Assembly: GCA_002964805.2 (NCBI GenBank)
Contig: PUDQ02000094.1
Span: forward strand, 42,340 to 106,339
Source of the DNA: Trametes villosa
Taxonomy: Eukaryota > Basidiomycota > Agaricomycetes > Polyporales > Polyporaceae
DNA length: 64,000 nucleotides
Reading direction: 5' to 3'
Below, piece after piece: positions 1 to 64,000 of the stretch. The notes beneath the pieces are model-generated. The model was not told the origin of the DNA, did no database searches, and saw only the letters and a list, made by a program, of their open reading frames with translations. The first letter of the stretch is position 1. Every line of letters begins with the position of its first letter. The translations under genes were made by a program, and so were the position numbers.

Positions 1-39
1 GGGGCGCGCGACGGGGCGAGGGCGGGGCGGCACGCGTTT

Positions 40-3000
40 CTACGCGGGTGGGGGAACCGCGACGTCCTGCGGCTGCGAGGACGGCGGTGCGCACGGGTGC
101 TGCGAGGTGTGCGGCGCAGAGGGCGGCGGCGCATCCGCCCCTTGCGGCGCGTGTTGCTGCTGCTGCTGCTGCGAAGGCGGTGGCGGCGCGTACGGCTCCT
201 GCGGGACGTACGGCGCGGAGGGCGGCGCCGCGTACGGGTGCTGCGAGTTGTAGGGCGCCGAGGGCGGCGGCGGCGGGTGCAGATGCTGTGAGGTGCGCGG
301 CGCGTGGGGGTTCTGCTGCTGCGAGGGCGGGGACAGCGCGTGGGGGTGCTGCGAGGCGTACAGAGCGGAGGGCGGCGGCGCGTACAGCGGCTGCGAGGTG
401 TACGGCGCCGAGGGCGGCGGCGCGTGCGGGTGCTGCGAGGGCGGCGGCAGCGCGCGCTGTTGGTGCGAGGGGTGCGGCGCCGAAGGCGGCGGCGCGTGCG
501 GGTGCTGCTGCTGCTGCGAGGGCGGCGGGGGCGGCGCGTGCAGTTGCTGCGAGGTGTGCAGCGACGGCGGCGGGTGCTGCTGCTGCGAGGGCGGGAGCGG
601 CGCGTGCGGGTGCTGCGAGGGCGGTGGCGGCGCGTGCGAGTGCTGCGAGGAGTACGGGGCCGAGGGCGAAGGCGCGGAGGGGATGAACTCGAACTCCTCC
701 TCGGACGTGGAATCACGGGGCGCGACGGGGATAGACTGACTGGAGATGGAAGAGACAGGAATAGGGCGGACACGGGAGCTCCTGGAGGACAAGGTTGACG
801 TTGACGTTGACGGTGCTGCAGAGTGGGCGTACGAGACCTGGGAAGACGTGGGAGGGATTGAGAACTCAGGGCCGCTGGACGTGACAGGAGGAGGGGCGAG
901 CGGTGCTCCTCCTTGGGAAACGCGTGAGGGGTTGCTCGCGCTGCTCTGGGGAGCTTGGACATCGTCATCGGAGAAGGTAGGGGCCTCGTCAAGCTCCACC
1001 GTGACTTCTCCTTCGAGATCCGCAAAATCGCGACCTGTCTGATACGCGCTGCCTCCCGCCTCGTCCCCTGCAAGATCTCGGTGTGGGAGACCACGGAAGA
1101 CCTCCTTCTCGATCGACTCGATGAGGAAAGCTATACGAGGGGTGTTGCGGTGGAATATCAGGGTCCTGAGGTACTCCTCGTAGGCTGACAGGTAGTCGAT
1201 CTTAGAAATCGCGCCCTTCTCCTCGAAACTCGTGTCGGCCGAGAGGAGGTAGCGTACCTGTCAAAGAAATGAGTTGGTTAGAAACGCTTCCGGCGCGTGA
1301 TCAGAAGAACGCACTCCTACGCCGGCGAAAGCAATCATGCCGAACGTCACGGCCCTGATCTGCCATACCATACCCGCGGATGTTCCCCAAGGTTTCTCCC
1401 TCTCCAGGGCGGCCTCTCCGTACAGCATCAGCCGGATGAACTGCCGGGAAGCACGTTAGCACACTCTGTGGGAAGCTGAAGATCGAAATGTAATCACATA
1501 CCTTCCATACCGTGTCATTCCTGAAAATATACTTCGTCTCATCGAACGCATTGGCAGGCGTTTGAGGGAAGAGAATTCGGACCCACGGGTCCTTCGGGTT
1601 CCGGCCGCTGCGCCAATGCCGAACTTGAGGGTCCTGATCGAGGATGTCTAGATAGTTGTCGCCGGTCTCGATGAATAGGAGGGGGTTGAGTTCGGACTTC
1701 ATGTGAGAGAAGATCTGCGCTCGCTGTTAGGGCCGTGCGGGCTTTAAGTCCGGAACCGGTCGGAGTTGACAGCTCCGAAGCGTGGGAAAGCGGAGCTCCG
1801 AACTCCGAAGGCGCGGGAAAGCGGACCTGGGCTTCGGAGGTCGGACTTGTCGGACGTAGCGGAGCGGAGGTCCGAACGGAGGCCCACACAAGTGAGGACT
1901 TCAGCGAAGCTATTAGCAACGCCAGAGACCCTTGCCACTTGTCCTCAGATTTCAGAGGTGGACAGGTCCGATGTCCGGAGGTCCGACACCGGAATGTCGG
2001 ACTTACTGGACTAGGAAGGTCGGAGCTACCAGACGACGAGCGGAGGAAGCGGAACAGATGTATTGGGAAGGAAGTAGAGCGAGTGTGTGGATGAAGGGGT
2101 AAACGAGTCAACGAGATATCCGAACTGAGTAGCTACAACATACCAGCTACGTATATATAGACTACGAGCTAATTGTTATGCCACAACAATAAGAGCGGAC
2201 TAATAAGGAAGGTCAAAGCGGAATAGGGTCGGAAGTCGGGGAAGACAATAAGGCTATTGTTCTAATCAGAATTGAAGCGGAAAAGCGGAGTAAGTAAGTC
2301 CGAAACGTCGGACAAGCGGAGTTAAGTCCGATAAGTGCGGAGTAAGCGGAGTTAAGTCCGATAAGAGCGGACTTAGCGGACCAAAAGCGGAGTAAAAGCG
2401 GAGTAAGAGCGGACCAAAGCGGAGTTGAGTCCGCAGGTGTCAGAGGTCGCACGGGGCGTAACACTCGCCGCCTCCTCATGTTCGTCATGATCTTGCTCTT
2501 CTGGTCTTTGATCGCAGAGGACAGCTAGTACGCGAGGGCGTTAGCGATTCTGCACGCGCTGAGAGAGGGATGGGTACGCACCTCGCTTATGACATACGCG
2601 TTGGTTATGTGAGGGAGTAGGTCATGCGGTACGAGGCGGGAGAACTGCGCGGCCTCGGCATGATCAAGGGCGGCGGCGCGAACCTCCAAGATCAAGGTCT
2701 CCGGGTAGCGAGTTGCCTTATCGTAAGGATCGACGCTCTCGGCGCGCGCGATGAGAGCAAAGACCTTAGAGTCCTTGCTTGGAGCCCACGGTTTGTAGAT
2801 GATAGAATACTTGCGGCCGATGGTGCGGAAATCGTATTGAAGCGGCTGGAGCGCGTTCCTGCGGCGGTCCTGATCGTGCGGCCCCGCCGCGGCCGACGCC
2901 GACGACGTGATGCCCTCGGAGGCGGAGTCCTGAGGAGGCGTGTCCGGCGAGGCCTTCTTCTTCTTCCCTTTCTTACGAGCCCTGGAGCCTTCGCCCATCA

Positions 3001-3295
3001 GTACTCGCATCTGGAGGTCCCGTATCTGCTGCTCATATTGCTGCTGTTCGACCTGCATCTGGTGCATTTGCTGCACGAAAGGCCTATCAGTATGATGCCG
3101 ACGGAGTCGTCGGAGTGGGCGTACCTCCCGCGTCATGCGAAAGGCCGCCGCGTGGGCCTCGAAGTCGCCTTGGCTCCAGCCCTGCGCAAAATGCGTGTCG
3201 TCGTCATCATCGTCGTCATCGTCCGAACCTTCGGTCGGCGGGACATGTTCGGCGGGACCCGGGGGATGAGCGGGAAGAGGTTGCGAGCGCTGCAT
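40..3295 (-). CDS. DUF6698-like fungal protein with Pro/Gln-rich repeat tail (tentative family)
   Basis: Five exons join in frame with GT-AG introns: 3295-2582, 2524-2465, 1714-1502, 1440-1315, 1257-40, giving about 776 residues. The start is the ATG at 3295. The N-terminus has an Asp run (DDDDDDDDD), a Gln-rich coiled stretch (QMHQMQVEQQQYEQQ) and a basic KKGKKKK patch, suggesting a nuclear protein. The middle is globular, with motifs SELNPLLFIETGD, AVTFGMIAFAGVG and RYLLSADTSFEEKGAISKIDY, which resemble from memory the agaricomycete DUF6698 family of unknown function. The last ~250 residues are degenerate SAPYTSQHPHAPPPPSQ repeats. Introns 1, 3 and 4 are short; intron 2 (1715-2464) is 750 bp and repeat-filled. 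Exon phases all agree, so the model is firm; the family name is not, and no function is assigned. Confidence 0.6.
45..690 (-). repeat. Degenerate tandem repeat coding for Pro/Gln/His/Ser-rich tail
   Basis: The plus strand shows a recurring GGCGGCGCGTGCGGGTGCTG-like unit, roughly 30-60 bp per period with CTG/GCT triplet runs (for example 150-170 and 500-518). On the minus strand it encodes SAPYxSQHPHAPPPPSQ-like blocks at the C-terminus of the gene at 40-3295. GC skew keeps several other frames open, so the plus-strand Ala/Arg-rich ORFs here are artefacts. Confidence 0.8.
1715..2464 (-). repeat. 750-bp intron filled with degenerate GCGGAGT/TCCGATAAG repeats
   Basis: The segment is bounded by GTGTTACG at 2464 (minus strand) and CAG at 1715. 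Flanking exons read in phase across it: KIMTNMRRRR joins IFSHMKSELN. Positions 2270-2440 hold many direct copies of GCGGAGTTAAGTCCGATAAG-like units, and 1736-2050 hold GCTCCGAAC/GCGGAC units. Other introns of this gene are about 55-60 bp, so this one has probably expanded or taken in a small non-autonomous element. I found no clear terminal repeat or target duplication. Confidence 0.6.
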
Positions 3296-3886
3296 GTCGG
3301 GGGCGGAGGCGGAGGCGGGGCTTGGAGGCGATGAGAGGAGTGTGGGGGACGGTCGAGGACACGGCTCGCCCTATAACGAAGCTGGGGAAAAACTCCGTGA
3401 ACACACGCGTGAAGCGTCGCATGAATAGACTCACCTCGTGCACGGCCCAGAACTACGAGAGAAAGGGCACCACATACGTAAGGCGTTCGGTTGGGAGCAG
3501 GCAGGCGCTGCTATCTACACATCAGTTCTATTCCGTGGGACACACTGGGAGTCATCTGATGCAAGCGGCATAATGTCGCGCATGGAAGAGCTGGAGGAAG
3601 GGAGAGAGACGATCCACGAGTAACTCCGCAAGACGAGAGTCGGGACCCGGACAGAAACTGCTGACAGCCAAACAGAGAATTGTATGTACAGAGAATGTAG
3701 AAAAGTTCGTGATCATGGCTGGTCGAGTAGAGATCAGCCACAGCGTGTAGCGCGGGCTAGACCCCGTGGAAATCGACGCACCTTGCTCCTACACTTTGGG
3801 ACAGTCCAGCTGATAGTCATACGTCAACTTCTCTGTAACAGTTAGTCATGGGTGCCGACACCGAGCGGCCCAGACGTACCACAGAT
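3296..3886. other. Intergenic: upstream of the 40-3295 gene, downstream of the dioxygenase
   Basis: No supported gene or RNA. It should contain the promoter of the minus-strand gene starting at 3295 and the 3' UTR of the dioxygenase ending at 3887. Open frames here are short and without splice support. Confidence 0.5.
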
Positions 3887-5302
3887 TCATTGAGCAGCGT
3901 TCTGGAGCTCGTCCGAGGTACTCCACATGTCAACGCCCCGCAGCCACCGCTGCTCGCCACTGAGAGCGTGCACGCCGCCCTCCGCGTCGAAGTCCTTCTG
4001 GGATTTGCTGCCGCACTCCACCCATCTGAACAGCCCGCCAGCTGAGTATTGTGTGAACGAGCTCCTGTGCTCAAAATCCTGGACGACGGTGTTGGAGTGT
4101 CGCAAGATCGCCGACGGGATAAGTATCAGTGCGCCCGGCGGAAATTCAATCATTAGGTTCAAGTCCCAGAGAAGGAGATGTCCTCCTTCTCGGGGATCGA
4201 ACCTCCCGATTGCAGTGATCGCGCACCATCCTGCAGGAAGGTTGAGATGGTCAGTATGCACATGCGTGGCGACCTGGGGTCCGAGATTGAACGTCGCGCA
4301 GCCGAAAACGCTCTTCCGAAAATTCGCCTTCAGCGCGACATTGTCGCGCAGAAGCATCTTCATCGTGGCGCTGTAGTAGTCGTGCAGCCGAGGTGCAAAC
4401 AGCTTGAAAGCGGCTGCTCATTGTCGCCATCAGCTAGATGATATTGTTAATACAGGGATAGGGAACTCACCATCGCCGAAACCCGCGATGCGCCGTATGG
4501 CTTGGTTGTCAAGCAATTGCGCAATGACCTTCTTATTGTGCGCGGAGTGCGAGAGGTTACTGACGCGCTATATTGTCGGACACATTTAGTCGCGAATCAC
4601 TCAAGAGGAGCGAGATGGATTACCTTCTGCCCTCCACCGTAGGAGATACCGGCCGCGATGGCGGGAAACGAGCCTCGGCGGTGGATCAGCTGCTTGGCGT
4701 CGAGCTTGTAGGCCGACCTTGCTATGTCGAACGCCTTCTGAGCGTCGACGTTGACCTTCGCCCACCCCTCAGTATCCCTGGGACTTCCGGCAAGGACAGC
4801 GAAGACGCGGGAAGCGTCGTCTAGTAAAGGGACTGGCTCCCTGTTTGTTGTGAGAGACCTGTATGAGCGACCGACGAATAGCGCAGATATGACACTTACC
4901 GTCCATCCCATTCAATGTACTGGAACCCGAGCTCGAGGGCGTCCGCCTTGGTAAGGGCACGACTATCCGCAGGGTCCTTAGGAAGGCGGCGGCCGACAAA
5001 GCCCGTGCTGGCGACCGTGCTCTTCTTGGCCGTGTGCACGTTCTTGGACGAAGTACCCATCTCTGTAAACGGAGAATCTCGTGAATATCTGTATTGAACG
5101 CACAGATCGAGAACAAACCTGTTATATTGAAGCTCACTGTCATCACGTTCGCCCGACGCCGGTGTTTGAGAGATGCGAACTTGATGTGTCGATCCAGAGA
5201 GGCCTGCACGAGTTCCTGCTTTGCGTGACTGTCCCGGGCTGCCTGACGGCGCTGTTTGGAGCGTGCTTTGTCTCGGGATTTCGCGGAGTCCAACCGGGTC
5301 AT
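3887..5302 (-). CDS. Fungal 2OG-Fe(II) dioxygenase, TET/JBP-like family
   Basis: Exons 5302-5119, 5062-4900, 4858-4624, 4567-4471 and 4413-3887 join in phase (about 400 residues). Ordered motifs are YIEWDGR, VFAVLAGSPRD, HRRGSFPAIAAGISYGGGQ, IRRIAGFG, then the catalytic double-stranded beta-helix: HTDHLNLPAGWCAITAIG (metal-binding HxD near 4250-4258), GGHLLLWDLNLMIEFPPG, ILIPSAILRHSN (distal His near 4099) and SFTQYSAGGLFRW. This pattern matches the expanded basidiomycete family grouped with TET/JBP nucleic-acid base oxygenases, often linked to transposons; oxidation of modified bases is inferred from the family, not shown. The basic N-terminal exon (SRDKARSKQRRQAARDSHAK) fits nuclear targeting. 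The 5' end is the weak point: the ATG at 5060 or further exons up to about 5560 are alternatives. No stop or frameshift was found. Confidence 0.75.
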
Positions 5303-6496
5303 CTGCCCCCGAGACTTCTCAGGCGCGGTCCTGCCTTCAAAGAGAGGCGGAGGGTTTCTGCAGCAGGAGATCAATACGTTCTTCGTGAGCTATGGTAAGA
5401 GAACGTACTGGTCTAGCGGTAGCTCGTCTTCGTCGGGGAGCGCAGATGTCACCGCGGCGTGCGCGAGCAGCCGGGCCTTCTCCATCAAGTCGACGAGAGC
5501 CATGCCGACTTTGAGCGGGGCACTACCGTAGTGGGCGGACGGCGGCAATCTGCATGTCGATGAGGCCTGGCCGAGTGCGAATGGTAAGTTTATGAGAATA
5601 GCTGGAGGAGCGAGTGGAGGGTACCATTGCAGCATGAAAGGGGCTGAAATAGAGCCGTGATTAGTACAGGGGAGACGCTCCATGATGAGCACCATGCATC
5701 GAAGCGCAGTGGAAAGGGGATGGAGGACATGTTCAGCACACCAAGGCTGCCATTCCGGACGCAACACATAGTAGCATTCACGCGGTTTCCAGGGTCGGAT
5801 ACTCGTCGCGATTGCATACAATGGATGGCCGTAATGCAAGCCCCGGGGGTAGTGCGCAGGAGCTCGTCAACTATGGGGGAGCGGTGCTTACCTTTCGGCT
5901 TGAGGCTGAAAGGGTGAGTGCCGTGCAATCGGATGAGGTGGGCGCCGCTGTAGTCAACTGGGAGTGGCGGGCAGAGGCGGGAATTGGGGAGAGAGAAGAC
6001 AGCGGCGGCGGGGTACTTATGCAAAATGGAACAATGGGGGATCCTGCGAGGGCTAGATGAAGTATTAGCCATGCGTAGCCATGGCCAGGACAATGGACGA
6101 TCTCCGCTTACTTGTGGCTATAGGTACTAAGCGCCAAGGGCCGCGCAAGCCTTGTGGGGTTTTCCATTCACTCGGCCATATGCTGAGCGTCGGCCGTCCC
6201 ATGAGTTGTGGCGCTCCAGGGGGTTGGCGCATTGTCCTGCTGTTCACAACGTGCAGCAGCAGCCTCGAACTGCCCCAGTGTTCGCCCGACCCCAATCGCC
6301 GCCGCGCCGTGCCGCGACAGAGGTTGTCTCAGTCTGTCACTACAATCGTCGTAATCAATAGCACCATTTCTCGACACTCGTGTAAAGACAAATTCGCACC
6401 TGTAGACTCGCAGTCGCCGGCGACGTATTAGTTCTCGGGGCGGGCTATGGCGGTCGTGGAGCCGACGGGCTGGTAAGGTACCGGTACCTAGGTTAG
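5303..6496. other. Mostly gene-less stretch with one possible upstream exon
   Basis: Between 5390 and 5560 the minus strand has an open segment reading KVGMALVDLMEKARLLAHAA and ending at a possible GT donor. It could be a 5' exon of the dioxygenase gene, but I could not place a phase-consistent junction. The rest, 5570-6496, shows no supported gene, RNA or repeat. Confidence 0.3.
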
Positions 6497-6720
6497 GCCC
6501 ACGCTGGGCGTCGCGACGACGGTAAACTGGCAGGGCACGTCGAGAGCGCGGGTATTGAGGCCCACAACTCCGAACTCCTCCAACTGCTTCTCGTGCTGCT
6601 ACTCCAGGAAGGCCGTGATTGAGACTTCTTCAGTCGCCTCGTCGAGTGCTTCCTTCTCCTTGAATCCGCCGTCTGCCATCCGAGTGGGCTCCATGCGGCG
6701 GAACTCGCCCTCGAATAAGT
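6497..6720 (-). pseudogene. Unidentified conserved-looking coding fragment with in-frame TAG
   Basis: After an acceptor-like CAG, the minus strand reads YLFEGEFRRMEPTRMADGGF, EKEALDEATEEVSITAFLE, a TAG, then QHEKQLEEFGVVGLNTRALD and CQFTVVATPSVGL before a second stop. The same frame is clearly protein-like on both sides of the TAG, which is one transition from CAG (Gln). I do not recognise the family. It looks like the 3' end of a gene whose upstream exons are missing. Confidence 0.45.
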
Positions 6721-7208
6721 ACTGTGAGAGAGGAAGAGAGAGAGGGCAAGAGCAATAAACGTTAGCGTGCGGATACTGTACGTGGTGCGTGCAAGAGATG
6801 CGCACCATGCAAAAGATATGCTGGATGAAAGCCAGAGACTGAAGCGGAGGAAGAGGAAGAGCAAGCGGAGAGAGGTGGCGAAGCGAGGCGAGGCGAAGCG
6901 ACCATGCGAGCGAACCCTCGATCCCGGAAATGGGCAATACCACAGAGGAAGAGGATAATGGAGGGATAGATCGATGCACGGGAGCTGGAGTACAATGGTA
7001 TAGTGCACCGTCCGATGCGAGGCAAGAGGAGGGCGGGGAGGGAAGCGATGAGCGTGAATAGGATGAAGAGGGGAGGGGGAAGGGGCGCTCAATCGACCAC
7101 TGTGGCCGACGCCAGGACGCGCAGGCGCACCGTCGCGCGCACGAGCCTGAGTAGCAGCACGACGCAGCGGTAGTCGACTAGATGCACGGCGACGCGCGCG
7201 CGAACATG

Positions 7209-7890
7209 TCATCGCCCTTCGCCTTCTTCACCGTCGTCGGCGCCGCGCGCGCGTACGCCGCGGCCACGCCAACGTCGAGACTTGACGAGGACGAGTCCAT
7301 GGTGATCGGGGTGCCGATGGTGCGCGACCGTACGACGTGCACGTTGTGGTCCTCGTACCCCGAGCGGGGTTGAGGGCGGCGCGGAGCTGTACCCGAGCGG
7401 GATCGAGGGCGGCGCGGAGCTCGAGGGCGATGTCAACGTCGACATTGACGACTCGGAGTGTCGGGTGTGTTTGGCGCAGACGACGTCTTGAGCATCGTCG
7501 ACCGGCCGCGGCGCACGGGCGTGGACGCGGGCGCGTGACTCGGGGCGTACGTGTTTCCCTCGTGGACGGGGGTGAGGGACGAGGGGCGTGATGGGCTCCG
7601 GGAGCGACATCGACGGGCCTTGGATAGGACATGTCGTGAATGCAGGCGGGGACGTCACGGCGTTCGCCTGGGTGTACGGCGTCGTCGAGGACGCGGGCGA
7701 GGGCACGGGCGTGGAGAGGACGCAGGTGTGGTAGGGCCCGTTGCCCTTCAAGTGGAGGCGCACCTTCTGCTGGAACTCCTTGTGCGGGTTAGCGTTGATG
7801 TTGAGCTGCCACCCGAGGTAAACGCACACCTCGCACTCCATTTGCTTGATTTTGCTGACCGCGAACATGCCTCCTCGCCGAGGGCTGTCA
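7209..7890 (-). pseudogene. Cyclin-like (PCL type) 3' fragment
   Basis: The segment reads MFAVSKIKQMECEVCVYLGW, QLNINANPHKEFQQKVRLHL, then KGNGPYHTC and a long Ser/Thr/Pro-rich tail to a stop at 7209. This matches the last part of the cyclin fold plus tail of fungal Pho85-type cyclins as I remember them (M..EREMC.YLEW.LN pattern). The N-terminal cyclin-box exons expected upstream (minus strand, >7890) are absent; GC-rich repeats take their place. It is most likely a truncated copy, though an intact gene with very distant exons is not excluded. Confidence 0.5.
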
Positions 7891-8625
7891 AGGAAGATCG
7901 AGCGCGGTCGTCTTATGGTTGCGGGCATGCGGCGGCAGTTGCGGGCGTGTGGCGGTAGTCGCGGGGGTACAGCGGCAGTCGCGGGTCATCCTCAACTCGG
8001 TGCCCCATGCTTTAAGAGCCATCGTGCGTGCCTGGTGCGATGGCGAGGGCGGTCGTGCTGCATTCGCGGACGCTCGAGCGAGCCCCGATGCCTGCCGTGA
8101 GTCGTCCCTAGGCGTCGTGCCCCGGCTGCAACAGCCATCGCGCCTTGCATGATGGTGGGGGGCATCGTCTTGCGAATCGCGATGCGAGCGGGTCGACGAG
8201 CGGCACTATCGCGAGTCCTCGCCCCACACAGGCTGAGGGTGGTCACCCTGTGGCGGGCGTGGACGTGCGAGTGCTCGGGCGTTGGACGCTGGACGCTTGT
8301 CGTCCCCCAGCTTCGCGCCTAGGGTTGCAGCGACGACGCCGAGCGGACTGTAGTCGGTGGCGCAGCCTGGGCAAGCACTGCACAAGCATATTACCGTACT
8401 GTTGCTGAGGACGCACAAGACGATAATGGATTACCAGGAAGATCACATACATGGCTAATGGCACTAGTGCTGGTATCAGGGAGAACAGCGTGATGCTAAG
8501 TAGCCGTCATAAGAGTCTAAACACAAGAGTATCGGTTACTAACTTTCGATTGAACCCCTAAATAGAGTAAGCAGAGTACTTGCCTTCATCTCCACACGAG
8601 TTCGGCGTGGTGCGCCAGCCAAGTC
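7891..8625. repeat. GC-rich interval with short tandem repeat, no gene
   Basis: Positions 7917-7990 carry imperfect copies of GCGGCAGTTGCGGGCGTGTG-like units (GTTGCGGGCATGCGGCGGCA and similar). 8000-8625 shows no supported gene. The left end of a Plavaka transposon may lie around 8400-8620, but I could not identify its terminal repeat. Confidence 0.4.
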
Positions 8626-9075
8626 TTACGCCGCCGTGCTAGGTGGTGTATCCCACGCGCTTGGAGTGGGTGCCCGTACTCTCTTGCGGTAGCGCGACTG
8701 GTTGTTTGAGCCGATACAGCTAGAGTCGATGTACCACGAGCGGGGTACCGCAGGATCCTCCGTGTCGCTTTCTAATTCGCTTTCTTCCCGGTCCTTGAAC
8801 ATGTCGCGAGTGCGCTTGAGAGGGCGCCCTCTGCCCTGGGGCTGGGTTCGTGGCTGGACGCGCGGCACCATCTTGACTGGGGGAAGCGACTGTTCATACG
8901 CAAAGTCGCGGGCCTTGATGCCATACTTAGCGAGTACGGCGGCGTGGTTCTCGACCGTCTGGTCGTTTTGCTTGTGGCCGGAGCGTTCCGAGTCCGAGTC
9001 CGAGTCGGAAGGCGGAGACCGCTGTGACCGTGCTTGTAGTAGGGGTAGGGAGTGTTGCAGATCCTCCATAGACAT
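8626..9075 (-). CDS. Hypothetical acidic/basic low-complexity protein, 149 aa
   Basis: An ATG-initiated ORF (MSMEDLQHSLPLLQARSQRS) with an SDSDSDSERSG stretch, a basic RGRPLKRTRDMFKDREESE segment and an ESDTEDP acidic patch. The composition suggests a nuclear or nucleic-acid-associated tail. It lies 0.5 kb downstream of the Plavaka transposase on the same strand and could be a second ORF of that transposon, an extra 3' exon or an unrelated gene. No recognisable domain. Confidence 0.4.
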   Translation of the reverse strand: MSMEDLQHSLPLLQARSQRSPPSDSDSDSERSGHKQNDQTVENHAAVLAKYGIKARDFAYEQSLPPVKMVPRVQPRTQPQGRGRPLKRTRDMFKDREESELESDTEDPAVPRSWYIDSSCIGSNNQSRYRKRVRAPTPSAWDTPPSTAA

Positions 9076-9571
9076 AGAGATAAGTAGAATACAGATGGCA
9101 AGCCAGAAGTTCGACTTACGGATAAGACTCTCATGGTGGAGAGGTGTGCACGGTGGTTGTGCGCGATAGAAAGGTGAATGGGGAATGTCGCCGACTCCTC
9201 GACGTGCACAGCCACATCGCGGGAATTCTCTCAGACTCGCTGAATCTGTGTCCCCTCCGACCGCGATGCGCGCTGACTCGAGCCTTGCTTGCGCAATTAT
9301 ACCTAGATCCTTGGCTGAACTCGGATTTCCTCAACGCGCGTGCTCGGGACGCCAGCCGGAGCGCCGCATGTCATTCAAGGCAGGAAGGCGGTCGTCGCGG
9401 CCCCACTGGCTTCTTTAGTCACCCGTCCGAGTCGCAATACTTTTGGTATGTTCTTCCGGTGTGACTGCAGCCACCGCCGTCGGCGTACTTATGTTCATTG
9501 CGAAGTCATCGGCACAGTGAGTAGGCCGAGCGTGAGAATAGGTACTGGTAGTAGTAATGCTTGGAGTAGTG

Positions 9572-12500
9572 CTAGGTATTCCACTCCGGGACCGCTCTCC
9601 TCAGCCGCAAGAACATATCCCCGTCGAGTGTGTCAATAACTACGTAGTTCGAGGCCCGGGTGCCGTCACCTTCCCCGTCCTTCATTATCAGTGCACCCCG
9701 GAGAATCGATTGGGCTGGAATGAACATGGAGCTTTCCGGGCCACTTGTGGCACGCAACCGACACAGTCCGAGCTCGCGATCCACGTTCCGCCGGGCGCGG
9801 ATGATGTTGAATGGCTTGACGAAAGCGATGGGATACTGGATATCCCGGAAGGTGACCAGGAAGACCAGCTTGAGTTGCGCAAAGCCGATCGTTTGCTCGT
9901 TGGCGTGGTAAATGACGAAGTCGTATCGTGGGGTGTTCTGGAATCTGGGATTGCATCGGAGGTTGTCTGTCTCGAGACGCCAGCTGACGACGGACTCGTA
10001 GTCGACCTTAATGAAACGAGATTCCATGATCTGCCATATGTGAATAGTCGATGAATAAATATTGGAGGCTGTCGACCCAGGGCACGAAGCTTACCTCGTC
10101 CTCCGGCTTGAGAGTCTGATAAACTACACCTGGCGCGGCAATTTGCAGGGAGTTCAGATACTGTTGTAGCCGAATGCGAAAGCGAGAGTAGTCAGAGTCT
10201 ACTTCGGGCGGATGTTGTGCCTCGAGCTCCGCAAGCGAGCATAGGGGCTGCCGAGCACCCAAGTAAATGTGGTGGAATCGGAAGGGCTCGATTTCGGAGG
10301 TGTCAGGTGGAGAAGAGACCTGCGATGTCATGAGTTGATCGAGGGCATCGATGCGGGCGTCCAAGGTCTTGCAGACTGATAAGCGGTGTTCAATCTGAGA
10401 GACCTGAGAGTATTTTGACATGAGAATCAGTTATGTTGCACAAGCCTGGTAGGACTCACCTGGATGTCAGTGTCCTTGAAGTTTGTTTGTCCTTGGTAGA
10501 TGGTTTTCAGAGGCCCGTGCATGTGCTCGAACGGTTTTGTGTTGAAGTTCCGGCTCGCGCCTTTTGAGACGATGTCGTCGATGAGGTGCTGGTGCGCATG
10601 AAGCTTGGGAAAGCTCCAGTTCTTGTCCTCATACTTGGCCGCGTAAGCCTACAATGTGAATGGTCAGCCAATCTAGGAGCAAATGAATGTGCGGGCAATA
10701 GGACTGTGAATACCTGAATGGCTGTTGAAAACCGGGTAAGCTCTGTGGCGTACATTTGTAGGGTATCCTGAGTCTGAACCTCCAGGCCTGCCAGAATATC
10801 CAACACCATGTAGCGTCGGATGCACTGGAGAAGCAAGAGTCCACGGGCAGAGCGATATCGCTGCATAACCGCATAGCTAGCCTGGACTAAGACCTAGACT
10901 CGGAGACATGTCAGTACAGTGGACTAGGCCAAGACATGGGCTCACGACTTTGGATATGTCTTCATATTTTGTTCCATCTGTGAAATTGACTGCTACGACA
11001 GCCTTGAAGTGATTCAGATCAGGCCAGGGTGGAGTCGCATTGAGCCTGATTAAGATGGGTGGCAAGAATTAGTATTGAAAATGCAGGGTGAATTATTTGC
11101 ATACTGGGCGTTAATTTCCTGTACTGCTGCTTGTCCTAGCAGCTCACGCACCACCCACTGGAATTGTGCGAAGAGATGGTCACTGAATAAACCACCATGA
11201 TATGCGTGCAGTCTGTCCCAAGAAAGCGCCCTATACACATTACATGTAAGGACTTTCCAGAAGACGTTCTGAGTAATCAAACATGTGAGATTACTAGTAC
11301 TGTGAAAATCGCAGAGGGAAGTCCATACCTCCACTGGGCGGAGCCCCAGCGGCTTGAGCAAGTCGTTCAGGGCAGTGACGGTGACTGCGGGATCATCCTT
11401 TTGTGCCACGAGCTCCTGTGCAACCTTCTGGTCTCGCAGGGGCCAGAGCGGATGGACGCCCAAGACCGCCTGCTCAGCCTGAGGCACGAGACAGACAGGA
11501 CAGGGACAGAGCCCACGCATGCCACGGGTGAGCGCCATCATGGTCCTGTAGTGCCAGCGAGTTTGTCAGTCATGCTGTCAACATTTGTGCTAACACGCCA
11601 GACGCACTGTTCCTCGTAATCGGCGATGAGCATGAGGATGACAGGGTAAAGGGTACGAATAACACCATCACCGCATTTGACCCTATATCCAGTCTTGGCG
11701 TACGGCGCCAGATCAGCGAGCAAGAACTCGAACACCTTGTGCCAGACAACACGTTTGTGGGTGGTGAAGCCAGGCTTGCCCTCTTCTTCTTCATCTTCAA
11801 CCTGATCATAGCCATATCAGTTTCTGGTTGCACTGGAGCAGCAAACACTTACAATCGGCAAGAAGCCGACTACTTCTGCTCTGCCGTACTTGTCGCTACC
11901 ACGGATGTCGGATGCAAGGTTATCGATGCGTGCCATGATGGGATAGCCCTTTTGACCTCCGAACGACGACAGGCGTGTTTTGTCTGCATACAGGCTGTAC
12001 ACCAGGGCATCGCCATCCTCGGGTATCTCAGACTATGGACGCATAAGCCTGTATCACAACCTGTGAACATGACGACCGAACACCGTACCTCTGCATCCCA
12101 CCACCCATCCGCCGTTGAGGGATTGTCGACGACGCGCATCCAGACGCCTTCGGAGCTCCTCTTGTACTTCCGAGATGCATGCCAGTTGAACTTCGGCGCG
12201 AGAACCGGATCGCGAACGAGTGACATGCCCCACTTGAAGAGAGGCCGGCAGAGAGTGGTATACTCGCGGAGCGTCTCCTTGTACTTCACGGTGAAGTCGT
12301 GCGGCTTATACTATACATCCTTAAGTATCATACATAGAGGCGGACGACATGGAAGAACAGACATTCGTGGAAACATCAGCCGCAACCTCCCAAGCCCGCT
12401 TGACATCGTTGGATGACTTGAAGCTGAACGCCGAGGGCTTGGCCATGATGTGCTGAACCAGCTCCAGCAGCCCGCCGACCTGCTCCTGGTTGAGCCCCGC

Positions 12501-13355
12501 CTTTGTCGTGAACGCCGCAAACTCGTAGTCGATGCGGGACGTGAACGGTTCCCAGGGCGTCAAGTTCAGCCTGGCGGGGTCCAGCGGCTCGGATGGCGGG
12601 TCCGGTTTGTAGTTCTCGAAACGGGCAATTTCCGGGGATTTCCGGGCATGCGGGTGGTAGACAGTGAGGAAGTCATCCTCGTAAAGGTCGGCAGGAGCGT
12701 TGTGGAGGATGGGAGGTTCGAAGGAGGGGAGGCGGAGCGTCATTGGATCAGGAGCGCCCGGCGCTTGGACGGGGTCACCGAAGACGGCCTGCAGCGGCGC
12801 AGTGTTCGTGGGCCCGGCCGAAAGGGACTCGACATCTGGGACGTCCTCAACAGAAACCGATCCTAGGGACAGGGTTAGTAGGCATCTGTGCAGGTGTGTA
12901 TGGGCACGTACGCCGTTGCCGATGATCATCGTGGATGGGCGGGTTCACGGGGATGTCGTGCACGGCAGCTAAGGCGACGTTGTGAAGCTCTAACGCCGGA
13001 AGAGTAAGCTCAGTACTCACCACTGGCCATGGTCGCGTGCGCGTGCGGCTCCTCCACAGGCGGTGGCGGCGGTACGTCCGAGTCCTGCAATCCCGACGCT
13101 ACCGGCGCCGCTGCGGCGAGGGGTATGTTAGGGCCAGCTTGAGGTTCTGATGAAGTATCAGTACTGAGAATTGTACAGAGAATGTAAACAGTACGTACCA
13201 GCGAGCAAATGATCAGCTAGTTCCTGCGCGGCGTCCTCGATCCGTCTGCGCAGATTGCAGGCGCGTAAATGCGAGGGCATCCCATTCGGGTTGTACAAGG
13301 TCCCGCATCTCGGGCAGGGAGCCTTCGCCTCGGTCGGCTTTCTTCCTCGCTTCAT
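9572..13355 (-). CDS. Plavaka-type transposase (CACTA/EnSpm-related DNA transposon)
   Basis: Multi-exon gene starting at the ATG at 13355 with a C2H2-like finger (CPRCGTLYNPNGMPSHLRAC). In-phase exons include 13355-13199 and 13146-13021, then regions matching the agaricomycete Plavaka family in order: PWEPFTSRIDYEFAAF, YSLYADKTRLSSFGGQKGYP, KTGYRVKCGDGVIRTLYPVI, LMLIADYEEQ, ALTRGMRGLCPCPVCLVPQ, YRALSWDRLHAYHGGLFSDH, DLNHFKAVVAVNFTDGTKYE, NFNTKPFEHMHGPLK and the C-terminal beta-rich RYDFVIYHANEQTIGFAQL. The product would cut and paste the element in the nucleus. Introns are 45-65 bp. I saw no in-frame stop or frameshift, so it may be functional, but terminal inverted repeats were not found. 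It sits about 4 kb from a TET/JBP-like gene. Confidence 0.8.
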
Positions 13356-13456
13356 GGTGAACCTGGAGCGGATCGCGGAGGGACAGTAGAGACTGGGGAC
13401 AACGCTATTGTGGCAAGGTTGAGGGCACAACTCTACTTCCAGCGCTGCCGCGCCGC

Positions 13457-16454
13457 TCAGATAAGTTCGCACTCACTATAGATCCTCGGCTTGATGATAT
13501 GAGCTTGATGGTATAACAGGACTATTCGACAGCGGGCCACAGCAATGTAGATACAGTTAAGAACAAGACGAGAGTGGTGGTACAGGACACCGCGCCCTGC
13601 GCAACCCCGCGCGATCCTCTGTGATACCATCGCGAAGCCTCCCGCGATCGCTTGATCGGCGCGATAACGATCTCGGAATCGCGAGTGCCGCACGAGTTCA
13701 TCGAGATATCTCAGGCACCCGCGTCTGGCATCCGGAGGGCCGCTCCGGGCTTGGAGGTAGCGCTCGAGGGGCGGGCCATGCTCCCGAGCGCCTCCCGTTG
13801 GCCGCGAGAAAGATCCCGAGGGGGCCGGAGGGCGCTCCGAGGTTGGCGCCCTCGGGATGCCCCTAAGCTTTCTCCGACAAGGGGAGGATCCCTGCTCACC
13901 CGTCGCGTTCTCGCTCTCGTCGTGCCTGTCGCTAGTAGCGGCAGGCAGTTGGGAAGGTCCGGCGACGGGTGCCTCCTGCATGTCCTCCATCGCGCGAGCG
14001 GGGGAGTACGGCGGAGGTGGGACTCCGTCATCGGGATGGGTACCCGTCACTACGTGTGACGGGGTCGAGGCAATGCTCGACGGTTCGGCGACCGCAGTTA
14101 TGGCGGTCGCGGTGGTGGTGGTGGACGCGTCGGTCATGTCGACGTCGTCGGTGGTAACGGCAGGCGCCTCGGGCGCCTGCGGGGGTGCGGGTGCTGGCGC
14201 GGGTGCTGGTGCTGGTGCGGGCGCGGGTGCAGGTGCGGGCGCATTGGGTGGCGGTAGTGGGCCGCCTGTAGCGACCGGTCCCAGGTCCTGTGAACTGGGC
14301 ACGACTCCGACGTTGAGGGTCGAATTCGGGCCGCCATCCATTTGAGGCAGCGACGACCGAAGGTCGCGCCCGTTCCGCTCGTTGCGGCACAGTCTCGCGA
14401 GCGGTAGGAACCGCTCCGCAGCCGTTGGGGTAAGGCCGCGCGCCGCAAACCAGCGCGCTAGGTGGAACAACGTCGTGCTTGCGACGTCGTTGGGGTAGGG
14501 GCCCGGGTGGTAGCTAGTACCTACGGGGTACTGCCCCTGCTCTACCACGTAACAGTAGAGCCCCGGCACTGAGGAGAGCCAGTGGGCGAGGGTCACCCAG
14601 TGCCCTCGCGGCCCCAGTGGCGTGCTGCGCGGCAGCATCGCTCGAACGTCAACGTGGTATTCCACGCTGTGCGTTGTAGGAAGCCCATTTGGCTCCCGCT
14701 CCATCCACTGAGGGATACGGCGCTCATCAACGCCGTACCAGGCCTGCCACACAGCAGGCGGGTCACTGAAGCTCGGCTGGTTTGGGGCCGGCGCCGTGCG
14801 CTGGGCACGCAGCTTCAGCTTGACCTCCCGCCACTCAGCGGGCGTCCGCTTGCGCGAGAGGGTTGACGACGGCGGCGGCAAGTGCGCCGTCGACGCATGC
14901 TCGAGTCCAGGGGGGGGTGTTTCCCCGGGAGTCGGCTCGTTGAAACGCCGCAATCAGCGGCGGTGGCGCCTCTCGACGCCACGACGATTGTAGCTGGTTA
15001 AGGCCAGCCACTCCGGTGTACTCCGAGTGGGAGTTCACTTGACCAATTAGGTTGCGGATGCGGTGAGCCGCCTCACCCGTATCACGGCGAGCAGCCATGA
15101 TGATGTTGTTGGCGTCCGCGACGGACACCGGCACGTAGTTGTACCAGTGCCCCGCAAGACGCGGGTCCGAATCGGTGGGGAGGGCCAACAGGTGGTACGG
15201 CCACCCGGGGACCCTCGCCACATCCGTCGCTGGTTGCGGCGGAGGTTGCGTGCCAAACGGCGCGCCCTGACCCGGAGCATGTGCCGGGCCAGTGTCGCGA
15301 CGAGCACGACGATACCGGTTTTGAGAGACGAGTCTCTCGATCCGCCTCTCGTCGATATCGTCGTCCTCGTCGCTCGTCGCGTTCTCCCAGTCCACCATAG
15401 GGTGGTCCCGGTCCGCGGATGTCGACGAGGTCGGCATCGCCGTCGAGTTTGACGGTCCTGCCACGTTTGGCGTCGTCATCTGCGACGCTCCAGTCCTCGA
15501 TGGTCCTGCCCCGCTGGGCAGCGACACGATCGGCATCAAGCTGGGCCCAGCAGACGGCGCTGAGCTCCTTGATGTCGACGCGAACGACCTATCGTTCGCA
15601 GTATCCCTCCTCCGAGGGCTGAGTTCCCTCGGGTCGCGTCGTTGTTCGTCGCGCGGAGGCGACGCCCTCCTGTGCCGAGCCCGACTGAGCTCAGCCTCCA
15701 ACTGCGAGCGCACTTCATCGCGCTCGCGCTCGTACTTGTCGCGCTCCTGGTGAGCGGCCTCGCGCTCGCTCCGGTACCTGTCCCGGATCGACTTCGTCTC
15801 GTTGACGAGCTCCTTCATCTTCTGGAGCTTCGCCTCGAGCTCCGCGATCCGATCGCGGCTCCTCCCCTCCTCCACCCTCTGGTGCTCCTCGAAGTGCCGC
15901 CAGAACCGCTGCTGCAGTTCTGACTGGACGCGCGTCTGCGCGTCCCGGAACGTCGAGTCTGACGCCGCCGAGTTGTAGTGGCGGACAAAGTCCGCGCACA
16001 CAGCGCAGTTGTCGCTGTGCGCGACCAACAAATGTTGGCCCGCTACGGGCGCCCAGGTCATGCTCGAGAAGGGCATGAGGGGGATGCCACCAGTCTGTGG
16101 CATCGGCGCGCTCGAACTGGGCGCGCTCTGGAATGCAGGACCCGCTTGATGCGGGAACTGGAAGCCGCCGCCGTACGGAAACCCGTAGGCGGGCATGCCC
16201 TGCGAGAAGGCATGCGGGAACTGCTGGGGGTGGGTTACCCCCGGCATGGACGAGAACGCGGGAGCTGCTGCTTGTTGCGGCAGCAGGAACTGATGAGGTT
16301 GGGGGAAGGGGCCGCTGGTTGCGACCCCTGTTGCTCCGAGGCTTGCTGCCCGGAGCCGCTGGCTTGTGTGTTGTCTTGGGGGGTGTCGTTCATGGCGCGG
16401 GCGTTGTTGTTGGTGGTGGTGGTGAGGTGGCAGAGGTCGGTTATGACCCTGCAT
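13457..16454 (-). CDS. Element A 3' ORF (downstream of pol), frameshifted
   Basis: Two overlapping open frames follow pol on the same strand. The first (ATG 16454 to stop 14835) has an N-terminal His/Gln/Pro/Phe-rich low-complexity part, a coiled coil (EELEAKLQKMKELVNETKS-like, about 15900-15690), a Ser/Arg/Pro linker and an ordered end (GHWYNYVPVSVADANNIIMA). The second (to 13457) has VTLAHWLSSVPGLYCYVVEQ and a Pro-Ala repeat (PAPAPAPAPA). They connect through a G8 run at 14910-14917; one base fewer would fuse them into about 1000 residues. The homologous ORF in element B is continuous there. No signal peptide or membrane segment was seen, so it is not a classical envelope. Function unknown; a structural or nucleic-acid-binding role is inference. 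Confidence 0.6.
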
Positions 16455-16584
16455 TCGCGAGGTCGCCGTCTTAAAGCGCCGGTGGAGTCCGAACGCGTCG
16501 GTGGCTGCCTCGCGCACGCGAGCCTGCACGTGACGTACTACTTCACGGTCACGCGCTCTCTGCGCGTGCACTGTCCTTCACCAT

Positions 16585-19145
16585 GACTACCCACTCAGGT
16601 AGTCTTGACCACGAAGCGCATGTTGCGCTTCGTACATCCGCTAAGTCTTGGCGGATGTTTTCTTGGGCAACGCGCGCCAAGCAGATACGCCCATTAGACG
16701 ACAATATTCGTCTAATGCTACGAGCTCCTTGCAGTGCTCGTAGGGTTCCCAGGTATGGTCCCCCATCGTCCACCGCACGTGGAACTGGCACTTGTTGCCA
16801 TTCCATTTGTGGCCGATAATCTCTTCCACCAACCATTCGGTGGAGTCTTCATTGCCAAAGTCGTAATACGACTTCGCCTCACGATGTGGGAATACCGCAT
16901 CGTCGTTTGGCTTATAGTGTCGTAATAGCGACGCGTGGAACCGAGGGTGTATCCTTCGGTTCCGGAGTTCTTCTGGTAGCTCCAGTACGTAGTTTGACGT
17001 ACTGGGTATGCTTTCGATTATAGCATACGGTCCGATGTATTTAGGCACGAGCTTTCGTGCTCGGCCCTTAGGTATCGACAAATTCTTTGTCGATAGGTAT
17101 ACCTTGTCCCCGACTTCAAAGTCGGGTTCGGCTTGCCTATGCTTATTCGCATAGTGTGTCTGGCGCACTCGCGCCTCGATGATGGCATCATGCGCCATCT
17201 CCAAGTTCGCCTTGGCTCTGAGTGCGAACTCTCGCACTCCTCGAAACGGAGTGTCCATTCCGATTCCGTTCATAGAACGCGGGAGATACCCGTAGTTCAA
17301 CTCGAACGGAGCGAACCCTGTGGTAGAACTTACCGCAGAGTTGATAGCGAACTCCGCTATCGGTAGCTTCTCATACCAGTCCAACTGGTCTGGAGCTACC
17401 AGTGCACGGAGTATCTGCGACACTGAGCGTATACTACGCTCAGATAATCCATCCGTCTGTGGATGGAACGACGTGGACATAAGCAGCTTCGCCCCCATAA
17501 GGCGATGCAACTCCTTCCAGAACTTGGAAGTGAACTTCGAGTCTCTATCAGAGACTATGGAGTCCGGTAGCCCGTGTAGACGGACTACTTCCCGGAAGTA
17601 GACCAGCGCCAGGTCTGACGCTATGTCGGTTGTCTTGATGGGTATGAGGTGTACCATTGAGGTTAACCGACAGACTACAATCCATATGTAGTCGTATCCG
17701 TGCGAGGGCGGAAACGGGCCGAAGAAATCCATGGACATAGACGTCCATGGAACCGTAGGTATCGGTAGCGAATGTAACAGCCCTATAGGGGGCTGTGTAC
17801 TTATTTTTGTGGTGTGGCACACGACGCACGAAATGCAGAATTTATCTACATCCTTGCGCAATGCGGGCCACCAAAACCACTTGTGCACGTACTCTGACGT
17901 GCGCTGAGGTCCAAGATGTCCAAGCGCGCTATGCGCTTGGTCTAACACGAGCTCTTGAAGGGCCCGTTTCCGATACAGACCACGAGGTATACACAATACC
18001 TCGTCGCCTTCACGGTTCTTGGTGTATATCACACCCTCGCGCATTACGAATGCGCGATGCTGAGTAGGCCGTTCCAGTATTTTCTGGAACGTCGGGTCAT
18101 TAACATAACCTGACTTGACGGCTTTCAGAAAGCCGTCGTCTCCCTCTACCCAGACACGCAATGAGGGACCCGCAGAGAGCGAGTCCGACAGCGTCACGTT
18201 GTCGCTGTTCGTGGGCACTGCAGTTACCAAAACAGGTGCATGTGCAGCGTAACGAGCCGATTCTACGACTCGTTCCTGTATTGGTTCTTGCACGCGTGCA
18301 GCGTGCGTGTTTTCTGCTTCTAACTGTGCGAGTTTTCGCGCGGATCGACGCAGGACTCGAGCTGCACGTAGCTCGATGAGTCGGGAGAAGGGGAGATCAT
18401 CCCCTTCAGGATCTAGCCGCAAGTCGGCATTAACATAGTCGAAATCTTCGGCTAGTTCCTCTATGTCGTCGTGTTCGAAGTAGCGGGACAAACAGTCCGC
18501 TACTTTGTTCAGTTTACCTGGAATATAGGTAATCGTCTTGTCGAACCTCGATAAGAATTCGTACCACCGTATCTGACGGTGGTTAGGACGCTCGAGTCCC
18601 TCAAGGAACTCGAGAGCTCTATGGTCAGTGACTATATTGAGCTTTCGTCCTATGAGCTTGTCCTCCCACTTGAACAAGCCTTCCATGATGGCGAGAGCTT
18701 CTTGCTCGTAGGTGCGATACGCCCGTTGTGCGGACGTAAATTTCTTCGACAGGAACCCGGCTGGCCTGCAAGTTTGCCAGTCGGGTCCTTGCCCGTATAA
18801 CGCTCCGAGTCCATACACGGACGCATCACAGATCAGCCAAATGGGATCTGCGGAAGCCGGATCTATCGGCTTCAGTATGGGCACCTTACACGCGAGTGCT
18901 TTGATAGACTCAAAGCACTTGTCGTGCAGTGCGCGCCATACGAACGGACGGTCGTTATGGACCATGTCCGATAACGGCGATGTGTACGCCGTTACATCTG
19001 GCATAAAATGTGCCAGATAGTTCACTAGTCCGAGGAACCGCTGCACCTCGTTATACGAGCGAGGTGTCCGCCAGTTCCTGATACGGCTCATCTTGTCCGT
19101 ATCGGCGTGTAGTCCCTTGTCATCTATTCGGTGACCGAGGCAATC
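16585..19145 (-). repeat. Hairpin-tiled coding DNA of element A (best-sampled block)
   Basis: Perfect short inverted repeats follow one another: 16585-16604 (7-bp stem), 16611-16633 (ACGAAGCGCA/TGCGCTTCGT, 10 bp), 16634-16658 (8 bp), 16692-16717 (10 bp), 16718-16743 (8 bp). Further on are CCAGTACGT/ACGTACTGG, TATCGACAAA/TTTGTCGATA, CCCGACTT/AAGTCGGG, GAGTGCGA/TCGCACTC, CTGAGCGTA/TACGCTCAG, CGAGGTAT/ATACCTCG, GACGGCTTT/AAAGCCGTC and many more. Loops are mostly 2-10 nt. The same texture covers the 3' ORF, the RT parts (26423-27030, 42419-42825), gag (45534-48019, 53267-53709) and the LTR. The coding frame stays open through it. Confidence 0.85.
16641..19145 (-). CDS. Element A pol, 3' part: RNase H, integrase, chromodomain
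   Basis: From the C insertion the frame reads LGHRIDDKGLHADTDKM (end of RT), RNase H (WLICDASVYGLGALYGQG), the integrase HHCC finger (HSALGHLGPQRTSEYVHKWF with CISCVVC), the integrase core with Asp in SMDFFGPFP, Asp in VSDRDSKFTSKFW and Glu in QTDGLSERSIRSV, and a C-terminal chromodomain (LVEEIIGHKWNGNKCQFHVR, GDHTWEPYEHC). Chromodomains of chromovirus integrases bind modified histone tails and bias insertion towards heterochromatin. The first ~14 residues of the longest open frame come from LTR C, not from pol. No internal stop from 19145 to 16641. Confidence 0.85.
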   Translation of the reverse strand, partial: DCLGHRIDDKGLHADTDKMSRIRNWRTPRSYNEVQRFLGLVNYLAHFMPDVTAYTSPLSDMVHNDRPFVWRALHDKCFESIKALACKVPILKPIDPASADPIWLICDASVYGLGALYGQGPDWQTCRPAGFLSKKFTSAQRAYRTYEQEALAIMEGLFKWEDKLIGRKLNIVTDHRALEFLEGLERPNHRQIRWYEFLSRFDKTITYIPGKLNKVADCLSRYFEHDDIEELAEDFDYVNADLRLDPEGDDLPFSRLIELRAARVLRRSARKLAQLEAENTHAARVQEPIQERVVESARYAAHAPVLVTAVPTNSDNVTLSDSLSAGPSLRVWVEGDDGFLKAVKSGYVNDPTFQKILERPTQHRAFVMREGVIYTKNREGDEVLCIPRGLYRKRALQELVLDQAHSALGHLGPQRTSEYVHKWFWWPALRKDVDKFCISCVVCHTTKISTQPPIGLLHSLPIPTVPWTSMSMDFFGPFPPSHGYDYIWIVVCRLTSMVHLIPIKTTDIASDLALVYFREVVRLHGLPDSIVSDRDSKFTSKFWKELHRLMGAKLLMSTSFHPQTDGLSERSIRSVSQILRALVAPDQLDWYEKLPIAEFAINSAVSSTTGFAPFELNYGYLPRSMNGIGMDTPFRGVREFALRAKANLEMAHDAIIEARVRQTHYANKHRQAEPDFEVGDKVYLSTKNLSIPKGRARKLVPKYIGPYAIIESIPSTSNYVLELPEELRNRRIHPRFHASLLRHYKPNDDAVFPHREAKSYYDFGNEDSTEWLVEEIIGHKWNGNKCQFHVRWTMGDHTWEPYEHCKELVALDEYCRLMGVSAWRALPKKTSAKT

Positions 19146-19601
19146 TGTCGCGGAGCTAGGCCCGGCACGACGAGGTACTGCACACAACTAAGAAAACTAA
19201 AACGATCTAACTCCCGGGGTGGTGGACGAAAGTCTCACAACACCTGAGCGTAGGTTCTCACGGCGAATCTAGCCCAAAGACCAAGTTAACATTCAGAACA
19301 TAAGAGCGAATACAAAACAAGGCTTACCTAGCCCAAAGACCAAGAGGTCAAGATGAGGGCTAGGGTCGCTACAGGGGTCCTTATATACTAAGCAAGGGGG
19401 GCCAAACATGTACAAATGTAGAGGTGGTCTGTGCGCACAATGCACTCAACCTGCAGGTAGGGATCAGGTGATGAGTCCCGTGATCTATCTACTCTAACTC
19501 TAAGTCCCGTGCGTGCTAAGTACCGTAGAATGGCCGTAGAAAAGCAGGAGAAATGCGGAAAAATATGGAAAAATACAGGGCGTCTAGTCGTCTCCATGAC
19601 A
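19146..19601 (-). repeat. Element C 3' LTR
   Basis: Begins TGTCGCGGAGC and ends CTCCATGACA in plus-strand reading. It differs from the right-hand copy at AACTAAGAAAA/AACTACGAAAA, GACGAAAGTC/GACGAAGGTC and CCATGACA/CCACGACA. It contains the same TATATAAGG box and AGGTCAAGAT motif as the 5' copy. Confidence 0.9.
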
Positions 19602-19612
19602 TTACCCCCCCT

Positions 19613-22600
19613 CTACTGTCCATCGTCCCTGATGGACCCACGGCCCGGGAAGCGTCCGCCCTCCCAGTCGCGGTCCGGAGGCGCAGCGTTGGTGAAGGTC
19701 ACCCGCGGTTGCCATGGAAGGTTCTTGAAGTCGACGGCCTGGATCTTTCGAGGTGCGCTGGGCGCGCGCTTGTGGAACTCGGCTACCTTTTCCGGCGCGT
19801 TGGTCAGGTTTGATGCCGGTTCCCAGCTGTCCTCGCCCTCGCCGTACCCCTTCCAGCGCACGAGGTATTGTAGCTGGTTACGGTAGCGGCGGCTATCCAG
19901 GATCCGATCAACTGCGTATTCTTCTTCTCCTTCCACTTCCACGGGTTCGGGTGGCGGTGGTAAGCGTCCGTTCACCTCGTTCCCCCTCCATGGGGATAGA
20001 CGGTCAACGTGGAACACGTTGTGAAGCTTGAGGGCGGGGGGAAGGGCCAAGCGATAGTCGAGGTCTCCGATCCGTTCAGTGACTTCGAACGGACCGAGCT
20101 GCCGGGGTCCTAGCTTAGGCGTGGCTTGATGGATGTGTATGTTCTTGGCCGTGAGCCAGACCCGGTCGCCGACCTTGAACGTGTGAGCTTTCCGCTTGCC
20201 GTCTTCGTAAGCTTGCTTCATGCGCTCTTTACTCATGCGCAGTGCCGCTTCCGCCTCCTTCCGTGCTTCCCGGAGCTTGGTGAGCCGAGCGTCGAGTGAT
20301 GGGATCTGCGTGGGGCGTCCCGCCGGGATGGTGAAGTCCGGTCGGTAGCCGTATAGGACTTCGAATGGGGTCTGTCCATGTGCCGTCTGTACCCGCAAGT
20401 TGAGTACGAACTCCGCCGTAGGAAGTAGGTCCGCCCAGTCGTCCTGTCGCTTGTCGCAGTAGATCCGGAGGTATTGCTCGACCTCCTGATTGGCTCGCTC
20501 TGTCTGCCCATTTGCCATAGGGTGATACGCCGTGGTGAGACCGCTTTCGATGCCAAGGCGCTTGTACAGGGCCCTGGTGACTCGTGCGGCGAACTGGGGT
20601 CCTCGGTCCGACACGATCTTCTGGGGAATGCCGTGAAGCCGGAAGATGGTCTGATAGTGCAGTTCGCCTATCCCTTCGGCGGTGACGGTGTCGGTGGTGG
20701 CTACGAGGTGGACTTGCTTACTGTACAGGTCGACATACGTGGTGATGGCGTTGAACCCTTTCGACGAGGGTAGACCCGTGATGAGATCCACGCCCATGAC
20801 GACCCACGGTCCTTCAGGTACTTCGTGGGGCTGAAGCGTCGCGTGGGGGTGCGCGGCGGCCTTGTAGCGCTGGCACCGGTCACACCCAAGGACGTACTTC
20901 TCGACAAACCCGCTAATCCCCGGCCACCAGTACAACCGGCTTACCAACTCCAGTGTCCCGTGCTTGCCCGGGTGTCCAGCCGTAGGCGCATCGTGGCATT
21001 GCCGGACGATGGCCTCCCTAAGTCCTTCCTCGGGCGGGATGTACAACCGACCACGGTAGTACACCAGCCCACCCTCCTCTTCCCATTCCCATGTCCCATC
21101 CGTCAACTTCCGCGGCCCGTCCTTCCGTAGGGCTTCCAAACCCTTCAGGACTTCCGCCTCCCTTCTACTGCTCTCCCTGATCCTTCCATCCAGCGGGTTC
21201 TCTACCCGAAGCGCCGCGGCGGCAATGGCCACAAAGTGCTCGGGTTTGAGCACGATCTGATCCCGGTTGTCCTCGGCATCACTGACTTGGAGCTCCGAGA
21301 TTCGAGACAGGGGGTCGGCCTGCGTGTTGGCCGTGCCCGGCTTGTGTGTGAGCGTGAAATCGAAGCGAGAGAGCCAGAGCGCCCAGCGGGCCTGTCGTCG
21401 GGTAAGGTTCTGGGCGGTCTTCCAGTGTTCGAGGTTGCGATGATCGGTGATGATTTCGAAGGGTTCGGGTAATCCTTCCAGGAAGTGGCGCCAATCCTCC
21501 AATGCTCGCACGATGGCCATGAGTTCACGATCGTAGATCTCGTAGTTCCGGTCCGCCTCGGTCATAGACTCGGACCGAAACGCCACAGGGTGCCACAGCC
21601 CGTCTTCCAGCTTCTGTAGCAGAACCCCGCCGGTCGCGTATCCGGAGGCGTCCACTTCTACCCGGGTTGGCCGCTCAGGCTCCCAGGTCACCAACACCGG
21701 TTCGGTGGTGAAGGCTTCCTTGAGCTTGTCGAAGGCGGTGCGCTGCCGAAGACCCCATTCCCAGGGGACATCCTTCTTAGTGAGGTCGTGAAGGGGGCGA
21801 GTGATCTTGGCGAAGTCCTTGATAAAGCGACGGTAGAAGTTGGCGAAGCCGATGAAGCCTCGGACTTCGCGGAGGTTGCGGGGGTGGGGCCAATCGCATA
21901 CTGCCTGGATTTTGACGGGATCCATGCTGACTTCGCCTTGCCGGATCACGAGTCCTACGTACTCGATCTCGGTTTGGTCAAACTCGCACTTCTCCGGCCG
22001 GAGGAACAGATCGTGAGCTTGGAGCCGCCGCAGTACCTCGTGGGTGACCCTGCGGTGCTCGTCAAGCGTGGCGCTAAAGATCAGGATGTCGTCCAAGTAC
22101 ACCGCTACCTTCCCGGCTGCGATCAGATCCCCAAAGATGGAATTCATCAGGGCCTGGAACGTCGCAGGCGAGTTGGTCAGTCCAAAGAACATAACACGGG
22201 GTTCGAACAGGCCCTGGTTAGTAGTGAAGGCCGCTTTCCATTCGTCGCCTTCCTTGATCCGTACGTTGTTGTAGCCCCAACGAACGTCGAACTTGGTGAA
22301 GTACTTAGATTGGCGAAGGCGATTGATGATGTCGGATGCGAGGGGTAGCGGATAGCGGTTCTTCACAGTGATGTCGTTCAGCTTTCGGTAGTCTTGGACC
22401 ATGCGGAGCTTGCCGTCCTTCTTCTTGACGAAGAAGACGGGGGAAGCCATGGGGGACTTGGACGGGGTGATGTAGCCTTTGCGAAGGTTCTCTTCGAGGA
22501 AGGCGTCCAGCTCGGCCTGCTCATTGACCGGCATCGGATACACCTTGGACCGGAGGGTCTCGGGAGCGTCAGGTTTCAGATCAATGGTGTGATCGTACGG

Positions 22601-23037
22601 CTTATGCTCAGGTAGTCTCTCAGACTCCTGTTCCGAGAAGACTTTGGAGTATTGGCGATACTCCTTCAGTACCATCTCTTCGAACGTCTTCGCGGGCTTA
22701 GCGCGGTGGGCCTCGGCGGCGAGCTCGGTGGAGTAAGTGAACCCGGCAGCGCACCAGAGTTCTTCGGTGGCTTCTTCCAGGACTCCGAGCTTCTGCCATT
22801 GCCTTCTCAGGCGCCGATTGGCCGAGATCTTCTCAAACGGGGGGAGGTCCTCCACGGGGGTCGCCGACCGACCGTCCGTTTCAACGTCAACCTTCCCATT
22901 TGTCCAATCTATCTGCGGATTGATCTTCCGAAGCCAGGGAAGTCCGAGGATGATGTCCTCAGGACCAATGTCCGTGACCAGGAACTCGGTGCGTTCGTTG
23001 TGCGATCTGAGGCCTAGCTCCAGACGTGCGAAGTGGG
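19613..23037 (-). CDS. Element C pol: protease end, RT, RNase H, integrase, chromodomain
   Basis: The open frame runs from the D insertion (SHNERTEFLVTDIGPEDIIL, GLPWLRKINPQIDW) through RT (VRWGYNNVRIKEG; active site VYLDDILIFS), RNase H (RVEVDASGYATGGVLLQ), integrase HHCC (CHDAPTAGHPGKHGTLELVS with LGCDRCQRYK) and the DDE core (GVDLITGLPSS, VSDRGPQFAARV, ANGQTERANQEVEQ) to a chromodomain (VDRILDSRRYRNQLQYLVRW, EGEDSWEPASNL). This is the Tf1/sushi-type order. Discounting the 644 bp of D plus one TSD copy puts it in phase with the protease frame upstream. No internal stop. Confidence 0.9.
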
Positions 23038-23042
23038 TAATG

Positions 23043-23681
23043 TGTCGCGGAGGGACGGAGCGCTCAGGAAGGCGGACTTAACCTTCTGAGGCTGGACACG
23101 TGCTGAGACGAGCGGCGGGGCCCGAACAGCGGCGAACACGGGTAAGATGAGGAATAGGGAGGTAAGTACGCAGCAGGGACGCGCATCCCCCGTACCGACA
23201 GAGGTCTGGTAGGGCTACAGCGGTGTGCTACGGACCCGGACAACGGGAGCCAAGGGAGAGGTCGGCTCGAAGGCGCAAGACTGTCCCCAATGACGTAAGA
23301 GGTCAAGATGGGGAGCAGGGGCGATATCTACCCTACCTATATACTGGAGAGAACAATAGCTTCCTATCCAGGGTGAACAATAGCGTGCCTAAACAAAGAA
23401 CAAAGGAACAATAGAACTAAGAACAATAGCATGGCTAAATGTAGAACAATAGAGCGGAGAACAATAGCGTGTATGAACGAGGAACAATAGAACGACCATA
23501 ATGGGAACAAGGCTGCTCAGAGAACAAGGAGCTACATACTGGGAATGGACGCGATCACATGTCCTGTCACCTGACCGTGTTCAGGCGCTTTCTACTTGTA
23601 CTGTGCTTATGCTCGTAAATACGTAGGTAAAAAGGTGGAAAAAGGCGGAAAATAATAGGGCGTCTAGTCGTCTCCACGACA
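23043..23681 (-). mobile_element. Element D: solo LTR (639 bp) inside element C
   Basis: It starts TGTCGCGGAGG and ends CTCCACGACA, with the 5-bp target duplication TAATG at 23038-23042 and 23682-23686. Its terminal ~25 bp (GGGCGTCTAGTCGTCTCCAC...) match the LTR of C, and it shares the TATATAGG box followed by ATCTTGACC in the coding-strand sense, so it belongs to the same family but is longer and diverged. A solo LTR arises by recombination between the two LTRs of a full copy. It splits C between protease and RT. Confidence 0.85.
23351..23490 (+). promoter_or_regulatory. Cluster of AACAATAG motifs in LTR D
   Basis: About seven copies of GAACAATAG occur between 23351 and 23490, together with AAACAAAGAACAAAGG and further AACAAGG copies to 23530. 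AACAAT and AACAAAG are core recognition sequences of HMG-box factors; RAACAAAGAA is the site reported for the fungal mating regulator Ste11. A role as an enhancer read by an HMG-box protein is inference. Confidence 0.45.
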
Positions 23682-23686
23682 TAATG

Positions 23687-24005
23687 CTCCCGGCTCGGTT
23701 GCGTGATCCGTCGATGTTGTGAAGGGGGATGGCTCGCGCGAGGGGGTGGATCAGAACGCGATGCTGATCAATGAAGCGTTGATGGATGAATAGACCCGTG
23801 GTTCCGGAATCTATCATGGCTACTGCGTTTACGTTACGGTGTCTCCCTTTGAGATTCACACTGATGCGGAAGTGCGAACTGGTCGTGTCTATTTCAGGTA
23901 TAGTGAATGTACATGAGGAGACCGAATCATAGATAGACGGGGAGGGGATGTCCGTGCGTAAACCAGCGGGTGTCGGCGTCGTAGCCTTTGCGCGCACCCG
24001 ATTTA
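23687..24005 (-). CDS. Element C protease region (start of pol frame)
   Basis: The frame reads NRVRAKATTPTPAGLRTDI, then AMIDSGTTGLFIHQRFIDQH (aspartic protease DSGT) and ARAIPLHNIDGSRNRAGSI up to the D insertion. It is -1 relative to gag and overlaps gag's stop at GGCTTTTTAAAT, so expression would need a -1 frameshift there. The residues after GSI in the open frame (SWRRLDALLF...) come from LTR D. Confidence 0.75.
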
Positions 24006-25211
24006 AAAAGCCTGCTTCATCGCCTCGATCTGCGCGGCGAGCTGCCTCTGCCCTTCGAGGAGCTGGGCAATGATGTCGACTTGACTGGCCGACACCGTTG
24101 CTTCGGTAGCGGCGGCTGCGGTGTCCGAGGGAGCCTCCTCCTCGGTCGCTGCCACGCGCTGCTTCTTCGGCTGACCCATGTACTTGCTCTGACAAACCAC
24201 CTCGCGGTGGCCCGTCCTTCCGCACCACGCGCAGATGTCACGCTCGTGGTTGCCGTCGCGCTTGTTGTGGGCGGTCGACCCACAGCCGAAGCACTTGCCT
24301 GTCATCGACTTGATGAAGGCCTCACGGGTGCGGGTCGAGTCGATGTCCATCGCGTTCGGATCTTTGAACGGGGTGGTCGGGGTCGTGGTCGTGGTGGTGC
24401 CGAAGCGGGGGAACGAGGGCGGCTTGCCCTGTTCGCGTGCCTTCTCGGCCTTGCGCTGCTGAGCACGGAAGTCGAAGTCCGTGGCAACGGTGATGAGGTC
24501 GTCGAGGGTGCCGGTACTGCGCTCGGTTTGAGCAAGCAGGTCCTTGATGTTGCTGGCGAGGTGCTCATAGAAACGGTCGCGGAGGTCGGCGTCTGAATAG
24601 CCGGTGCGGCCCATGATCTCCTTGAACTTGGCGGCGTACTCGGGAAGGGTCTTGCTTCCCTGCCACAAGGCGGCGAGCGCGTTCTTGGCGTCGACCACCT
24701 CGGAGGACGTCTCGAAGCGCGCCTTGAACGCCTTCCGGAACTCGTTCCAATTGTCCTGGAAGGGGCGCTTGGCGGGGGTGGACTCTGCGACCAGCTCGAG
24801 GTAGGGTGTTCCCCAGATGGCCGCTTCGTCCTGGAGGTAGGTGAGGGCGGCGAGGATCCATCTCTGATCATTGACCTCGTAGCCGCCTTCCACCTGGTTG
24901 TTGAGAAGGGGCCCCGTGGACATGGCGTAGGCGGTGAAGGCGGCAAGGAACCGCCGCGCGTCGGCGCTTGAAGTTCCCTTGAAAGGGGTGGGCTTCTGGA
25001 TGGCCTTATCCAGGAAGCGTGCGGGAGGGGCAGCAACTGCGGGGGCAGCGGCGGGACCTGGGCCGGCGGCGCCTTCGGCTGCTTCGCCTTGTGCCGGGGT
25101 CCGCGGGGTGAGGGTCTGGACTAGTTCCGTAAGTGACGCGGTGAGGGTGGCGAGGGAGGTCTGGATGTGGGCCTGCCCGTCGATGAGTCCTTGGATCGCT
25201 TCTGTCGACAT
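24003..25211 (-). CDS. Element C gag
   Basis: ATG at 25211, 402 residues. It has an N-terminal helical part (IDGQAHIQTSLATLTASLTE), the Gypsy capsid region (TPFKGTSSADARRFLAAFTA through DLLAQTERSTGTLDDLITVA), and Cys-rich ends CFGCGSTAHNKRDGN and CAWCGRTGHREVVC; the second is a CCHC knuckle that would bind the RNA genome. The frame stays open for a further ~330 nt upstream (VHAYDRDDKVDVFRDDEDL in the same frame), so an earlier or non-ATG start is possible. The stop TAA lies in the CTTTTTAAA overlap with pol. Confidence 0.85.
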   Translation of the reverse strand: MSTEAIQGLIDGQAHIQTSLATLTASLTELVQTLTPRTPAQGEAAEGAAGPGPAAAPAVAAPPARFLDKAIQKPTPFKGTSSADARRFLAAFTAYAMSTGPLLNNQVEGGYEVNDQRWILAALTYLQDEAAIWGTPYLELVAESTPAKRPFQDNWNEFRKAFKARFETSSEVVDAKNALAALWQGSKTLPEYAAKFKEIMGRTGYSDADLRDRFYEHLASNIKDLLAQTERSTGTLDDLITVATDFDFRAQQRKAEKAREQGKPPSFPRFGTTTTTTPTTPFKDPNAMDIDSTRTREAFIKSMTGKCFGCGSTAHNKRDGNHERDICAWCGRTGHREVVCQSKYMGQPKKQRVAATEEEAPSDTAAAATEATVSASQVDIIAQLLEGQRQLAAQIEAMKQAF

Positions 25212-25949
25212 GATGGGCGACGGGGGAGGTTCGGGGGTAGGGGTGCGAGGCGACGATGGACCGGGTGATGCGGGGGCCGGTGTGAGGGGAGCTGGCGTTG
25301 GCGGTGCCGGTGTGGGAGCTCGTGTGTCAGGGAGCGGGGTGAACTCCGGGAGGAATTCGCTGATCTGGCTAAGGGAGGTGGGTTGGAGACGCGGGGTGGT
25401 TTCGTCGTCGAATAGGTTCTCCGGCGAGGTGATGGAGTAAAGACGGTTTGGACAGGGGAACCGAGCGCAGTCTGCCCAGAGGTCCTCGTCGTCGCGGAAG
25501 ACGTCAACCTTGTCGTCGCGATCGTAGGCGTGGACTTTGTTGGCGCACTCAAGATCCAGGATGTCCTCTCCCGATCTCGGGACTTAATCTGCAGGTTTCG
25601 CTACCCGACACTGACTGCTCAGCCTCCTCGGCCTATTGCTGTGTCCTTTTACCACAAGGGACACGAGCCCAAGGGTAACCTGCCTTGGCTTCCTATTGCC
25701 GCGTTTCTCTGCCTCCTACACCCGAAGGTGCACTCGTTACAACCAACACCGGATTTTACACTGCGGGTCAGGCAGATTCCGCGTATTGTACCAATCAAAA
25801 GATCGGCAAGCCTGGGGTTGCGCCCTGACCGTTACTCCGAGGTGACAAAGCGCGTGCGCAAGGGGTACCAACACAGGGGGTGATCACGAAGCAGAAAGGA
25901 CTTACGCGTGAGGGAGGATCTGGTCGGCAGATCTCCGGCACGGTGGGGG

Positions 25950-25959
25950 ATCTTGACCT
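25950..25959 (-). promoter_or_regulatory. Element C primer-binding site, apparently self-priming
   Basis: Two bases after the 5' LTR the coding strand reads AGGTCAAGAT. The complementary ATCTTGACCT lies in the LTR at 26170-26161, about 33 bp downstream of the TATATAAGG box, where transcription should start. The RNA's own 5' end could therefore anneal here and prime reverse transcription, as known for Tf1/sushi elements. No tRNA 3' end is recognisable at the site. Confidence 0.6.
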
Positions 25960-25961
25960 AA

Positions 25962-26417
25962 TGTCGCGGAGCTAGGCCCGGCACGACGAGGTACTGCACA
26001 CAACTACGAAAACTAAAACGATCTAACTCCCGGGGTGGTGGACGAAGGTCTCACAACACCTGAGCGTAGGTTCTCACGGCGAATCTAGCCCAAAGACCAA
26101 GTTAACATTCAGAACATAAGAGCGAATACAAAACAAGGCTTACCTAGCCCAAAGACCAAGAGGTCAAGATGAGGGCTAGGGTCGCTACAGGGGTCCTTAT
26201 ATACTAAGCAAGGGGGGCCAAACATGTACAAATGTAGAGGTGGTCTGTGCGCACAATGCACTCAACCTGCAGGTAGGGATCAGGTGATGAGTCCCGTGAT
26301 CTATCTACTCTAACTCTAAGTCCCGTGCGTGCTAAGTACCGTAGAATGGCCGTAGAAAAGCAGGAGAAATGCGGAAAAATATGGAAAAATACAGGGCGTC
26401 TAGTCGTCTCCACGACA
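25962..26417 (-). repeat. Element C 5' LTR with TATA box
   Basis: 456 bp, followed on the right by the target duplication CAATC. In coding-strand sense it carries TATATAAGG (26203-26195) and, 33 bp downstream, ATCTTGACCT (26170-26161), the predicted RNA 5' end. Confidence 0.9.
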
Positions 26418-26422
26418 CAATC

Positions 26423-27030
26423 CAAATCTTTGAAGTATAAATTGCACTTGCTGCGGCTTAGGAAAAGCTTCGCCTCTCGAAGCTTTTCGAACACTATCCT
26501 TAAGTGTTCTTCGTGCTCCTCCTTGGAGTCCGAAAATACGAAAATGTCGTCCAAATATACATGGATGAACCTTCCGATACAGTCACGAAATATGGCTGTC
26601 ATGAGACGTTGGAACGTTGACGGGGCGTTGGTGTCGCCCTGTTGCATGACCTCGCTCACGAACGTCCCGTAAGGCGTCGCGAACGCGGTCTTCCACACGT
26701 CCTCCGCAGCTATGCGGATCTGTTCGTAGGCGTCGGACAGATCAATCTTCGAGTGATACTTCGCTCGAGCAACGTCCATCCGGATCTGGTCTTGATCCGG
26801 AAACGGTGTCAGGTCGTGCACCGTGTTCTGGTTTCGTTGTCGCGCATCGAGTACGGTGCGCAGCTTGCCATTCTTCTTGGCAACGCATAGCAGAGGCGCT
26901 GCTTGCGTGACCGTTACCGGTCGCCACCAGCCTGCCTTTACATAGTGATTGATTTTCGCTATGAGTTCTGGCTTCACCACGTCCGCGCAACGTGGGAGAT
27001 GATAGCGATATTTCTTCGCTTCATCGATGA
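26423..27030 (-). CDS. Element A pol, middle part: reverse transcriptase core
   Basis: The frame reads LIDEAKKYRYHLPRC, VKAGWWRPVTVTQAAPLLCV, KKNGKLRTVLDARQRN, SKIDLSDAYEQIRI, GDTNAPSTFQRLMT, then the YxDD active site HVYLDDIFVFS and SKCNLYFKDLDC at the C junction. Upstream it continues at 42419 across element B; downstream at 19145 across C. No stop or frameshift. Short hairpins are dense here (for example GAAAAGCTTCG/CGAAGCTTTTC near 26460 and CCGGATC/GATCCGG near 26770). Confidence 0.85.
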
Positions 27031-27035
27031 GCGGG

Positions 27036-27236
27036 TGTGACGCCCGATATAGGCGCCCAGTAGGCGCCCGAAGGAACGGATACCACACCTCCGGGTGTGG
27101 TGGCTGTCTGGTACTATACAGTAGGTAGTAGATCCCGGCCGGATGGCCGTCATGTACTGTACGCTTTATCTACCCGAAACTATACTGCTTCCCAGTCATA
27201 CTCGGCGTGCTAAGGCGACACCTCGTATTTATTACA
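27036..27236 (+). repeat. Element B 5' LTR
   Basis: 201 bp, TG...CA, preceded by GCGGG. It includes the hairpin CCACACC-TCC-GGGTGTGG. The leader after it begins CTTTTTTTGACT, which resembles the post-LTR leader of A (CTTTTTTACTC); no conventional tRNA primer site is evident. Confidence 0.92.
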
Positions 27237-27294
27237 CTTTTTTTGACTTCAAGCGTATTCTTCGCCGACAGGGCGATCACAGTACATCGAAGGG

Positions 27295-29928
27295 ATGGAA
27301 GGGAATCTCAGATCCGGTGAGGAAGCTTCTTTGAGATCTCGGTCTCAGATGGACGTGCGTCCGTCTCCCGAGACGGGCCCTCCGAGACTATCGGAGCGTG
27401 CGGCATCAAAGAAGCCCTTCCGCGAAGATCCCCTTCCCTCGCCGGGCAGCCACGAGTTAGTCGCAGGACCCTCGCACGCCCGGCCGGTCGAATCGGACAG
27501 TTTCCGAACTGCTCGATCGGACCATGGGACAGGAAACCACGGAGAGTTGCACCATCGCTCCTCTGCCGCGGAGCTCGATCCCTTTGGAGCACCCCAAACC
27601 CCCACGCCCCGAGGATCAACCACCAGGGACGTTCTCTCGGGCGTCAGTCGGGTCCTCCTACCGCTTGCTCAGAGCGGTTCCACGGCTACCTCTCCCCGAG
27701 GTATAGCCGACCCGGTGCATTCATTGCATCCGACGCATCCGCTGCGTCCCACTAGTGCGTTACCGGCACCCATTGCACTGCCGGGATACACGCACTTTCT
27801 GCCTTCCTCCGTTTCTTCCCCACCGCGTGATTACGTGCCGGTGGATGAGTCACAGGGCACGGTGCCTACTAGGCACCCAGAAGAGGACTTCTCCTCAAGC
27901 CACAGGACGGGAGGATTGGAGGCAATGCACAGTCGACACTCTGAGACGAGGTCCGGGCCGCGACTACGACAGTCAGACCCGCAAGCCACGGTACTAGACC
28001 ACCAGGAGTCTCTGCGGGTACAGGCTTTACAGCGCCAGCACGAACTCGTCGAGAACGCCAAACAAATGGCGGAATTGGCCCAGCGTGGTCAGAGCTTCGT
28101 TCTCGAGTATGCCAACGACGTGACGGCAATGAATTCTCGTCTCAACCGAGTACTCGATGACAACGCGCGCACCATACGCGACATCGACGCCGAGCTGGCG
28201 TATACTCGAGGGATTATGGAGAGGCAATCATCACCGTCACCTTCCCGGCACTACAGCCCCACCCAGAGTGCCACGCGCGCGCTCCCATCAGGTAGCGAGT
28301 TTCGCCCCTCCGACGATAACCAGTTCGAGCAAGGATATGACGAGCGCTATGGGGCCCGGGAGACGCCTCCGCACATGGTGGGGCGACCTGAGGGCAGTCT
28401 CCAACGCGCCGTACCTACGACGTCCTCATCCGACAGGACAATCACGATGGCCCGTCGGGAATGGCCGTCGCCTAGCCCGGATAGGCATACGGCACCCAGA
28501 GTGCAGACGCACTCGTTCCGAACGTCCGACGATGATACAGGACCCCGCACATCGCGCCCAGCGTCCCCTCGAAGCGGTCGGGCGCAGGCGCTACGCACTG
28601 AACGAGTGCGATTCGAGGAGCCGGAAAGGAGACGCGTGCCGCCGCCCCTGTTCGCGGTACCCCCGGACGAACGAGCCGATGAACGAACTGCCATGGGTAG
28701 CTCGATCTCTACGGCGCTGCAACGGGGTGCGGGTCCTCCCATGGATCCCCGGTTCCCGCTTCCCTCAGCGGCCCTAGGACTCGCAGGTGTCTACGCGGCG
28801 TCCCACTCTCCAGACGTCATGCAAAGTGTCGCCGCGGGTGCGGTGAAGCATGAGGACGCATTGCTACGCAAGATATGCACCAATATTCGATTCAAGGTGG
28901 GCGTACTTCGCCCCAAACTCCCGGACGGAGTCAAGCAGCCGAAAATCGAGAGCCCGGACAAGTACCGGGGGCAAAACGACCACAAGTCATTTTACTCGTG
29001 GTTGGACGGATACCTCAGCTGGCTTAGAGCCTACAACCTATGTGGGGACGAGACAGACGGTGATCGAGTTCGATACACGCGCATGTTCCTCACGGGTGAC
29101 GCCGAGGAGTGGTTTGCACATAAGATTGACCATCCCGACGTCGAATACCGACCCACGTTTGAAGAAGCCATGTGCGCTATGCATCGACGTTTTGTGCACG
29201 CCACCTCGGCGGCCCAGGCGACTACAGACTACGAGAACGTCCGTTACAGGGCGTCGTCTGGCGTGGACGGATTTGCGTCCGAACTTGTCGATTGCGCGCG
29301 CATGATGGTTGCCCCACCCACTGGGTACGACCTGGCCCATCGATTCATCAAGGGTCTACCCAACGACATCTACGAATACGTCGTCTTGCACCGGGGTCTA
29401 CGCGCGGAGTACCTCGATTTGGACACCATAGTGTCGCATGCCCGGCAGGTCGAAGAGGCACTCAAGCTGTTGAAGAAGCGAGAGCGTGACCGCAACGACT
29501 CGAAGACATCGTCGAACCCCGCTAAGAAGGACGACCGTCGCAGGACTGGGCCTCGCTCTGGCGAGACCCGGAAGGCCGACCAGGTGCATGGGAGCACTTC
29601 TGCAACTGCACCCACAGTTGATAAGCCCCGCACCGACTCTGGGCCGAAGGCCCCGCCGGCGCGCATACGGCCGGTACTGCCCGGTAACGCATGCTTTGCG
29701 TGCGGTAAGGTTGGGCACTACGCTAACGACCCAGCGTGCCCGGAGTACGGCAAGGACACGTCGCGGAAACCACGGGCCCGGTTCCACGCTCAGCGCATCG
29801 AGGATGAGGACGAGGATGGAGCCAAGGAGCCATCCGAGGAAGCGAGCCCCGCAGGGGGGACACGTGGGGCGGAGACCAGTACGATTCGGACTATAGTGGT
29901 GCGGAGTCTGACAGCGACGAGTCGGTAG
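27295..29928 (+). CDS. Element B gag
   Basis: ATG at 27295, 877 residues in the open frame. A long Pro/Ser/Arg-rich N-terminal half is followed by the capsid region (KYRGQNDHKSFYSWLDGYLS, FLTGDAEEWFAHKI, FIKGLPNDIYEYVVLHRG) and a CCHC knuckle (CFACGKVGHYANDPAC). After the G6 run at 29854-29859 the frame becomes nonsense (GTRGAETSTIRTIVV), while the -1 frame continues sensibly (DTWGGDQYDSDYSGAESDSD) into the protease. A has gag and protease in one frame, so the likeliest reading is a lost G; programmed -1 slippage on the G run is the alternative. Confidence 0.85.
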   Translation: MEGNLRSGEEASLRSRSQMDVRPSPETGPPRLSERAASKKPFREDPLPSPGSHELVAGPSHARPVESDSFRTARSDHGTGNHGELHHRSSAAELDPFGAPQTPTPRGSTTRDVLSGVSRVLLPLAQSGSTATSPRGIADPVHSLHPTHPLRPTSALPAPIALPGYTHFLPSSVSSPPRDYVPVDESQGTVPTRHPEEDFSSSHRTGGLEAMHSRHSETRSGPRLRQSDPQATVLDHQESLRVQALQRQHELVENAKQMAELAQRGQSFVLEYANDVTAMNSRLNRVLDDNARTIRDIDAELAYTRGIMERQSSPSPSRHYSPTQSATRALPSGSEFRPSDDNQFEQGYDERYGARETPPHMVGRPEGSLQRAVPTTSSSDRTITMARREWPSPSPDRHTAPRVQTHSFRTSDDDTGPRTSRPASPRSGRAQALRTERVRFEEPERRRVPPPLFAVPPDERADERTAMGSSISTALQRGAGPPMDPRFPLPSAALGLAGVYAASHSPDVMQSVAAGAVKHEDALLRKICTNIRFKVGVLRPKLPDGVKQPKIESPDKYRGQNDHKSFYSWLDGYLSWLRAYNLCGDETDGDRVRYTRMFLTGDAEEWFAHKIDHPDVEYRPTFEEAMCAMHRRFVHATSAAQATTDYENVRYRASSGVDGFASELVDCARMMVAPPTGYDLAHRFIKGLPNDIYEYVVLHRGLRAEYLDLDTIVSHARQVEEALKLLKKRERDRNDSKTSSNPAKKDDRRRTGPRSGETRKADQVHGSTSATAPTVDKPRTDSGPKAPPARIRPVLPGNACFACGKVGHYANDPACPEYGKDTSRKPRARFHAQRIEDEDEDGAKEPSEEASPAGGTRGAETSTIRTIVVRSLTATSR

Positions 29929-30530
29929 GCTCGGAGGTCGAGCGCGCGTATTCGTTGAGGCCGCTCAGCCCGGATGCAGACGAGGTGGAGGTGCGACTTC
30001 ACGCCGCGCGCGTGGAGCACTCGACCACCGTCCGGCGGCGAGAGGATACTCCGGAGACTATCCAACCGCAGCGCGACCGGTCTGCCAGCCCTACGCTCAC
30101 CGCGCTGGTGAATATCAATGGGCTGGTAGCATACGCGCTGTTCGACTCCGGCAGCACCACGGACTCTATATCGCCAGAGTTCGCCTACGTGGCGAAAGCG
30201 AAGAAGATCGTCCTCAGTGACCAGGTCACCCTTCAACTTGGATGCGCCGGCAGCCGCTCGAAAATCAGTTACGGCGCCCGGGTCCCCGTGGACATCTGCG
30301 GCATCCGAGAAGAGCGGTACTTCAACGTAGTCAACCTAGATCGGTACGACTGCATCATTGGTACCCCATTCTTGAACGTGCATGGCGCGGTGCTGGATTT
30401 CCGGCGCCACTGTATCCGTGTGGGCGATACTGAGTACCTGTCGTTCTCCTACGAGGAGGACAAGGCGTATCACTCGAAGCGGGCACAGGATCCGCCGGTG
30501 CGGCGGAGTGGGGTCCCGGGCAGGAGTTGA
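29860..30530 (+). CDS. Element B protease segment
   Basis: Retropepsin-like domain with active site ALFDSGSTTDSISPEFAYVA, followed by LQLGCAGSRSKISYGARVPV and YDCIIGTPFLNVHGAVLDF. It ends at a TGA (30528-30530). The RT ORF follows in the same frame with no other stop, so the TGA may be read through or may be a CGA-to-TGA transition. Confidence 0.75.
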
Positions 30531-31658
30531 CTTGAAGATCGGTGGTCCACGACGGCGGCCCCGCCAACGTCAGTTCGGGAGGTTGACGACGTGGACGGTG
30601 GCAGTGTGGCGCGGGTACCCCAGTCCCGGCAGTTGCCGGGAAATTTGCCCTACATTGTGGAAGAGATAGCGCAATCCAAGGCAGAGAAGGTTGACGCGGA
30701 GCCGGTAGCGACAGAAGAACGTATGCCGGAAGTACCGGTGACCTCGGAACCGGAGATGCGATACCAGTTTCTGGGAGAACCGGCAGAAGGGGGGGACACC
30801 GCCGAAGAAGACGTACTGGAGACCGCAGACGCTGCGGAGAGTAGAGGAGTTGGGCGACCGCCGCGAACGGCGACGTTGATCTACCCTCCGGACAGTGAGG
30901 AACCCAGACGTTATCGCCACAAATGGCGACCAGATCCCCGTAATCCAAGTAGTATGCCAGAGATTGCAGACCGCGAACGGGTCAGCTTGCACTCATCACG
31001 CGTTCAGCGCGACCGATATGGGCAAGAAGACCGCTATGGGATGAACGACATCATTTACGATGAGGTCATTAGCTATCTTCGGGAAGCCCCCGAGTATGAA
31101 CAGCTAAAACCGCCCGAGGTGATTCCGGCCCTACGCGAGAAATGGTTCGCGGCTTGCGAGGACCTGCTTGGTCCTATACCCCTACAACTCCCTCCCATGA
31201 GAGAGATCAACCATCGCATCCCGATCATTGACGACACGAAGCGCTACAACTATCACCACCCTCGCTGTCCGGACGCGGCCAGACCAGAACTACTGGAGAA
31301 ATGGAACCGCTACGTGAAAGCGGGGTGGTGGGAGATGAAGCCGGTACCGCAGGCGGCCCCGTTACTATGTGTGCTCAAGAAAAACGGGAAGCTCCGGACA
31401 GTCATCGACGCTCGACAACGGAACGACAACACCCACAAGGATGTCACACCATTCCCGGACCAGGATAACATCCGTATAGATGTCGCGCGCGCGATTCCGC
31501 TCGAAGATTGACATGTCGGATGCTTATGAGCAGATCCGCATAGAAGTCGAAGACATCGCCAAAACGGCGTTCTCCACTATATTCGGAACGGCCGTATCCC
31601 ATGTGATGCAGCAAGGCGATTGCAACGCTCCCGGGACGTTCCAGCGGCTGATGACGTG
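30531..31658 (+). CDS. Element B reverse transcriptase, 5' part (frameshifted, split by Copia E)
   Basis: The frame reads LPGNLPYIVEEIAQSKAEK, REINHRIPIIDDTKRYNYHH, VKAGWWEMKPVPQAAPLLC and LRTVIDARQRNDNTHKDVTP. At TCGCGCGCGCGATT (31483-31496) it runs out (AIPLED-stop), while RFRSKIDMSDAYEQIRI continues in another frame; one CG dinucleotide fewer than expected explains this. The RT then runs to the E insertion at 31658 (NAPGTFQRLMT) and resumes at 36293. Confidence 0.8.
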
Positions 31659-31878
31659 TGTTGGAGATAACGGCCTTTGACTGATTACGGACTTTGTAGT
31701 TACTATCGGACTTTGATTCTCTTTACTTACCTTTACTTACTTGGTCTCTTTCTGGCGTACTATACTCGTTGTTATCTCCCTTACTATAGTTCTTAGTTCA
31801 CACTCTAGTATATTAGTTCCGTGCTCGTACTCCAATACATTATCTATCTACTCGCCCACTCTTGCGTGAACTCCAACA
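31659..31878 (+). repeat. Element E 5' LTR
   Basis: 220 bp with ACTTTACTTACC-type T/C-rich repeats in its first half (near 31720-31740). Identical by eye to the copy at 36068-36287. Confidence 0.93.
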
Positions 31879-31892
31879 GGTTATGAGCCCTG
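31879..31892 (+). promoter_or_regulatory. Element E primer-binding site for half initiator tRNA
   Basis: GGTTATGAGCCCTG directly follows the LTR. Its complement CAGGGCTCATAACC is the anticodon arm of eukaryotic initiator tRNA-Met (CAU anticodon). Priming from the internally cleaved half of this tRNA is the known mechanism of Drosophila copia. Confidence 0.8.
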
Positions 31893-31976
31893 AGTTGCTC
31901 TAACCAGGGACCAGGACTTACTCGCGATCAAATCTCTGCTTATCTCTTTAAACTCTGCTTATCTTGTCACCTCGCA

Positions 31977-34900
31977 ATGACGTCAGACCTGATCACTCGA
32001 GCCAAAGTTTCGCCGTTGGACACGGCGGAGGACTGGACGACTTGGGAGACGCAAATGGAGGATCTCCTTTGGGAGGCGAAGCTATGGCCGTACGTATCCG
32101 GCAAGAAGAAGCGCCCCGAGCCCAAGGAGAAGGAGACGGTGACGACGGCAATGCAGGCGGAGATGGATACCTGGGATGAGAAGGATCGGACGGCGCTTAG
32201 CGCGATAAGATTACGGGTCAGTAAACGCGTCATTAAGCTGATCCGTAACGTTCGCACCAGCCGCGACGCCTGGGAGAAGTTGCGGAAGAACTTCGAGACG
32301 AAGGGACTCGGCAAAATCATCGAGATCAGGCGCAAGCTCGCGGCGGCGCGGTATTCGGACGGGGAGGACTTGGACGAGTGGCTGCAGCAAATGATCGAGT
32401 GGAAGGAGGACCTCGCCTGTCTCGGACGGGAGGTGCCTGATGACGAGTTCTCGATCATGTTGTTGGCGGCACTCCCCGAGTCCTGGCAGGCCTTTGCCGC
32501 CTCGTTCCGAGATGACGAGATCGGCGATGCCGATAAGGTACAGGGTCGGATTCGAGAGCACGCGAGACGGCTGCAGACGGCGGACACCGCGCTGGTGGCG
32601 AAACAGAGGCGTCCGGGGACGGGACCTTTGTGCTACAAGTGCGGCAAGCCGGGCCTAAAGCGCGACTGCCCGAATCACGACAGGAAGCCGGCGGGAGGAG
32701 GACAGAAGGGCGGAGGCGACAGGAGGGAGCGGAAAGACGATCGGAAGGGGAAGGGCGCGAGGGCGATGGTGGCGGAGGAATCGGAGGACGAGTCCGATTA
32801 CTCGTGTGCCGCGATCGACGCGCAGGTCCCAGGTGAGATCGCGCTCCCGACGGTGGCTGATAGTAGCGCGTGGATCGCGGACTCAGGCACGACGTCGCAC
32901 GTCGCGCGCGAACGGCGCGCGTTCATCGAGTACGAAAGCACACCCGGACGAACTCTCCACGGCGCCGGCATGACCCCTATACTCGGACGCGGATCTATTC
33001 GAATGTGTTTCGTACATGGGGGGAAACCGACTACGCTTACGCTACGGAATGTCCTGCACGCCCCAGGCGTGCCGTACAACCTGCTGTCGATCGGGCGGGT
33101 GGAGGCGGCGGGGCACAAGGTCGAGATGGACGGCGGCGAGCTTCGACTCCGGAACGAGAAGGGCCGGGTATACGGGTCGGGGCGCCGGATCGGGAACTTC
33201 CTTTATCAGATCGAGGGGGAGATCGAGGCACCGGCGCCCGATCAGGCGTTTGCTGCGGCGGTGAGTCGACCTAAACGCAAGAAAACCCTCAATGAATGGC
33301 ATCGTATTTTAGGCCATCCGGGCATGAAAGCCGTGGTCGCGATGTGGAAGAAGGGGCTTGCGGAGGGAATGGAGGTCGACGAGTCGGAGCCGCCGATGGA
33401 GCAGTGCGAAGCGTGCGTGCGGGGAAAGCAGACGGTGGCGCCGCATCCGAAGAAATCGGGCACCACGATCGAGGCGATCAACGATCTCGTGGTAATGGAC
33501 ACGTGGGGGGACGCGCCGACGCAGGGCCTACGCGGTGAGCGCTATTTCTGGGCATTCACGGACGGGCATGCGAGGCACACGGAGGTCGCGTTTGGAAAGC
33601 ACAAGTCAGAAGCTTTCACGCATTTCAAGAGGTACAAGGCGACGGTCGAAAATAAGTTCGGGCGCAAGATCAAGAAAGTCAGATTCGACAACGGAGGTGA
33701 ATTTCTATCTACGGAATTCACTAATTATCTTCGCGACGAAGGAATCGAGATCGACACGACCGCGCGCGACTCGTCCGCCCAGAACGGAGTAGCCGAACGC
33801 GTGCACAGGACGCTGCTCGATCGCGCGCGCGCAGCGCGGATCGAGGCAGGGTTGCCGAAATGCCTGTGGCCGCAAGCGGTGGCGTACATGACGTACCTCA
33901 AGAATCGACTCCCCACGAGGGCCCTGAAGGATGCGACACCGGAGGAAGTCTGGACCGGCAAGAAGCCGGATGTGGCGGACCTGCAGGAATGGGGCTGTAA
34001 GTGCTGGGTGCTAACGCCGAGCGAGAAGCGCTCGAAGCTAGACCCCCGATTGGAATCGATGTATTTCGTCGGGGTAGCGCCGGGGAGCAAAGCCTGGCTG
34101 TTTTATGATCCGAAGGCGCGTCGAGTCGGCAAGTCACGCAATATCGTCTTCGCGGTACCCAAGAAGTCTATTCAAGAGAACGAAGACGACGACTACGACT
34201 ACGTGACGTTCCAAGCGCCGCTCGAGGGGGAGAATGGGGGAGAAACGGTCGAGCGGGCAGGAACGGATGACGCGGGGGGTCAGGCACCAGCACAGCCGCC
34301 AGTCCAAGCAGAGGAAGCGCCGAAGGTGCAGGAAGCCACCGGCCCGGTGGCGGGAGGTCGGCAACTGCGCGCGACGAAGCGCATCGATTACAAACGGTAC
34401 GGCGAGACCGGGGAGCAGGTTCCTATTGACGAGGCGCACATTGCGTGCGTGCTAACACTCGTAGGGACCGAGTCCGCAAACGAGCCGCGCAACTTGCGCG
34501 AGGCGCAGGAGCAGCCGGAGTGGCCGGAGTGGAGCCGCGCGATGGACGAAGAAATCGCACAGCTCCGGCAACTCAACACGTTCCGGCTGGCCGATCTGCC
34601 GCCCGGCCAATCTCCGATCGGGTGCAGGTGGGTATATCGCCTCAAGCGCGACTCGGACGGGCGGATCGTGCGCTACAAGGCGCGATTAGTCGCACAAGGA
34701 TTCAGCCAGGTTCCTGGGCTGGATTACTTCGAGACTTTCGCTCCTGTAGTACGCATGGACTCCCTGCGCGCGCTGCTGGCCATCGCGGCCGAGCGCGGGA
34801 TGGAGTTGCGGCAATTCGACGTCGTCGGCGCTTATCTCAATGCGGATCTCGACGAGGAGATCTACATGCGCCAGCCACCAGGCTATGACGACGGATCGGG

Positions 34901-36089
34901 CAGAGTCTTTCGGTTACAGAAAGCACTCTACGGGCTCAAACAAGGCGGCCGCAAGTGGAATCAGCACCTCAATCGCGTCATGGTCGACGAGCTGCATTTC
35001 ACGCGGTTAGATTCCGAAGCGTGCATGTATGTCAAGACATGCAAGCGCGGATTGATCCTGGTCGGCGTTCACGTCGATGACATGATCTCCGCAGCTGACG
35101 CTCCGGAATTGGTAGCCGAGCTCGAGGCCGGTCTGCGCAAGCACTTCAAGATCACAGATCTGGGGACGCCTCGGCTGCTCCTCGGACTTGAAGTCTTACG
35201 CGACCACAGCTCGATCACGGTACGCCAGACTCAATTCATCCTGTCTGCGCTGAAGCGTTATGGGATGGAGAATTGCGCGCCGGTGAGCACGCCAATGGAC
35301 CCGAACGTCCGGCTGCTCAAGGAACCCGAGGACGCGGACCTTTCCGAGATGAAGGAGGTGCCATATCAGGCAGCGATAGGCACGCTGATGTACGCGGCGC
35401 TAGGCACACGCCCGGACATCAGCTACGCCGTGCAAGCGCTCTCACAATTCAGCTCGCGCCCAGGACCCAGCCATTGGACGGCAGTCAAGCGTGTCTTCAG
35501 GTATCTGAAGGGCTCGCTAGATTACGGGATCACCTACGGGCGCAAGGGGGAGCCACGCGCGCGCGCGTACTACGACAACTTCAGACTCGAGGGGTACACG
35601 GACGCTGATTGGGGAGCTAATCCGGTCGATCGCCGATTGATCTCGGGCTATGCGTTCCTGATCGGAAGTGGCGTCATAGCGTGGAGCTCGAAGAAGCAGG
35701 CGGTCGTCGCTCTGTCCTCAACCGAGGCTGAGTATATGGCGATCTCGTACGCAGCCAGACACGCTATCTGGATGCGGACGCTGCTAGCCGAGCTCACCTT
35801 CGTCCAGGAACAGGCCACCAAGCTACACGCCGATAATCAGTCGGCTATTGCGCTGTCGAAGGACAACGTGCATCATGCACGCAGCAAGCACATCGATATC
35901 CGGCACCACTTTATTCGTGAGTGCATCGAGTCGGATACGATCACGCTGTCCTACGTCCCGACGGACGACAACGTAGCGGACCTGTTCACGAAGGCCTTGG
36001 CACGCGAACGGTTCCATATGTTACGGCGGCAACTCGGCATCTTATCAGACGCGGAGTTGAGGGGGAGTGTTGGAGATAACGGCCTTTGA
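31977..36089 (+). CDS. Element E Copia gag-pol polyprotein, 1370 aa
   Basis: Single ORF beginning 98 nt after the LTR. Order: gag with MTSDLITRAKVSPLDTAEDW (1-200), knuckle CYKCGKPGLKRDC (~220), protease ADSGTTSHVA (~303), GAG-pre-integrase HRILGHPG (~441), integrase core Asp in VMDTWGD (~505), Asp in RFDNGGEF (~568), Glu in NGVAERVHR (~606), RT from EWSRAMDEEIAQL with active site VGVHVDDMISA (~1030), and RNase H (YTDADWGANP ~1208, SSTEAEYMA ~1247, DNQSAIALSKD). All catalytic residues are present. The knuckle lacks the expected His: eight rather than nine residues separate its second and third Cys. The ORF reaches 22 nt into the 3' LTR. Likely competent for transposition, subject to the knuckle. 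Confidence 0.93.
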   Translation: MTSDLITRAKVSPLDTAEDWTTWETQMEDLLWEAKLWPYVSGKKKRPEPKEKETVTTAMQAEMDTWDEKDRTALSAIRLRVSKRVIKLIRNVRTSRDAWEKLRKNFETKGLGKIIEIRRKLAAARYSDGEDLDEWLQQMIEWKEDLACLGREVPDDEFSIMLLAALPESWQAFAASFRDDEIGDADKVQGRIREHARRLQTADTALVAKQRRPGTGPLCYKCGKPGLKRDCPNHDRKPAGGGQKGGGDRRERKDDRKGKGARAMVAEESEDESDYSCAAIDAQVPGEIALPTVADSSAWIADSGTTSHVARERRAFIEYESTPGRTLHGAGMTPILGRGSIRMCFVHGGKPTTLTLRNVLHAPGVPYNLLSIGRVEAAGHKVEMDGGELRLRNEKGRVYGSGRRIGNFLYQIEGEIEAPAPDQAFAAAVSRPKRKKTLNEWHRILGHPGMKAVVAMWKKGLAEGMEVDESEPPMEQCEACVRGKQTVAPHPKKSGTTIEAINDLVVMDTWGDAPTQGLRGERYFWAFTDGHARHTEVAFGKHKSEAFTHFKRYKATVENKFGRKIKKVRFDNGGEFLSTEFTNYLRDEGIEIDTTARDSSAQNGVAERVHRTLLDRARAARIEAGLPKCLWPQAVAYMTYLKNRLPTRALKDATPEEVWTGKKPDVADLQEWGCKCWVLTPSEKRSKLDPRLESMYFVGVAPGSKAWLFYDPKARRVGKSRNIVFAVPKKSIQENEDDDYDYVTFQAPLEGENGGETVERAGTDDAGGQAPAQPPVQAEEAPKVQEATGPVAGGRQLRATKRIDYKRYGETGEQVPIDEAHIACVLTLVGTESANEPRNLREAQEQPEWPEWSRAMDEEIAQLRQLNTFRLADLPPGQSPIGCRWVYRLKRDSDGRIVRYKARLVAQGFSQVPGLDYFETFAPVVRMDSLRALLAIAAERGMELRQFDVVGAYLNADLDEEIYMRQPPGYDDGSGRVFRLQKALYGLKQGGRKWNQHLNRVMVDELHFTRLDSEACMYVKTCKRGLILVGVHVDDMISAADAPELVAELEAGLRKHFKITDLGTPRLLLGLEVLRDHSSITVRQTQFILSALKRYGMENCAPVSTPMDPNVRLLKEPEDADLSEMKEVPYQAAIGTLMYAALGTRPDISYAVQALSQFSSRPGPSHWTAVKRVFRYLKGSLDYGITYGRKGEPRARAYYDNFRLEGYTDADWGANPVDRRLISGYAFLIGSGVIAWSSKKQAVVALSSTEAEYMAISYAARHAIWMRTLLAELTFVQEQATKLHADNQSAIALSKDNVHHARSKHIDIRHHFIRECIESDTITLSYVPTDDNVADLFTKALARERFHMLRRQLGILSDAELRGSVGDNGL

Positions 36090-36287
36090 CTGATTACGGA
36101 CTTTGTAGTTACTATCGGACTTTGATTCTCTTTACTTACCTTTACTTACTTGGTCTCTTTCTGGCGTACTATACTCGTTGTTATCTCCCTTACTATAGTT
36201 CTTAGTTCACACTCTAGTATATTAGTTCCGTGCTCGTACTCCAATACATTATCTATCTACTCGCCCACTCTTGCGTGAACTCCAACA
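36068..36287 (+). repeat. Element E 3' LTR
   Basis: 220 bp, preceded by the purine tract GAGGGGGAG and followed by the target duplication ACGTG. It carries the last codons of the gag-pol ORF. Confidence 0.93.
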
Positions 36288-36292
36288 ACGTG

Positions 36293-38957
36293 GATCTTCC
36301 GGGAATACATAGGAGTATTCGTCCACGTATACCTTGACGATATATTCGTGTTCTCCCGGACCATTGCCGAGCATGAGTTACACCTGAAATTGGTGTTCGA
36401 CCGATTGCGCGAGCAACGACTCTACTTGAGTCGCGCGAAGCTTGATCTATACTCCGAACGGATGGACTGCTTGGGACATATCATCGACGACCGCGGACTC
36501 CACGCCGACCTGGACAAGATGGCCACCATTCGCGACTGGAGACCACCGAGGTCTCAAGTGGAAGTGCAACGCTTTCTTGGCCTGGTTCAGTACCTGGCCC
36601 ACTTCCTTCCCGACGTATCCGCATATACGTCCCCGCTCGAGACTATATGCCGGAACGGGGTTCCCTTTCACTGGAGACCCCTGCACCAGACGTGTATGGA
36701 TCGGATCAAGGCTCTCGCGTGTCGGGCACCCGTGCTAAAGCCTATTGACCCCGAGTTAGATGAACCCATATGGGTGATTACAGACGGGTCGATGGTGGGA
36801 GTCGGGGCCGTATACGGTCAGGGGCCACACTGGAAGACGTGCCGACCAGCCGGCTTTATGTCCAAGAAGTTCACCTCGGCCCAGCGATCATACAGGACGT
36901 ATGAACATGAGGCGCTGGGGATTATCGAGGCGTTGATGAAGTGGGAGGACCGCCTCTTGGGGCGGAAGATTCGAGTGGCTACCGACCATGAAGCTCTTGT
37001 GCGCATGCGGGAGGCCATCCGCGACACCAAGTCGAGCCGGCTCATCCGATGGGATGAATACCTATCCCGATTCGATTTCGAGATTGAGCATGTCGAGGGC
37101 AAGGAGAACAAGGTAGCCGACTGCTTGTCGCGCTATTATGAGAACGATGCGCCCAACGAGATCCATCCACCTCAGGTATACGTGAATGCCGATCTGCGCC
37201 TCGACCCCCTCATGGACGAGCTCCCCAACGTCCGACGTCAAGAAATCGAGGCCGAATTGGCCTTAATGGCACTCCGGGAGGTCGAGGAAGATCGTGTGCG
37301 GGAGGCGGAGGAAATGACCCCGCCCGAACCAGAAGTACCGGTTCCCTCTCCCCTCGCGAGGGGCATTACGGTTCAGGACGCTCTCCAGAGCGGACCTCCG
37401 TTGGATACGCGTCTGGGGGAGGTACCTAACTTCTTAGATGCGGTGCGGGCGGCGTACAAGGACGATCGAGTATTCGGGAAGGTGCTCGCGGATGTCGCGG
37501 CCTATCCCTCGTTCACGCTCCACGACGGATTGCTGTACGTCCGAACGCGACTGGGGTTCAACGCGCTCTGCGTACCAGCCGGCCGGCTAGGCAAGCGAGC
37601 CCTGACCGGCATAGTCATCGACCAGTCCCACGAGTTGCTGGGGCATTTCGGCGCTCAGAAAACATCTGAGTACGCGAGGCGGTGGTTCTGGTGGCCGAGG
37701 ATGGGTAAGGACATCGAGAAATTCTGCATGTCCTGCGGAACTTGCCAGACGACGAAGACGTCGAACGCCCCCCCGGTTGGGTTGCTGCACACCATGCCTA
37801 TTCCGCTATACCCATGGCAGTCGATGGGATTGGACTTCGTCGGACCATTTCCGGATGCGAATGGATTCAACTACCTCCTGGTAGTCATTTGCCGCCTGAC
37901 CAGTATGGTCCACCTCGTCCCGTGCCGAGTTACAGACTCAGCGGCAGTCATAGCGACTTATTACATCCGCGACATAGTACGCCTACATGGCGTCCCCGAG
38001 TCTATAGTATCGGACCGCGACTCCAAGTTCACGTCCGCCTTCTGGCGGGAGGTCCACGCTATTCTGGGCACGAAACTCTTGATATCCACCGCTTTCCACC
38101 CGCAGACGGACGGAGCTACCGAGCGGGCTATTCGGAACGTGGCACAGGTACTGCGTGCCATGGTATCGTCGGACCAGAGGGACTGGGTGGAGAAGATACC
38201 CATGGTGGAGTTCGCGATCAATGCGAGCGTGAGTGCCACGACGGGGTTCTCGCCGTTCGAATTGAACTACGGCTACTTGCCGAGGATGACGTCGCTGGAT
38301 CTACCGTCGAAGTCGTTCCCAGGCGTGCGGGTGTTCGCCGAACGGGCGAGGATGAACCTGGAGCACGCTCACAACGCGATCATTCAGGCAAGGGTGAACC
38401 AAACGCATTTTGCCAACCGACATAGATCAGGGGAACCTCGTCCGTACGAGGTGGGGTCCCTAGTGTATTTGTCGACCAAGAATCTTTCTCTCCCGAAGGG
38501 GCGGGCGCGGAAGCTGGCCCCGAAGTTCATCGGGCCCTTCAAGGTTACAGCTTCGCACCCAGAGACCTCCAGCTACACGCTGGCGTTACCCGACGAACTG
38601 GTGCGGAGGCGGGTACACCCGACGTTCCACAGCTCTCTGCTCCGCCCACATGAGGCGAATGACGACGCGCTCTTCCCGGGCCGCGAGCCACGGAAATTCT
38701 ACGACTTCGGAGCCCCCGATGATGGGGAATGGATGGTCGAGGAAATCGTGGGGCACCGCTGGAAGGGCAAGGCGATCGAATTTCTCGTGCACTGGACGCT
38801 CGGCGACCACACCTGGGAACCGTTGGGGCACTGCGAAGAACTCCAGGCGTTGGATGAGTACCTTGCGCTCATGGGTGTGGATGACTGGCACCGGCTGCCT
38901 CGCCGGATCCCGCCTGCGGGAAGTGGAACTGGCCGGGTGACGCGCAGCAAGGCCTAG
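36293..38957 (+). CDS. Element B pol, 3' part: RT end, RNase H, integrase, chromodomain
   Basis: It resumes after Copia E with WIFREYIGVFVHVYLDDIFVF (YxDD intact), then LGHIIDDRGLHADLDKM, RNase H (WVITDGSMVGVGAVYGQG), integrase finger (HELLGHFGAQKTSEYARRWF, CMSCGTC), DDE residues in LDFVGPFPDANG, VSDRDSKFTSAFW and QTDGATERAIRNV, and chromodomain VEEIVGHRWKGKAIEFLVHW with GDHTWEPLGHC. No stop from 36293 to 38957. Compared with A the RNase H first Asp is in TDGS rather than CDAS. Confidence 0.9.
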
Positions 38958-39383
38958 GACCTGCGAAAGGCGGCGCACAGTACGCGCATGCGCGTAGGAG
39001 CTTGGCATAGCGCACCGCATGCGCGTGGTACCGACAGACGTGACGCATAGGTTGCGCCGGGGCCCCGCTAGTCCATAGGAGGATGGTGGGCTGGGGGCGC
39101 ACCATAGTGCGCCCGAACTTTGCGAGGCCGGGGTTGTATTGTAGCGCGTGCTTGCAAGGGACGCACCATGGTGCACCGAGGTTGAGGATGAACGTTGAGC
39201 ACGACGAGTGTAGGCGCCGTGCATCGCCACTTGCGACAGGCGCCCGATCCCGGGCTACCGGCGGTGGCGATGCCGTGAGAACATCTTAGTCAGAACTGTA
39301 CAGTTCTGTCTTTTGGCAACCGTACGCGCAGAGCGGTGGGACTTTGCTTCCCATTTCGCCTGCAAGTTCACGGCCATCCCCGG

Positions 39384-42167
39384 ATGTCTCAGCCACCCCA
39401 CCACTATTCCACGGGCCGTAATCGGGCCTCCGACTCTCCCCCCGCCATGGCGGGGCCTTCACGCGACTCGCATCGGGCGGGGACACATCGCGGCCGCGAC
39501 GACCCGTCTGCGGGTCCCTCGCAATCGCGCCGGGGCGGTGGTTCGGCGGACGCGTACGACGCGTCCAGGAGGGGAGGGTCAGGAGACGACGGGTACCGGG
39601 GGCGAGATGATGGGTACCGAGAGCAGTACCGCGACGACCGCGACAACAACGACGGGTACCGCGACGACGGGTACCGCGACGACGGGTACCGCGACGAACG
39701 CGCGCACGGCGCGCAAGGATACCAGCCCCCTCCCCACGACGACGGATACCGCACGAATAGTGCGGTCACATACTCTGGCTCCTCCACGGGGTTTATGGGT
39801 GCTGGATTCGGCGCTCCCAGCGCGGGATTCGGTGCCCCGAATATGGGGTTCGCGCCTACCGCGAATATGGGATTCGCGCCCGCCGCGCCGAACGCGGACA
39901 TGTGGATGGCGGCGCTGAACGCCTCGAACGAGAACACGCGACTTACGCGTGAACTGGGCGAGCTGAAGCTCGAACTCAGCACCTCGAAGTTCCAGTTCGA
40001 CCAGCTGATGAGCGACTACAACGCGCTTAGCCAGGACTTCGAGGTCGCGAAAGGCGAGAGGGACCGCCTCCGAGGAGAAGTGCGTCAGCTCCGTGAACGG
40101 GCGGACGCCGCTCCCCGACCAAAAGACACCACCATCCCAACGGGGCCACGGAAGGACCGGCCGGATACCGCGCGCCCGCACTCTCGAGACAGGACGGACC
40201 GCGCTCGATCCCGATCGCGCGAGCGCGAGCGCCGACGTACGACTCCCGACCCCCGGGCAGTTGGACCCAGCCGGAGGAAGACTCCCCCAACTGTCCCCCT
40301 GCACCAGCGGCTGAGCTCGGCCCCCGCCCCCATCCCTCTCGCGAACCGGATCAGCGGCTGGCCGACGGGCCCGCCCAATCAGGCCGAACCCAGGCGGTCA
40401 GCGTCGCCTCCGCGGCCGCGCGATCAGAGGCGGTCGCGCGACGTCACGCCCGCGCGAGCACGTACCCCGCCACGTAGGCGGGGCCCGACGCCAGTGCCCA
40501 ACGACGAGGAAGTACCTCGTAGTGACGACCCGGCTATGCAGGTGGACCCCGTCCCCGCGCCCACGGCCGCACCCGAGATAGTGCCGGAAGCGGTACCCAC
40601 TCCCCCGTCTCCTCTCATCGGGCCGGTGCGCGGACCCATCCCGAGCGCGCCCCCGGGCTTGATCAAGAGGATCCAGCTGCCGGGACCTCCAACTCGCCCC
40701 GTCGCGGAACTCCACGACGTACCGCACACCACGGCACTCACCGCCGCCCATATCGACTCGCTGCGCAACCGGCGCGACACCACCCTGGAGCGGTCAGGTC
40801 AGCCGCTGTCTCCGTGGTACTGCCGATGGGTGTGCCGCCGAAGCATGGTGGAGGACTACGCGGCGATGGACGCGGAGCAAGACAGCCATGGCAGCGAGTA
40901 CGCGGGCTCGGAGGCTGAGGAGCTGGAGGACGACTGCCCGTTCCCGGACCCTATCGACGCCCGGCGACGGGACATGGGCCTCAAGGGCGAGACCGAGGAA
41001 GCCTACCGGGTGTCACGCGCCGACGCCGGTGCGCACGCCGCGACAAGCACGGCCTCCTTGCTCGAGTCGTTCTCCCGCGCCATCGAGGACTGCGGCGACT
41101 GGGCGGGTACGCTGATCACTACGGTGGTCCAAGCGCACAACCTGCGCTGGTTGGCCACTGTGGAGTTTGAGCTGGCCGCCATCCAGTATTTGGCCGCCCT
41201 GCGCTCGCTCTACAGCCACACGCACCTGCGTCGGTCCTCGGGAGTGCGCTACCTGCTAGCCATCGCTGCCGCCGACTCGGCGGTCCTCCGCGACAAGCAG
41301 CGGTTCGGAATGCCGCGGTACTGGCCGGCGTTCTCGAGCAACGGCTTCCCATACCCGGAGCCCAAGTCCAGCAAGTTGGACGTATGCGCGTACTATCGCA
41401 ACGTTCCGACGATACACTGGAGCACGGGGCTTCGTTGAGCTGACGGCCAACCGCCGGTGGAGGACCATCGGGTGTTCGCGGTTCCGGACCCCGAAGACGC
41501 GTACGCCGCGTTCGTCACCAAGGTCACGCAGCGGGTACCCCTCAACAAGAAGACGGACCAGGCCAAGCGGCATGGCATCGCAGTCCGGCACGCATTCCTG
41601 GCGCTATTCGGCGCTCCCGGACTGTACGCTCACATCTGTGAGCTGGGAGAGTTCGCCGTCCCCGACCGCCGTGCTCCGGCGGCATACCCGTACGAGTCGG
41701 CCGACCCTGTGCTACTCGCCGCCTGGCTGGCTGAGTTCGGGGTGGGCAATGTCGCCGCCTACGTGGCGTACCTGGAACGCTGGGCTCGGCTGTCGCGGGC
41801 CCGAAACGCCAATCACCCTCGGGCAGCCCCGCTGCCATACATCGACGTCGAGGACTTCGACCGGCGACGGTCAGTTCCTCGCCGCGAAGAACTGCAGTGG
41901 GGTTCGCCGGCGTTCCGGTCCGAACGACCCCGCAAAGACACTCCTCGACGTCCGAGCCCCCGTCCGAGCTCTCCGGCAGCGAACCCGCTTCCACCGTCGC
42001 GTGGGCGGTCACTCTCCCGCTCGCGAGAAGTCACGCCGGACCAAGTGCCTCGCCGGCGGAGCGCGAGCTATCCCGCCGGAGCGGAGAGCCCCGTCAGTCT
42101 GGGGTGCACCGAGGACGACGACGACTTTGGCATGGCGGGCGTAGTGATGCGTCCGCCCCGGACTTAG
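39384..42167 (+). CDS. Element B 3' ORF (downstream of pol) with one in-frame TGA
   Basis: The ATG at 39384 opens a frame of about 927 codons interrupted only by TGA at 41436-41438. Order: Ser/Arg/Gly-rich start with DDGYRDDGYRDDGYRDER repeats, a Gly-Phe-Ala-Pro stretch (GFGAPSAGFGAPNMGFAP), a coiled coil (ENTRLTRELGELKLELSTSK ... LRGEVRQLRERAD, ~39930-40120), an RS-like basic region (DRARSRSRERERRR), a Pro-rich linker, then an ordered part (ADAGAHAATSTASLLESFSR, HNLRWLATVEFELAAIQYLA). After the TGA: FLALFGAPGLYAHICELGEF and another RS tail (SRGRSLSRSREVTP). It parallels the ORF of element A in place and architecture. No hydrophobic membrane span, so not envelope-like. CGA-to-TGA transition or readthrough could explain the stop. 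Confidence 0.65.
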
Positions 42168-42200
42168 GATGCTGGGGACTGATAGGAGTTTGACCAGTCC

Positions 42201-42212
42201 AGAGGGGGAGGG
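42201..42212 (+). promoter_or_regulatory. Element B polypurine tract
   Basis: AGAGGGGGAGGG lies directly against the 3' LTR start (TGTGACGC at 42213), as expected for the primer of plus-strand DNA synthesis. Confidence 0.85.
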
Positions 42213-42413
42213 TGTGACGCCCGATATAGGCGCCCAGTAGGCGCCCGAAGGAACGGATACCACACCTCCGGGTGTGGTGGCTGTCTGGTACTATACAGTA
42301 GGTAGTAGATCCCGGCCGGATGGCCGTCATGTACTGTACGCTTTATCTACCCGAAACTATACTGCTTCCCAGTCATACTCGGCGTGCTAAGGCGACACCT
42401 CGTATTTATTACA
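42213..42413 (+). repeat. Element B 3' LTR
   Basis: 201 bp, identical as read to 27036-27236, followed by the target duplication GCGGG. Confidence 0.92.
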
Positions 42414-42418
42414 GCGGG

Positions 42419-42825
42419 ATATGGTGGTTGATCTCCCGGAACGGCGGGAGATGCTCCGGCGCAGGACGCATAATGTCCTCGGTGGCCGCATACCAGCGGT
42501 CACGAAGAGCCTTCAGCTCCTCCTCTTCCTCGTCTATGACGAACCCAGCGTGGGTTCGTCGGATCTGTTCGTCTTCCCACTGCTCCTTGGCTATCTTGTC
42601 CAAGAGCTCATTGATGCCGTATGGGTCCTCGTACCCATACTTGTCCCTTCTAGGACCTCGCGACGAATGCATCGTCGGAATGAATTTTTCGCCAATGTTT
42701 GGCGGCGAGCTATCTTTGGCTCGCCCTTGGTGTCGTTCAGGAATCTTAACGGTTTCTACACCGTTCCCTCCCCCTCCTGACGACCCTCCGGACTTGTCGT
42801 AATGAGAGTGGGGAGGTTCCACTTT
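42419..42825 (-). CDS. Element A pol, N-terminal RT part
   Basis: The frame reads KVEPPHSHYDKSGGSSGGGG, DKYGYEDPYGINELLDKIAK, LRDRWYAATEDIMRPAPEHL and FREINHHIP, ending at the B insertion. Residues upstream of KVEPP in the longest open frame belong to element G. Across G the frame continues to 45428 (DNVASST|KVEPP). Hairpins are frequent, for example GACGAACCCA/TGGGTTCGTC near 42537 and GTATGGGT/ACCCATAC near 42620. Confidence 0.8.
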
Positions 42826-42833
42826 TGTGGAAC

Positions 42834-45419
42834 CAGCAGCTGTGGTAGTTCTGATATAATACAAACCGTCAAATGGCCCAGAGCGCATTACATTAGGAAC
42901 CGTAGGGGTTCCTAATGTAATACGTTCCCCCGCCGAAAGGTCCGGTGAGCCACCGGCACCTGCCTAATGGGGCCGGTTTCCGCGGGTGGCTGCTTATCAG
43001 CCCCCGGGGCTCTTATCTCTTGGTGATAACGAGCTAATCTCATCTCTCCCGGGCTACCGGCCACTCAGGTGGCGCGGGAACACCGGCGCTCTGACTCTCG
43101 GCTGGCCACCTCCCCGATTAGGCAGGGATACCTCTACCTCCACCCCTAGGCAGCTTACCTCCTCGATATCTCGCTTGCCTCTGGTTCGATTCGCCTCGCA
43201 AATGGCTCGATTTGTTCGCATCGTATAGGGCTACAAGGATCCGCGGACACGCAAGAAATGCGGTAAGTATTGATCCTGCTATGTCCTGTGCAACTAGCCC
43301 ACCTAGGGCGACGCGATCCGGGCGATATCTCGCCCGTCTCGCGTCGCCCCGGGGCGCACTTGGGCTTCCCAGAAAGCTGCTGAACAGGGCTTTCTGGCAA
43401 GCCCGGGCGCGCGCAAATCGACCCAGTGGTTGGGATTCTGCGCTCCGCCCATCTAGCAGATCTCACCCAATTCGGAATGTATACCGTCCACACGTTGTAT
43501 ATCCCTCTAAAACACGATGTTGATGTGCTAATAGGACTTTTCAGCACAGATATCCCATGAAAAACCCGCCAGACAATCTCGTCCTGGGGCCCAGCTCCAG
43601 GACGACGGTTTGCTTGATATCTCGGGCACCAAGACGCGCGTCGCCACCGCACGCATATCCCCGGAAAGCTGCTGAACGCAGCTTTCCGTCGGTATGCTTG
43701 CTGTGGCGATCCGACCGCCCGTTATTGCACAGTTCTCTCTTCACCTCGCCGTCCCATCCTCCCCCTCTCCTTCCCTTCCTTCTTCCAGGATCCCCCTCCA
43801 ACGCCCATATACCCGCTCCCAGGCCTTATGGACCTCTCCTGTACATATTGTAGCACTCTGTATGTCTAGATATCCCTCCAGATCGCCACAATCTATATAT
43901 TTATTCCTCTGCACTGATAGGTGATAGATACATTCCTCCCTGGCTAATGATAGAGGGCATGCACCAAGGAACGAATGGTTAGCTTACATAGTACTATACC
44001 ACAGCTACTCAACGCATTTTAAACCATGTCAATCGGGTATGAACTCGTAGAGATATGTATTTTACAGTAGTAAGGAGCTCCTAGCACTGCTGTACTGCAT
44101 GTGAGCCTGGGGCAGCCACCGAGACCGTCTTAAGACGGCCTGTGGCTGAGCCCTCCCCGAGGAGATCCCCTCATAGCTCCATCATGGGAGCTCGTATGCC
44201 TTAGCCTTTTGGTACATACGTAGCCCTAATGGATGTCTACTGTAGTCCGCGTTCAGCACGCTTATCGGGTACGAAACGGGCCGGGGATCGTGTTACTCAC
44301 CTAGAGACATCTGCAGCCACTGATAAGGCCGGCACACAAGATCCAGGGATCATGGTACTGATCGCATTCCACTGAACGATTGTGCCACATGATATGAGAA
44401 ATAGAAGGCTTGAACGAAGCGAAACGGGCAAGAATTGGGTGAGCAGTAGGGGAGGGAAAGGGAGGAGGGGGTGGGGAGAGGCATGTCGCATCAGCGAGAG
44501 TTCCAGCGGTCGGATCGCGACGGAAAGCATACCGACGGAAAGCTGCGTTCAGCAGCTTTCCGGGGATATGTGTTTCGTCGCGGCGCGCGCCCGCGTCCCT
44601 GAGATATCAAGCAAACCGTCGTCCTGGGGACAGGCCCCAAGACGAGGCTATCTGGCGCTTTCTGGATGCCTTCCTCGGGCTGGTAAGTCGGATGAGCGGG
44701 TGCCCATCGTGTTTTGAGAGCCTGTACACAGTTTCAGCTGGATCTATGGCGAAATGAGCAATCTGCAGCCCAGGAGGTGATTCTCTGCTCCTGCCCTGGA
44801 TGGGCGGAGCGCAGAATCCCAACCACTGGGCCGATTTGCGCGCGCCTGGGCTCTCCAGAAAGACCTGTTCCGCAGCTTTCTGGGAAGTCCAAGTGCGCCC
44901 CGGGGCGACGCGAAACGGGCGAGATATCGCCCAGATCGCGTCGCCTGATTGGGCCTACTTGTACACTGTATAGCGGCATCAGTACGCACCGTATGAATTC
45001 GCGCTATTGGGGCTTATTGAAGCCCTTTGTAATGTGAACAAATAGAGCCACTTGCGAGGCAAATCGGCCGCGAAACGAGCGAGATACAGAGGGAGAGAGC
45101 TGCCCAAGAGAGGAGGGAAGAGGAGAACCTGCCTAATCGGGGTGGTTCTCAGCCGAGAGCTGAGGCGCCAGGATTCCCACGCCTGGTGGATGGCCGAGAG
45201 CCCGGGAGAGATGAGATTAGCATGCTATCAACAAGAGATAAGAAAGCCGGGGCTGATAAGCAGCCACCCGCCGAAACCGGCCGTATTTGGCAGGTGCCCG
45301 GGGGCTACTAGCCCGGGGAGCGGCCGGAAAATGATACAATAGGAACCCTACGGACTTTAATGTAATGCGCTCTGGGCCAATTGACGGTCAATGATATAAT
45401 ATAACTACCACAGCTTGTG
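42834..45419. mobile_element. Element G: 2.6-kb long-inverted-repeat transposon, no transposase
   Basis: Bounded by the 8-bp duplication TGTGGAAC (42826-42833 and 45420-45427). Left end CAGCAGCTGTGGTAGTT and right end (reverse complement) CACAAGCTGTGGTAGTT are followed by roughly 1-kb arms that match in inverted orientation with scattered differences (for example GGCCCAGAGCGCATTACATT in both; GGGATTCTGCGCTCCGCCCA in both). The middle, about 43850-44380, is unique. No ORF resembles a transposase, so it is non-autonomous. The 8-bp duplication and CA...TG ends fit hAT, but the family is inferred. It separates A's protease from its RT. Confidence 0.75.
42887..42921. repeat. 15-bp perfect hairpin in the left arm of element G
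   Basis: ATTACATTAGGAACC, a 5-nt loop, then GGTTCCTAATGTAAT. The right arm has a diverged, single-sided version near 45340-45370. Confidence 0.85.
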
Positions 45420-45533
45420 TGTGGAACTCGCTACGTTGTCCTACTGCTTAGGTTTAGCAGTACCTTCGAATTGAAATCGAGGAACCCATTTCTTGGGTTC
45501 GGGTTTCGCAGTCGTCGAAACCTCGGGATCGAA

Positions 45534-48019
45534 CTACGGCAAACTCTTGCCGTTGATTACTACCGTACCTGCACGGAAGTCTAGGATTACTCCATGCTTC
45601 CTGCAGAAGGTAGTTCCCAACACGACATCGTACTTGTCGATGTCTACTACGTCAAAATATTGCGTAGTATTCACAGAGCCCACCTTGAGCTCTGCTTGCG
45701 CACCATAATTGATGCGCGTCTTGCTGCCCTTGGTTCCCAACTGCAGCCCTACAGGCTGCGCCAGATCTATACGATCTGCGTGACTCAAATACGCCAACTC
45801 TGGCATAATCGAATCGGTCATGCAGCCCGACTCGAATAAGGCCAGAGCTGTGACCTTATTGATTGTGATCTCAGCGCATAACGTGCGCTGGGCCTGGAGC
45901 GTGCGCACAGGTTGCGCCGCGGGATTGTCTATACGACGTATCTTATTGTCGTATAGCCAGGCCTGCTTGTACCCTCGCGTGGGTGCAACAGCCATGGTGT
46001 GTAACCGAAGAGGCTCAGCTTCGGCCTCTTCTAACGGTGCAATACGCATCGCGATGAAGTATTCATCTGCATCTCCCTCTCCAGGAGATGCGTAATGATC
46101 CTCGTCAGGATCATACTGAGATCCTTCCAGACCATAGTCTGACAACGGATACTCTCCGTTGTCGTCTGGGCTATCCGCAAGAGCCTCGGATTCAGGCTCT
46201 TGATCATCGGGATGAGTTGCCGCATTGTCGTCGGCAACGTCTTGTTGTGCAGACGGCTCGTTGCCATCATCCGACGTGTTGTCGATGACACGCTGAGCGA
46301 ACATCCGCTGTACTGTAGTGGATTTCTTCCCGTAGTTGGGACATTTCGTGTCGCTCGCGAAGTGGCCTATTTGACCACAGGAATAGCACTTAAGAGGTGC
46401 TTTCTGGGTCTTATCAATCCGCGCAGTTGACGCGGATTGCTGCACCGCGCCAGACTGACGCGGTACCGAACCACCTCGCACATCTGTCGAAGGGCGTTTA
46501 AAGCCAGTAGTAGCTTTATGTGTCGTAATATTATTACTACGGGAAGCCGAAGCCGTTGGCTTCCTAAGTACATTACGCACTCCTCGTTGCGGGCGTGCCT
46601 CTACCGTCGGCTTAGCACCGGTGTTCGGTATAGTATGTGCTCGCGAAGGTTCGCGAGCTAACTTCCGAAGCCGCATAGCGCGCGACTTCTGCTCAATATC
46701 TTGAGCCACTTGGTACAATTGTGCCAAGTCGTGTTCTTGAGGTGACATACCGTTCACAACGGTAAGTAGATACTCGATGTCTTCGGGTAACGCCTCAATG
46801 AACTTCCTACGCAATTGGAAGGGCGTAGGCTTTTCCCACATCCGTTCGGATATGTACAGCAGCTTCTCATATAGAGCTGCGACCCCTCCGTCACTGGAGC
46901 GGTAAATTAGCGAAGCATACTGTTGCTCCGCAAGTAGGTTCAAATCCTTATGGATGAACCTGCGATAGAGGGCTATTACAGTCTCCTCGAATATCCAGTC
47001 GCACTTATCGCGCGACGGAGACTGTATAGTGTTGTAGAACCACGTAGCGGCATCACCGCTAAGTGCAGTGCCCAATATTCGGACACGGTCACGGTCCATC
47101 CTAGGACCCGTGATCCTCAACGTGTTGAAGTACTCGAGGAGGCCTCGCAGCCATACCTCGAGTGCATCGAGATCGTCTTTCCCCTCGTACATCTTGGGTG
47201 GCGCCAGTTTCGCCACCTTCAAGTACGCAGGGGGATCACCCTCTGGCGGTGACCCGACCATCTCATCTATCATCCGTACGAGACGGCTGATCGTTACACC
47301 ATCACGAGGCCCTACTACAGGCCCCGTGTATGCCAGCGGTTCAGTAGTTTCCGCTAGCTGCATAGGAGGTAATCCTCCGTAATATGCAGACGCTCCCATT
47401 GAGCGTCGAGGGTGTTTCCAGTCCCATAGTCCAGGCGGCCATTCTTGACGGTACACGGGTCCTTGGGACGCAGACATAGGCTCAGCGGGATAATTGCTGG
47501 GCGAGGATGGGATGGGCTGCGCGACGTGCGCAGCCCTGGTCGAGCCTTGCTGATGATCGAATGCCACGTTCCGAGTAGGAACGGCAGTCTGTGCATCGCC
47601 AGTGCGGCGAACTGATGAGGACGGCGGCAGTTGCGCCGTTGTGTGCGGTGGGTCATACAGCCCTGCACGGCTCAGTCGTTCAATTCGGCCAGCGACAATG
47701 CGCTGGCGAGGATCCAAAAGTGCATCCTCTACTTTGCGATCATCTGCGAAGTTCTCCGTTTGCGGATCAGCAGCTGAGCTGATATGCGTGTCTATGGTTG
47801 CCCTTGTCATAGGCAACTCGTCGCTTTCATCCTCACCAGCCACGATAGGCTGATGAATGTGGTGCCCTGCATCGGCATCCTCACTTACCGCTATGGCGCG
47901 AGCGGTAAGGTCCTCCTCGTCTTCTTCATCCATTAGGTCACCTAGGCCTAATTCCGCTAGTGCGGACTGCAGAGCGAGATTTGTCTCGTTCTCTGCCTCG
48001 AGTATCTGCTTCTGCAGCA
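45534..48019 (-). CDS. Element A gag C-terminal part and protease
   Basis: The frame enters from the F junction (LLQKQILEAENETNLALQSA) and covers the capsid region (DDLDALEVWLRGLLEYFNTL, ALSGDAATWFYNTIQS, KFIEALPEDIEYLLTVVNG), the C-x2-C-x4-H knuckle (CYSCGQIGHFASDTKC) and the protease fold (LALFESGCMTDSIMPELAYL, YDVVLGTTFCRKHGVILDF). The protease motif is ESG where the catalytic DSG is expected, and B has DSGST, so this protease is probably dead. The ORF ends TAG at 45534-45536; the same frame continues (FDPEVSTTAKPEPKKW) to a second TAG near 45436 and then into the RT. Confidence 0.85.
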
Positions 48020-48033
48020 GACGGAATTAGTGT

Positions 48034-48250
48034 TGCAGGGTCCTGTCCCAGGACCAGTCCGGGACCGGTACAGGACCGTAACTGGACCAGTAAAGACTGG
48101 ACCAGGACTGATCCCACAGCGGTCCTGGTCCTGGTTCAGTCCCGGTCCTTCAGCCTCACGGAATTTTGAAGGACTGAGCAGGACCGCTGGGGACTGGTCA
48201 AGGACCGCAGGACAGGACCGCACGGAACCGGTCCAGGACCACTTAATGAC
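48034..48250. repeat. Left subterminal GGACC/GGTCC array of element F
   Basis: More than ten short copies of CAGGACC, GGACCAG or GGTCCTG lie within 220 bp of the left end. The mirror array is at 53042-53250. They probably bind the transposase. Confidence 0.8.
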
Positions 48251-48443
48251 CGGTCTTTTAAGCCTGTAGTAGCACTTGCTATATGCAGAACAGTTATCTT
48301 ATCACGAGAGATAGTCAGCCCGCGGCGAGCGTGCACAGCTTCAATCGCGCACATGGCTAACCAACACTGATCTAATACAAAACTATCCGACCAGACGGTA
48401 TCGTCCTTCCATCAACATCCTCGCTTCTCGACATCGTGACACA

Positions 48444-51400
48444 ATGGCGCAGTCCAAAACGGGTAGCAGTAGCCGAGCCGGTACAAAGCGAAAGCAAGAC
48501 GAGCGCAGTGCAAGCGAAGGTGAAGGCCAAAAAGGGGATCGAGGCAAGGGAAGTAAGACGGCGAAGAACGGGAAGAAGGGCAGCAGCGCGGCGAAAAAGA
48601 AGAAAGCGCAGAGTGATAGCGATGAAGACGAGTCCCCGGTAGAGGACGAGGACGAGAAGGAAGAAGACGACGACGAGGACGAGAAAATAGAGGGCAGCAC
48701 CGAGACGGAGGAGGCGGATGACGAGACCGTGACCAAAAAAAGGCGTAAGGCCCCGAAGAAGAAGAAAAAGCGGCAGCCTAACGGCGGCGAGGAAGAACCT
48801 ATCGAGGTGAGTACGCATTAGTACACAAAGCGTCGCCACCCGTTGCTGACGTCTGGGTGAACTCGCCTTGTAGGTCTCAGACGGCACGGGGGACGAGCTC
48901 GCGCTCCCACAACGTTCGCGCTTGAAGAGCGAGATGGCTCGCGACCTTCGGCTCATGTTCTCCAAGCTCCAGGACGTGCGGTTCACGGGCTCGAAGGGGA
49001 AATCCGTCACGGAAAGGGGCCGCTGGTGCGAGATCTGCCGGTGAGTAGGCTTAACATGACTGTCAGGGAGCTGGATAGAAGATGTACTCACGTTCATGCG
49101 GTAGGGAGAACAAGAAGTTGAAGCAGGAGAAGGGGGGCCGCGCCGGGTGGTACAAGGGCGGTAACTCGACCTTGAGGCGACACATCGCCTCCGCACACTA
49201 CGAGGAGTATGCGCGAAGGTGCAAAGACGAGGGAATCGAAGAGCAAGAGGCCGCCGTCCCACTAGATGTACGAGAGAAGCGAAAGCGAGCGGCGGCCGCA
49301 GAGGCTAAGGGCAAGGAGGAGAAGGAGGGCAAGGGGAGAGGGCAGACGACGCTCGACGGGGTTGTCCGTAAGGTTCAGGCCCCGACGTCGTTCTCGCAGG
49401 AGGTAATTTTGGACGCCGTCACGAAGCACATCGTGTGCGGTGACCAGGTGCGTGTATTCTCACGCGAGCATTGTGTTTATGTTCAAACTCTAACTCTAAT
49501 TCTACTCGCTGCCGCTGCAGGCTCTCCTCCTCGCCGACACCCCCACCTTCACCAACTGTCTGGTGGCAATGCGCCCCAAAACTAGCAAAAGCGAGCTCCC
49601 AACGCGGTCGATCATACGGACGAACATCAAGAACCACTTCGTGGACTTCATGACCGACTTACAGGCCGCTATCAAGGCTGCGCCGGGAGACGTCTCCTCG
49701 CTCTGGGACCTTTGGACGGCGCCCCACACCTCGGACGGCTATTTCGGCCTCCTGGTCCAATGGATCGAGGTCGGCTCAACCGAGGGCGAAGATGCGCCCG
49801 CGCCCTGGCGGTTTCACGTCGAAGTTGCGGCACTCCACAAGATCCATGGCGACCACGGAGGAGCCAATCTCGGGCGGCACTTCATCCGGTGCCTCGACCG
49901 GTGCGGGGTGACGTCGCAGGAGCACTCGAAGGTACGTACACTGGCATGTGTGCTGGCGAGTTTTCACTGATCCATGCGGCGCCCCGGACAGCTTGGGCAC
50001 ATCACTAACGACAACGCCTCGAATAATACCACCGCCGCGGCCCAAATCGCCGCACGCCTGAAGAAGCGAGGGGTGGCAGAGCGGTGGGTACCGGAGGAGC
50101 GGCAACTTAGGTGAGCCTCTCCCTTCCTTCTCAACCACCCCGGGCATGTGCATGCTGTGAGGTGCGGGCTACACGTGTGCGGCAACCGGCGACCGGAGGC
50201 AACGCGGGTGCGCGCAACCGAAGAACACCTCGACTACAAGCCGGCCGGTGCCCACATAGGATCCGGCGCCCCGCCTCTCACAGCAACGCGTCGACGACAC
50301 CCGCGTGCCCGTCCACGGCATCACTCGGGGAGCCGCAAGTGTACGCACAGCCGCCGCGGGGGCCCTGATGACGCGGCCTGCCCATATCAGTACGTCCGCC
50401 TCTCTGACGCGCACGCACATGCAACTTACATCTATTACCGGGCCGTCCTAGTCGTGAACGGCCCCGACCAGCTTTGTGCACACGCAACAGCGATCGGCCG
50501 GCGGATGAGGTACATGCACAAGACCACGCACTCGCACACACCCTCCGCACACGCACTCACCCTCCGCACGCGCGCACACATCATGCACGCGGACGCGGAC
50601 GCAGGTGGCACACAAGAACGCGCCAACGCGTGCACGGCCACGTACACGGACGCGACCTCGATCGCGCCTCGATCGCGCCAACGAGCACGGGCGCAATTAC
50701 GAACGCGGGCGCGACTTCGAACCCGAACGCGACTTCGAATGCGGACGCGGACACGACGACGAACGCGACGGCGAACGCGCACGGCGTGCAACCATGGACG
50801 CCGGCGCGACCACGGACGCCGGCACGACCACGGACACCGGCACGCGTGCGAACGCGGGTGCGAGTGCGAACGCGGGTGCGAGTGCGACTCGGAACTCGGG
50901 CGCGACTTCGAAAGCGGACGCGGACACGAGCACGAACTCGACGAAGAATGCGACGACGACCGCGCACGGCGTGCAACCACGGACGCCGGCGCGACCACGG
51001 ACGCCGGTGCGACCACGAACGCGGCCGCAACCACGAACGCGGGCGTGGCCACGAACGCGGCCGCGGACACGAGCACGAGCAGGAGCACAAGCGCGAACAC
51101 GACCGCGCACGCAGTACAATCACGGCCACGACCATGACCACGAGTGCGAACGCGGCCGCGAGAACGACCACGAGCACCAGTGCGAACACGGCCGCGGACG
51201 GCAGGCACGCACGCACGCCGCATGCCCACACACGCACGTCCGCACACGCGTGCACGCGCTCGGGGCCCGACGAGCACGCCTTGGTGTACTAACATACTCT
51301 AATTACAGCTGTTTTGGTCACGTCATACAGTTGGGGGTCGAGGACTTCATGAAGGAGGTCACTCAGATCGCCGTCGTGGAGTCCAAACAGGCGATATGGG

Positions 51401-52975
51401 AATACGACCCCCAGCTCCCGGAGAATCGCATCGCGTCGGGCGGCCTTGACTCGATCGCCGTCCTGCGCACTCTCGCAATCAAGGTATGCCCAGAACTTGT
51501 TGCGCATGCCATTGCTGACGCCCCTAGTAGATCCAAGCATCCGGGCCGCGCAAAGAAGTGTTCCAACGCTACCAGCGCGAGAGCGGGATTGACGAACCGC
51601 GCGTCATCCCTTTGCACAGCAACATCCGCTGGGGCAGCGCATCGGGCATGTGCAATCGCGCATACGAGCTGCGCGAGGTGAGGACTGCGAATCGCCGCGC
51701 GCTGGGTGCATAACTGATACTATGATCTCATCAGGCGATTGACGCGTTCGTGGCAACCGCGGACATGAAGTTCGGTCCGATTACCACCATTCGCGTTCGC
51801 GGCAAGATCACGAAGAAGATCCCTTGGACCGCCTTCCAGCTGTCGCCTGACGACTGGGACCGCGTGCGTCTATGCGGCGAGATCCTAATGGTGCGCTTGT
51901 CGTTGGCGTCGCGGTGCTCGAGCTGTACTAACCTCTCCATTAGGATGCAAACCGGTTTCACCAGATCTGTTCCTCGACACGCGTCCCGACGTTGCACCAG
52001 GTAATACCGGCCATCGAGGCGCTGTCGTCACGTTGGGAGAAGAAGGCCGCCGACGAAGAATACGCGATCTTCCACAGCGCGCTCAACCGTGGACTCGCGA
52101 AGCTCACCAAGTACTACAAGAAATTCGACAACACGCGGGTGTACGTCCTGGCCTTACGTACGTATGCGCTGTCCGTTTTCTCTCGTGTTCATTGGCTCAC
52201 CGGTCTCAGTCCTTCATCCATATTACAAGCTTGCTTACATCGAGCAAATGTGGGGCGGGGAAGAAGAGTACGAGGAGGATGTCGCGGCCGGCAACGCTGA
52301 TGCCCGCAACTGGCAAGCGTATGCCAATGAGATCGTCGAGAAGGCTGTAAGTGTGGTGACCTCCCTGCGCGCTCCTAACTCACTTGTCCTTGACAGATGC
52401 AGGAGTACTGGCCCAAGCGCATGGTCGGGAAGGGGACGGCTGTACCTGCTGCACCTGATGTTGTGGATGGTCAGTATGGTGAAGATGAGTACGACCGTGC
52501 CCGTGCACAACGCGTCCGTGCCGCTGCTACCAAGGGATGGAAGGTTGAGCTGGACCAGTACCTCTCCGACCCCTCCGCCAATGTGACAAAGGATACAGAC
52601 ACTGTCAAGTGGTGGTCGGTGCGTGACATCTGTGCGCCTGCATGAAGCCATTACTTACCACCTTTGCAGACACATGCCAGCGTCTACCCGACCCTGGCAC
52701 GCATGGCATTGGATATACTGCCCATTGCTGCTGCCTCTGTGGGCGCTGAGGCTCTCTTCTCCCAGGGGAAGGAGGTTTTGACTGACCGTCGCTCTCGCTT
52801 GGACCCCGAGCTCTTCGAGCAGACACAGTGCCTCAACTTCGCCTGGAAGCCTACTATTGAGGACTGGGCTAGGCTCAACGACAAGCTGACGGTGGATGTC
52901 TTCATGCAGGACTTTGAGTTCATGTATGCAGAGGAGATGGCCATGGCTGAGGATACAGATGTAGATTCTGAGTAG
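48444..52975 (+). CDS. hAT transposase of element F, 919 aa, 12 exons
   Basis: In-phase exons: 48444-48806, 48874-49040, 49105-49447, 49521-49931, 49992-50110, 51309-51483, 51531-51677, 51735-51890, 51944-52157, 52210-52346, 52397-52618, 52670-52975 (2760 nt). The N-terminus is Lys/Glu-rich and nuclear-like (KKRRKAPKKKKKRQ). A BED-type zinc finger follows (GRWCEICR with STLRRHIASAH), then the catalytic RNase H-like fold (SSLWDLWTAPHTSDGYFGLL, LGHITNDNASNN, CFGHVIQLGVEDF, HSNIRWGSASGM) and the C-terminal dimerisation/insertion motif (YPTLARMALDILPIAAASVG). No stop or frameshift. Introns are 50-75 bp except intron 5 (50111-51308, 1.2 kb). Branch-like TACTAAC precedes the acceptor at 51308. Confidence 0.92.
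50111..51308 (+). repeat. 1.2-kb intron of the hAT gene filled with a GC-rich minisatellite
   Basis: From about 50620 to 51230 the sequence is variants of CGACCACGAACGCGGC, CGCGACTTCGAACGCGGA and CACGAGCACGAAC. Because the unit lacks stop triplets, long ORFs appear in three plus frames and on the minus strand (Thr/Arg/Ala-rich); these are artefacts. The exons on both sides join in phase (ERQL|SCFGHVIQ). The donor GTGAGC follows 50110, and the acceptor TTACAG precedes 51309. Confidence 0.85.
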
Positions 52976-53041
52976 ATATAGCATCTCATAATACAGACTG
53001 TGCTTGGATGAACATCTGGCTTGGACTTGATGATAATTTGA

Positions 53042-53250
53042 ATGAAAGGACTGGTCCTGGACCGTCAGGACCAGTCCGGACCGGAAAACGGTCCAGGACC
53101 GGTCTGGACCGGGGACAGGACCGCGGTCCTTTGCGGTCTTTCAAGGACCGCGGTCCTGGTCCAGTCCTACATAATTAGACCAGTCCTGTCCTGGTCCCAG
53201 TCCTGGTCCTCCTTCCGAGGGGGCAAAAGACCGGACAGGACCAGACCCTG
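53042..53250. repeat. Right subterminal GGACC/GGTCC array of element F
   Basis: Counterpart of the left array: repeated GGTCCTGGACC, CAGGACC and CCGGTC motifs, ending at the inverted repeat ...GACCCTGCAACACTA. Confidence 0.8.
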
Positions 53251-53258
53251 CAACACTA

Positions 53259-53709
53259 GACGGAATCGTTTCTTCGATTCCCGAACTACCATGCGCAACG
53301 GCGCAAGGTTCAGTGCCGGAGCCGCCCGCACTGAAGAGCTCGCAGCCAACTGCTGCAAGCGTCCTTCACGCAGATCCTGCCAGTCTTGCCCAATGTTGGC
53401 AAGACTCCGACTGTTAAGTGAGCTCGCAGCGGAGCCCGATCGTCGTGACGGGCCTGCTTGTTCTGAAGCCGGTCGTCCAGCATGCACGCTGGCAGTCGCA
53501 CGACCCCTAGTAGGGTTCGTGGTGTCGTCTAAGCCGCCGGATACCACTGATTGTGGTATCGAGGGTCCACCCTCGCCCTCTGTAGACCGAGGGAGTGACG
53601 TGGCGGGTTGACCCGCGCCGAACTCAGCGCGGGGGGGTTGGTTCGAGGTAGAAGTCAAGGCCCGCGGAGTTCGCGGGTCCGTGGGGTTGTTTGAGCTGTG
53701 GTGGCTCAT
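53259..53709 (-). CDS. Element A gag, N-terminal part
   Basis: ATG at 53709 (MSHHSSNNPTDPRTPRALTS), a Ser/Pro/Arg-rich disordered region and a helical NIGQDWQDLREGRLQQLAAS, then MVVRESKKRFR at the F junction. It continues in phase at 48019. Hairpins are dense here too, such as AGTCTTGCC/GGCAAGACT near 53390 and GATACCAC/GTGGTATC near 53550. The residues after KKRFR in the local open frame belong to F. Confidence 0.8.
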
Positions 53710-53813
53710 TCTTGCTGGATGCGGATGGGGGTTGCTAGGGGATTAGAGTTCGATGATGTGGTTGCACGTCGAGCCCCAAATCGGGCGATTCTAACACGGT
53801 AAGAGTAAAAAAG

Positions 53814-54101
53814 TGTAAAACTCACGGGTGTCGGGCACTTCTGATGCCCGCAGTCTCCTAGTACTCTGGTCCAGGCTCTATTAGGGCTCGGCGTACTCGG
53901 GAGATGGTGGGGCAGTTGTAGAAGGCTGCCCTCACCAGACGCGCGGGCTCCGAATACCCGCGCGTCGTACGCGTCTATCTACTACATGATATCTACGCAG
54001 TATCTTATCCTAGCGCAACTAGCGCTAGGTACTGATCGCGACATAGCGCAACTAGCGCTATGTCCTACAAGAACCCGTAACGACCACGGAGGGTCGTTAC
54101 A
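53814..54101 (-). repeat. Element A 5' LTR (only copy in the window)
   Basis: On the minus strand it begins TGTAACGACCC and ends GTTTTACA, 288 bp, followed by the leader CTTTTTTACTC; element B has TGTGACGCCC...TTATTACA and CTTTTTTTGACT at the same places. It is rich in hairpins: GTAACGACC/GGGTCGTTAC, AGCGCAACTAGCGCT twice, and ACGCGCGGG/CCCGCGCGT. The outer flank is TCAGT; the matching duplication would mark A's other end and was not found. Confidence 0.7.
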
Positions 54102-55217
54102 TCAGTAGAATGTCAAGCACAGGGGTGTAGTACTCACATATCCTCGTCCTCCTTCACGAGAAGCTTGGATTAGTAGTCATCCTTGCGGCCCCTGCATGAA
54201 AACAATTGAGTATATGCGCATACATGCACGACATACTCACAAAAATAGCTTGTAACACGGTCCGAGGGGGCTCAGAGTTGGACGGCGGTGCGGATGGGTG
54301 CGAGGATAGCCTTCTTGTTTAGCACCTGTTATGAGAATGCGATAAGGTGTGAGCATGTCGACGTCGAGTACAAGGGAGATAGCACAGATATACCAGATGA
54401 GCGGAGGGGCACCGAAGGCCTGAGGAGTCGACTCACCTCGGTGTGCAGCAGGAGCAGGAAAGCGACGTGTCCGAGGGATGCCAGTGGAGTAGGTGGTGGT
54501 GAGAGGGAAAGAAGCGAATCCACAGAACAGGGAGTAGAGATGACTTTATACCCAAAGTTCAGTGCCCCAGGTGAGTGCGAGGAGAGGGCAGAAGGAAAGG
54601 CACGCGCGCGCGACCAGCTACATGCCCCGCTCGCGATCGGGACAACGCGTCATACGGGCGCTTACGACCGCCGTATCGGCGGCGCCGCCCGCAAATTCCG
54701 TCGACCTTCAGTCAAACCTTTACATCGTGCTGTAAACACACTCCGTGTCTTATGAAAATATGACAATGCTCTACATCAGCAAATATTTACTGCCGAAATT
54801 CTATAGATGTCAATCGTTTGCTACGTACAATTGCAGCGTTCTCCATCGCCCTGCAAGACGTCCGAGTAAGCGATGCAAGCGCCTGCAGCACTCTCCCACC
54901 TTCATCGCCCACTGCAGAGGGCTCCATTCGATTTCCCTTTTTGCTGATGCGGTGCACGATCAAACCCCGCTCTGCATCGGCGGAGGAGCTTATCATGCTT
55001 GCGCAATCTAAACTTTCTGCCTAAGGATGGGAGTTCTTCGTGAGTTATCTAGGATCTTTCCATGGCGCCGTACTCGTGCCCCTTAGTGGGCGATACAATG
55101 CCTGATTAGTAGGACGCAGAAGGGCGAAAGGTACGGTAGGGCGTGTAGGATCTTCTATGTGAAATCATTTGTGCTCGCATATCGTTCATGATTGATTGCC
55201 ACCCATACCCTGCGGTG
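54102..55217. other. Intergenic, no supported gene
   Basis: Several splice-like GTGAGT/CAG signals occur on the minus strand at 54135-54450, and a short spliced frame could be drawn, but it lacks an ATG. The remainder holds no gene, tRNA or repeat I can support. Confidence 0.4.
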
Positions 55218-55798
55218 GATACTATCAATGCACCAGTGTTGCAAAATCCTGATACTTACTTAAATATCTGCGTCACCTTTGACTGGCTTCGCTCGAGAAT
55301 TTGTGGATGGGTAGGATCATGTCTTCGTCAGACACCTATGAATTTTCTGGGAACTCGAGAGTAGGGGAGGTCGATACATAGCGTCGACAATGTCTGCAAC
55401 AGTGTTGCAAAACATTGTTGGGTTAAGCGCCCGTAGCACGACTTTCCCCCTCGCCGTCGATCCACAGACTGGAAAAATACCGGAACACCACCCGACGGTG
55501 CGAATATGACCCGCAAAACGCTGGAAGTAGTCTGAAAATACCCGGTAGCGGTGGTGGGCAAGCCGAGCACCATCAATGCCGGCGCTAGTCGCTGATGGTC
55601 CAGTCGAATACTGTTACTCAACAAAATCCGCTCATGCTCATGCGGGCAAGACGATATTTCACACATGTATATAACACAGGTCGATCTATGTTTTTGCCAA
55701 GTTTGGGATGCTAGGGAGCCCAAGTGCGCGAGATATTTGAGTAAGAAGCGAATTTTGCAACACTGTTGCTTTTGCAACACTGGTGCATTGATAGTATC
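55218..55798. mobile_element. 581-bp inverted-repeat element (MITE-like)
   Basis: Perfect 29-bp inverted repeats at 55218-55246 (GATACTATCAATGCACCAGT...) and 55770-55798. Within them the motif CAGTGTTGCAAAA recurs near 55399 and, inverted, near 55754-55766. The motif resembles the tip of hAT element F (TAGTGTTGCAGGG). No obvious flanking duplication. An open frame on the minus strand spans it but has no recognisable domain. Confidence 0.6.
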
Positions 55799-56192
55799 TC
55801 CCCGGACGACCGTCAGCACGGGCGGTTTGACTCCCAGGCCCCTCGAGTCATAATTGACGTGCACCTGCCTCGGCAGAGAGGGTATGAACACTTGGCATTC
55901 TATTCCACGCCACCAGAGCTGCGAACTGCCAACAGCTGACGACGGGGAGAAGCTCGGGGTATAAGCTTCGCTATTGAGCTGGTACGTGTGGCTGGTTATC
56001 AACATGCGAACTCCCTAACCGTGATTAGCTATGAAGATGTACCAGCAGTACGTTATTCCTCCATGCATGTTCATCAACTGTCAGTTTCGCGATACTGAGG
56101 CACGTTGGTGACAGTTACATAACGCTGAGCTGCTCATATACTCCGTTCTGATGCTTTCGCAGGTATCGTACCTCTACGTTGCTTGAGCTACC

Positions 56193-58344
56193 ATGGCGGA
56201 TTCCCGCTACATTCCCTCTCCTCTCGCTGCTCTCGTTCTGGTGCTGCTGATATACATCCTAGTACTTTATGCGAGGTCTGTCATGAGCTGGAAAGCTCGC
56301 TCGCGGGGACTCTCCCTGCCGCCGGGTCCCCCTGCTCTTCCCGTCATCGGCAACTTGTTCAACTTGCCCAGGATCAAGCCTTGGCTCGGATACCGCGACC
56401 TGTGCGCACAGTACGGTGAGTCTATGTAACGGACCCTCCCTTGTAGATGTAGCCAGTGACCGTTTCGTTCGACAGGCGAGATGGTCTACATCCATGTTCT
56501 GGGGACGCCTATGCTCGTGCTCGGCAGCGCGCGGCTTACGAACGAACTCCTCAACAAACGCTCCGCAAACAGCTCGGACAGGCCGCCGAACCCCGTCATC
56601 AAGCTGTGAGTCACCCATAGCTACTCGCACATGCATCCTACGCTGCTGCTAATCGTGCAATGGCGTCACCACCAGGTCGGGTCAGGATCTCAACCTGGGT
56701 CTGCTACGGTACGGCCAGTGGTGGCGGAGGCATCGCCGCGCCTTCTGGCAGCACTTCCATCCCGACACGATCCAGCAGTACTTAGCTGCGCAGCGCATAG
56801 GCGCATACAGGTTTCTGGGCAGCCTCCTCTCGTCGCCCTCGCAAATCAAGAACGGCATCCAATAGTGAGTGCCTGCGCACCGTCTGATTGCCTGACTCCT
56901 CCTTGACCCGGTCGCACGCAGCTCCATGCAAGGCAGCATCCTACACATCGTCTACGGGGCCGACATTCAGGGCGAACGTGATCCGCGTCTATCCATCTCT
57001 GACGCTGCCGTGGAGGCCATGCGACAGGCCACCCCTGGCCATTTTGGAGTGGAGATGTTCCCGTTCCTCCGGCATCTCCCCACCTGGTTTCCCGGCGCCG
57101 CTTCTCAGAAGCTGTTTGCCAAATCCAAGGTCGCTAATGATCGCCTCAAACATGTCCTCTTTGACGAGGTACAAGAAGGCTTCGTGAGTAACGTCAAAGC
57201 CTCCTCCGGGCCTCATACATTGAACACCAGGCGGCTAGGATCGTGGAGAGCTTCGTCCCAGCGTTGCTGGAAAGTTGCTGTCGAGGTTGGACCCATCCAA
57301 CAACGCGCCATCGGCGCTCGTGCTCGAAGAAGTAGACATCGCGAAGAATGTATGTGCAATCGCTGTCGAGGGTGAGTCCCCAGCCGGCAAGATCGTGCGT
57401 GCTGTCAGTGTCATTCAGGTAACATCGCGCTGCAGCCAGTGCAGATACGGTACGTGTTTCGCGGTGCTTCTCATGCGCTCAAGCATCCACTGACACCCTA
57501 GAGCAGACCAGTTTCACTCTTCAAGCGTTCTGCTTAGCTATGGCGCTCTATCCGGACGTGCAGAGGCGTGCCCAGGCTGAACTCGACGGGGTTGTCGGCG
57601 CTGGGCGCCTGCCCGACCATAGCGATACCGATGAGCTCGTCTACATCAACGCAATCGTCAAGGAAACCCTGCGCTGGCACGTAGCCTTGCCCATAGGTAT
57701 AGCTCATCGCACGCTTCAAGACGACGAGCTAGACGGATACTTCATTCCCGCTGGAACTACCGTGATCGCCAACGTCTGGTAGGCTCTTAATACCGTTTTC
57801 GCCAACACGGTCGCTACTGATCTCCGCCCCGCCTGCAGGAGCATCCTGCACGACCCTGAAGTTTACGAGGACCCCTTCGCGTTCCGTCCAGAACGCTTTA
57901 TCAAGGGCGGGAAGTTGGATCCTAGTGTGCGCGACCCAGCGGACATCGTATTCGGTTTCGGTAGGAGGTATGTTCGTTTGTCGGCCGTATTCGTGCGTCT
58001 CGATCATGACAGCGCCGACAGGATTTGCCCTGGACGCTACCTCGCGCACCCCTCCCTGTTCATCAACATTGCGTCGCTGTTGCACGTCTTCGACATCAGC
58101 TTACCCCTCGACGAGGACGGACAGCCGATCGATGTCAAGTATGAGCAAAGTCACGGCCTCGTCAGGTGGGCATCACTGCACGCAGCGGCGCCGCCGCGCA
58201 CAACTCTGCGAACCAGCAGCTACTAACTCGCCCCGCAGCGCTCCGGAGGACTGCCGATGCATCGTTAAACCGCGCTCGCCCGAGGCCGGGGCATTGATTC
58301 TGGATGCATGCCGTACGACGACGATGAATGACTTCGGAACCTAG
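56193..58344 (+). pseudogene. Cytochrome P450 monooxygenase gene with one frameshift
   Basis: Exons 56193-56415, 56476-56605, 56676-56864, 56922-57183, 57231-57371, 57436-57449 (14 nt), 57507-57778, 57839-57967, 58022-58165, 58239-58344. The N-terminal membrane anchor is PLAALVLVLLIYILVLYARS, then the Pro hinge LPPGPPALPVIGN, helix C WWRRHRRAFWQHF, I-helix ASADTTSFT (encoded partly by the microexon), the ExxR motif KETLRW, PERF and the haem loop FGFGRRICPGR with its Cys ligand. An ER-bound oxidase of a secondary or xenobiotic substrate is expected from the family. In exon 5 the frame slips near 57270: FVPALLE is in one frame and KLLSRLDPSNN in the next, a single missing base. Everything else is intact, so this is either a very young pseudogene or a sequence error. 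Confidence 0.8.
57436..57449 (+). other. 14-nt microexon coding the P450 I-helix ASADT motif
   Basis: Preceded by TGCAG and followed by GTACGTG. Including it, with acceptor GAGCAG before 57507, restores ASADTT at exactly the spacing of the family's AGxDTT after CAIA. Without it the I-helix acid-Thr pair is lost. Confidence 0.7.
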
Positions 58345-58770
58345 GGGAGTCCGAGTGGAAAACACGTAGGCGTCTTGTTGTATCAGAAGTCGTCTCCTGC
58401 GTTTGCCAGTGAGGGAGGTCCCGAAAGGTTCAATGCTGAGGCACGCGGACCCTGTGCGAGAACTACATCCGTAGTCTTCGTTTCATGTTTTCTCACTGTA
58501 CGGTAGTGGAAAACTGCACTTCCAGTTCGCGCGACAACGAATTCGCATTCGTGGATGCCTGTACTGTACATCCTAGGAATCGCTGGTGGAAAGTCCCTAC
58601 TAGACCCGAAAAGTTTCTAACGTCCCGCGGCCGCAAGTACATTTTCCGCTCTTATGCGGTGATCTTTTCCGCATGTCATCTCGCGCGTTCAAAGCACCGG
58701 GCACACGCCGCACATCGCGGTTCGAGCGAAGGGTGGTCCTGCAGAAATTAAGGCATGTTCGCATTACTAG
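58345..58770. other. Convergent intergenic region between P450 and mL44
   Basis: It should hold both 3' UTRs. No gene, repeat or RNA seen. Confidence 0.5.
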
Positions 58771-60468
58771 CTATAGGTAGTCCTCTAAATCGTCCCCCGT
58801 CGCCGCCGCCGCTGTGCGCGCACCGGCCACACGCGTACCCACCCGCCCGGCACTGCCGTACAGCACCTCCGAGTCGCCCATCGGCGCGGGCGCGTACGCA
58901 CTCTCGGGGCCCGCCGCGTCGTATATGCTCCCCGGGGCGTCGGGGAAGGTCGACGTGGGCAGCTGCAGCTGGTGTGGTGGCTGCCGCGTCAGGTAGAGCC
59001 TCAATAGCGAGTCCTCCGCCGCCTGTATGCGCGTGGATGAGCGTTGAAGGGGGGAGGGGGGGTGGCGGGACGTACGCGGTATTCGGCCATTTTCAGCGAG
59101 CTGCCGAAACCCTCACCAAGCTGATCTGCTCCCGAGAAGATGCCGACTACGAACACTGGCGAGTTTGAGTATCGACCAGTCTCCTTCAGCAGTCTATGAA
59201 GGCGATGATCAGCGTCCTGGTAGAGGAATATGGGGAGTGCAGTGAAGGTGTATATATGCGCGCAGAACACGGCGAAAACGCGCCATAAAGCCATGGTAAT
59301 CAAAGCTTGTTCGCCGACAGCATAGCTATGACCGCCAGGCGTTCCTGGAGTCACCTGAACATTGCGAGCCTACACGCCAACAACCGAAGCCATATTCACG
59401 GCAATGACAGCTTAGGATAGGCTATTCCGTTGTTTTGGCTATCGTGCAACCGCACAAGAGAGCGGGTGCTGGTAGCAGGAGATAATGATGGGCTTCCTAG
59501 CTCCTGCTTTCTTGCGGTAGGTGTCGCTCGTGTGCACGACAGCCCACTAACGCAGCGTGGCGCAATGAAACGCATCGAGGAATCTACACCACGACGAAGC
59601 TGACGCAAAGAACCGGGGACGAAGGGAATGGGGCGTTTTGGGACGCGAGCCGCAGGAGGAAGTAACGTACCTCGAGACTGGCCGTTCCCGCCCGTACTTC
59701 GCGACCGTCTCCAGCAGCGTCTGCTTGGGATCCCGGAACTTGATCATGCCCCGCAAGTCAACCTCCCGGCTGAAGAAGAACCTCTCCACAAATCTCCGTG
59801 CGGAGCGCAGTGACCTATACTGGTACACGAGCGCGGTGAGCGCTCGAGGAACCGAGGCCAGCGCGTCCGCATGCAGAACAGCGCCGTTCGCCGTCGTTGA
59901 AGGCTATACGGCGTGAATGAGTGGAAGTAAAGGTCTGTGACACAACTCCACTTACTGTCCGTTGCCAGCGCAGAATGGGAGTCACGCCCATCTCACGCGC
60001 CAGGTTGGCACACGTCGTCGGACCGACGTGTGCGCTCACGGCAGCCTTCATAACACGAGTCGGGAGGTGCGGGAAGGACGAGTTAACGTACTCCGTCGCA
60101 AAGAGCCCCAGGAGGGAGTTGCCCAGGGTAGCAAGCGAGGCATTAGTGGTGGGGAGCGGCTGGTCCGGATGTTGCTGTGTGTGGAGGTGGACGAATGAGG
60201 GGTGGGTGCACGCCTGCTCGAGGACGTCCGTCGAGGGCACGACGTTCGCAAGGCCTATCCGGTGCGCGAAGGCGGCGAGAGTCGAGCGGGGGGCGGGCTG
60301 GGAGGAAGCCCAGGACTGGGCGTCGAAGAGGGCGGTGGGTGCCGCGTTGGCAGGCCTGCCGGCGCCGTGGGCGAGAGAGTGTTTTGGAGGGAGAGCTTTT
60401 AGGTGCTGCGAGGAGACATGGGCGAGTTTGGCAGCCGTGTTCGCGACCTTTCGTTGCGCATAGCCCAT
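58771..60468 (-). CDS. MRPL3: Mitochondrial large-subunit ribosomal protein mL44 (MRPL3), RNase III fold
   Basis: Exons 60468-59956, 59903-59671, 59193-59076, 59022-58771 join in phase to 371 residues. The order is typical of fungal mL44: an N-terminal extension, the RNase III-like domain (FAHRIGLANVVPSTDVLEQA, ACTHPSF, LATLGNSLLGLFATEYVNSS), the middle part (PRALTALVYQYRSLRSARRF, REVDLRGMIKFRDPKQTLLE) and a C-terminal double-stranded-RNA-binding-like fold (SPVFVVGIFSGADQLGEGFG, SLKMAEYRAAEDSLLRLYLT). It is a structural protein of the mitoribosome. The ATG at 60468 gives no clear import peptide, so translation may start further upstream in another exon. The 477-bp intron 59194-59670 is long for this gene. 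Lineage-specific Pro/Ala-rich tail at the C-terminus. Confidence 0.87.
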
Positions 60469-61046
60469 GGGTGATGTCGTCCGCCGCCAGCACGCGCTCT
60501 GCAGCGAGGTTCAAGGGACCCGCGCTCTCCAAATTTTGGACCAGAGCCCGACGCGGCGACCCCGCAGGACCCCCGCCACCGCTCGCGCCTCCCGCTTGCC
60601 GACGCGCGCGTCTCTCGTCTCCTCCACACCCCACATCCTTGTAGCTTTCTAGACCATTTGCACGTCCGAGCACTCCGGAGGATGACGACGAGTTTTATCT
60701 CTGGTGAACGTATACCAGCCTGCACGGTGCCACTATCGACGACACGGAGGCCCGCGCCGCCCAGACATCAGACTACAGGCGCCCAAGGCTGCGAGCACGA
60801 GCGCGCGCATGCCGAACCGTGGCAGCCACCATCGCCTGGGATCCGCAATATATTGCACCACCGTCGAATACTATCGCCGGCTTACCTGCGAACTCGCGAA
60901 TCCGTAGAACGCCTCGATCCCGTCGGGGAATGCCTAAATTGAAACCCGGATAAGAGCGCCGGGCGTATATAAGCGAGCCATATGCTCCCGTGGAGGTGAC
61001 GTCCCCCAGCCGCCTTCTCGTTCACACCATCCCTCCAACCACCACC
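60469..61046. promoter_or_regulatory. Divergent promoter region of mL44 and carboxypeptidase genes
   Basis: The carboxypeptidase side has TATATAAG at 60966-60973, about 75 bp before its ATG. The mL44 side is GC-rich with no TATA box, as usual for housekeeping genes. No other gene is supported. Confidence 0.55.
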
Positions 61047-63461
61047 ATGTCCTCGCCCGTGCTCCCTGCGTACGAGGAGAAGGGGACGTACATGCCCGTG
61101 CCCGCGTCGCAGCCGCCGCAGAAGACGCGCTGTGTGGGACGCACCCTCGCGAAGGGACTTGTCGTTGTCCTTGCGCTTCTGACTGGCCTGCACTCGCTGC
61201 AGGTCGTCAACCTGCGCTCGTGTTGGTCCGACGACGCTGTCGATGCCAGCGCTGAGCAGTGCCCGCAGGCGTCTCCCGTTGTTCCTGAGAAGAACGGAGA
61301 GCTGTGGACGTCGCTGGGTGAGACATTCGACTCGGACGCGTTCAAGGGACGCGCTGTTGAATGGCTCGGTGGCGCCGTACGCGTTCCGTGAGTGCTGATG
61401 CTATAAACGCGCTTGCGAGCCTGCACTAACTGCGGCTACGCGTTCCAGGACTCAATCTTATGATAAGATGGCGCCTGTAGGCCAGGACCCCCGCTGGGAT
61501 GCATTTGGCCCCTTCCATGAGTACCTGCTGAAGGCGTTCCCTCTGATGTAGGCAAAGTGAATGCCTTGGCAGCCTGTGGTGGTTCTAACATCATGCCACA
61601 GCCACTCGACCCTGGAGCTCACTAAGGTCAACACTTACGGCCTGGTGTACGTCTGGAAGGGCTCGGATGAGTCTTTGAAGCCCATCCTGCTAGCTGCCCA
61701 CCAAGGTTCGAAGACCCACAAACCTCGGAATTACTGCGCACTGTGCCTTACAGTGATACACAGATGTTGTCCCTGTGAACCCTGACACGGTCGACAAGTG
61801 GACCCACCCGCCGTTCTCTGGACACTTCGACGGTAGGTCATCCAGGGCAACGTCGTGCAATCAGTGATGCTCATGCCCATCTGACATGGACAGGGAAGCG
61901 GATCTGGGGCCGTGGCAGCTCGGACGACAAGGGCGGTCTGATTGGCATCCTGTAGGACTCTCCCATGACAGAGGTCCCGAGACGTGTTGCTGATAGGTTC
62001 GCAGGTCTTCCATCGAGTCGCTGCTTGAGCGTGGGTTTAAGCCGTCGCGCGGTGTCGTGCTTGCGTTTGGTTTCGACGAGGAGGCCAGCGGCCTCTACGT
62101 GAGTGGCGGCGGAACGGTGTCACGGCGCGGAGTCTCATGATTCCTTTCAGGGCGCATCTTCTCTCAGCAAGCACTTGCTGTCGACTTACGGCGAGAACGC
62201 GTTCCTGCTCCTGGTGGACGAGGGTGGTATGTATCATCCGCAGACGAGCGTAATTGCCGCATGCTGACAAATTGCACAGGAGGATTCGCTAACGAGTTCG
62301 GTGGCGTCGTCGCGACACCTGCTATCGCGGAGAAGGGCTACATCGACGTTCGCGTGGAGGTCACCTCTCCTGGCGGTCACTCTAGCGTACCGCCCGAGCA
62401 TACGGTAGGGCCGCAAACTAGAATGGGCCTACCGGAAACCCTGACATGTTGCTTTCAGACTATCGGCATTCTCTCTCAGCTCCTCGTTCACTACGAGGCG
62501 AACCCCTACGAGGCGCAGCTCAACCGGGGCACGCCCATGTACTGGAAGTTCCAGTGTCTCGCCGCCCACGCACCCGACGTTCCTCGCAAGCTCCGCCGGT
62601 CTCTCAAGAGGGCCGTGAAATCCGACAAGGCTCTCAAGGAAGCACAGAAGGAGCTGTTCAAAACGCCCGCGTTCCGCGCGTTTGTCGGCACGACGCAGGC
62701 CATCGACCTCATCAACGGCGGCGTCAAGACGAACGCGCTCCCCGAGCAGGCCTGGGCCGTCGTCAACCACCGTATCGCCACCGACAGGTACGTCCTGCGC
62801 TCTCACCACGTTGGGTATAGCCTGTGGGCGATCTGTTTGCTGACCAGTCTTGGTTAGCTCGGTCGACGACGTGAAGGCGCACGACACCGCGCTGCTCAAG
62901 GGCCTCGCCCAGGACTTCAACCTGTCGTACACGGCGTTTGGCTCGCAGATCACCGGCGAGGATGCGCCCGCGTACGGGACGCTCACGATCAGCGACGCCT
63001 GGGGAGCGTCGCTCGAGCCCGCGCCCATCAGCCCCATTGACGCGCCGGAATACGCGCTGCTCTCGGGGACGATCAAGGCGACGTACAACGCGCACCGCGG
63101 GCTCGTCGGCGACGACAACATCGTCGTCGCGCCTGGCATCATGTCCGGCAACACTGGTATGTGGTCGGCAGTTCGAGTTCGGGGGGTTGCCAATGCTCAT
63201 GCGGGCGCACAGACACGCGGTACTACTGGGCGCTGACGCCGCATATCTACCGGTACAACCACTACAACGCCGGGAACGGCACGGCTCTGGACAACGGCGT
63301 GCACACGATCGGCGAATGTACGTAGTCGAGTGCATTTATGGTCCATGTTCCTGGCGCTCATCGCACTTCTTTCCCTGGCAGTCATCCCGGTCGATTCATT
63401 CCTGGAGATGATCAAGTTCTTTACCACTCTGATCCTGAACGCCGACGAGTTCCGGGCGTAA
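61047..63461 (+). CDS. CPS1: Vacuolar Gly-Xaa carboxypeptidase S, M20 family
   Basis: Twelve exons with consistent phases: 61047-61387, 61449-61547, 61602-61705, 61764-61832, 61894-61951, 62005-62098, 62151-62226, 62280-62404, 62459-62787, 62858-63156, 63213-63317, 63382-63461; 592 residues. A cytosolic tail precedes one signal-anchor helix (LAKGLVVVLALLTGLHSLQV), as in yeast Cps1, which is delivered to the vacuole as a type II membrane protein. Di-zinc peptidase motifs are in order: LLAAHQDVVPVN, GRGSSDDKGGLIGIL, FGFDEEASG, LLVDEGGGFANEFG, then the lid domain (TSPGGHSSVPPEHT) and a C-terminal His region (ALTPHIYRYNHYN). It releases C-terminal residues from short peptides for nitrogen recycling (family knowledge). 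All catalytic positions appear present. Confidence 0.9.
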
Positions 63462-64000
63462 AATGGACGTGAAGGAGATTTAATACGAGAAATTTTCTTA
63501 TCCCTTACTCGTCAGAGCAAGGCTCTCAGCCCTCATTCGCAATGCATCAAAAACTGTAACGGCCTTCGCCAGTAGGGGGTTTGGAGGTGTTTAGCAGCAT
63601 TCGAACGACCGGCGAACCGCCGCGGAGTATTGGGACGACATGCTCAATAGCTTCAAGGTGATCCATCGTCTGAATTTCAAGACAAGAGCGGTGTTGAAGA
63701 ATATTGATATAATCATCATGCTAAGGATAGCGTCAGGACTGAGAATGCGCCGCATCATATTCGAGGTAAGCCTCCTTGTCTCCACACCGCCCGCGCCCGC
63801 TAAACATATCGCACCTATAACAGCTCCCTGCTAATGACAACGAGGGCCACGCTTCGCGTGCGGCCGAGCCTGAATTACCCTCCCTGATGATTCTGAGGCA
63901 TCCGCAGAGCTAGAAGTCGCTCGTAAGTGTTGTTTTCCAAGCTTCGAACGTGACGGATGCAGTGCATACAGCGCCCGAGTATGCAGATTCCGCTGCGAGC
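63462..64000 (+). other. Window end: possible exons of an unidentified gene
   Basis: A plus-strand segment 63597-63765 (QHSNDRRTAAEYWDDMLNSF ... LRMRRIIFE) is bounded by TTTAG and GTAAGCC, and could splice to a segment after AACAG near 63823 (PANDNEGHASRAAEPELPSL) ending at TAG near 63913. No start exon or domain is recognised, so this is weak. The rest is featureless. Confidence 0.25.

Follow-up and report, generated by a model that had tools for sequence, protein, structure and literature searches.

Short, perfect hairpins along almost the whole of a Ty3/Gypsy-type retrotransposon in Trametes villosa

The window, meaning the whole 64,000-nucleotide stretch of Trametes villosa DNA that was analysed, contains an LTR retrotransposon, here called element A, at positions 13880-54101. 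It is present as five blocks separated by four insertions. Element A is of the Ty3/Gypsy type. Its Pfam domains are in the order RT, RNase H, integrase, with integrase last. The RT domain (PF00078, 4e-30) is in the frame at 26204-27088. The ORF at 16641-19187 encodes RT_RNaseH, Integrase_H2C2 and SH3_Tf2-1, and rve is present below the cut-off. No match to the chromodomain PF00385 was found in A at an E value of 0.001; the neighbouring element C has one, as do some protein relatives of A (e.g. P0004). Polyporales Ty3/Gypsy pol families, compared as proteins only, have the same pol domains in a precomputed Pfam list, and a Trametes sanguinea protein matches A pol at 71%.

All blocks of A are on the minus strand. 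The 5' LTR (53814-54101, ~288 bp) is full of hairpins, with 13.9 stems of at least 8 bp per kb. Its limits were set by match ends; 23 of 40 scored matches to 53700-54102 begin at query base 2 and finish at 286-292. The leader and the N-terminal part of gag follow at 53258-53813 (5.4 such stems per kb), and 53258-54102 is 97% identical to copy L051. The C-terminal part of gag, with a zinc knuckle (Pfam zf-CCHC), and the next frame occupy 45420-48027; this block is 96% identical to L051 and has stems all along. The N-terminal protease/RT part is at 42413-42833 (7.1 per kb; 97.6% to copy L010) and the RT core (PF00078) is at 26413-27039 (3.2 per kb; 97% to L010). The RT C-terminus, RNase H and integrase, at 16641-19145, form the densest coding part (7.6 per kb). 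Stems go on in the 3' ORF region (13880-16640). This is truncated at ~13880, rather than at the 13600 given in an earlier note on this DNA, because matches to other copies stop there. From 15163 upwards the region matches L010, and 13880-14400 matches other copies; 14401-15162 was assigned to A because these stretches flank it. We found no 3' LTR of A in 12801-15000, and no second copy of the LTR stretch within the window; this leaves the window copy with its 5' LTR alone. On C10, an LTR match (464450-464737) comes after a pol match (458653-461160), as two separate matches. None of 4227 Rfam models reached its gathering score in the window, and a scan of IMG/VR for relatives of A gave none that was confirmed.

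Two of the insertions are probably hAT-like DNA transposons, judging from their inverted ends and short repeat or overlap. One (48028-53257) has inverted ends TAGTGTTGCAGGGTC and a 9-bp direct repeat AGACGGAAT; L051 matches on either side of it with a 9-base overlap. The other (42834-45419) has inverted ends around CAGCTGTGGTAGTT, and L010 matches on either side with an 8-base overlap. The third insertion is element B (27034-42412, plus strand), whose end repeats (27033-27236 and 42210-42413) are 100% identical. Inside B is a copia element, E, with repeats at 31649-31878 and 36058-36287. The fourth is element C (19146-26412, minus strand), with direct repeats at 19146-19445 and 25962-26261. 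The end repeats of C and E are 98-99% identical.

We counted perfect stems of at least 8 bp, with loops of 3-12 nt, and compared the counts with 60 codon-preserving shuffles. The RNaseH/integrase ORF (16641-19187, minus strand) has 19 stems, against 0.6 ± 0.8 after shuffling (maximum 3). For the gag ORF (45534-47933) the count is 10 against 0.6 (maximum 3), for the RT parts 4 against 0.3 and 2 against 0.1, and for the 3' ORFs 5 against 0.6 each; the count for 'A 3ORF2' ran to 13457, which is 423 bases beyond the end of A, and no weight was placed on it. The strips 'A PR/nc' (43000-45533) and 'A 5end' (53000-54101), which are largely and partly in insertions, were given no weight; the latter, with 258 insertion bases, was used in shuffle counts and in the analysis of spacing and opening. 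The earlier note had described hairpins throughout pol, RT, gag, the 3' ORF and the LTR, and each has an excess or a high density. The run of five stems that it reported at 16585-16743 (minus strand) is, by direct count, exactly 7, 10, 8, 10 and 8 bp. Its four quoted arm pairs are likewise present, each within an A block (26462/26478, 17073/17086, 42538/42551 and 53382/53398). Most hairpins of A are perfect Watson-Crick stems of 6-10 bp with loops of 3-12 nt. In L010, which has 7.3 perfect stems of at least 8 bp per kb, the excess is confined to such loops; loops of 13-15 nt gave 4 against 2.0 and those of 16-20 nt 3 against 3.2. The spacing of hairpins is random, which rules out an even tiling against guides.

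Base composition had been thought insufficient to explain the pattern, and shuffles that preserve codons and dinucleotides indeed fall far below the observed counts. These shuffles refute composition, codon usage or chance as the cause. The neighbours in the same window lack the pattern, nothing was found in favour of this explanation, and we give it practically no weight. Stems of at least 8 bp are absent from C pol, C gag, E, B gag, B RT, B RH/IN and B 3'ORF2. Thus, C and E do lack the texture at this length, as first described, with a borderline signal for stems of at least 7 bp (z 2.2 and 2.0). The comparison of A with codon shuffles and with C and E, proposed as the way to overturn the original claim, left it standing. 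The weak texture ascribed to B was recovered for stems of at least 6 bp (gag 11 against 6.4 shuffled, 3'ORF1 15 against 7.5) but not for stems of at least 7 bp in its pol frame (z 0.5). B 3'ORF1 has 2 stems of at least 8 bp against 0.9. Because C, E and B are without the feature, yet have near-identical end repeats, hairpins are dispensable for transposition in this host.

Among the matches listed for the pol part of A (55, of which 30 as loci), 18 full-length copies were compared; the partial copies L027-L029, L034, L035 and L037 were unused. All 18 carry the excess in the RNaseH/IN ORF, with 19-25 stems each. Shared synonymous variants were then located, with L019, L020 and L024 dropped as near-duplicates; in the counts for pol and for sites outside the pol ORF, stretches with more than 20% mismatch in 60 bases were masked. 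In pol, 4 of 79 fall in stems against 30.6% expected (P 2.7e-8), about one sixth of the expected number (4 against ~24). With three other reference copies the result was 2/81, 2/77 and 4/79. Outside the pol ORF, 2 of 34 shared variants are in stems (26.3% expected, P 0.005). In gag the figure for synonymous variants is 6/56 against 27.9% expected (8 copies, including that in the window). Conversely, singletons outside the pol ORF hit stems as expected (34/127 against 26.3%), which means that stems are not protected from mutation in the host. In pol, synonymous singletons are depleted, though less strongly than shared variants (17/110 against 30.6%). The depletion of synonymous changes holds for stems of 6, 7 and at least 8 bp and is absent for 4 bp. 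Shared variants avoid stems; therefore, stems were kept while the element was active. Hence, selection for a folded nucleic acid in A, one of the two causes offered in the earlier note, is supported by shared synonymous variants that avoid stems of at least 6 bp and by singletons outside the pol ORF that do not.

Covariation, also suggested as a check, gave little. Only one compensatory double change (in L026) was found in reliably aligned data from the RT-to-3' region of 14 A copies, and none in the LTR-plus-leader of 12 copies. Double changes in L013, L015 and L018 were uncounted since they are in misaligned 3' stretches. A synonymous transition is possible in 309 stem pairs of pol, but on both sides in only 36 of them. 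When A is compared with a sister family, the two changed bases pair in 17 of 38 double changes, which is no excess over a chance level that was reasoned and not simulated.

The nearest families in this genome range from no hairpin excess to a moderate one. A weaker excess than that of A was seen in the sister family and in four further pol frames, and z is below 2 for 14 of 23 frames surveyed; the survey omits L002, L005 and L008, and some frames may belong to one family. The related elements B, L041 and L043 are without the feature. Synonymous differences from L031 within the sister family also avoid stems in L033 (6/159, 18.8 expected, P 8e-4) and L032 (1/58, 6.9 expected, P 0.013); for L045 the count is 6/100 (11.8 expected, P 0.086). 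Stem positions mostly turn over between families. Thus, 4 of 52 A hairpins are centred at the same place (±1 nt) as one of the sister family, where shifting yields 1.08 (as many as 4 in 11 of 829 shifts). The figure is 9 of 52 at ±3 columns, and for L039 it is 1 of 52 at ±1 nt.

Folding energies were lower than the shuffle mean in 16 of 16 windows of pol and 15 of 15 of gag. The energy excess for sense and antisense strands is 41 and 39% in pol and 35 and 27% in gag; the sense value is the higher one in both pol and gag of A and in the sister family, and by a bare margin in L039. In 350-nt windows the excess is 31.3% (L010, 5.5 kb) and 29.8% (gag). Stem breaks to G.U and A.C are equally frequent (55 and 53; outside stems 311 and 325; odds ratio 1.08, P 0.76), and helices with one mismatch have G.U 45 times and A.C 44 times. 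An earlier, smaller count had favoured the sense strand (G.U 38, A.C 23). In a sense-only control, rRNA, the counts are small: G.U 4 and A.C 0, or 5 and 3 with a looser cut, and the folding excess is 7.2 against 2.2%. The hairpin loops have a G+C content of 0.442 against 0.544 in chance loops (137 loops; a value this low came up in 0 of 5000 resamples) and appear by eye to be A- and T-rich with no evident common motif. Since rRNA loops are likewise G+C-poor, this trait is not specific to avoidance of dsRNA. Unpaired G+C in the MFE fold, relative to codon shuffles, is 0.83-0.85 for A, 0.98 for L041 and 1.02 for B. Pooled stem length falls with G+C (rho -0.21, P 0.005; chance stems 0.00), so that long stems are A+T-richer. 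This trade-off derives from the RT-to-3' region of A (rho -0.24) and L039 (-0.71), with rho at 0.02 in gag and likewise in the sister family. The median energy needed to open 21-mers in pol is 8.6 against 6.4 kcal/mol.

The single-stranded RNA phages MS2 and Qbeta, which we computed as controls, resemble A. Each of their strands has an energy excess of ~26-32%, stems break to G.U about as often as to A.C, and loops are G+C-poor. A thus has the traits of the MS2/Qbeta type: both strands fold and few G and C are unpaired. Conversely, stems of at least 8 bp number 7.3 per kb in A (L010), 0.6 in MS2 and 1.4 in Qbeta. The phages replicate through minus RNA and A through DNA. The earlier note knew of no element family with such hairpins. 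For retrotransposons this stands, as our literature search on retrotransposons found no described family with element-wide hairpins; the general phenomenon is, however, known in RNA viruses as GORS (PMC7642675). As in GORS as presented there, A has consecutive stem-loops in coding sequence, an energy excess over shuffles, pairings and positions poorly conserved among relatives, and paired sites that are less variable. Unlike it, A has stems that are perfect as well as short and pair strictly locally, and, with an LTR and integrase, it is a retrotransposon and not a positive-strand RNA virus. The excess of ~30-31% in 350-nt windows compares with 15% for SARS-CoV-2, 7-9% for HCV and, among vertebrate RNA viruses, a maximum reported genome mean of 23.4%, by different shuffling methods (PMC7642675). 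SHAPE data for the genomic RNAs of the yeast LTR retrotransposons Ty1 and Ty3 assign up to 30% of the RNA to well-folded regions (PMC11381356). A is similar in having predicted folded regions and differs from these probing figures in its perfect hairpins throughout coding blocks and LTR.

We tentatively favour, at a probability of about 40%, selection on the LTR, leader, gag, pol and 3' ORFs of A for short local hairpins made by synonymous choices, such that the RNA of each strand, sense or antisense, folds on itself, with less dsRNA and less RNAi. Silent codon choices would build hairpins over nearly all of A, and its two RNAs would fold instead of annealing. Less long dsRNA would then be available as a substrate for host silencing, and the folded RNA would expose fewer open target sites to the machinery. 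Coding sequence for Piwi, RdRP and paired RNase III domains is present in the host. We infer the advantage of avoiding dsRNA from the near-equal folding of the two strands, a trait of MS2 and Qbeta as well; a function in limiting dsRNA and RNAi is thus plausible. The G+C-poor loops accord with the 'fewer unpaired GC rule' described for the avoidance of dsRNA (PMC6913131). It is possible, with rather less assurance, that the hairpins are a strand-symmetric armour that blocks annealing and escapes fungal RNAi, and that related families have repeatedly acquired and shed it in an arms race. Several observations sit awkwardly with a role against dsRNA: spacing is random, whereas perfect shielding from guides predicts evened-out spacing; the sense strand of A folds slightly better; and C, E and B are mobile without hairpins. 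If the favoured reading is true, an LTR retrotransposon has more short perfect hairpins per kb than two computed ssRNA phage genomes, with selection on them over almost its entire length. Escape of a mobile element from silencing by RNA folding, and not by a suppressor protein, would become testable, and hairpin-rich and hairpin-free relatives in one genome would provide a natural experiment. Synonymous sites of transposons need not then be neutral clocks.

Selection might instead act on the sense RNA alone, for VLP packaging or compaction, RNA stability, translation pacing or the hiding of sites from Argonaute guides. The better folding of the sense strand, the harder opening of 21-mers and the first G.U/A.C count agree with this, as do the well-folded regions of yeast Ty3 RNA (PMC11381356). 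The larger comparison, in which G.U is no better tolerated than A.C, does not support this initial model, and the rRNA control, albeit with small counts, behaves differently. The related B, L041 and L043 also manage without hairpins, and we consider selection on the sense RNA alone unlikely, though deserving of weight.

Less probable again is a mutational drive, in which, as reverse transcription proceeds, imperfect palindromes let the growing strand fold back and copy one arm from the other without benefit. The perfect short-range pairing, the likeness of the strands and the random spacing would fit. Because so few pol pairs allow a two-sided synonymous transition, correction in coding parts would also mostly revert changes. 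The template switching put forward in the earlier note is nevertheless disfavoured. No templated multi-base changes, and no clusters of templated changes, were found in 11 sister-family stems of at least 7 bp in up to seven copies, and compensatory changes are nearly lacking. Arm copying predicts neither G+C-poor loops nor, in the pooled data, A+T-rich long stems, and pols of the same clade are without stems. Furthermore, 5' and 3' arms are equal in identity to relatives, which rules out strand-specific switching. Hairpins could also serve in single-stranded cDNA, protecting it or helping synthesis or integration. Strand symmetry and the poor tolerance of both G.U and A.C fit pairing in DNA, but the A- and T-rich loops have no evident motif, and RNA phages, which have no DNA stage, show equal symmetry. 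We know of no need for cDNA hairpins over a whole LTR element, and a role in DNA seems very improbable. Selection for folded RNA on both strands remains our preferred reading, and its stems have no measurable amino-acid cost: invariant columns are replaced in 4 of 121 cases in stem codons and in 5 of 181 outside.

Element A, a Ty3/Gypsy-type LTR retrotransposon, lies on the minus strand and spans 54101 to ~13880. Matches to other copies define five blocks (53258-54101, 45420-48027, 42413-42833, 26413-27039 and 13880-19145), with 14401-15162 counted as A because of its position between matched parts. Pfam domains for RT, RNase H and parts of integrase were found, and gag contains a zinc knuckle. 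Among the best hits to A pol, the named protein relatives are from Trametes, Phanerochaete and, once, Peniophora, which suggests that a polypore-like basidiomycete is the likely host. The 5' LTR is ~288 bp (boundaries from 23 of 40 matches); no other copy of it was found anywhere in the window. The window copy ends at ~13880, the point where other copies diverge. The adjoining DNA, 12900-13879, is 95% identical to one other site (G000:C24:315682-316658) in the 46.7 Mb host assembly that contains the window. Hence, some rearrangement or repeat truncated A at 13880.

Four insertions split A. These are the retroelement B, with copia element E inside it, the retroelement C, and two DNA transposons that appear hAT-like from their inverted ends and 8-9-bp overlaps. 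In the first (42834-45419), the inverted ends are short (CAGCTGTGGTAGTT) and the flanking A sequence overlaps by 8 bp; the insertion also carries palindromes of its own (one of 15 bp, two of 11 bp). For the second (48028-53257), the inverted ends read TAGTGTTGCAGGGTC and the direct repeat, of 9 bp, reads AGACGGAAT. Degenerate repeat copies, often spaced by 18 bases, lie within this insertion at ~50670-51200, and a 16-bp stem (53116-53158) is close to one end.

The hairpin texture of A described in the earlier note is real, as measured by a 1-kb scan and codon-preserving shuffles, and the five stems and four example arm pairs it listed are exact. Perfect stems of at least 7 bp, with loops of 3-12, reach 14 per kb in A, compared with 0-2 per kb across most of the window. 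The RNaseH/integrase ORF has 19 stems of at least 8 bp and gag has 10; the mean was 0.6 for each in 60 codon-preserving shuffles per ORF. An excess over shuffles was seen in the RT parts and the 3' ORFs as well. As had been claimed, C and E lack the texture: stems of at least 8 bp are absent from C pol, C gag and E, and from B gag and B RH/IN. Such stems occur at 2.9-13.9 per kb across the LTR, leader and all coding blocks of A (the last block, as counted, extends 423 bases beyond A's end) and at 0.3 per kb in the window flanks outside A. In L010, a full-length copy of A pol, stem length has a mode of 7 bp and a maximum of 10, and the excess, present at loops of 3-12, is lost by 16-20.

The best reading is that selection on A favours both RNA strands folding locally on themselves. 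We compared 14 A copies, near-duplicates having been dropped, and called variants shared if present in at least 2. Only 4 of 79 shared synonymous variants in pol fell in stems, which hold 30.6% of synonymous opportunity (P = 2.7e-8); three other reference copies gave 2/81, 2/77 and 4/79. Outside the pol ORF the count was 2/34 (26.3% expected, P = 0.005). Singletons there, probably mostly post-insertion changes, were at expectation (34/127 against 26.3%). Thus, these changes were not kept out of stems. Singleton synonymous changes in pol were intermediate (17/110). Variants in gag were in stems in 6 of 56 cases (27.9% expected), and the LTR-plus-leader of 12 copies gave 1/17 shared variants (21% expected), too few on their own. 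Depletion reached significance in the stem classes of 6 bp, 7 bp and at least 8 bp, and not in those of 5 bp (2 against 5.3 expected) or 4 bp (8 against 5.3). In a sister family, L033 and L031 differ at 210 of 2487 sites; L033 retains 5 stems of at least 8 bp, compared with 8 in L031, and 6 of 159 synonymous differences are in stems (18.8 expected). Two further sister copies showed the same tendency, with 1/58 (L032; 6.9 expected) and 6/100 (L045; 11.8 expected, P = 0.086). Replacements at otherwise invariant residues were not in excess in stem codons (4/121) compared with other codons (5/181).

A less likely alternative is a mutational origin of the stems, with one arm copied from the other. 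Similarity to relatives is about equal for both arms. Arm copying predicts neither G+C-poor loops, nor A+T-rich long stems, nor a plateau of hairpin energy. Loop G+C is 0.442, compared with 0.544 in chance-hairpin loops (0 of 5000 resamples as low), with no G+C depletion in linkers. Loops of the ssRNA phages MS2 and Qbeta, and of rRNA, are likewise G+C-poor; hence, such loops mark folding selection in general. Stems of 9 and 10 bp, pooled from A, the sister family and pol family L039, have G+C of 0.53 and 0.46 (chance, 0.61 and 0.60). For A, mean hairpin energy reaches a plateau of -12 to -13 kcal/mol over stem lengths of 8-10 bp, as if stability had a ceiling. By set, L039 and the RT-to-3' region of A show the trade-off between length and G+C; gag and the sister family do not.

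Selection on the sense RNA only should spare G.U pairs. They are not spared, which makes this reading less likely: the ratio of G.U-type to A.C-type changes is the same inside stems (55:53) and outside (311:325; P = 0.76). Helices with one mismatch comprise 45 with G.U and 44 with A.C (38 and 23 in an earlier, smaller count). The folding-energy excess of A is nearly equal on the two strands, with sense slightly ahead (31.3% sense, 27.3% antisense; measured in up to 8 windows of 350 nt, each against up to 6 dinucleotide shuffles). MS2 (29.7/25.7%) and Qbeta (30.2/32.4%), in which plus RNA and minus RNA alike have to remain single-stranded, behaved like A in the same tests. Conversely, rRNA (7.2/2.2%) was unlike A, on small counts. 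Values for B pol and C pol were 1.8/5.4% and 1.1/0.8%. The phages differ from A in perfect stems of at least 8 bp per kb (MS2 0.6, Qbeta 1.4, A 7.3).

According to the 'fewer unpaired GC rule' (PMC6913131), loops with unpaired G and C favour duplex formation with the complementary strand during Qbeta replication. Fewer sense/antisense duplexes of A would leave less substrate for Dicer. The host has coding sequence for Piwi domains, for RdRP domains at several loci and for paired RNase III domains, and 21-mer target sites in A are harder to open (median 8.6 against 6.4 kcal/mol). We infer that structure may permit RNAi avoidance. Hairpins are not necessary for transposition in this host, since hairpin-free C, E and B have end repeats 98-100% identical and so moved recently. 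The window itself has a partial RNase III domain match (59959-60138; G000:C92:102298-102477), equalled in score and length on contig C16 (12964-13143).

A works like GORS, the genome-wide folding of RNA viruses, in its stem-loops throughout coding sequence, pairing turnover and less variable paired sites (PMC7642675); it lies outside GORS as defined there, for RNA viruses. Well-folded regions have been found by probing yeast Ty3 RNA (PMC11381356). The listings from our search of open-licence literature showed no description of element-wide hairpins in a retrotransposon, in agreement with the earlier note, which knew of no described family with the property.

A genome search with A pol as the query found 55 matches. 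Of these, 31 have 94-100% identity, some being pieces of one copy, 7 belong to the sister family (70-74%), 11 are B-like (54-58%) and 6 are lower. All 18 full-length A copies of the pol part have 19-25 stems of at least 8 bp (shuffle means 0.3-0.9). We surveyed 23 pol or RT frames for stems of at least 7 bp, with 150 codon shuffles apiece. The z score was 26 for A, 6.9 and 4.1 for two sister copies, 2.2 for C and 2.0 for E; 14 frames, including B (0.5), were below 2. Four other pol families have a moderate excess (L044 5.3, L039 4.9, L003 4.0, L048 3.8); the relatives L041, L043 and L047 have none. Strong-hairpin families are scattered on a tree of 12 rows with a long outgroup branch. Hence, judged from these sequences, the trait looks graded and patchy. 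Third positions are almost saturated when A is compared with the sister family (39% identity), and stems have mostly turned over; 4 of 52 stem centres coincide within 1 nt (1.08 expected) and 9 of 52 within 3 columns.

Some A copies at different loci differ little over ~2500 bases (L023/L024 by 1, L017/L020 by 2, L018/L019 by 7); each pair reflects either recent sister insertion or a segment duplicated in the genome or by the assembly. At G000:C3:119592-128987, two oppositely oriented pol frames ~6.5 kb apart have identical search scores (886 aa) and may represent a retroelement duplicated in inverted orientation.
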